A stretch of DNA of 20,184 nt from a virus, in IMG/VR virus record IMGVR_UViG_3300038417_000029, positions 1 through 20,184 of that record; one strand, given 5' to 3'. A program made the position numbers and the translations under genes. This document shows, piece after piece, positions 1-20,184 of the stretch; the stretch's first letter is position 1; each line of letters starts with the position of its first letter. A model generated the notes under the pieces. It ran no database searches and was not told where the DNA came from. It was given only the letters and a program-made list of their open reading frames with translations.

Positions 1-76
1 GCAGTTCCTCCAGGAGCACGTAGGCGTCCGCCTCGTTCTCGATCCGTTTCCGTAGTTCCCGCAGGTTCAATCTCAC
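1..76 (-). CDS. N-terminal fragment of an unidentified gene, probably leaderless
   Basis: Reading leftward from GTG at 76-74, the frame is open to the window edge for 25 codons. It begins MRLNLRELRKRIENEADAYV, a charged and probably helical N-terminus. A consensus promoter ends 6 nt before the GTG, so transcription should begin at or within a base or two of the start codon and no Shine-Dalgarno site would fit. TTG at 70-68 is an in-frame alternative start. It is the first gene of a new transcription unit after the glycan cassette. Too little is visible to assign a function. Confidence 0.6.
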   Translation of the reverse strand, partial: MRLNLRELRKRIENEADAYVLLEEL

Positions 77-82
77 AAACCC

Positions 83-111
83 ACTATACGCTTACGGTAT
101 GGGTGTGTCAA
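83..111 (-). promoter_or_regulatory. Consensus sigma70-type promoter for the leftmost gene
   Basis: On the minus strand a perfect TTGACA -35 box (111-106) is separated by exactly 17 nt from TATAGT (88-83), five of six matches to the -10 consensus. The expected start site, about 7 nt downstream, coincides with GTG at 76. The CCTAGACGTCTAGG palindrome lies 21 nt upstream of the -35 box. It is the only near-consensus promoter seen in the window and separates the late gene array from the next unit. Confidence 0.8.
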
Positions 112-132
112 CCCGCACAGCGCCGGGAATTG

Positions 133-146
133 CCTAGACGTCTAGG
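133..146. repeat. 14-bp perfect palindrome CCTAGACGTCTAGG, copy 1 of 3
   Basis: The sequence is identical to its own reverse complement and to copies at 11360-11373 and 18367-18380. It contains the TAG stop (144-142, minus strand) of the last gene of the glycan cassette. It sits between that gene and the strong leftward promoter. Its centre is GACGTC and it carries CTAG on both sides. There is no loop and no U-tract after it in the direction of the gene it ends, so an operator or other protein-binding site fits better than an intrinsic terminator. Confidence 0.85.
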
Positions 147-642
147 GTTTTCGCGGGACGCAACCATGGCTGGGCCAGTGGTCCCCCAGGTGCGTGACGC
201 CCGAGTAGTGGACGTGCTTGGTCTCGCCCATCCGGTTCAGCGTCAGCGTGAGGCTGTGATCGACCGTGCACCAGTGGCGCGGGTGGTGCTCCGCGTTCGA
301 CCACTTCCCGGCCTCGTCCACCGCTCCCGGGTGCCGTCGCATGAGTTCGGCGCGGAAGCGCGCGCACCCCAGCCCGGCGTAGTCGCCTCCTAGGTACGGG
401 TACGCCACCGAGCACCAGGGCTCGGGGCAGGCGTCCAGCTCGTCGAGGATGGTGGGCGACACGACGATGTCCTGCTCGATGTTGCAAAAGTCCTGGCCGT
501 TCGCCCACATGTCGCGGAAGTAGCGCCAGTAGGACTGGTCGCTCCGGGAGACGTCGAGGCGCTGGAACTCGCGGCCGGTCTTGTTGAGCGCGACGACCAC
601 CTTGGCGCTCATCGGGGGCACGTAGGCGAGCACGACAATCAT
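142..642 (-). CDS. Glycosyltransferase-like protein, paralogue of the 5565-6131 gene
   Basis: A 166-residue protein starting at ATG 642-640, which overlaps the upstream stop (ATGA). An N-terminal beta-strand (MIVVLAYVPP) is followed by an EQDI motif at 56-59, CPEPWC at 72-77, GLGCARF at 90-96 and a His-rich C-terminus. The same ordered motifs occur in the protein at 5565-6131: EQDI, CAEPWC, LGCVRF, then a His-rich tail. The two are therefore diverged paralogues bracketing the cassette. The layout resembles small GT-A glycosyltransferases with EQD in the place of a metal-binding DxD, but I recognise no named family. The role is inferred from surrounding glycosyltransferases. Its TAG stop lies inside palindrome copy 1. 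Confidence 0.75.
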   Translation of the reverse strand: MIVVLAYVPPMSAKVVVALNKTGREFQRLDVSRSDQSYWRYFRDMWANGQDFCNIEQDIVVSPTILDELDACPEPWCSVAYPYLGGDYAGLGCARFRAELMRRHPGAVDEAGKWSNAEHHPRHWCTVDHSLTLTLNRMGETKHVHYSGVTHLGDHWPSHGCVPRKP

Positions 643-1265
643 CGTGCCCGCCTCGCCCAGCGCGAGCCGTGGTCGTCGGTCGAGGCGCGCGCCAGGTAGA
701 AGCGGTCCTCCTCGGTCGGCTTCTCATACCAGGGCAGGTGCAGGAGTTCGCACGGCGCTCCCGTGCGGACCGCGGCGTAGTGGAAGTCCGAGCAGGCAGG
801 GTAGAGGGCGAACGTCGTGTCGATGGGCGACATGAACAGGCCCTGCCAGTGCTCGCGCGTCGGGTCGCGCCAGCGCGTCTCGACCTCTAGGCTCGCCTCG
901 TCGATGAACGGCGCGTCGATACGGAGCCCCAGGCCGACCTTCGGCACGCCGGTCGTCGCCAGCACCTTGGCGAGGTAGGCGACCACGTCCAGGGGACACT
1001 CCGGGACTGGCACCACGTCGGGGTCGGTGTAGACGTAGGGCTCATCGGGGACCAGCCCGGCCTTCCACAGCGCCTTGGAGCCGAGGTTCTCGCCGAGCCT
1101 GACCACCTCGTGCGGCGTCGTCGCGTAGTAGTCAAGCAACGGCGGCCACGCCGAGTCGTTGTCGAGAAACGTGATGCGGTCGTGCCCGGCCTCCTCCAGC
1201 CAGGCGACGAGGCGCTTCATGCAGTTCAGGCGGTCGCGCGCGCAGATGAAAACCGGCACGGTCAT
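639..1265 (-). CDS. Putative glycosyltransferase with a TDPDV motif
   Basis: A 208-residue protein. ATG at 1265-1263 overlaps the upstream TGA (ATGA); an upstream in-frame start at 1376 is rejected because it would lie wholly within the preceding gene. The N-terminus MTVPVFICARDRLNCMKRLV is a typical GT-A nucleotide-sugar-binding beginning. FLDNDSAWPPLLDYY follows at about 33-47. YTDPDVVP near residue 80 carries the DxD-type metal site. SPIDTTFALY and LPWYEKPTEEDRFY lie in the C-terminal half. The pattern matches a group of bacterial GT2-like capsule or O-antigen glycosyltransferases. The sugar donor and acceptor cannot be told. It is coupled to genes on both sides by 4-nt overlaps. Confidence 0.8.
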   Translation of the reverse strand: MTVPVFICARDRLNCMKRLVAWLEEAGHDRITFLDNDSAWPPLLDYYATTPHEVVRLGENLGSKALWKAGLVPDEPYVYTDPDVVPVPECPLDVVAYLAKVLATTGVPKVGLGLRIDAPFIDEASLEVETRWRDPTREHWQGLFMSPIDTTFALYPACSDFHYAAVRTGAPCELLHLPWYEKPTEEDRFYLARASTDDHGSRWARRAR

Positions 1266-1753
1266 CGCTGCGCCAGCACCCGGACATCGACGCCGGTCTC
1301 GTCGGTCTGCCAGCGCCGGAACCCCGCGGCGCGCAGCCAGTCGTCGAGGGCGTCCGGCGAGACATTCGCGTACCACTCGCCGGGGTGCGGTCCCCTGTCA
1401 CTCCCGTCGGCGGCGTGGGGCGGGCGTCCCGGTCCAGCCGTCGTCAGGATCAGCCACCCCCCGGAACCGAGCAGGCGGGCCGCGGCGGCGACGATGGCCC
1501 CCGCGTGGTCGGAGTGCTCCAGCGTCTCGCAGCACACGACCAGGTCGACCGGCACCGGGTGCTCGTAGTCGGCCGCGTCGCCGACCACGTCCACGCCTGG
1601 CCCCGCGAGGAGGTCGACGCCCGTGTAGTCGGTGCCCGCGAACAGACCGCGCACCGAGCCGTTCACGTCGAGCGCGCCGAACTCGACGACGACGCGGGGC
1701 GTGCCGATCTCGCCGAGGCAGCGCACGACCCACGCGAAGGCCGCGTCGTGCAT
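1262..1753 (-). CDS. Class I SAM-dependent methyltransferase
   Basis: A 163-residue methyltransferase of the Methyltransf_11 type. Motif I is degenerate: VVVEFGALD at 21-29, followed by VNGSVRGLF. An acidic ribose-binding Asp is at 47 (YTGVDLL). GDAADY at 58-63 is the adenine-binding region. DLVVCCETLEH (70-80) is the usual motif IV, and GGWLILTTAGPG follows at 98-109. It begins at ATG 1753-1751, sharing one base with the epimerase stop (TGATG). In a sugar cassette the likely target is a sugar or sugar nucleotide, but the sequence does not show the substrate. The protein is shorter than many family members and has little room for a substrate-recognition lid. Confidence 0.85.
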   Translation of the reverse strand: MHDAAFAWVVRCLGEIGTPRVVVEFGALDVNGSVRGLFAGTDYTGVDLLAGPGVDVVGDAADYEHPVPVDLVVCCETLEHSDHAGAIVAAAARLLGSGGWLILTTAGPGRPPHAADGSDRGPHPGEWYANVSPDALDDWLRAAGFRRWQTDETGVDVRVLAQR

Positions 1754-2727
1754 CAGATCGCCGCCCGCACCTGGTCCTCGACCCAGGCGTAGGTCCGCTC
1801 CATCCCGGCTTCGAGCGAGATCGTCGGCTGCCAGCCGGTCGCCTCGGTCATCGCCGTGCCGTCGCAGTCGCGCTCGCGGACCCCGAGCGGCTTCGTCGGG
1901 TCGTAGACGCGCTTCAATGTCGGCACCCCGGCGATTGACTCGACCAGCGCCAGTAACTCTTCAATCGTCACGGAGCCGGTCGCCCCGATGTTCGTCGGCT
2001 CGGCACGATCTGAGTCGATCAGGCGCAGCACCCCGTCTACGAGGTCATCGACGTAGAGGAAACTCCGCCGTTGCGTCCCGTCGCCCCACACCTCGACCTC
2101 ACGCCCTCCGGTCAGCTTGGCGACGGCGACCTTGCGGCAGAACGCCGCCGGGACCTTCTCGCGGCCGCCCTGCCACGTCTCGTGCGGGCCGTAGACGGTG
2201 TGGAAGCGGGCGACGCGGGTCTCCAGCCCGTAGTCCTCGCGGAAGTGCCGGCACATCCGCTCCGAGGTCAGCTTCTCCCAGCCGTAGCCGTCCTCGGGGT
2301 CAGCCGGGTAGGCGTCCTTCTCGCGTAGCGCGTAGTTCAGCACCGAGCCGTCCTGGCGGTCCTGCCGGTAAACGCAGGCCGAGCTGGCAAAGAAGTACCG
2401 CCCGACGCCTTCCCGCTTGGCCGCCATCAGCAGATGCGTGTTGATCAGGATGTTCAGCATGCAGGCGGCCTTGTTCAGCGCGATGAACCCCATGCCCCCC
2501 ATGTCGCAGGCGAGGTTCACGACCGTCGAGCAGCCTTCGACGGCGTCGTCACACTCATCAGCGAGTGAGAGGTCCGCTTCCCAGTTAGCCTTCCCAGGTT
2601 GCCACCACTCGCCGAGGGGCTTGATATCGACGCCGAAGACCTCGCGCCCCTCGGCTTCCAGCCGCTTGACGAGATGCCCGGCGATAAACCCACCGGCCCC
2701 TGCCACGAGAACCCGCCCGTCCGTCAT
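1753..2727 (-). CDS. NAD-dependent sugar-nucleotide epimerase, GDP-mannose 3,5-epimerase-like
   Basis: A 324-residue extended short-chain dehydrogenase. The Rossmann motif GAGGFIAGH lies at 10-18 and the acidic NAD-binding residue in VDIK at 33-36. NLACDMGGMGFI (71-82), SSACVY (115-120), YGWEK (148-152), GGREKVPAAFCRK (187-199) and WGDGTQRRSF (214-223) closely match, from memory, the signature blocks of plant GDP-mannose 3,5-epimerase. Cys118, Tyr148, Lys152 and Lys191 fall at spacings matching that enzyme's catalytic Cys, Tyr, Lys and Lys. The family converts GDP-D-mannose to GDP-L-galactose or GDP-L-gulose through a C4-keto intermediate. The best inference is a GDP-hexose 3,5-epimerase supplying a donor to neighbouring transferases. 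A 4-epimerase or dehydratase is less likely because both epimerisation residues are present. ATGA junction upstream, TGATG downstream. Confidence 0.88.
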   Translation of the reverse strand: MTDGRVLVAGAGGFIAGHLVKRLEAEGREVFGVDIKPLGEWWQPGKANWEADLSLADECDDAVEGCSTVVNLACDMGGMGFIALNKAACMLNILINTHLLMAAKREGVGRYFFASSACVYRQDRQDGSVLNYALREKDAYPADPEDGYGWEKLTSERMCRHFREDYGLETRVARFHTVYGPHETWQGGREKVPAAFCRKVAVAKLTGGREVEVWGDGTQRRSFLYVDDLVDGVLRLIDSDRAEPTNIGATGSVTIEELLALVESIAGVPTLKRVYDPTKPLGVRERDCDGTAMTEATGWQPTISLEAGMERTYAWVEDQVRAAI

Positions 2728-3404
2728 CGCAGTGCCCTCCTCAGCTTCTCGACATCCGCGGCACGCTCCGCGGCATAGTCCGCGTAACGCTCGTGCGTCC
2801 GGTCGCGCTCACGCCTCATGGCGTTGTCCCGATAGGTCTGGTCGAACTCGACGCCGAGGCTGGGGTCGTCCGGGTGCATGTGCTGCGTGAACAGCTCCGG
2901 CAGGTAGATGGTCCGGTTGACCGCTTGGGCGAGCTCGAACACCCAAACGTCGACCATGTCCTGCGTGAACACCTCCGGGTGCGGGTAGAGGTAGCCGAGC
3001 ACTTCGCACCACTCACGGCTCAGGAAGGGATGGGACGCATGAACCTGGTTGCGAAATCCGTCGCGGCCGTACACCAAGACCATCCGGTCGGGGACCGACC
3101 CGAACGCCGCCTCGACCATGACGTCCCAACCGGGAGTGCGGAACACGACGTCGTCGCCCATCGGCGCCAGGATGTCGCCCTTGGCGCCGACCCACGCCGT
3201 GTTCCAGAGCTGGTTCGGGCACTCGCGCGGCCCGACGACCACCGGGCCGTAGGTCTGATCGGCCAGCGCACGGACGCTCGGGGCGTCGTCGTCGTCGACG
3301 CACCACACGACCTCGATCCTCCCTGTCGTGGTGCTGTCGAGGCTGTCGAGCAGCCGCGCAATGTTGTGAGGTCTCCCGCGTGTCGGGACAAGCAGCGAGA
3401 TCAC
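2724..3404 (-). CDS. GT2-family glycosyltransferase, paralogue of the 4059-4739 gene
   Basis: A 226-residue GT-A glycosyltransferase. GTG at 3404-3402 overlaps the FkbM stop (GTGA) and places the hallmark VISLLVPTRGRP at the N-terminus, like its paralogue. An earlier GTG at 3431 would add nine residues and is less likely. CVDDDDAP near 35-42 is the nucleotide-binding acidic motif and MGDDVVF near 82-88 the metal-binding motif. The C-terminus is charged and helical (repeated Arg/Glu after about residue 195). It shares GDDVVFRTPGWDVMVE exactly with its neighbour, and near-identical DNA there, pointing to duplication or gene conversion. It probably acts on phage proteins or sugar intermediates in the host cytoplasm; the substrate is unknown. 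Confidence 0.87.
   Translation of the reverse strand: MISLLVPTRGRPHNIARLLDSLDSTTTGRIEVVWCVDDDDAPSVRALADQTYGPVVVGPRECPNQLWNTAWVGAKGDILAPMGDDVVFRTPGWDVMVEAAFGSVPDRMVLVYGRDGFRNQVHASHPFLSREWCEVLGYLYPHPEVFTQDMVDVWVFELAQAVNRTIYLPELFTQHMHPDDPSLGVEFDQTYRDNAMRRERDRTHERYADYAAERAADVEKLRRALR
3111..3162. repeat. Direct repeat within two glycosyltransferase genes, copy A
   Basis: These 52 bases match 4443-4494 at 50 positions, in the same orientation and reading frame, encoding the GDDVVFRTPGWDVMVE region. Only two substitutions separate the copies, although the genes differ extensively on both sides. Confidence 0.85.
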
Positions 3405-4066
3405 GGGTAGGCCACCCAGGTCTCGGGCCACGAGTTGCGCTCGGTGCGGTAGCCGTACTCGGCAAGGGTCGCGAACAGCTCGCCGGTTCGTTGGCCGCGT
3501 TCATCCTCCCAGCACTCGAAGATCACGACCGGCCTGTTTTGGCGAATGGTCTCATAAGCACCGCGCAGAACGTCAACCTCCGCGCCCTCCACGTCGAGTT
3601 TGAGCAGGCGCGGCGCGAGGCTGAAGTGGTCGAGGGAACGGACCTCGACGGTCTCACTGACGGGGCCACCAGGGAACTCGCACACGATGGACGCCATGCC
3701 GCCGCCGATCTCCGGCGCGGTCAGATGGCCGCTCCCGGCTGCCGCGCCGAGCGCGAAAGGCCAAAGAGACACGGCGAGACCGTTCTGGCGAATCGCTGCG
3801 CTAAGAAGTGCGCGGATGGGCGGGTTGGGCTCGAATGCCACGACGGGCATCCCGGCTGCGGCGAACGGGAGCGTCCACTGGCCGACATGCGCGCCCACGT
3901 CCACGAACAAGCCCTCGCCACCGAACTCGCGCCACGCCCAGTCGATCAACGGCGCTTCGGGCAGCCCACCGGGACTGCCGGCGAAGACCGCGCGCATGTC
4001 CTCGGAAGGCAGCAAGAACAGGGGGCTCGTCCCGCAGCAGCTCTCGGACGGCCGGTACTCAACCAT
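3401..4066 (-). CDS. FkbM-family methyltransferase
   Basis: A 221-residue SAM-dependent methyltransferase. VDVGAHVGQW at 55-64 is motif I, FEPNP at 78-82 the acidic loop, and LLKLDVEGAEVDVL at 154-167 the block most characteristic of the FkbM family (KxDVEGxE). PVVIFECWED follows at 179-188. Family members commonly O-methylate sugars and polyketide-linked groups, so sugar O-methylation fits its place between two GT2 genes. It begins at ATG 4066-4064 inside the end of the upstream gene (8-nt overlap) and ends in a GTGA overlap with the next gene. Confidence 0.9.
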   Translation of the reverse strand: MVEYRPSESCCGTSPLFLLPSEDMRAVFAGSPGGLPEAPLIDWAWREFGGEGLFVDVGAHVGQWTLPFAAAGMPVVAFEPNPPIRALLSAAIRQNGLAVSLWPFALGAAAGSGHLTAPEIGGGMASIVCEFPGGPVSETVEVRSLDHFSLAPRLLKLDVEGAEVDVLRGAYETIRQNRPVVIFECWEDERGQRTGELFATLAEYGYRTERNSWPETWVAYP

Positions 4067-4739
4067 GCGACGCGATCACCGCTCGCAGGGTCGCGATCTC
4101 CTGTTCACGTTCGGGGAGCGTGTCGATGTAGAGCTGCGGGCAGTTGTCGCGCACGCCGCGCGCCACCCCCTCGCGGTAAGTGTCGTCGTCCGGTGCTTTC
4201 CCGAGGTTGGGGTGAAGGTGCTCGGTGAACAGTTCGGGCAGGAACACGCGCCGGCCGAGCGCGTCCGCGACCTCGGTGAGCCACAGGTCCGGGTAGTCAT
4301 GGCTGAAGTACGGCGGGCAGAACCGGCCGACAGCATCCACCCAGCGACGGTGCAGGAACCCGTGCGTGCCGAGCGCCGGCCCGTGGGCTCCGTCCCTGCC
4401 ATTCACGAACACGATCCGGTCCGGCCACTTCGCGAACTCGTCCTCGACCATGACGTCCCAGCCGGGAGTACGGAACACGACGTCGTCGCCCATCATGCCC
4501 ATGATGTCGCCGCGGGCGACCTCCGCCAGCTTGTTCCAGTAGTCCGTGAACATGATCCGCTCCCCCGTGTGAATCTCAGCGCAGTCGAGAGCCACGTACT
4601 GCGGGAGAGCCGGGTCGTCGAGATCGACGTAGGCGAGCACTTCGATGTCGAGTGGGGATGCCGCCAGGCTGAAAGCGCTCTCGGACAACCGCCGGAGGTT
4701 CTCCGGTCGGCCACGGCTGGGGCACAGCAACGAGATCAC
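4059..4739 (-). CDS. GT2-family glycosyltransferase
   Basis: A 226-residue protein beginning VISLLCPSRGRPENLRRL. Two consecutive GTG codons are available at 4742 and 4739. The second gives the GTGA overlap with the upstream stop seen for its paralogue, so it is preferred. Acidic residues in YVDLDDP (near 37-43) and MGDDVVF (near 80-86) are the GT-A donor and metal motifs. HDYPDLWLTEV and LPELFTEHLHPN lie in the acceptor half. Paralogue of 2724-3404: the blocks GDDVVFRTPGWDVMVE and LPELFTxHxHP are shared, while the rest is strongly diverged. Probably transfers a sugar in the same pathway; substrate unknown. Confidence 0.87.
   Translation of the reverse strand: MISLLCPSRGRPENLRRLSESAFSLAASPLDIEVLAYVDLDDPALPQYVALDCAEIHTGERIMFTDYWNKLAEVARGDIMGMMGDDVVFRTPGWDVMVEDEFAKWPDRIVFVNGRDGAHGPALGTHGFLHRRWVDAVGRFCPPYFSHDYPDLWLTEVADALGRRVFLPELFTEHLHPNLGKAPDDDTYREGVARGVRDNCPQLYIDTLPEREQEIATLRAVIASHG
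4443..4494. repeat. Direct repeat within two glycosyltransferase genes, copy B
   Basis: Counterpart of 3111-3162, matching at 50 of 52 bases. Similarity drops sharply at the right end, consistent with a short tract of gene conversion or strong selection on the metal-binding block. Confidence 0.85.
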
Positions 4740-5440
4740 CACGGCGTCTCCCCTCGAATCACGCGGGCATCTGCCCCGTCGTCTCTGTAGCGCTTGCAGT
4801 CCGTCGGCCGCTCCGGATCATCGACCGGGACGAAGACGTAACCGGCGAACGCTAGGCGCTGCCAGAACAAGGCGTCGGCTTCGCGCCACATCTGCGGCGT
4901 CGGCGGGCGGTCTGGAAACCCGCCAGCCATGTCAAACGCCGTGTGCGTCACCATGACCGAGTTGAGGTCGACCTTGTGGTAGGCGTCGGTCAAGACTCCT
5001 TGGCAGTGGCGGATCGCCTCCGTGCCGTGCAGCACGCGGTCGCCGTACTCCCCCGGCATCGGGACCAGCCGCTGCGCGCCGTAGACCACGTCGTTGCCCT
5101 CGTCGAGCTTCCGCACCATCCGTTCTAACCGATCCGGGTAGTAGAAGTCGTCGCCGCAGAGGAAGGTCAGATGGCCCTCGGCGATTTCCGCGCAGAGGTT
5201 GAAGATCGTCGCGTACCGGACCGACTGCCGGCGCTCGTCCTCGGTCGTGCCGAGATGGACGACGAACACGCGCGGGTCACGTCCCGCGGCGTCGAGTATT
5301 TGCATGACCCGCGGGTCGGCTGAGTTGTCATCGACGGCGACCAGCTCCCAGTCCTCGTAGGTCTGGGCTATGACCGAGCCGATGGCCGCGGGCAGGCAGT
5401 CGGCCGCTTCGTACACGGGCATGATGACGGTGACGGTCAT
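4736..5440 (-). CDS. GT2-family glycosyltransferase
   Basis: A 234-residue GT-A glycosyltransferase starting MTVTVIMPVYEAADCLPAAI, the classic GT2 N-terminus. ATG at 5440-5438 overlaps the upstream stop (ATGA); longer in-frame starts would only add sequence antisense-like in composition. VAVDDNSADPRV at about 33-44 is the nucleotide-binding motif and LTFLCGDDFYYPDRLERM near 90-107 contains the metal-binding DD. The C-terminal half has VTHTAFDMAGGFPD, the usual acceptor-domain GGF motif, and a later WREADALFWQRLA acidic block. It is the most canonical glycosyltransferase of the cassette. It overlaps the next gene by 4 nt, so the two are probably translationally coupled. Confidence 0.92.
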   Translation of the reverse strand: MTVTVIMPVYEAADCLPAAIGSVIAQTYEDWELVAVDDNSADPRVMQILDAAGRDPRVFVVHLGTTEDERRQSVRYATIFNLCAEIAEGHLTFLCGDDFYYPDRLERMVRKLDEGNDVVYGAQRLVPMPGEYGDRVLHGTEAIRHCQGVLTDAYHKVDLNSVMVTHTAFDMAGGFPDRPPTPQMWREADALFWQRLAFAGYVFVPVDDPERPTDCKRYRDDGADARVIRGETPW

Positions 5441-5568
5441 CGGTGCAGCTTGCAGAAGTCGCCCGCCCAGTAATCGCGTTGCCTCCCGCAGCGAGGTTCG
5501 CGGCACACGGGTACTCCGCTCCACGCGGTGCGGAGGCGCCGCAGGAGGTAGGCCAGGTAGTCCCTCAT
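5437..5568 (-). CDS. 43-residue Cys/His small protein
   Basis: A very short gene with ATGA overlaps at both ends: ATG 5568-5566 overlaps the upstream TGA, and its TGA 5439-5437 overlaps the next ATG. The product has a basic helix (RDYLAYLLRRLRTAW) followed by C22-x4-C27-x11-C39-x2-H42, a plausible zinc-binding site. It lacks any domain I recognise. The junctions make it much likelier to be real than its length suggests. A longer in-frame start at 5628 is rejected because of the coupling. It could be an accessory subunit for a neighbouring glycosyltransferase, but nothing in the sequence shows that. Confidence 0.65.
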   Translation of the reverse strand: MRDYLAYLLRRLRTAWSGVPVCREPRCGRQRDYWAGDFCKLHR

Positions 5569-6131
5569 GGGCTGTACCGCCCCTCCCTGTCCACCGGATA
5601 CGCCTCGTGATCGGTGCCACATGAGCACAGACCGTGGAACACATGGTGCTGGCGCACTTCGGGCCAGTGTAGGTGCGGGGAGTACCCCCGGTCACGCAAT
5701 GCCCCGAGGACCCGCGCGTCGAGCCTCCGCCAGTCCCCGCGGGCGAGTCCCGGCGCGTCGTCAATGGCGCCCACGTAGGCGGGCAGGTCCGGCTCGGCCG
5801 CGAGCAGTGCCGCCGAGAACCGGACGCAGCCGAGCGCGCCGTAGAGGACCGGGTCGCCGCCCGCGCCGCCGTAGCCGGGGCCGTTGTAGGGGAAGACGCA
5901 CCACGGCTCCGCGCAGCGCCGGAACTGCGAGAGCACCGTGCCGTGGAGCTCGATGTCCTGCTCGACGAGAGCGAACGCCTCGCCAGCGGCCCACCACTCG
6001 GCCCAGGTGCGGCTGTAGGCCGTCGTGTCGCCCTCGCGGACTGTGACGACCACCGCCCCCGGTGCGAAGCGCCGCAGGGCCGCGAGCGCCAGCGGGTGGG
6101 CGTGGACCGCTACGAAGCAGACGGCGGGCGT
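5565..6131 (-). CDS. Glycosyltransferase-like protein with unresolved start
   Basis: Conserved sequence runs from about 6125 to the TGA at 5567-5565. An N-terminal strand AVCFVAVHAHPLALAAL is followed by VEQDIEL, CAEPWC, LGCVRF and a His-rich end (HLHWPEVRQHHVFHG). The ordered motifs match the 166-residue paralogue at 142-642. The start is a problem: no ATG, GTG or TTG lies just before the first strand. The nearest upstream ATG (6329) would create a 220-nt overlap with low-complexity Arg/Pro/Ala sequence, and the first GTG inside (6053) would delete the strand. The left boundary is firm; 6131 (an ACG codon) only approximates the beginning. A non-standard start, a frameshift from the upstream gene or a base error are all possible. 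Confidence 0.7.
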   Translation of the reverse strand, partial: TPAVCFVAVHAHPLALAALRRFAPGAVVVTVREGDTTAYSRTWAEWWAAGEAFALVEQDIELHGTVLSQFRRCAEPWCVFPYNGPGYGGAGGDPVLYGALGCVRFSAALLAAEPDLPAYVGAIDDAPGLARGDWRRLDARVLGALRDRGYSPHLHWPEVRQHHVFHGLCSCGTDHEAYPVDREGRYSP

Positions 6132-6553
6132 GCGCCGTCGTCCCCCAGCCCGCGGTTGGCCGGTCCCCGCCGCGGGGCGGGCGTAGGGCGGGGACGCGCG
6201 GCCGGGCGCGGGGGCGCGACGAGCCGCGGGCGCGGGAGCACGGGCACGACGGTCTTGCCCAAGACCGACTCGGCCTCGTCCATGAACCCCGCCCGGACCT
6301 GGGCCTGGGCGTCGGGCTGCGTCATCCATGTGGACTGGTCGCCTCGGCCGACCGTGACGTGCATCCGCAGGTACGTCTCGACCACGTCGGGCGGAGCGTC
6401 GATCCAGCCGTTGTCGTCGGCCTCGAACTCACGCTCGCCGTGGACGATCTTGGTCGTACCCGAGCCGGTCCACTGGTAGGTGACAACGCTGTGGCTGGGG
6501 TTGACCGGGCTCTTTTCGCGCCAAGTGTGCTTGGCGAAGTGCTTGATGAACAT
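6110..6553 (-). CDS. 147-residue protein of unknown function following the capsid gene
   Basis: Starts at ATG 6553-6551 behind a strong ribosome site (GGGAGGCAGGA). The first 100 residues look like a compact domain: MFIKHFAKHTW, then VTYQWTGSGTTKIVHGEREF, then WIDAPPDVVETYLRMHVTVG. From about residue 105 it becomes a Pro/Arg/Ala-rich tail. I do not recognise the family. Position right after the major capsid gene and its hairpin suggests a head protein such as a decoration or connector component, but that is inference from gene order. Its 3' end overlaps the beginning of the glycosyltransferase-like gene in the -1 frame. Confidence 0.8.
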   Translation of the reverse strand: MFIKHFAKHTWREKSPVNPSHSVVTYQWTGSGTTKIVHGEREFEADDNGWIDAPPDVVETYLRMHVTVGRGDQSTWMTQPDAQAQVRAGFMDEAESVLGKTVVPVLPRPRLVAPPRPAARPRPTPAPRRGPANRGLGDDGARPPSAS

Positions 6554-6554
6554 T

Positions 6555-6568
6555 CCTGCCTCCCTGTC
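6555..6568 (-). promoter_or_regulatory. Ribosome-binding leader, duplicated upstream of the ATPase gene
   Basis: The minus-strand 14-mer GACAGGGAGGCAGG ends 1 nt before ATG 6553. The identical 14-mer lies at the same distance before ATG 18346. It contains a Shine-Dalgarno core (GGGAGG) and fixes the start choice for both genes. Confidence 0.7.
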
Positions 6569-6591
6569 TCGTTCCTGTCCCTGCCAGCGGA

Positions 6592-6623
6592 GACCGGCGG
6601 GTGGACAGGAGTACCCGCCGGTC
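6592..6623 (-). terminator. Hairpin downstream of the major capsid gene
   Basis: Perfect 11-bp inverted repeat: arms 6592-6602 (GACCGGCGGGT) and 6613-6623 (ACCCGCCGGTC) around a 10-nt loop, 15 nt past the capsid stop. No T-tract follows on the minus strand, so a partial terminator, attenuator or mRNA 3'-end stabiliser is more likely than a full intrinsic terminator. It would favour high capsid expression over downstream genes. Confidence 0.55.
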
Positions 6624-6638
6624 CCCTTCCGTTGTCGT

Positions 6639-8138
6639 CTAAGAGGCGAGCCCGGGGGCGATGTTGGCGAGGACCGCCATCGTCGGCCCGACCACCGTCT
6701 CGAACGCCTCGAAGCAGCGCACGTCGAACTCGTGACGCGGGCCGCCGGCCGAGGAGTTGGCGACGTAGTTCGGGAAGTAGTCGTAACGCTGGTAGTCACG
6801 CAGCGTCTCGACTCGGCTTGCCGTCTTCACGTTGGACCCCATGAACGGGACCGACCGCACCTCGGCGATGAGCTCGCCCGGCACCATGTACGGGTCGACG
6901 AAGATTTCGATCTGCGTCTGCCCGTCGGTCTTGTTCAGGTAGTTCGCCACCGTGCCGCCCATGACCAGCCGCTGCCGGTCCTCCAGGGCGCCCTGGTAGA
7001 ACAGGATCGCCTGGGGGGACGACAGGGCCGCGTTGGCCAGGTCGTTCACGATCTGGGTGCCGACGATGAACCGCGCCGGGGAGACCCCCGGGTAGTTGTT
7101 GTAGATCGCCAGGTCCAGCTCGTCGAGCTCCAGGATCGCCGCGCCTTCGACGTGGAACTGCCCGCCGTCGAGCGAGGTGAAGATGGACCCCTGCGCGGTG
7201 CCCTGTCCGGGCGTCACGTAGGACGAACCGAACGCACCCGTCGACCAGTCGCCGAGGATCGAGGCCACGTAGCCGTTGATCCAGTAGGACTGGTAGGACG
7301 TGTCCGCCGTCGGCGGGGTCGTCGGCTGGACGCTGGAGATCAGCGCCAGGCTCGGAACCGCCTGCGGGGTCGTGGGGATGGTCGTGATGGTCACCGAGTT
7401 CACGGTCGTGGTCGTGTAGTAGACCCCGTTGGACGAGGACGAACCCACGAACCAGTCCCAGGCCACCGCCGTCCGCACCGCCGGGATGAACGCCGAGACG
7501 GAGTTCGTCGTCGACGTGGTCCCGACAGAGGTGTGGGACGACGCGCTGGCCGGTCCCGACCCGCCGTAGAAGTAGTTCTTCCCGGAGCGGGCCGCGACCC
7601 ACACGTAGACGGTCGCGCCCGAGCCGATGTAGCCATTCGTCGCGCTCACAGAGAGCGAGATGGTTCCAAGGGTCGGGACGGCGTACGCCTGCGAGTGCAG
7701 GACGTTGATGTTCTCGGTGATGAACTCCTGCTTCATCGTCTCCAGGGTCTGCACCGCCAGGGCGTCGGCGTAGCCGCCGGCCAGGGCGATGGCGTCCTCG
7801 GTCACGATGCCGTGCTTGGCAATGAGACCAAAGGGCGCGAAGACGTTCTGCAGGTCCATCTCGGTTGCCGAACCGCCGAAGTCGGTGGGCTCGGCACCGT
7901 CCGCCTGGAGGGCGTTCACGTTGAGGAACGTGCGCCAGTAGGCGTACTGGGCACCTTGCGGTGCCGCTACACGCGGCAGGGAGTCCCTGGTCGGCGTCTT
8001 GCACGGGACCAACGACACGTAGTCCTGCAGGTTCACACCTTGCAGGCCGGTCGAGGCCGTGAGGCCGGTGGTGAGGGTCCCCTTGATCGCGTTGAAGGTC
8101 TCCTCGGTCACGCCGAGGAGATCGGCTCCAGCACTCAT
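6639..8138 (-). CDS. Major capsid protein, SU10/HK97-fold type, with Ser/Thr-rich insertion
   Basis: A 499-residue protein placed after protease and scaffold genes, the usual capsid position. The N-terminus (1-150) and C-terminus (285-499) read like the SU10-type major capsid family: LDELDLAIYNNYPGVSPARFIVG, then QTQIEIFVDPYMVPGELIAEV, ending FDVRCFEAFETVVGPTMAVL. Between about 155 and 285 lies a beta-rich stretch dense in Ser, Thr and Gly, including AVAWDWFVGSS near 224-234. It looks like an inserted Ig-like or surface domain. ATG 8138 has AAGGAG 11 nt upstream. It assembles the icosahedral shell. No cleavage site for the neighbouring protease is obvious. The insertion is a natural candidate for surface modification, which is inference. 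Confidence 0.9.
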   Translation of the reverse strand: MSAGADLLGVTEETFNAIKGTLTTGLTASTGLQGVNLQDYVSLVPCKTPTRDSLPRVAAPQGAQYAYWRTFLNVNALQADGAEPTDFGGSATEMDLQNVFAPFGLIAKHGIVTEDAIALAGGYADALAVQTLETMKQEFITENINVLHSQAYAVPTLGTISLSVSATNGYIGSGATVYVWVAARSGKNYFYGGSGPASASSHTSVGTTSTTNSVSAFIPAVRTAVAWDWFVGSSSSNGVYYTTTTVNSVTITTIPTTPQAVPSLALISSVQPTTPPTADTSYQSYWINGYVASILGDWSTGAFGSSYVTPGQGTAQGSIFTSLDGGQFHVEGAAILELDELDLAIYNNYPGVSPARFIVGTQIVNDLANAALSSPQAILFYQGALEDRQRLVMGGTVANYLNKTDGQTQIEIFVDPYMVPGELIAEVRSVPFMGSNVKTASRVETLRDYQRYDYFPNYVANSSAGGPRHEFDVRCFEAFETVVGPTMAVLANIAPGLAS

Positions 8139-8206
8139 CTTGGGTTGTGCTCCTTACGTCGATGTCCGGGCACGCGCGGGATCGCGCGCGCCTTCTGTGG
8201 GTGTTG
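8139..8206 (-). promoter_or_regulatory. Capsid gene leader with ribosome-binding site
   Basis: This 68-nt gap holds AAGGAG at 8155-8150, 11 nt before the capsid ATG. A small GC hairpin lies earlier (CGCGCG at 8173-8178 and 8183-8188, 4-nt loop). It is one of few non-overlapping junctions in the array, as expected for independent high-level capsid translation. No promoter boxes are visible. Confidence 0.5.
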
Positions 8207-9985
8207 CTACCGCGGCACCGCCGGGGACGGGACCTTCTCGGGTCCGCCGTCCGTCGGGAAGCCGCGGCCGATCTCGGCCCTGGTCATGATGACGCGGGCC
8301 TTCTCGGCGCGGAGGTAGTCGGCCTCCATGTCGTTGCCAGCCTTCTCGGCCGCTTCGATGCGGTCGTCGAAGCTCTTGGCGACGGCTTCCTGGGTCTCCC
8401 CGCCGATGCCGTCACCGCGGGTGAACCCCGCCAACGCCTTCAGCGCTGCCGCGGCTGCGTCCGTGCCTGCTCCGGGGCTGAGTGGGAACCTCCCGGAGTG
8501 GGGGACCTCGCCGGCAACCTTCTCGACCGTCGCGCGGAGCTCTGCGATTTCCTTCCGCGTCTCGTCGGGAGCTTCGCCCCTCTGGACGGCCTTGGCCGCC
8601 CGGATGAGCGCGTCGGCGTCACCCTTCTTGGCGACGAGCTTGGCGAGGGTACGGAGCATCGCCGCGTCCGCCTTGGCCTTGTCGGCCTCGGCCTTCGCCG
8701 CGTCGTCCGCCACCCGCTCGGTGTCGCTCATCGTCGCCCTGCGGTCCGCCTCGGCCTTGGCTGCCGCCGCGACCTTGGTTGCCCGCTTCTCTTGCTTCGC
8801 CTTCTTGGCCGCCTTCTTCGCGGCCTTCTCGTCGGCTGCCGCCTTCACGGCATCCGCTTCGACCTTGGCCTTCTCCGCCTCGTGGTCGGCAATCGCCTTG
8901 GCGGCGACCTCTCCGGCCTTGGCGGTCACAGCCGCGTCGAACTGCTCTTGGGTCATTTCCATGTCGAACGCCCCTTTCGTGGCGGTCTTACCGCCCGCCG
9001 CGGCCGGATCGTCCGGACCGAGCAAGTCGGTTAGGTGAGTACGCAACTGGTCGGCCGCTGTCCGTGCCGCGACGACCTTGTCGACCGACACGCCCGACAA
9101 CCTCCGTCCAGCCTTCGACACGCCCGCGGCCTGGCCTTCGGCTTGCTCCGTGAAAGCCATCCGTGCTGTGATGCCGAGCACTGCGTCCAACGCGCTGAGC
9201 GCGTCTTCGAGGTCGAAGACATCCTCCACGTCGTGGGGCTTGCCTCCGACCGCGACCTCTGTCTGTTCCCTGTCGAGAACCTGCTGCAGCTTGCGACCGG
9301 CGTCCGCGAGGGACGTGCCGGCGTCGATGAGAATCTGCGCGTCCTGCGCCTCCCACTCAGGCGAGCCAGGGTACGGCCCCGAGCTGCCCGCCTGGTTGAG
9401 CGCCGAGACGATGGCGCCCCCGTCCTTGATGGTGAGGCCCTTGTCGGCCTCGTCGGAAATCTCGATGCCGAACTTGTGGCAGGCGGCGCGAATCTTCGGC
9501 ATCGCCTTGGGGCCGAACGGCGACTGGGGCGCGCGGGCGAGCGCGTTGCGGGCGTGCGCCTCGTCGTGCACGGGGAAGTGGCGCAGCGAGCGCGGGGTCG
9601 TCTTGCCCTGGTCGTCCTTCTTGCCGCCCGGCTCGATGTACGCGAATGCGCTGTCCGGCAGGTCGTTGATCTTGGCGCTCGACAGCTCGGCCTTGGCGAT
9701 CTCGCCGTCGTCGCCCGCGGCGAGCGCCTTCTGGAGCGTGGTCAACGCGAGGCAGGCGTCGCACTCGCAGGCCAGCGCCTTCTCGACGGTCGTCGCGTTC
9801 CCGGTCCCGGCGCAGTCCGGGCACTTCCGGTTGCCCTGGAGAATCGTCTTCTTCCCTCCGCACGTCGGGCACGGGGTGTCACCCTCGGCCTTGGCGAGCA
9901 GTTCGCGGAAGCCGTTGGCCCCAGCCTTGACAAAGTGGAGCGTGTGCACGTCCAGGTCTTCGAGTTCGGAGATTTCCGTGGTCAT
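8207..9985 (-). CDS. Scaffolding-type head protein with zinc-finger N-terminus
   Basis: A 592-residue protein between the protease and the capsid. Residues 38-62 carry two CxxC-G knuckles (C39/C42 and C55/C58), as in DnaJ zinc domains, followed by C73/C75/C78. Residues about 104-174 form a block beginning KINDLPDSAFAYIEPGG, with RSLRHFPVHDEAHARNALAR and then SPFGPKAMPKIRAAC. I associate it with a domain (DUF6582-like) recurrent in phage maturation and scaffold proteins. Residues 345-480 are a long Lys/Ala/Glu-rich coiled coil typical of scaffolds. ATG 9985 lies 1 nt after the protease stop behind GAGGAG. It probably guides capsid assembly and is degraded by the protease. An internal ATG at 8962 could give a nested 251-residue scaffold. 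Confidence 0.8.
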   Translation of the reverse strand: MTTEISELEDLDVHTLHFVKAGANGFRELLAKAEGDTPCPTCGGKKTILQGNRKCPDCAGTGNATTVEKALACECDACLALTTLQKALAAGDDGEIAKAELSSAKINDLPDSAFAYIEPGGKKDDQGKTTPRSLRHFPVHDEAHARNALARAPQSPFGPKAMPKIRAACHKFGIEISDEADKGLTIKDGGAIVSALNQAGSSGPYPGSPEWEAQDAQILIDAGTSLADAGRKLQQVLDREQTEVAVGGKPHDVEDVFDLEDALSALDAVLGITARMAFTEQAEGQAAGVSKAGRRLSGVSVDKVVAARTAADQLRTHLTDLLGPDDPAAAGGKTATKGAFDMEMTQEQFDAAVTAKAGEVAAKAIADHEAEKAKVEADAVKAAADEKAAKKAAKKAKQEKRATKVAAAAKAEADRRATMSDTERVADDAAKAEADKAKADAAMLRTLAKLVAKKGDADALIRAAKAVQRGEAPDETRKEIAELRATVEKVAGEVPHSGRFPLSPGAGTDAAAAALKALAGFTRGDGIGGETQEAVAKSFDDRIEAAEKAGNDMEADYLRAEKARVIMTRAEIGRGFPTDGGPEKVPSPAVPR

Positions 9986-9986
9986 C

Positions 9987-10514
9987 TCAGCTCCTCAGCG
10001 ACGCGAGCACTTCGGGCAGCGGGGTGAGGTTCCGGCGACACGGCCCCTCGATGCTGGCCCCTCCGATCAGGCCCTTCTCGAACATCTCCCAGGCGTAAGG
10101 GGAGAGAATGGAGCCGACCAGCCAGTCGCCCTTACAAATCGACTGGCCGTTCTCCGTAAAGTCCGGGCCGCGGTAGATGCAGTTCTCGACCACCTCGCCG
10201 CAATCCTCATGGCCCTTCTCATGCCACAGCCCGAGCTGCAGGCCGTGACGGGCGAAGGCCCAGCACGCCTTCTCGACGGCATCAGCACGGGCGAAATCGC
10301 GGAACCCGTCCTTGGCCACCCCCACGTCGGCCTTCATCGCTGGGTACGCAACGACCAGGAGAAATCGGTCGGCGGCCTGCGCTTTTATGACCGTGCCAGG
10401 CTGGGACGCCTCAATGTGCGGTGGCAACGTCGGCGGGGACGCGGCAGGTGATTCGAGCAGCTTCGCCAGCACCTCGTCGCTCGGGCTCTCGATGACTACA
10501 GCGCGGCCGCTCAC
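9987..10514 (-). CDS. Prohead serine protease, XkdF-like (Peptidase S78_2)
   Basis: A 175-residue protein starting at GTG 10514-10512 with a GTGA overlap to the upstream gene. After a Pro-rich leader, RFLLVVAYPAMKADVGVAKD (50-69) begins the protease domain. LWHEKGHEDCGEVVENCIYR (97-115) supplies a candidate catalytic His (98 or 102). KGDWLVGSILSPYAWEMF (128-145) and GGASIEGPCRR (151-161) carry the nucleophile candidate Ser154. The order VVE..., KGDWLVG and (G/S)xSIEG is the recognisable signature of XkdF-like head maturation proteases. It should cleave the scaffold, and perhaps capsid protein termini, inside the procapsid. Confidence 0.88.
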   Translation of the reverse strand: MSGRAVVIESPSDEVLAKLLESPAASPPTLPPHIEASQPGTVIKAQAADRFLLVVAYPAMKADVGVAKDGFRDFARADAVEKACWAFARHGLQLGLWHEKGHEDCGEVVENCIYRGPDFTENGQSICKGDWLVGSILSPYAWEMFEKGLIGGASIEGPCRRNLTPLPEVLASLRS

Positions 10515-10870
10515 GAGACGGCCTCCCTGATGCGATAGCGCGCGTGCTCGATTGGCCCCATGCGCGCCTCGGCGTCGGCCGCGGTGAGCGCCTGGTCGAG
10601 GGCGAGGGCCTGCGCCACGCGCTTGCGTTGGCGGTCGAGGTTGTGCCGGTGCGCCTTGGAGCCGCGCCAGCCCATCGCCCGGTACATCTGGCGGACCTGG
10701 GCGCGGGTCATCTTGGGGACCGCGCCAGGGTCGCTGAGCAGCCCTTCCGGGCCGTGCTCGCGGAGCAGTTGCCGGGCGCCGTCGAGGACTTCGCGGCGGC
10801 GGTGCCGGTCCAGCGAGGTAAGGAACGGCTGGGCGACCTGGTGCGCGCGCTCCGCGCGCCCGTCGCTCAC
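10511..10870 (-). CDS. 119-residue helical protein of unknown function
   Basis: GTG 10870-10868 has AAGGAG 8 nt upstream, and the gene ends in a GTGA overlap with the protease. The protein is basic and mostly helical, with PKMTRAQVRQMYRAMGWRGS near 52-71 and HNLDRQRKRVAQALALDQAL near 74-93. No family is recognised. It is the first gene of the head-maturation block after the plus-strand gene. An in-frame overlapping reading frame to the right (to 11325) is antisense to that gene and is not treated as real. Confidence 0.75.
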   Translation of the reverse strand: MSDGRAERAHQVAQPFLTSLDRHRRREVLDGARQLLREHGPEGLLSDPGAVPKMTRAQVRQMYRAMGWRGSKAHRHNLDRQRKRVAQALALDQALTAADAEARMGPIEHARYRIREAVS

Positions 10871-11043
10871 GCTCGCGCTCCTTGCCGGGTCACCACCTTC
10901 ACCTCACGCTCGGTCTGCGCCGAGTCTACGCACCATCGAACGTCACGCGTGGGATTCACGCGGGAGTCAGACACCGGACCACACTGATACAGCGCAGGTG
11001 TAGGGTGGCGCGCGTCGGAAGGTAAACCAACGGAGGGAACACC
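10871..11043. promoter_or_regulatory. Divergent intergenic region with a weak plus-strand promoter candidate
   Basis: This 173-nt gap separates the leftward 119-residue gene from the rightward gene at 11044 and is the longest non-coding stretch in the window. On the plus strand TAGGGT (11001-11006) could be a -10 box, but the best -35 at 17-nt spacing (ACCACA) matches poorly. GGAGGGAAC (11032-11040) is a strong ribosome site for the rightward gene. No convincing minus-strand promoter was found, so the leftward genes may be read through from upstream. Confidence 0.4.
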
Positions 11044-11364
11044 ATGAAAATCCTGCATGGTCACGTCGGCAGCGAGATCAGCGTCCGAGTTCTGGACCCC
11101 GCGGCAACGCCGGAAGACCCGCTTGGCTACGAGTTCGTCCCTGACCACGGCTTTTTCGCACGTCACGGCGACTCCAGCTTTGCGGTCGACCCAGATGGGA
11201 CGCTGTACGTCTATGGCGACATGAGCAAGCCGCCCCATCACTCCTACCGCCCGCAGGAATGGGCGTGGGTGGAGGACGAGAACAACAACGGCGCGTTCAA
11301 CACCACCCTGCCAGCCGAGGCGCACAGGTTCGGGAGTCGTTACCTAGCGCCGCCAATTCCCTAG
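11044..11364 (+). CDS. 106-residue protein on the opposite strand, moron-like
   Basis: The only credible plus-strand gene. ATG 11044 is preceded by CGGAGGGAACACC, a strong Shine-Dalgarno site. The product is rich in His, Asp, Glu and aromatics, unlike the Arg/Pro-rich products of shadow frames. Segments include LDPAATPEDPLGYEFVPDHG (17-36), GTLYVYGDMSKPPHHSYRPQ (52-71) and EWAWVEDENNNGAFNTTLP (72-90). No family is recognised. Its TAG stop lies within palindrome copy 2. A single gene of opposite polarity with its own ribosome site, inserted between head genes, fits a moron: an extra gene not needed for assembly, often expressed independently. Function unknown. Confidence 0.78.
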   Translation: MKILHGHVGSEISVRVLDPAATPEDPLGYEFVPDHGFFARHGDSSFAVDPDGTLYVYGDMSKPPHHSYRPQEWAWVEDENNNGAFNTTLPAEAHRFGSRYLAPPIP

Positions 11365-11373
11365 ACGTCTAGG
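11360..11373. repeat. 14-bp perfect palindrome CCTAGACGTCTAGG, copy 2 of 3
   Basis: Identical to the copies at 133 and 18367. It contains the TAG stop (11362-11364) of the plus-strand gene and lies 4 nt from the end of the convergent HAD gene. The 14 bases before it on the plus strand (AGCGCCGCCAATTC) match those before copy 1 (AGCGCCGGGAATTG) at 11 of 14 positions. Confidence 0.85.
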
Positions 11374-11377
11374 CATT

Positions 11378-11740
11378 TCACTCCCGCGTCGCCCACGGCA
11401 ACAGGCACAGGCACCCAGGGGCGGCGTCCAGCGCGGTCTTCAGGTTCTTGGCTCTGTTGTCCACGAACAGCACGACGTGGTTGTCCGCGATGTAGAGCGC
11501 CTTGTTCGATGCTGTCGGCTTGGCGACGATGGTCACCTCGTCATACAACGCGCCGTAGCCCAGCTCGGCCAGGTACTCCTGCTTCTGGGCGATGTTCTCC
11601 GCGGTGACGGTGTCCTGCTCGTCACCCGTGAGCACGACGATGTGCCAGTTCCCGGCCTTTTTCATCGCGCCGAGCAGCGGGACGAACGTCGAGACGTAGC
11701 TGTCCAGCGTACCGTCGAGGTCGAAGCAGGCGACAGACAC
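11378..11740 (-). CDS. HAD-superfamily phosphatase
   Basis: A 120-residue minimal HAD hydrolase. Starting at GTG 11740-11738, it begins VSVACFDLDGTLDS, motif I with nucleophile Asp7 and acid/base Asp9. HIVVLTGDEQ (33-42) holds motif II Thr38. Lys80 (or Lys74) is the motif III candidate and FVDNRAKN (92-99) is the motif IV acidic pair region. There is little space for a cap domain, so it may act on a macromolecular or nucleotide phosphate. The GTG overlaps the preceding small gene (TAGTG) and has GGTGGAG upstream; a longer ATG start at 11872 is rejected for that reason. It ends convergently with the plus-strand gene. Confidence 0.8.
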   Translation of the reverse strand: MSVACFDLDGTLDSYVSTFVPLLGAMKKAGNWHIVVLTGDEQDTVTAENIAQKQEYLAELGYGALYDEVTIVAKPTASNKALYIADNHVVLFVDNRAKNLKTALDAAPGCLCLLPWATRE

Positions 11741-11898
11741 TACCGCTCCACCGCCTTCCGCACGACCGGCACGCGGTTCTCCCGCGGCTTGCGGCGCGAG
11801 AGCTGCCACTGCTGGTGCCCGTGCGCGCCCGAACCGCGGCGCCGGGGCGGCCACCACGACAGCCGCCTCCAACGCGACGACCCGCTGCGGCGCGGCAT
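11740..11898 (-). CDS. 52-residue Arg-rich small protein
   Basis: Found from its junctions. ATG 11898-11896 overlaps the upstream stop (TGATG) and its TAG 11742-11740 overlaps the HAD start (TAGTG). The product begins MPRRSGSSRWRRLSWWPPRR and is strongly basic, with Trp residues and a helical end (NRVPVVRKAVER). It could bind nucleic acid. No family is recognised. Without it there would be a 157-nt gap in an otherwise fully coupled array. Confidence 0.6.
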   Translation of the reverse strand: MPRRSGSSRWRRLSWWPPRRRGSGAHGHQQWQLSRRKPRENRVPVVRKAVER

Positions 11899-12101
11899 CA
11901 GGCGGGCCGGAGCCGGACGACCATCGTGGCCTCGACGGGCAGCTTGTGCTTCTTCGGCTTCTGGCCAGCGGGCTGGGGCTCCTGGTACTGGATTTCGAGC
12001 GACAGGCCCGACAGCGCCCAGCCCTCCTTCTGCAGCTTCACGATGCCGAAGATGACCGAGTCGATGGTGTCCTCGGGGTCGATGCGCTTGGCGGAGGCCA
12101 T
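11898..12101 (-). CDS. 67-residue protein of unknown function
   Basis: ATG 12101-12099 shares one base with the previous stop (TGATG), and its own TGA is shared with the next ATG. The sequence begins MASAKRIDPEDTIDSVIFGI, continues VKLQKEGWALSGLSLEIQYQ, and has a Lys/Pro-rich loop (PAGQKPKKHKLP) before a final strand, VEATMVVRLRP. The alternating pattern suggests a small alpha/beta or beta-sheet domain. It is placed among minor head-region genes; function unknown. Confidence 0.75.
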   Translation of the reverse strand: MASAKRIDPEDTIDSVIFGIVKLQKEGWALSGLSLEIQYQEPQPAGQKPKKHKLPVEATMVVRLRPA

Positions 12102-12346
12102 CAGCGTTTCCGCAGTTTCATGATCGCGCTCTTGGGGATGGTCATAAGGCCCGCGACGTGTCCAGTGCTCGAAATTGAAGACGCGACCACGATGTAGCCG
12201 TGCTTCTCTTTGACGATGTAGCCGCTCGTCACGATCTTGCTGGGAGCCGAGTCGTAATTGGCAAGGTCAGTCCAGACCGTAGTTCTGCCACCAGGCGGAC
12301 CAGTGCTGTCCGTCCACTCCACCGTGACGCGCTTCTTCTTGGCCAT
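12101..12346 (-). CDS. 81-residue small beta-rich protein
   Basis: ATG 12346-12344 directly abuts the stop of the phospholipase-D-like gene (TAG-ATG), and its own stop overlaps the next start. The basic N-terminus MAKKKRVTVEW leads into repeated strands: GRTTVWTDLANYDSAP, then KIVTSGYIVKEKHGYIVVAS. It ends KSAIMKLRKR. No family is recognised. Size, charge and location suit a minor structural or DNA-associated protein, but this is not demonstrated. Confidence 0.75.
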   Translation of the reverse strand: MAKKKRVTVEWTDSTGPPGGRTTVWTDLANYDSAPSKIVTSGYIVKEKHGYIVVASSISSTGHVAGLMTIPKSAIMKLRKR

Positions 12347-12889
12347 CTAGTAGCTCGGCTTCTCCGTCGGGGGCTGGGGCTGGTTGGCGACGACCCAGGC
12401 CAGGTCCTTCCCGATTTCGGCCGCGAACGCCGCGGCGCATTGGGCCGAGTCGATGAACCAGGCATTGTTCGCTTCCTTCGATGCGCTGGCCGTGACGTTG
12501 TAGCTCCCCGTGAACGTCCAGGCCGTGCCGTCTGGGTAGATGGCGACGATGACCTTGTTGTGCAGGATGTTCCCGTCAACCGAGCTGGTGCCGATGCCCC
12601 ACTGGTCGGCGGGCAGCGCCTGAATGAGCGCGTCCACCAGAGGCTTTTCCTCGCGGCCGAAATACTCCGACGAGTCGAACAGGAACCGGGACGCCGGGAC
12701 GGCCTTGCCGATCTGGGTGAGCACCGCGAGGATGTCCGGGTCGTCGATGGAGTAGTTCGACGCCACGACGGTCGCGCCCTTGGCGAGCGCGTCCTGGAGG
12801 CGGGCGAGCAGCGTGTCGTGCGTCTCCTGGCCCTGCTCCGGGCTGAACAGCACCTGGAGCCCCACGATGTCGGTGAATTGCATGGTCAC
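12347..12889 (-). CDS. Phospholipase-D-like (single HKD) protein
   Basis: A 180-residue protein with one PLD-type active-site block: H110-N-K112 in ILHNKVIVAIYPDGTAW, then TFTGSYNVT with G128, S129 and N131. The usual HxKx4D Asp position is replaced: Ile117 sits there, and the next Asp is at 120. A single motif is typical of dimeric Nuc-type PLD nucleases and phosphodiesterases. The N-terminal half (LQDALAKGATVVASNYSIDD) matches the first strand-helix unit of such folds. It starts at GTG 12889 or ATG 12883 behind GGAGGGG, 1 nt past the upstream stop. Activity is uncertain because of the altered motif. It may act on nucleic acid or lipid, or be structural. Confidence 0.75.
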   Translation of the reverse strand: MTMQFTDIVGLQVLFSPEQGQETHDTLLARLQDALAKGATVVASNYSIDDPDILAVLTQIGKAVPASRFLFDSSEYFGREEKPLVDALIQALPADQWGIGTSSVDGNILHNKVIVAIYPDGTAWTFTGSYNVTASASKEANNAWFIDSAQCAAAFAAEIGKDLAWVVANQPQPPTEKPSY

Positions 12890-12890
12890 G

Positions 12891-13217
12891 TCAGCCCCTC
12901 CCTGGTACGACGAGCCGCGGGCCCGCGGCGCGGTTCCTTGCCATCTCCTTCGCCGCTTCGACCTCGGCGTCGTGCATCTGGCGCGCCTGGGGCTCGATCT
13001 GGTCCAGCGCCTCGGCGCGGCGTTCCTCGTAGAGCACGCACGCCTCGACGTGGGCCGGTGAGCCCGGTCCGCCCAGCAGCTGCTCCAGGAGCGCCACGAT
13101 GTAGACGTTCGACATGCCCGCGAGAGCCTTGCCCGTCTCGGCGTACATCGTCCGCGCCCGCTCGTCGTTCGCGTCGCGTAGCTGGGCGAGCAGCGCCGCC
13201 CGTTCCTGGTCAGGCAT
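12891..13217 (-). CDS. 108-residue helical protein of unknown function
   Basis: ATG 13217-13215 lies 8 nt inside the end of the previous gene, with GAAGGGGTGAGG upstream. The product is almost entirely helical and charged: MPDQERAALLAQLRDANDER at the start, VYIVALLEQLLGG near 37-49, and a long Glu/Arg/Ala helix towards the end. No family is recognised. It directly follows the portal block. The 5' extension to 13334 is Arg/Pro-rich and belongs to the overlapping gene's other frame. Confidence 0.75.
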   Translation of the reverse strand: MPDQERAALLAQLRDANDERARTMYAETGKALAGMSNVYIVALLEQLLGGPGSPAHVEACVLYEERRAEALDQIEPQARQMHDAEVEAAKEMARNRAAGPRLVVPGRG

Positions 13218-13413
13218 CCGCCTCACCCCTTCCTGTCTCCGCCAGCGTATTCGCCCGCCCGAGCAAGTCGCGGATACCGCGCCTGCGGGCCTGCTCCGCC
13301 TTGGCGCGCATCGCGGCCGTGGCCGACGGCGCACCCGGCGCCTGCGGGATGGCGCGGACGGTGACGCGCCCGCGGTGCTCGACGGGGGGCGTGCGACGCG
13401 AGGCGCGGCTCAT
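13210..13413 (-). CDS. 67-residue basic small protein
   Basis: ATG 13413-13411 overlaps the portal-fusion stop (ATGA), and the 3' end overlaps the next gene by 8 nt. The product is Arg/Ala-rich: MSRASRRTPPVEHRGRVTVR, then a predicted helix MRAKAEQARRRGIRDLLGRA. No recognisable domain. The overlaps at both ends support translation. Confidence 0.7.
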   Translation of the reverse strand: MSRASRRTPPVEHRGRVTVRAIPQAPGAPSATAAMRAKAEQARRRGIRDLLGRANTLAETGRGEADA

Positions 13414-16400
13414 TCGCCGCCCTCCTCGGTCGATGGCGCGCCGGGGATGTTCGCCGGGGCAAGCGCGCAGCGGCAGTTGGGATGGATCGGCACGTCAGGC
13501 GCGTCGTCAATCGGGTAGGGGTTCGAGTCCTCGATCTCCTCGCACTCCTCGCAGGGGTCGAACGTGAGCAGGTCCACCTCGGCCACGCCATTCTCGGTGT
13601 AGGTGTCGATGCTCGCCGCTGTAAATGACCGGGCGCACTCAGTATCCGCGATGGTGAACGCCCGCTGCGGGTCGGCGATGACGTCCGACATGGCCGCGGC
13701 GATGGTGGCGGGCGGGTCGCCCGCGGCGATGCCGTCGGCGAGCGCGGTGCCGATGCGGTCCATCGCCGACCCGGTGATGCCCTGGATGGTGATGCCCCGC
13801 GCGTCGAGGAGCGTCGCCAGCCCGCCCCCGGCGTCCTGCAGCGCCGCGTCGGACCAGCCGGGGGTCCACGCCTCCCAGTCGCGCGAGACGGTCGTCAGCA
13901 TGTCGTCGGGGAGCCACGAGGGGGCGCGGGCGTCCACGCCCAGCGCGGCGCGTGCGGCCTTGACCCCGCCCCCGTAGGCGTCGGCGTACATCTGGGCGAA
14001 GACCGCGCCCGTGCGGTCGGCGTCAATCGAGACGTTCGCCTCGACCGCGGCCCGCGCCTCGCTCGCTCCGCTCGTCGGGGGTGTAGGGGGTGAAGCCTTG
14101 GTAGCCCTCGTCACCATAGAGGCCACCGCGGCGTCGATCCCCTTCGTCCCCGCCCGCAGCGCCTCGGCTATCTTCGGCGCGTACGCCTGGGGGATTCGGT
14201 GGCGGAGGGCCGAGCCCGGCCACCGTGAACCTTTTGGGTCGGCTTTGGCCGCCTTGAAGACCGCGCGCACCTGCTCCTTGGTCTTCGCCTTGGCGAGCGC
14301 CTTGTAGATGCGGTGGCCGACCTCGACCGGGATCACCTCGTCGTGGAAGTAGCGCGGCTTGCGCCCGCGGCGGACCGCGAGGAGGGCGTTCGACTGCCAT
14401 TGGCCGAGCACCTTCTGTAGCTGCTCCTCGGCGTCGTCGTCGTCCTCGTCGTCGAAGCCGGTGAGGTCGACGCCCGTGAAGCCCGTCTCCGCGGTGATGC
14501 CCTCGGTCGGTGGCGCGCACTTGAGCAAGTTGAGGTCATCGCCCGACACCAGATAGGCCACGCCCCCGCCGTCTTCGGGGTCGATACCGTAGATGCCGTC
14601 CTTGTAGAGCTGGATGGTGCCGGTAATCGTCGCCCCGCCCGACGTCACGAACGAAACGCGCGAACCGTCGCCCACCTGGTCGTAGCTAATCGCCTTGGCG
14701 ACGCGGACCATCTTGGCAGCCGTCCCGGCCTGGGAGATGACCACCCAGTCGCAGGTGTGGCACTCCTCGCGCAGGTTCGGCATCGCCGGGATGTCCGCAG
14801 GCTCCAGCCAGCAGACGACCTCGATGTTGTCCTGGTCCGGGTCGTCGGGGTTCAGCACGCCGCGGTTCTCCGGGTCTGGGTTGAGGTGCAGCATGGCCTC
14901 CGAGGCGATGACGTAGACGAACCCGCGGTAGATGCCGTTGGGGCTGGTCCACGAGCCGTCGAAGTAGCCGTCGGGCAGCGGCTCGCCGACCTCCTCCTGC
15001 CACTCCCGGACCGCGGCCTGCAGCGGTGTCTCGTCGCCCTCCATGTGGCCGCCCGGGAACTCGAACGTGCCGGCCGCGGGGTCGTCGGGCGTGAAGGCGC
15101 GCTGAATCATGAGCACGCGGCCAGTGTCCATCGCCTTCACGACCAGCCCGCCGACGTCGACGACCGACTTGGCCGCGGGCGCGGTCTTGGGCGGCGCGGT
15201 GGAGCCTGCCGGGGGCGCGACGTTGGTCTCGTCGTGGGCCGGTTCCTGGCCCGGCGCGGGCGCGGCCGGGGGCGGAGTGCGCGGGCCACGCGGCGGGACC
15301 GGCACGGGTGGCAGGGCGCCAGGTTGACTAGGCGGCAGACTGGGTTGACCAGGCAGAGAGACGTTCGGGGGCGGTGCCAGTTCTCCCGGAGCGAGCCATT
15401 CCTTCGGTGTGACCCTTTCCAAGAACGGGGCCCCGGTCGTAATGTCGTAGCCGCCGAGAGCCTTGGCCCAGGCCATCAGGATCGCGTTCGGAATGACACC
15501 AGCTCGGCCGCCAGCGTTGTACGAGCGCGGCATCCGGTTCTCTGGGTCGACCGGCAGACCAAGAATCTTCTCGCGCGGCTCATCGGACGAGATGACCCCA
15601 GCGTCAATCCAAATCTTCTGCTCCTGGGCGACCATCAGGCGGTCTTCTTTTTCCTGGCCGAGGTCGAAATAGCAGGCGATGGGCAAGCCCAGCTCGTCCT
15701 GTGTGATCGGGTTCAGGAACACGTCCTCGATGAAGCCGGTCCGGGGCCGCGTCGAGATGCGGAACTGTTCGTCGACCTGCGTTTCCGAGGTCGCGCGGTT
15801 GACGTCGTCCAGGATGCCGAGGTCCTGCGGGGTCCGGTGGAACATCGAGATGGTCCGGCGGGCCAGGTACTCGGGGAACTTGGCGTCGAACGTCGTCGGC
15901 TTGTAGCTCGTGAACTTGGCACCGAACGGGAGCCAGCGCACCCCCCAGCGCTTCGTCTGGTCGCCGAACGTCCAGTCGTCCCACAGCTCCTGCCACTGGC
16001 CGAGCTGGTCGGGGTCGGACTGCTCGGGCGGTGCCTCGGCGAACCCCTCCGGGACCTGGCCGCCCGTGAACATGTTGAGGAAGTGCCACTGGAACCGCAC
16101 GTCGGTGTTGGCATTGAGCAGGATGCACTCGATGGGCGCCAGGCCGTAGCGGGGGTCTTCGGCGCGGGACGTGTACGGCTCGTAGATGACCAGCGTCTCG
16201 TCGGTCCAGCCCCACGGCAGCCCCTCGACGAACTGGGCGAAGGCCGGCGCGGGTGCGTCGGGGCGCTCGCCCCAGTAGTCGATGATCGGTGCCCACATCC
16301 GCCCGTCCGGCACCTGGACCGCCTTCAGCTTCCCGCTCTTGTCCCGGACCTTGTAGAGCATCCCGCAGTCGTAGGCGAGCTGCTGGTAGAGCAGCTTGGT

Positions 16401-16982
16401 CAAGAACACCCGCCAGGGGTGCTTGCCGTCGGGCTTCTTCCAGAACTGCTTGGCCTGGGCGATTTCCTTCGACACGTCGCCCTCGTAGCCGTCCACTGCC
16501 CGGAACAGGAGCGGCATCGAGCAGAGGTCGGCGATGATGTGCGAGATGCAGATTTGGGCCATGTCGTAGCCCTCGACGATCTGCGTCAGCGTGCGGAACG
16601 GGATGCGCCCGGACCTCGTCTCGACGGCGATGTTCGAGCCGGGGATGTAATCAGCCAGCCGCGGGGGCTCGTTGTAGCCGTGGAACGGCCGGATGGGCGT
16701 CCCCGGGCCGAGCGGGGGCTGGAAGGAGATGCCCTGCTCGATGAGCGCCAGTTCGATGTCCGCGGGCGTGAGCGTCGTGCGCGGCGCGTAGGCGCCCGAG
16801 GCCGCGGCGGCAACGGCGGCGAGGTTGACCCGGCCCGAGGCGATGTCGTCGGCCGTGTGCGTCGCCACGATGGCCGAGGCCGCGGTGCGCGCCGCGTCCT
16901 TCACGGCTTTGGCCTGGACGACCTTCTCACCGGCCGATGGGCGGTAGCGGGTGCCCCTGACGGCGTCGCGGACGAGGCTCAC
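13410..16982 (-). CDS. Portal-Nudix-MuF fusion protein
   Basis: A 1190-residue fusion. Residues about 80-520 are a portal protein (SRIPFRTL-type core, then YEPYTSRAEDPRYGLAPIE at 268-286 and ISMFHRTPQDLGILDD at 378-393). Residues 530-605 are a Pro-rich linker. Residues about 608-748 are a Nudix hydrolase with a perfect box G645-x5-E651-x7-R659-E-W-Q-E-E-V-G666. An acidic run follows at 843-852, then KALAKAKTKEQVRAVFKAAK (894-913). Residues about 970-1190 are MuF-like, ending with C1144-x2-C1147 and HPNCRC (1167-1172). The portal forms the DNA channel at one capsid vertex and MuF proteins are minor head components. Portal-MuF fusions are known; an intact Nudix between them is unusual. GTG 16982 overlaps the upstream stop (GTGA). 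Confidence 0.9.
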   Translation of the reverse strand: MSLVRDAVRGTRYRPSAGEKVVQAKAVKDAARTAASAIVATHTADDIASGRVNLAAVAAAASGAYAPRTTLTPADIELALIEQGISFQPPLGPGTPIRPFHGYNEPPRLADYIPGSNIAVETRSGRIPFRTLTQIVEGYDMAQICISHIIADLCSMPLLFRAVDGYEGDVSKEIAQAKQFWKKPDGKHPWRVFLTKLLYQQLAYDCGMLYKVRDKSGKLKAVQVPDGRMWAPIIDYWGERPDAPAPAFAQFVEGLPWGWTDETLVIYEPYTSRAEDPRYGLAPIECILLNANTDVRFQWHFLNMFTGGQVPEGFAEAPPEQSDPDQLGQWQELWDDWTFGDQTKRWGVRWLPFGAKFTSYKPTTFDAKFPEYLARRTISMFHRTPQDLGILDDVNRATSETQVDEQFRISTRPRTGFIEDVFLNPITQDELGLPIACYFDLGQEKEDRLMVAQEQKIWIDAGVISSDEPREKILGLPVDPENRMPRSYNAGGRAGVIPNAILMAWAKALGGYDITTGAPFLERVTPKEWLAPGELAPPPNVSLPGQPSLPPSQPGALPPVPVPPRGPRTPPPAAPAPGQEPAHDETNVAPPAGSTAPPKTAPAAKSVVDVGGLVVKAMDTGRVLMIQRAFTPDDPAAGTFEFPGGHMEGDETPLQAAVREWQEEVGEPLPDGYFDGSWTSPNGIYRGFVYVIASEAMLHLNPDPENRGVLNPDDPDQDNIEVVCWLEPADIPAMPNLREECHTCDWVVISQAGTAAKMVRVAKAISYDQVGDGSRVSFVTSGGATITGTIQLYKDGIYGIDPEDGGGVAYLVSGDDLNLLKCAPPTEGITAETGFTGVDLTGFDDEDDDDAEEQLQKVLGQWQSNALLAVRRGRKPRYFHDEVIPVEVGHRIYKALAKAKTKEQVRAVFKAAKADPKGSRWPGSALRHRIPQAYAPKIAEALRAGTKGIDAAVASMVTRATKASPPTPPTSGASEARAAVEANVSIDADRTGAVFAQMYADAYGGGVKAARAALGVDARAPSWLPDDMLTTVSRDWEAWTPGWSDAALQDAGGGLATLLDARGITIQGITGSAMDRIGTALADGIAAGDPPATIAAAMSDVIADPQRAFTIADTECARSFTAASIDTYTENGVAEVDLLTFDPCEECEEIEDSNPYPIDDAPDVPIHPNCRCALAPANIPGAPSTEEGGE

Positions 16983-17215
16983 TCAGACGCCTCGTGGCGG
17001 CTCAACAGCCCGCCGAGCCGCGCGAGCAGCTTCCCCACGGCCCCGACCGCGTCTATCTCACCCCCGTCCATCGCGAAGCCGATGAGCACGAGCACGGCCG
17101 CGGCGACGAGCAGCCCGGCGTTCGACCCGGCGAAACGCCAGGTCGCGGCGTCAGCGACGCCGAGGCCGACCAGCTGCACGAAGCCACTCTGAAAGCGAGT
17201 CGAGAATCCGGGCAA
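16979..17215 (-). CDS. 78-residue protein with one membrane helix
   Basis: Start TTG 17215-17213 is chosen because GAAGGAGG (17227-17220) sits 4 nt before it. The N-terminal third is amphipathic (MPGFSTRFQSGFVQLVGLGV). Residues about 33-49 (NAGLLVAAAVLVLIGFA) form a transmembrane helix, followed by an acidic loop and a C-terminal helix. A holin has similar size but usually lies near an endolysin, absent here. A membrane-associated minor head or ejection protein is equally possible. It overlaps the portal-fusion start by 4 nt. Confidence 0.7.
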   Translation of the reverse strand: MPGFSTRFQSGFVQLVGLGVADAATWRFAGSNAGLLVAAAVLVLIGFAMDGGEIDAVGAVGKLLARLGGLLSRHEASE

Positions 17216-17284
17216 CGCGCCTCCTTCGGTGACTAGCTGCCCCTCAGTGTAGGACCGCGGCCGGAGCGCAGCGGTGATTGTCAG

Positions 17285-18346
17285 CTACGGCGCGAAGCCG
17301 ATGGTCTGGTGCTCAATGCCTCGCCCGATCTGGGAATGGCGCTGCGCCTCGTACAGCTCGGCCAGCGTGGACTCCTCGCGGACAGCGCCCTCGCTCCACT
17401 CCGTTGCCTCCGCGGCCGTCAGTTTCGGGACGACGATGTTGGCGATGCACCGTCCGGGCCGCATGATCGCCTGGTGGAGCTTCCCGATCCGCACGTTCGT
17501 CGTCATCAGGATCAGCACGTTCAGTCCTTGGCCGATGATCCCGTCGCCAAGATTCAAGAGCCGCGCCACGGACTGACCGACGTTCGCCTTGGCGTCTGGC
17601 GTCAGGAACTCCTCGGCGTCCTCGACCACGATCAGCCGCCAGCGATTCGCGTCCTCGCCCTGATCGAGAAGAACCTGCATGAGATACCCACCACGGCCGA
17701 ACATTTCCTCGGCGTCGATGACGTAGATCATGTCGCACCACCCCCGCCAGGCGTCGGCGATGGCGCGGACCGCGGTCGTCTTCCCTGTCCCGGCCGGGCC
17801 GTGCAGGAGCAGGATGCGCCCCGAGCCGATGTCGGCGGGCGTGAGCGCCATCAGTCTCGCGATTTCCTCGCGGGCCAGCGCCGAGTAGTTCCCGGCGATG
17901 TCCTCCCACGGAGGCACGGCAAGATTGCGCTGGCGACTCCGGGCTCCATCGCCTGCCCAGTACCAAAACTCGACGCGTGCCGTCCCGCGCTCGGCCGTCT
18001 CCACCGGTGGAAGCAACTGGAGCACTTCCGCCGCCAATGTCGCTGCACGCTCGGCAGCGTCGCCACCGTCAACGGTCACACGGACCACCATGTGATTCTC
18101 GCCCCATGAGTTCGCGTAGACCCAGGCATCAGAGCCAACGCGCCACGCCCGGTAGCGCTCGTTATCACTGAGGTTGTGCCACGAGGCGACAACGTCGCCC
18201 TTGACCGTCATCTCGTCCGCGCGCTTCTTGGTCCGCCGTTCTGCGAACACCTCGTGCGGTTGCTTCATCGCGGCGATGGCCTCGTAGTAGCAGATCAGAA
18301 CCCGATTCGGGTTGTAGGCGACGTCGGCCGTGCAAACAGTCTCCAT
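17285..18346 (-). CDS. AAA+ ATPase between terminase and portal genes
   Basis: A 353-residue protein. Residues 1-150 form an N-terminal alpha/beta domain I do not recognise with confidence; it resembles the DUF5925-AAA architecture of actinobacteria. The AAA+ core has Walker A GPAGTGKT (183-190), Walker B RLIVVEDAEEF (237-247), a sensor-1 region LILMTTNV (278-285) and RPGR (296-299) with a probable arginine finger. The Walker B acidic pair is E242-D243. It is a P-loop remodelling enzyme, not a second terminase: no nuclease domain is present. ATG 18346 follows the duplicated GACAGGGAGGCAGG leader, so it is translated independently of the terminase gene. It may assist packaging or portal assembly, or act on host proteins; neither is shown. 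Confidence 0.88.
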   Translation of the reverse strand: METVCTADVAYNPNRVLICYYEAIAAMKQPHEVFAERRTKKRADEMTVKGDVVASWHNLSDNERYRAWRVGSDAWVYANSWGENHMVVRVTVDGGDAAERAATLAAEVLQLLPPVETAERGTARVEFWYWAGDGARSRQRNLAVPPWEDIAGNYSALAREEIARLMALTPADIGSGRILLLHGPAGTGKTTAVRAIADAWRGWCDMIYVIDAEEMFGRGGYLMQVLLDQGEDANRWRLIVVEDAEEFLTPDAKANVGQSVARLLNLGDGIIGQGLNVLILMTTNVRIGKLHQAIMRPGRCIANIVVPKLTAAEATEWSEGAVREESTLAELYEAQRHSQIGRGIEHQTIGFAP

Positions 18347-18347
18347 C

Positions 18348-18361
18348 CCTGCCTCCCTGTC
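18348..18361 (-). promoter_or_regulatory. Ribosome-binding leader of the AAA+ gene
   Basis: Minus-strand GACAGGGAGGCAGG ends 1 nt before ATG 18346 and is identical to the leader before the gene starting at 6553. It lies between palindrome copy 3 and the start codon. Confidence 0.7.
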
Positions 18362-18366
18362 AATAC

Positions 18367-18380
18367 CCTAGACGTCTAGG
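18367..18380. repeat. 14-bp perfect palindrome CCTAGACGTCTAGG, copy 3 of 3
   Basis: It contains the terminase stop (TAG, 18378-18376 on the minus strand) and ends 20 nt before the AAA+ start codon. It is therefore placed between two genes of the same polarity, unlike copy 2, which lies between convergent genes. No U-tract follows it. Confidence 0.85.
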
Positions 18381-19923
18381 CTTTGTCTGGCGCTTCGCCC
18401 GGCTTCTGCGGCACCCACGCTGGCGTGCCCTGGCACACGTTGCACCGTATCGCCCCGTCCGGCTGGCGCACGTAGAGGTGGTCGTGGCGCGGGACGCGCG
18501 TCGGGCGCGCGGCCAGGCGCGCGAGCCGCGCCCGCTCCCGGTCGATTGCCAGCTCGCCCTTGGACAAGGGCCTGCCCTCGTCGGCCATCTGCCCCACCTC
18601 CCGCTTCGCGATGTCTGCCTGCATGTATTCCGCGAACACATAACCATGACCGCCCGCAGCCAAGCCCAGCTCGGCAAAGGCGTGGACCAGAGCGTCCAGG
18701 CGGTCCGGCGACTCCCCCGACCCTGGCACCCACTGGGTCAGCTGGTCCTCCAACTTGGGGAACGAGCCGACGTGGTGGATGCGCCCCTGCTCGTACAGCG
18801 CCATGACGGGCTCGGCGCGCAGCCGCTTCGAGTCCTTGGCATGGACCGACTTGTACGAAATGGACCGCATGACCGAGCGCAGCACTTCCTCCCAGGTGTC
18901 CCCGCCCTGGTTCACCTCCGTCACCACGCGGTCGACCTCGTACTCCTTGTAGGTCTCGACGACACGCCGCGCCCAGCCATTCGGCGTGAACTTGCCCGAA
19001 CGGTCGGCCAGGACGTAGCCGTGACCGTCCGCGCCCTTGGCCGCGACAATGATGCCCGTCTCGTCCGAATCCTCGCCCGAGGTCGTCGCGGGATCCACGC
19101 CGAGGACGACGCGGGTGAATATCGGCGGCACCGTGACCCGGAAATGGTCGATGGTGTCCAAGTCGATCAGGGCGCCCTCTACGTCGGTGAGCAGTTCGCC
19201 TAGCAGCTCCTGGCGTCCGATGCGCGTCCCCTCATAGGCCGACAGGACTCGCGCCTTGAACGTCGGGGTGAGGTTGGCGAGGTTGTCATAGGTCGTGCCC
19301 GTCGTCTTTACTGTCGATGGCTTGCCGAGCACGTCACGGATGAGCCGGTTGTTCTTCGGCGTGGTCGAGAACCCGACCCGAGGCTGGCTGCCGCCTCGTA
19401 CGCGCATCCCGAGCATGAGGTTGTTCCACGACGTGTCGAGGACGTCGCCCTTCTTGGCATCGTCCCAGGCCGCGGGTTCGTCGGCCCAGGCGAGGTCGTG
19501 CGACGGCCCTCGGAGCTGGCCTGGGTTCTCCGACGAGAACGAGAACGCCACGGCGCCATTCGGCCAGGTGAGGCGACGGATCGACGGATTCCACTCCGGC
19601 CGGAAGTCGTCAGGCGAGCAAGCCAGGATGCCCGCCTCGCCTTCAATCATCACGTCGCGTACGTCGGCGGGCGTCCGGCTGATGAGAGCGATGCGGTGCT
19701 TACCGAACCGGCGCACCTGGTCGTTGACCCACTCGGCCATCGCCCGCGTTTTGCCCGCGCCACGGCCGGCAATGAACGCCCATACTAGCCAGTCGCCTTC
19801 GGGCGGTAGCTGCTCAGGCCGCGCAATCTCGAACCACGGCGGTGAGGGGAGCAGCACGGTTGGCCGAAACAGCCGCGCCGCGGCGAGCGCGACTTCGCGG
19901 TTACGGTCAGCGAGCAGGCTCAT
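18376..19923 (-). CDS. terL: Terminase large subunit
   Basis: A 515-residue packaging motor. The ATPase domain has Walker A AGRGAGKT (52-59), Walker B DLAWADE (143-149) and a coupling-motif region GFSTTPKNN (184-192). The RNase-H-like nuclease domain has GVDPAT (275-280, Asp277), TEVNQGGD (335-342, Glu336) and SPDRLDALVHAF (405-416, Asp407/Asp410). Beyond about 430 there is a charged tail with CNVC, a possible half zinc knuckle. It cuts and translocates phage DNA into the procapsid through the portal. ATG 19923 overlaps the upstream zinc-ribbon gene (ATGA), and its TAG stop lies inside palindrome copy 3. Confidence 0.95.
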   Translation of the reverse strand: MSLLADRNREVALAAARLFRPTVLLPSPPWFEIARPEQLPPEGDWLVWAFIAGRGAGKTRAMAEWVNDQVRRFGKHRIALISRTPADVRDVMIEGEAGILACSPDDFRPEWNPSIRRLTWPNGAVAFSFSSENPGQLRGPSHDLAWADEPAAWDDAKKGDVLDTSWNNLMLGMRVRGGSQPRVGFSTTPKNNRLIRDVLGKPSTVKTTGTTYDNLANLTPTFKARVLSAYEGTRIGRQELLGELLTDVEGALIDLDTIDHFRVTVPPIFTRVVLGVDPATTSGEDSDETGIIVAAKGADGHGYVLADRSGKFTPNGWARRVVETYKEYEVDRVVTEVNQGGDTWEEVLRSVMRSISYKSVHAKDSKRLRAEPVMALYEQGRIHHVGSFPKLEDQLTQWVPGSGESPDRLDALVHAFAELGLAAGGHGYVFAEYMQADIAKREVGQMADEGRPLSKGELAIDRERARLARLAARPTRVPRHDHLYVRQPDGAIRCNVCQGTPAWVPQKPGEAPDKA

Positions 19924-20150
19924 GGGCGCGTCATCCTAGGCTTCGCTCGTTGCGCTTCAATGGCACACCCCCGGCATCGCTTGGCGATACGTCCTAGCCA
20001 GTCAACAGGGTAAACGGCTCTTTCTGCTGGGCCAGTTGACAGCGTCACAAGCCGAGTCTGCTTGCACTCAGGGCACCGTACCTGATACTTACGACGGGTC
20101 AGATAGCGGCTGACTCGTTCAACCACTACTGGCCGTGGAGAATGTCTCAC
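19920..20150 (-). CDS. 76-residue zinc-ribbon protein
   Basis: GTG 20150-20148 overlaps a likely upstream stop (GTGA), and the gene ends in an ATGA overlap with the terminase. Two CxxC pairs, C26/C29 (RCPECKQ) and C59/C62 (KRCRGCA), set 29 residues apart, form a plausible zinc ribbon in a basic protein. Its position just before the large terminase is where a small terminase often lies, but its size and fold do not resemble a typical small terminase. A nucleic-acid-binding accessory protein is the safer reading. Confidence 0.75.
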   Translation of the reverse strand: MRHSPRPVVVERVSRYLTRRKYQVRCPECKQTRLVTLSTGPAERAVYPVDWLGRIAKRCRGCAIEAQRAKPRMTRP

Positions 20151-20184
20151 TGGGCGCGCGCCGCGGCCAGGAACACCTGGCGGT
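20147..20184 (-). CDS. C-terminal end of an unidentified gene
   Basis: The frame ending TGA at 20149-20147 reads RQVFLAAARAQ to the right edge, and its stop overlaps the GTG of the zinc-ribbon gene (GTGA). Only 11 residues are visible. The junction type, used throughout the array, is the main support. The packaging operon therefore continues beyond the window. Confidence 0.45.
   Translation of the reverse strand, partial: RQVFLAAARAQ

Follow-up and report, generated by a model that had tools for sequence, protein, structure and literature searches.

The three identical copies of the 14-bp palindrome CCTAGACGTCTAGG in the window, by which we mean the whole 20,184-nucleotide stretch analysed here, are predicted operators of an LmbU-like transcription regulator, an assignment well supported by sequence comparison. 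We also regard it as probable, if far from certain, that this regulator would be a phage-encoded dimer with a ParB/Noc-type helix-turn-helix (HTH), and that the sites would act both as roadblocks to transcription and in feedback on the regulator's own gene.

The window comprises an entire IMG/VR fragment of an uncultured phage (labelled G000). The exact copies described in an earlier, sequence-only reading were confirmed, each at the core of a longer dyad (Table 1). No fourth copy was found in the window at two or fewer mismatches; at up to three mismatches there were 4 matches, against 0.66 ± 0.79 in shuffled sequence. As for the gene names given in that reading, the terminase was recovered in PHROGs, whereas the glycosyltransferase-like and HAD reading frames matched nothing there and the "ATPase" reached no named family above a marginal level.

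Table 1. Palindromic sites and neighbouring features in the window
Feature	Positions	Strand	Remarks
Site A, 22-bp operator-like dyad	129–150		Core 133–146; supplies the TAG of gene 142–642 (−)
Site B, 22-bp operator-like dyad	11356–11377		Core 11360–11373; between convergent genes; supplies the TAG of gene 11044–11364 (+) and ends 4 nt before the stop of gene 11378–11740 (−)
Site C, 22-bp operator-like dyad	18363–18384		Core 18367–18380; between the terminase gene, whose TAG lies inside it, and the next gene, whose start codon is 20 nt on
Promoter-like TTGACA-17-TATAGT just beyond site A	83–111	−	11/12 consensus matches; sole sigma-70-like match in the window
Gene with stop in site A	142–642	−	166 aa; homologous in G001/G011
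Small gene ending in site B	11044–11364	+	Absent from G005 and G008
Gene convergent on site B	11378–11740	−	From the gene caller
Putative ATPase gene	17285–18346	−	Starts 20 nt after site C, behind GGGAGGCAGGGATG; PHROGs: families without a function name and two marginal nucleotide-metabolism matches
Terminase large subunit gene ending in site C	18376–19923	−	PHROG terminase families, E 1e-32

The window's DNA gave no match in 50,697 phage records and, among named phages, neither a 30-nt site query (a search of low sensitivity) nor the regulator protein described below gave any. When 2.9 million viral contigs were scanned for the exact 14-mer, about 21 were positive. Thirteen of these are related to one another and make up a GC-rich group in which a contig has up to eight exact copies; the others hold single matches in unrelated sequence. 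Exact single copies in unrelated contigs (L013, L016, L018, L019, L025, L026, L037 and L040) were set aside, as was, being unrelated, a longer palindrome of a Cellulomonas MAG (L062). The relative G001 has 10 non-coding copies in 54 kb, one-mismatch copies included. The contigs of the family are incomplete, and their genes were called with a home-made caller trained on them; no integrase (PF00589) was found in these incomplete sequences, nor any sign of temperate life.

In bacteria the element is essentially absent, a flanked-pattern scan of 85k genomes having returned 3 matches. MAG bog_793 was the sole carrier among 98 genomes (the MAG itself and 97 relatives), with its copies mostly on phage contigs, and a host-element reading was rejected on the strength of the palindrome's absence from those 97 relatives. 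A bog-derived Acidimicrobiaceae MAG includes phage contigs of the palindrome group, which is a hint of the host only. A literature search returned nothing relevant on the 14-mer or on similar phage palindromes.

Compared over 29 distinct contexts in the orientation of transcription, the full conserved unit spans 22 bp, AWWS-CCTAGACGTCTAGG-SWWT. The A at −4 and the T at +4 are invariant (29/29), positions ±2 and ±3 are A or T in 106 of 116 cases in a 68% GC genome, and positions ±1 are G or C in 54 of 58. Four extra contexts from MAG bog_793 fit the same unit, and a PWM scan found no degenerate or weak copies beneath the known set. An unoriented preference for a class of base, A/T or G/C, is the pattern that DNA shape or minor-groove reading would give. 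Complementarity at flanking positions ±1, ±2 and ±3 is seen in 10, 10 and 7 of the 29 contexts, where composition predicts 13.6, 11.8 and 10.2; pairing being below chance, the flanks do not extend an RNA stem.

The core by itself can fold into a 5-bp hairpin with an ACGU loop (−4.7 kcal/mol). Together with the gene-end and convergent placement, and with the fact that one of the three window copies passes a simple terminator scan, this might point to an intrinsic, factor-independent and possibly bidirectional terminator lying after genes. We consider such a terminator highly unlikely. It would be expected to have a stem that stays paired while its sequence varies, with a U-tract behind it, yet here loop and stem are near-invariant and free of compensatory changes, two of the three stem variants disrupt the sense-strand stem, and the flank downstream in the direction of transcription is mostly CAAT, with no U-tract. 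The CCTAG-loop-CTAGG terminators of AT-rich phages (CCTAGNNNNCTAGG) are also different, having one copy per contig, a variable loop, an extended paired stem and a T-run. A DNA dyad bound by a dimer would fit the data far better than an RNA hairpin, and the earlier preference for a dimeric protein's binding site over an intrinsic terminator is borne out by the invariant loop, the unpaired flanks, the missing U-tract and the conserved 22-bp dyad.

The sites lie predominantly at gene 3′ ends: 8/10 in G001, 4/4 in G011, 3/4 in G005, 2/3 in G008, 4/5 in G003 and 3/3 in the window. The expectation is about 5% for random positions and 21% within the intergenic DNA of G001 (binomial P 1e-4), so the association with gene ends that the sequence-only reading proposed to look for in relatives is indeed there. 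The G001 sites at 18493 and 29628 coincide with no called gene end, but frames of 65 and 52 aa terminate in them. Gene-end dyads are present among virion genes as well, and no site was found in any divergent promoter region. Syntenic boundaries, the other point of that check, do not all keep the site in the more distant lineage G011.

The stop codons were said to fall in one register. This holds for all three copies in the window, where the TAG occupies palindrome positions 3–5 in the reading direction of the ending gene, but not family-wide, stops being found at positions 3–5, at 11–13 or just upstream of the palindrome. Even at site A the register depends on the gene chosen, because a second open frame (134–727) stops at the other TAG (positions 11–13). 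Stops inside the palindrome are TAG, except in one mutated G008 copy, while outside palindromes TGA dominates (in G001, 61 TGA, 14 TAG and 2 TAA). As the palindrome puts a TAG into two of the three frames of either strand, the supply of stop codons may be a by-product.

Some homology blocks stop at palindromes. That shared with G001 ends at site A (window 128, G001 51722), and at site D identical downstream sequence follows different upstream genes, as might be seen if the palindrome marked a recombination or cassette boundary and served as a hinge for module exchange. We give this hardly any credence, for breakpoints lie within 40 nt of 10 of 25 palindromes and of 41 of 182 other gene boundaries, a mild excess only, and no matching recombinase was seen.

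An extra one-mismatch copy lies within a gene (G001 28256, G003 12835, G011 799). This copy is CCTAGGCGTCTAGG or CCTAGACGCCTAGG, read as codons CCT AGG CGT CTA GGC or CCT AGA CGC CTA GGC (CCT AGR CGY CTA GGC), and it retains A(−4) and T(+4). A reading of this copy as a coding coincidence is overturned by the codons, mostly rare (joint synonymous frequency 7e-6), and by the homologues described below. The gene (12486–13124, minus strand, in G003, L046) encodes a protein of 210–212 aa that matches NF038070, LmbU_fam_TF, with an E value of 9e-25, below the curated cut-off; six phage homologues gave E values of 1e-23 to 1e-30 and 84–106 bits, the cut-off being 125. Plasmid homologues are named as members of the same LmbU family.

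Positions 10778–20184 of the window are identical to G003 1–9407, and by virtue of this 100% overlap the window's phage almost certainly carries the regulator gene beyond the window on the right, at a distance of about 3 kb. The idea that an HTH protein of the phage binds the palindrome has thus acquired a cognate candidate, a predicted binder encoded outside the window. LmbU itself is a dimeric HTH protein that binds the palindrome CGCCGGCG (PMC6510168, PMC10763038). The AlphaFold (AF2) model of the phage regulator (pLDDT 83) has ParB, Noc or Spo0J proteins as all of its 19 best PDB matches (E 0.05–0.6, probability 0.89–1.00). The fold match, to ParB/Noc DNA-binding domains, is confined to the HTH region, where Pfam HTH_ParB appears below threshold only, and Pfam detected no ParB N-terminal CTPase domain. 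The RHH (HicB/CopG-like) proteins encoded beside sites D, M and O were rejected as binders; upstream of their genes stand GTATAC or TAGTAT repeats particular to them, never the palindrome.

Other phage contigs encode distant homologues of the regulator, about 34–42% identical to the window-group protein. The gene contains a palindrome in 8 of 9 phage lineages, always centred exactly on the C|G of one conserved Arg codon that precedes an HH pair by 8 codons; the homologue L183 has no palindrome at that codon. The palindromes are lineage-specific and unrelated in sequence (AACTTCGGTTCGAACCGAAGTT, AAAGTTGTTACGTAACAACTTT, GTTGTGGTCTCGAAACCACAAC and others), and the amino acids that they encode vary among lineages, Arg excepted. 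All 11 pairs match in L123 and L124, 10 of 11 in L127 and L177, 9 in L178, and 8 each in L180, L125 and the window group. In six of the eight lineages the in-gene palindrome is the best in its gene, and synonymous recoding does not account for the palindromes (combined P 6e-8); for the window group, whose in-gene copy is imperfect, the test by itself is modest (P 0.026). Most of the chromosomal homologues (n = 35) show a weak excess over synonymous expectation, and three (L129, L159 and L142) have at the same position CCCGCCGGCGGG, which contains the LmbU motif given above.

In the unrelated phage G123 the perfect in-gene 22-mer AAGTTCGTGTCGACACGAACTT recurs at 8077 and 13650. Each of these two copies lies at a gene 3′ end where the neighbouring genes are co-directional, and one of them overlaps a stop. 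That in each of two independent lineages the regulator gene and gene ends share a palindrome supports the predicted identity of the binder, as does an in-gene position that is conserved without conservation of sequence. Gene-end copies are not general, since G121/G122, G793 and G795 have the in-gene palindrome only, and G788/G791/G792 carry several copies, mostly within genes.

The pairing of palindrome and regulator rests on comparison of sequences, and two copies in MAG bog_793 lie on non-phage contigs; some other protein of host or phage might bind the sites, the in-gene palindromes of LmbU-like genes then being unrelated to them. We think this quite unlikely, given that two unrelated lineages (the window group and G123) each show the same 22-bp frame and palindrome both within the gene and elsewhere, and that the palindrome is otherwise absent from the MAG and its 97 relatives.

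In the mechanism that we propose, a regulator dimer would bind the palindromes and, once bound within transcribed DNA, would block the elongating RNA polymerase. Gene-end copies would then separate transcription units in a regulated way, and the copy within the gene would place the regulator under negative feedback. Because in-gene and gene-end sites both lie in transcribed DNA, an effect on elongation combined with negative feedback is the simplest mechanism common to both, and the regulators probably act in this way, as elongation roadblocks with autoregulation. A repressor, stoperator or roadblock function, which the sequence-only reading had put forward, would agree with this.

The same operators might instead control initiation, activating or repressing a promoter just downstream, like LmbU at lmbA. 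LmbU is an activator (PMC6510168), and a number of sites are spaced from the next gene with promoter-like sequence in the gap, such as the TTGACA-17-TATAGT after site A; at the spaced sites A, D, H and K the −35/−10 elements begin 15–45 nt downstream. Control of initiation is nevertheless unlikely in our view. About half of the sites are tight, with a ribosome-binding site and start codon (often SWWTTCAGAYAGGAGG) about 20 nt downstream, too close for a promoter to fit between. Neither the convergent site B nor the in-gene copies are followed by a promoter, and divergent promoter regions are devoid of sites.

The predicted fold also suggests ParB/parS-like centromeres or DNA-organising sites for partition or condensation, for which gene ends would merely be places that spare coding sequence. 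The B. subtilis spo0J gene contains a parS site, which the in-gene copies resemble in location, and the copies are dispersed, including intragenic ones in G792-type phages. We judge such a role unlikely: besides the undetected CTPase domain, no ParA was found among about 50 G001 proteins scanned against Pfam, sequence homology points to LmbU transcription regulators, and the sites strongly prefer 3′ ends over other intergenic positions.

An elongation roadblock formed by an LmbU-like dimer can be set beside several known systems. With the LmbU family (NF038070; Streptomyces LmbU) it shares a significantly homologous DNA-binding core, a palindrome that a dimeric HTH protein would recognise and, in chromosomal homologues, the in-gene position of the LmbU motif; it differs in that the regulator is phage-encoded, scores below the curated cut-off, has another predicted recognition sequence, and has its sites at gene ends instead of promoters. 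The stoperators of cluster A mycobacteriophages, bound by the L5 repressor, likewise occur as many copies of a short site in short intergenic spaces near stops and starts, an arrangement matched in G001, whose 54 kb contain 10 copies at gene ends or close to them. A stoperator, bound by a monomer, is an asymmetric 13-bp site whose orientation follows that of transcription (PMC9283540), whereas the palindrome here forms a symmetric 22-bp dyad.

KorB and its O_B operators in plasmid RK2, ParB/parS and Noc/NBS resemble the phage system in their ParB-type HTH fold, in dispersed operators and, under the mechanism proposed here, in silencing genes at a distance from the promoter. KorB works as a CTPase clamp, has a ParB N-terminal domain and uses operators upstream of promoters (PMC11790492); in the phage regulator that domain was not detected. 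The SAS and ESAS of cluster K mycobacteriophages are also repeats at gene junctions, and about half of the palindrome sites are similarly followed by a conserved ribosome-binding leader. SAS are 13-bp, start-associated and limited to non-structural genes, and ESAS, inverted repeats of 17 bp, contain spacers (PMC3203893). The palindromes differ from SAS (GGGATAGGAGCCC at starts) in sequence, in their association with gene ends and in their presence among virion genes.

More tentatively, with a likelihood that we put a little short of even, these phages may share a family of LmbU-like, ParB-fold regulators, each with a lineage-varying palindrome at a fixed codon of its own gene; in some lineages this palindrome would also have reached gene ends, where the bound dimer would form a symmetric roadblock, partitioning transcription genome-wide and feeding back on the regulator's gene. 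If true, this would add to phage regulation a symmetric, LmbU/ParB-type class of gene-end operator. With the site of each regulator placed within its own gene at a known codon, the family would offer a natural experiment in the evolution of DNA recognition, and differences in specificity between lineages would be directly testable. The sites of uncharacterised LmbU-family regulators, those of antibiotic clusters included, might then be readable from sequence.

Beside sites D, M and O, where the palindrome occurs, lie ribbon-helix-helix (RHH) genes (on L041, the related phage contig G001; on L046, a contig identical to the window where the two overlap; and on L042 and L057), and the regulator at this position differs by lineage. 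Several of them have a repeat of their own upstream, of the GTATAC or TAGTAT type, and two of the regulators share the C-terminal tail SSKKDxYLRGRKT. Ahead of G001 genes without the palindrome, a promoter-like leader recurs (L041 15366 and 18581; L042 6479): TCGGCTACCGT and, at other places, TCCTACACT. In G001 the palindrome also immediately precedes a Peptidase_A4 gene (acid glutamic peptidase, PF01828, E 6e-28; L041:14489-15343, minus strand).

Among the homologues of the LmbU-like candidate binder, the phage gene at L184 10001-10456 has its HTH region interrupted by an in-frame stop (LS*EHH), which its near relatives L182 and L189 lack. In L166, a chromosomal LmbU homologue, the palindrome at the shared in-gene site has an odd centre: TTGTTGTGC-G-GCACAACAA.

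Repeated segments in the window and in a palindrome-bearing MAG
Feature	Coordinates	Context
Direct repeat, 151 nt, diverged (77%)	window 3057-3207 and 4389-4539	within two minus-strand genes
Intact tRNA-Leu(CAA) and 77-bp 3' copy	L092 6376-6459 and 7501-7577	MAG bog_793 contig C8

The direct repeat copies in the window perhaps represent duplicated domains. On L092 the palindrome occurs without mismatch 68 nt past the second, partial tRNA-Leu copy. This partial copy, 96% identical to the 3' part of the tRNA, follows the intact gene by 1.1 kb, and together the two look like the attL/attR footprint that an integrated element leaves.
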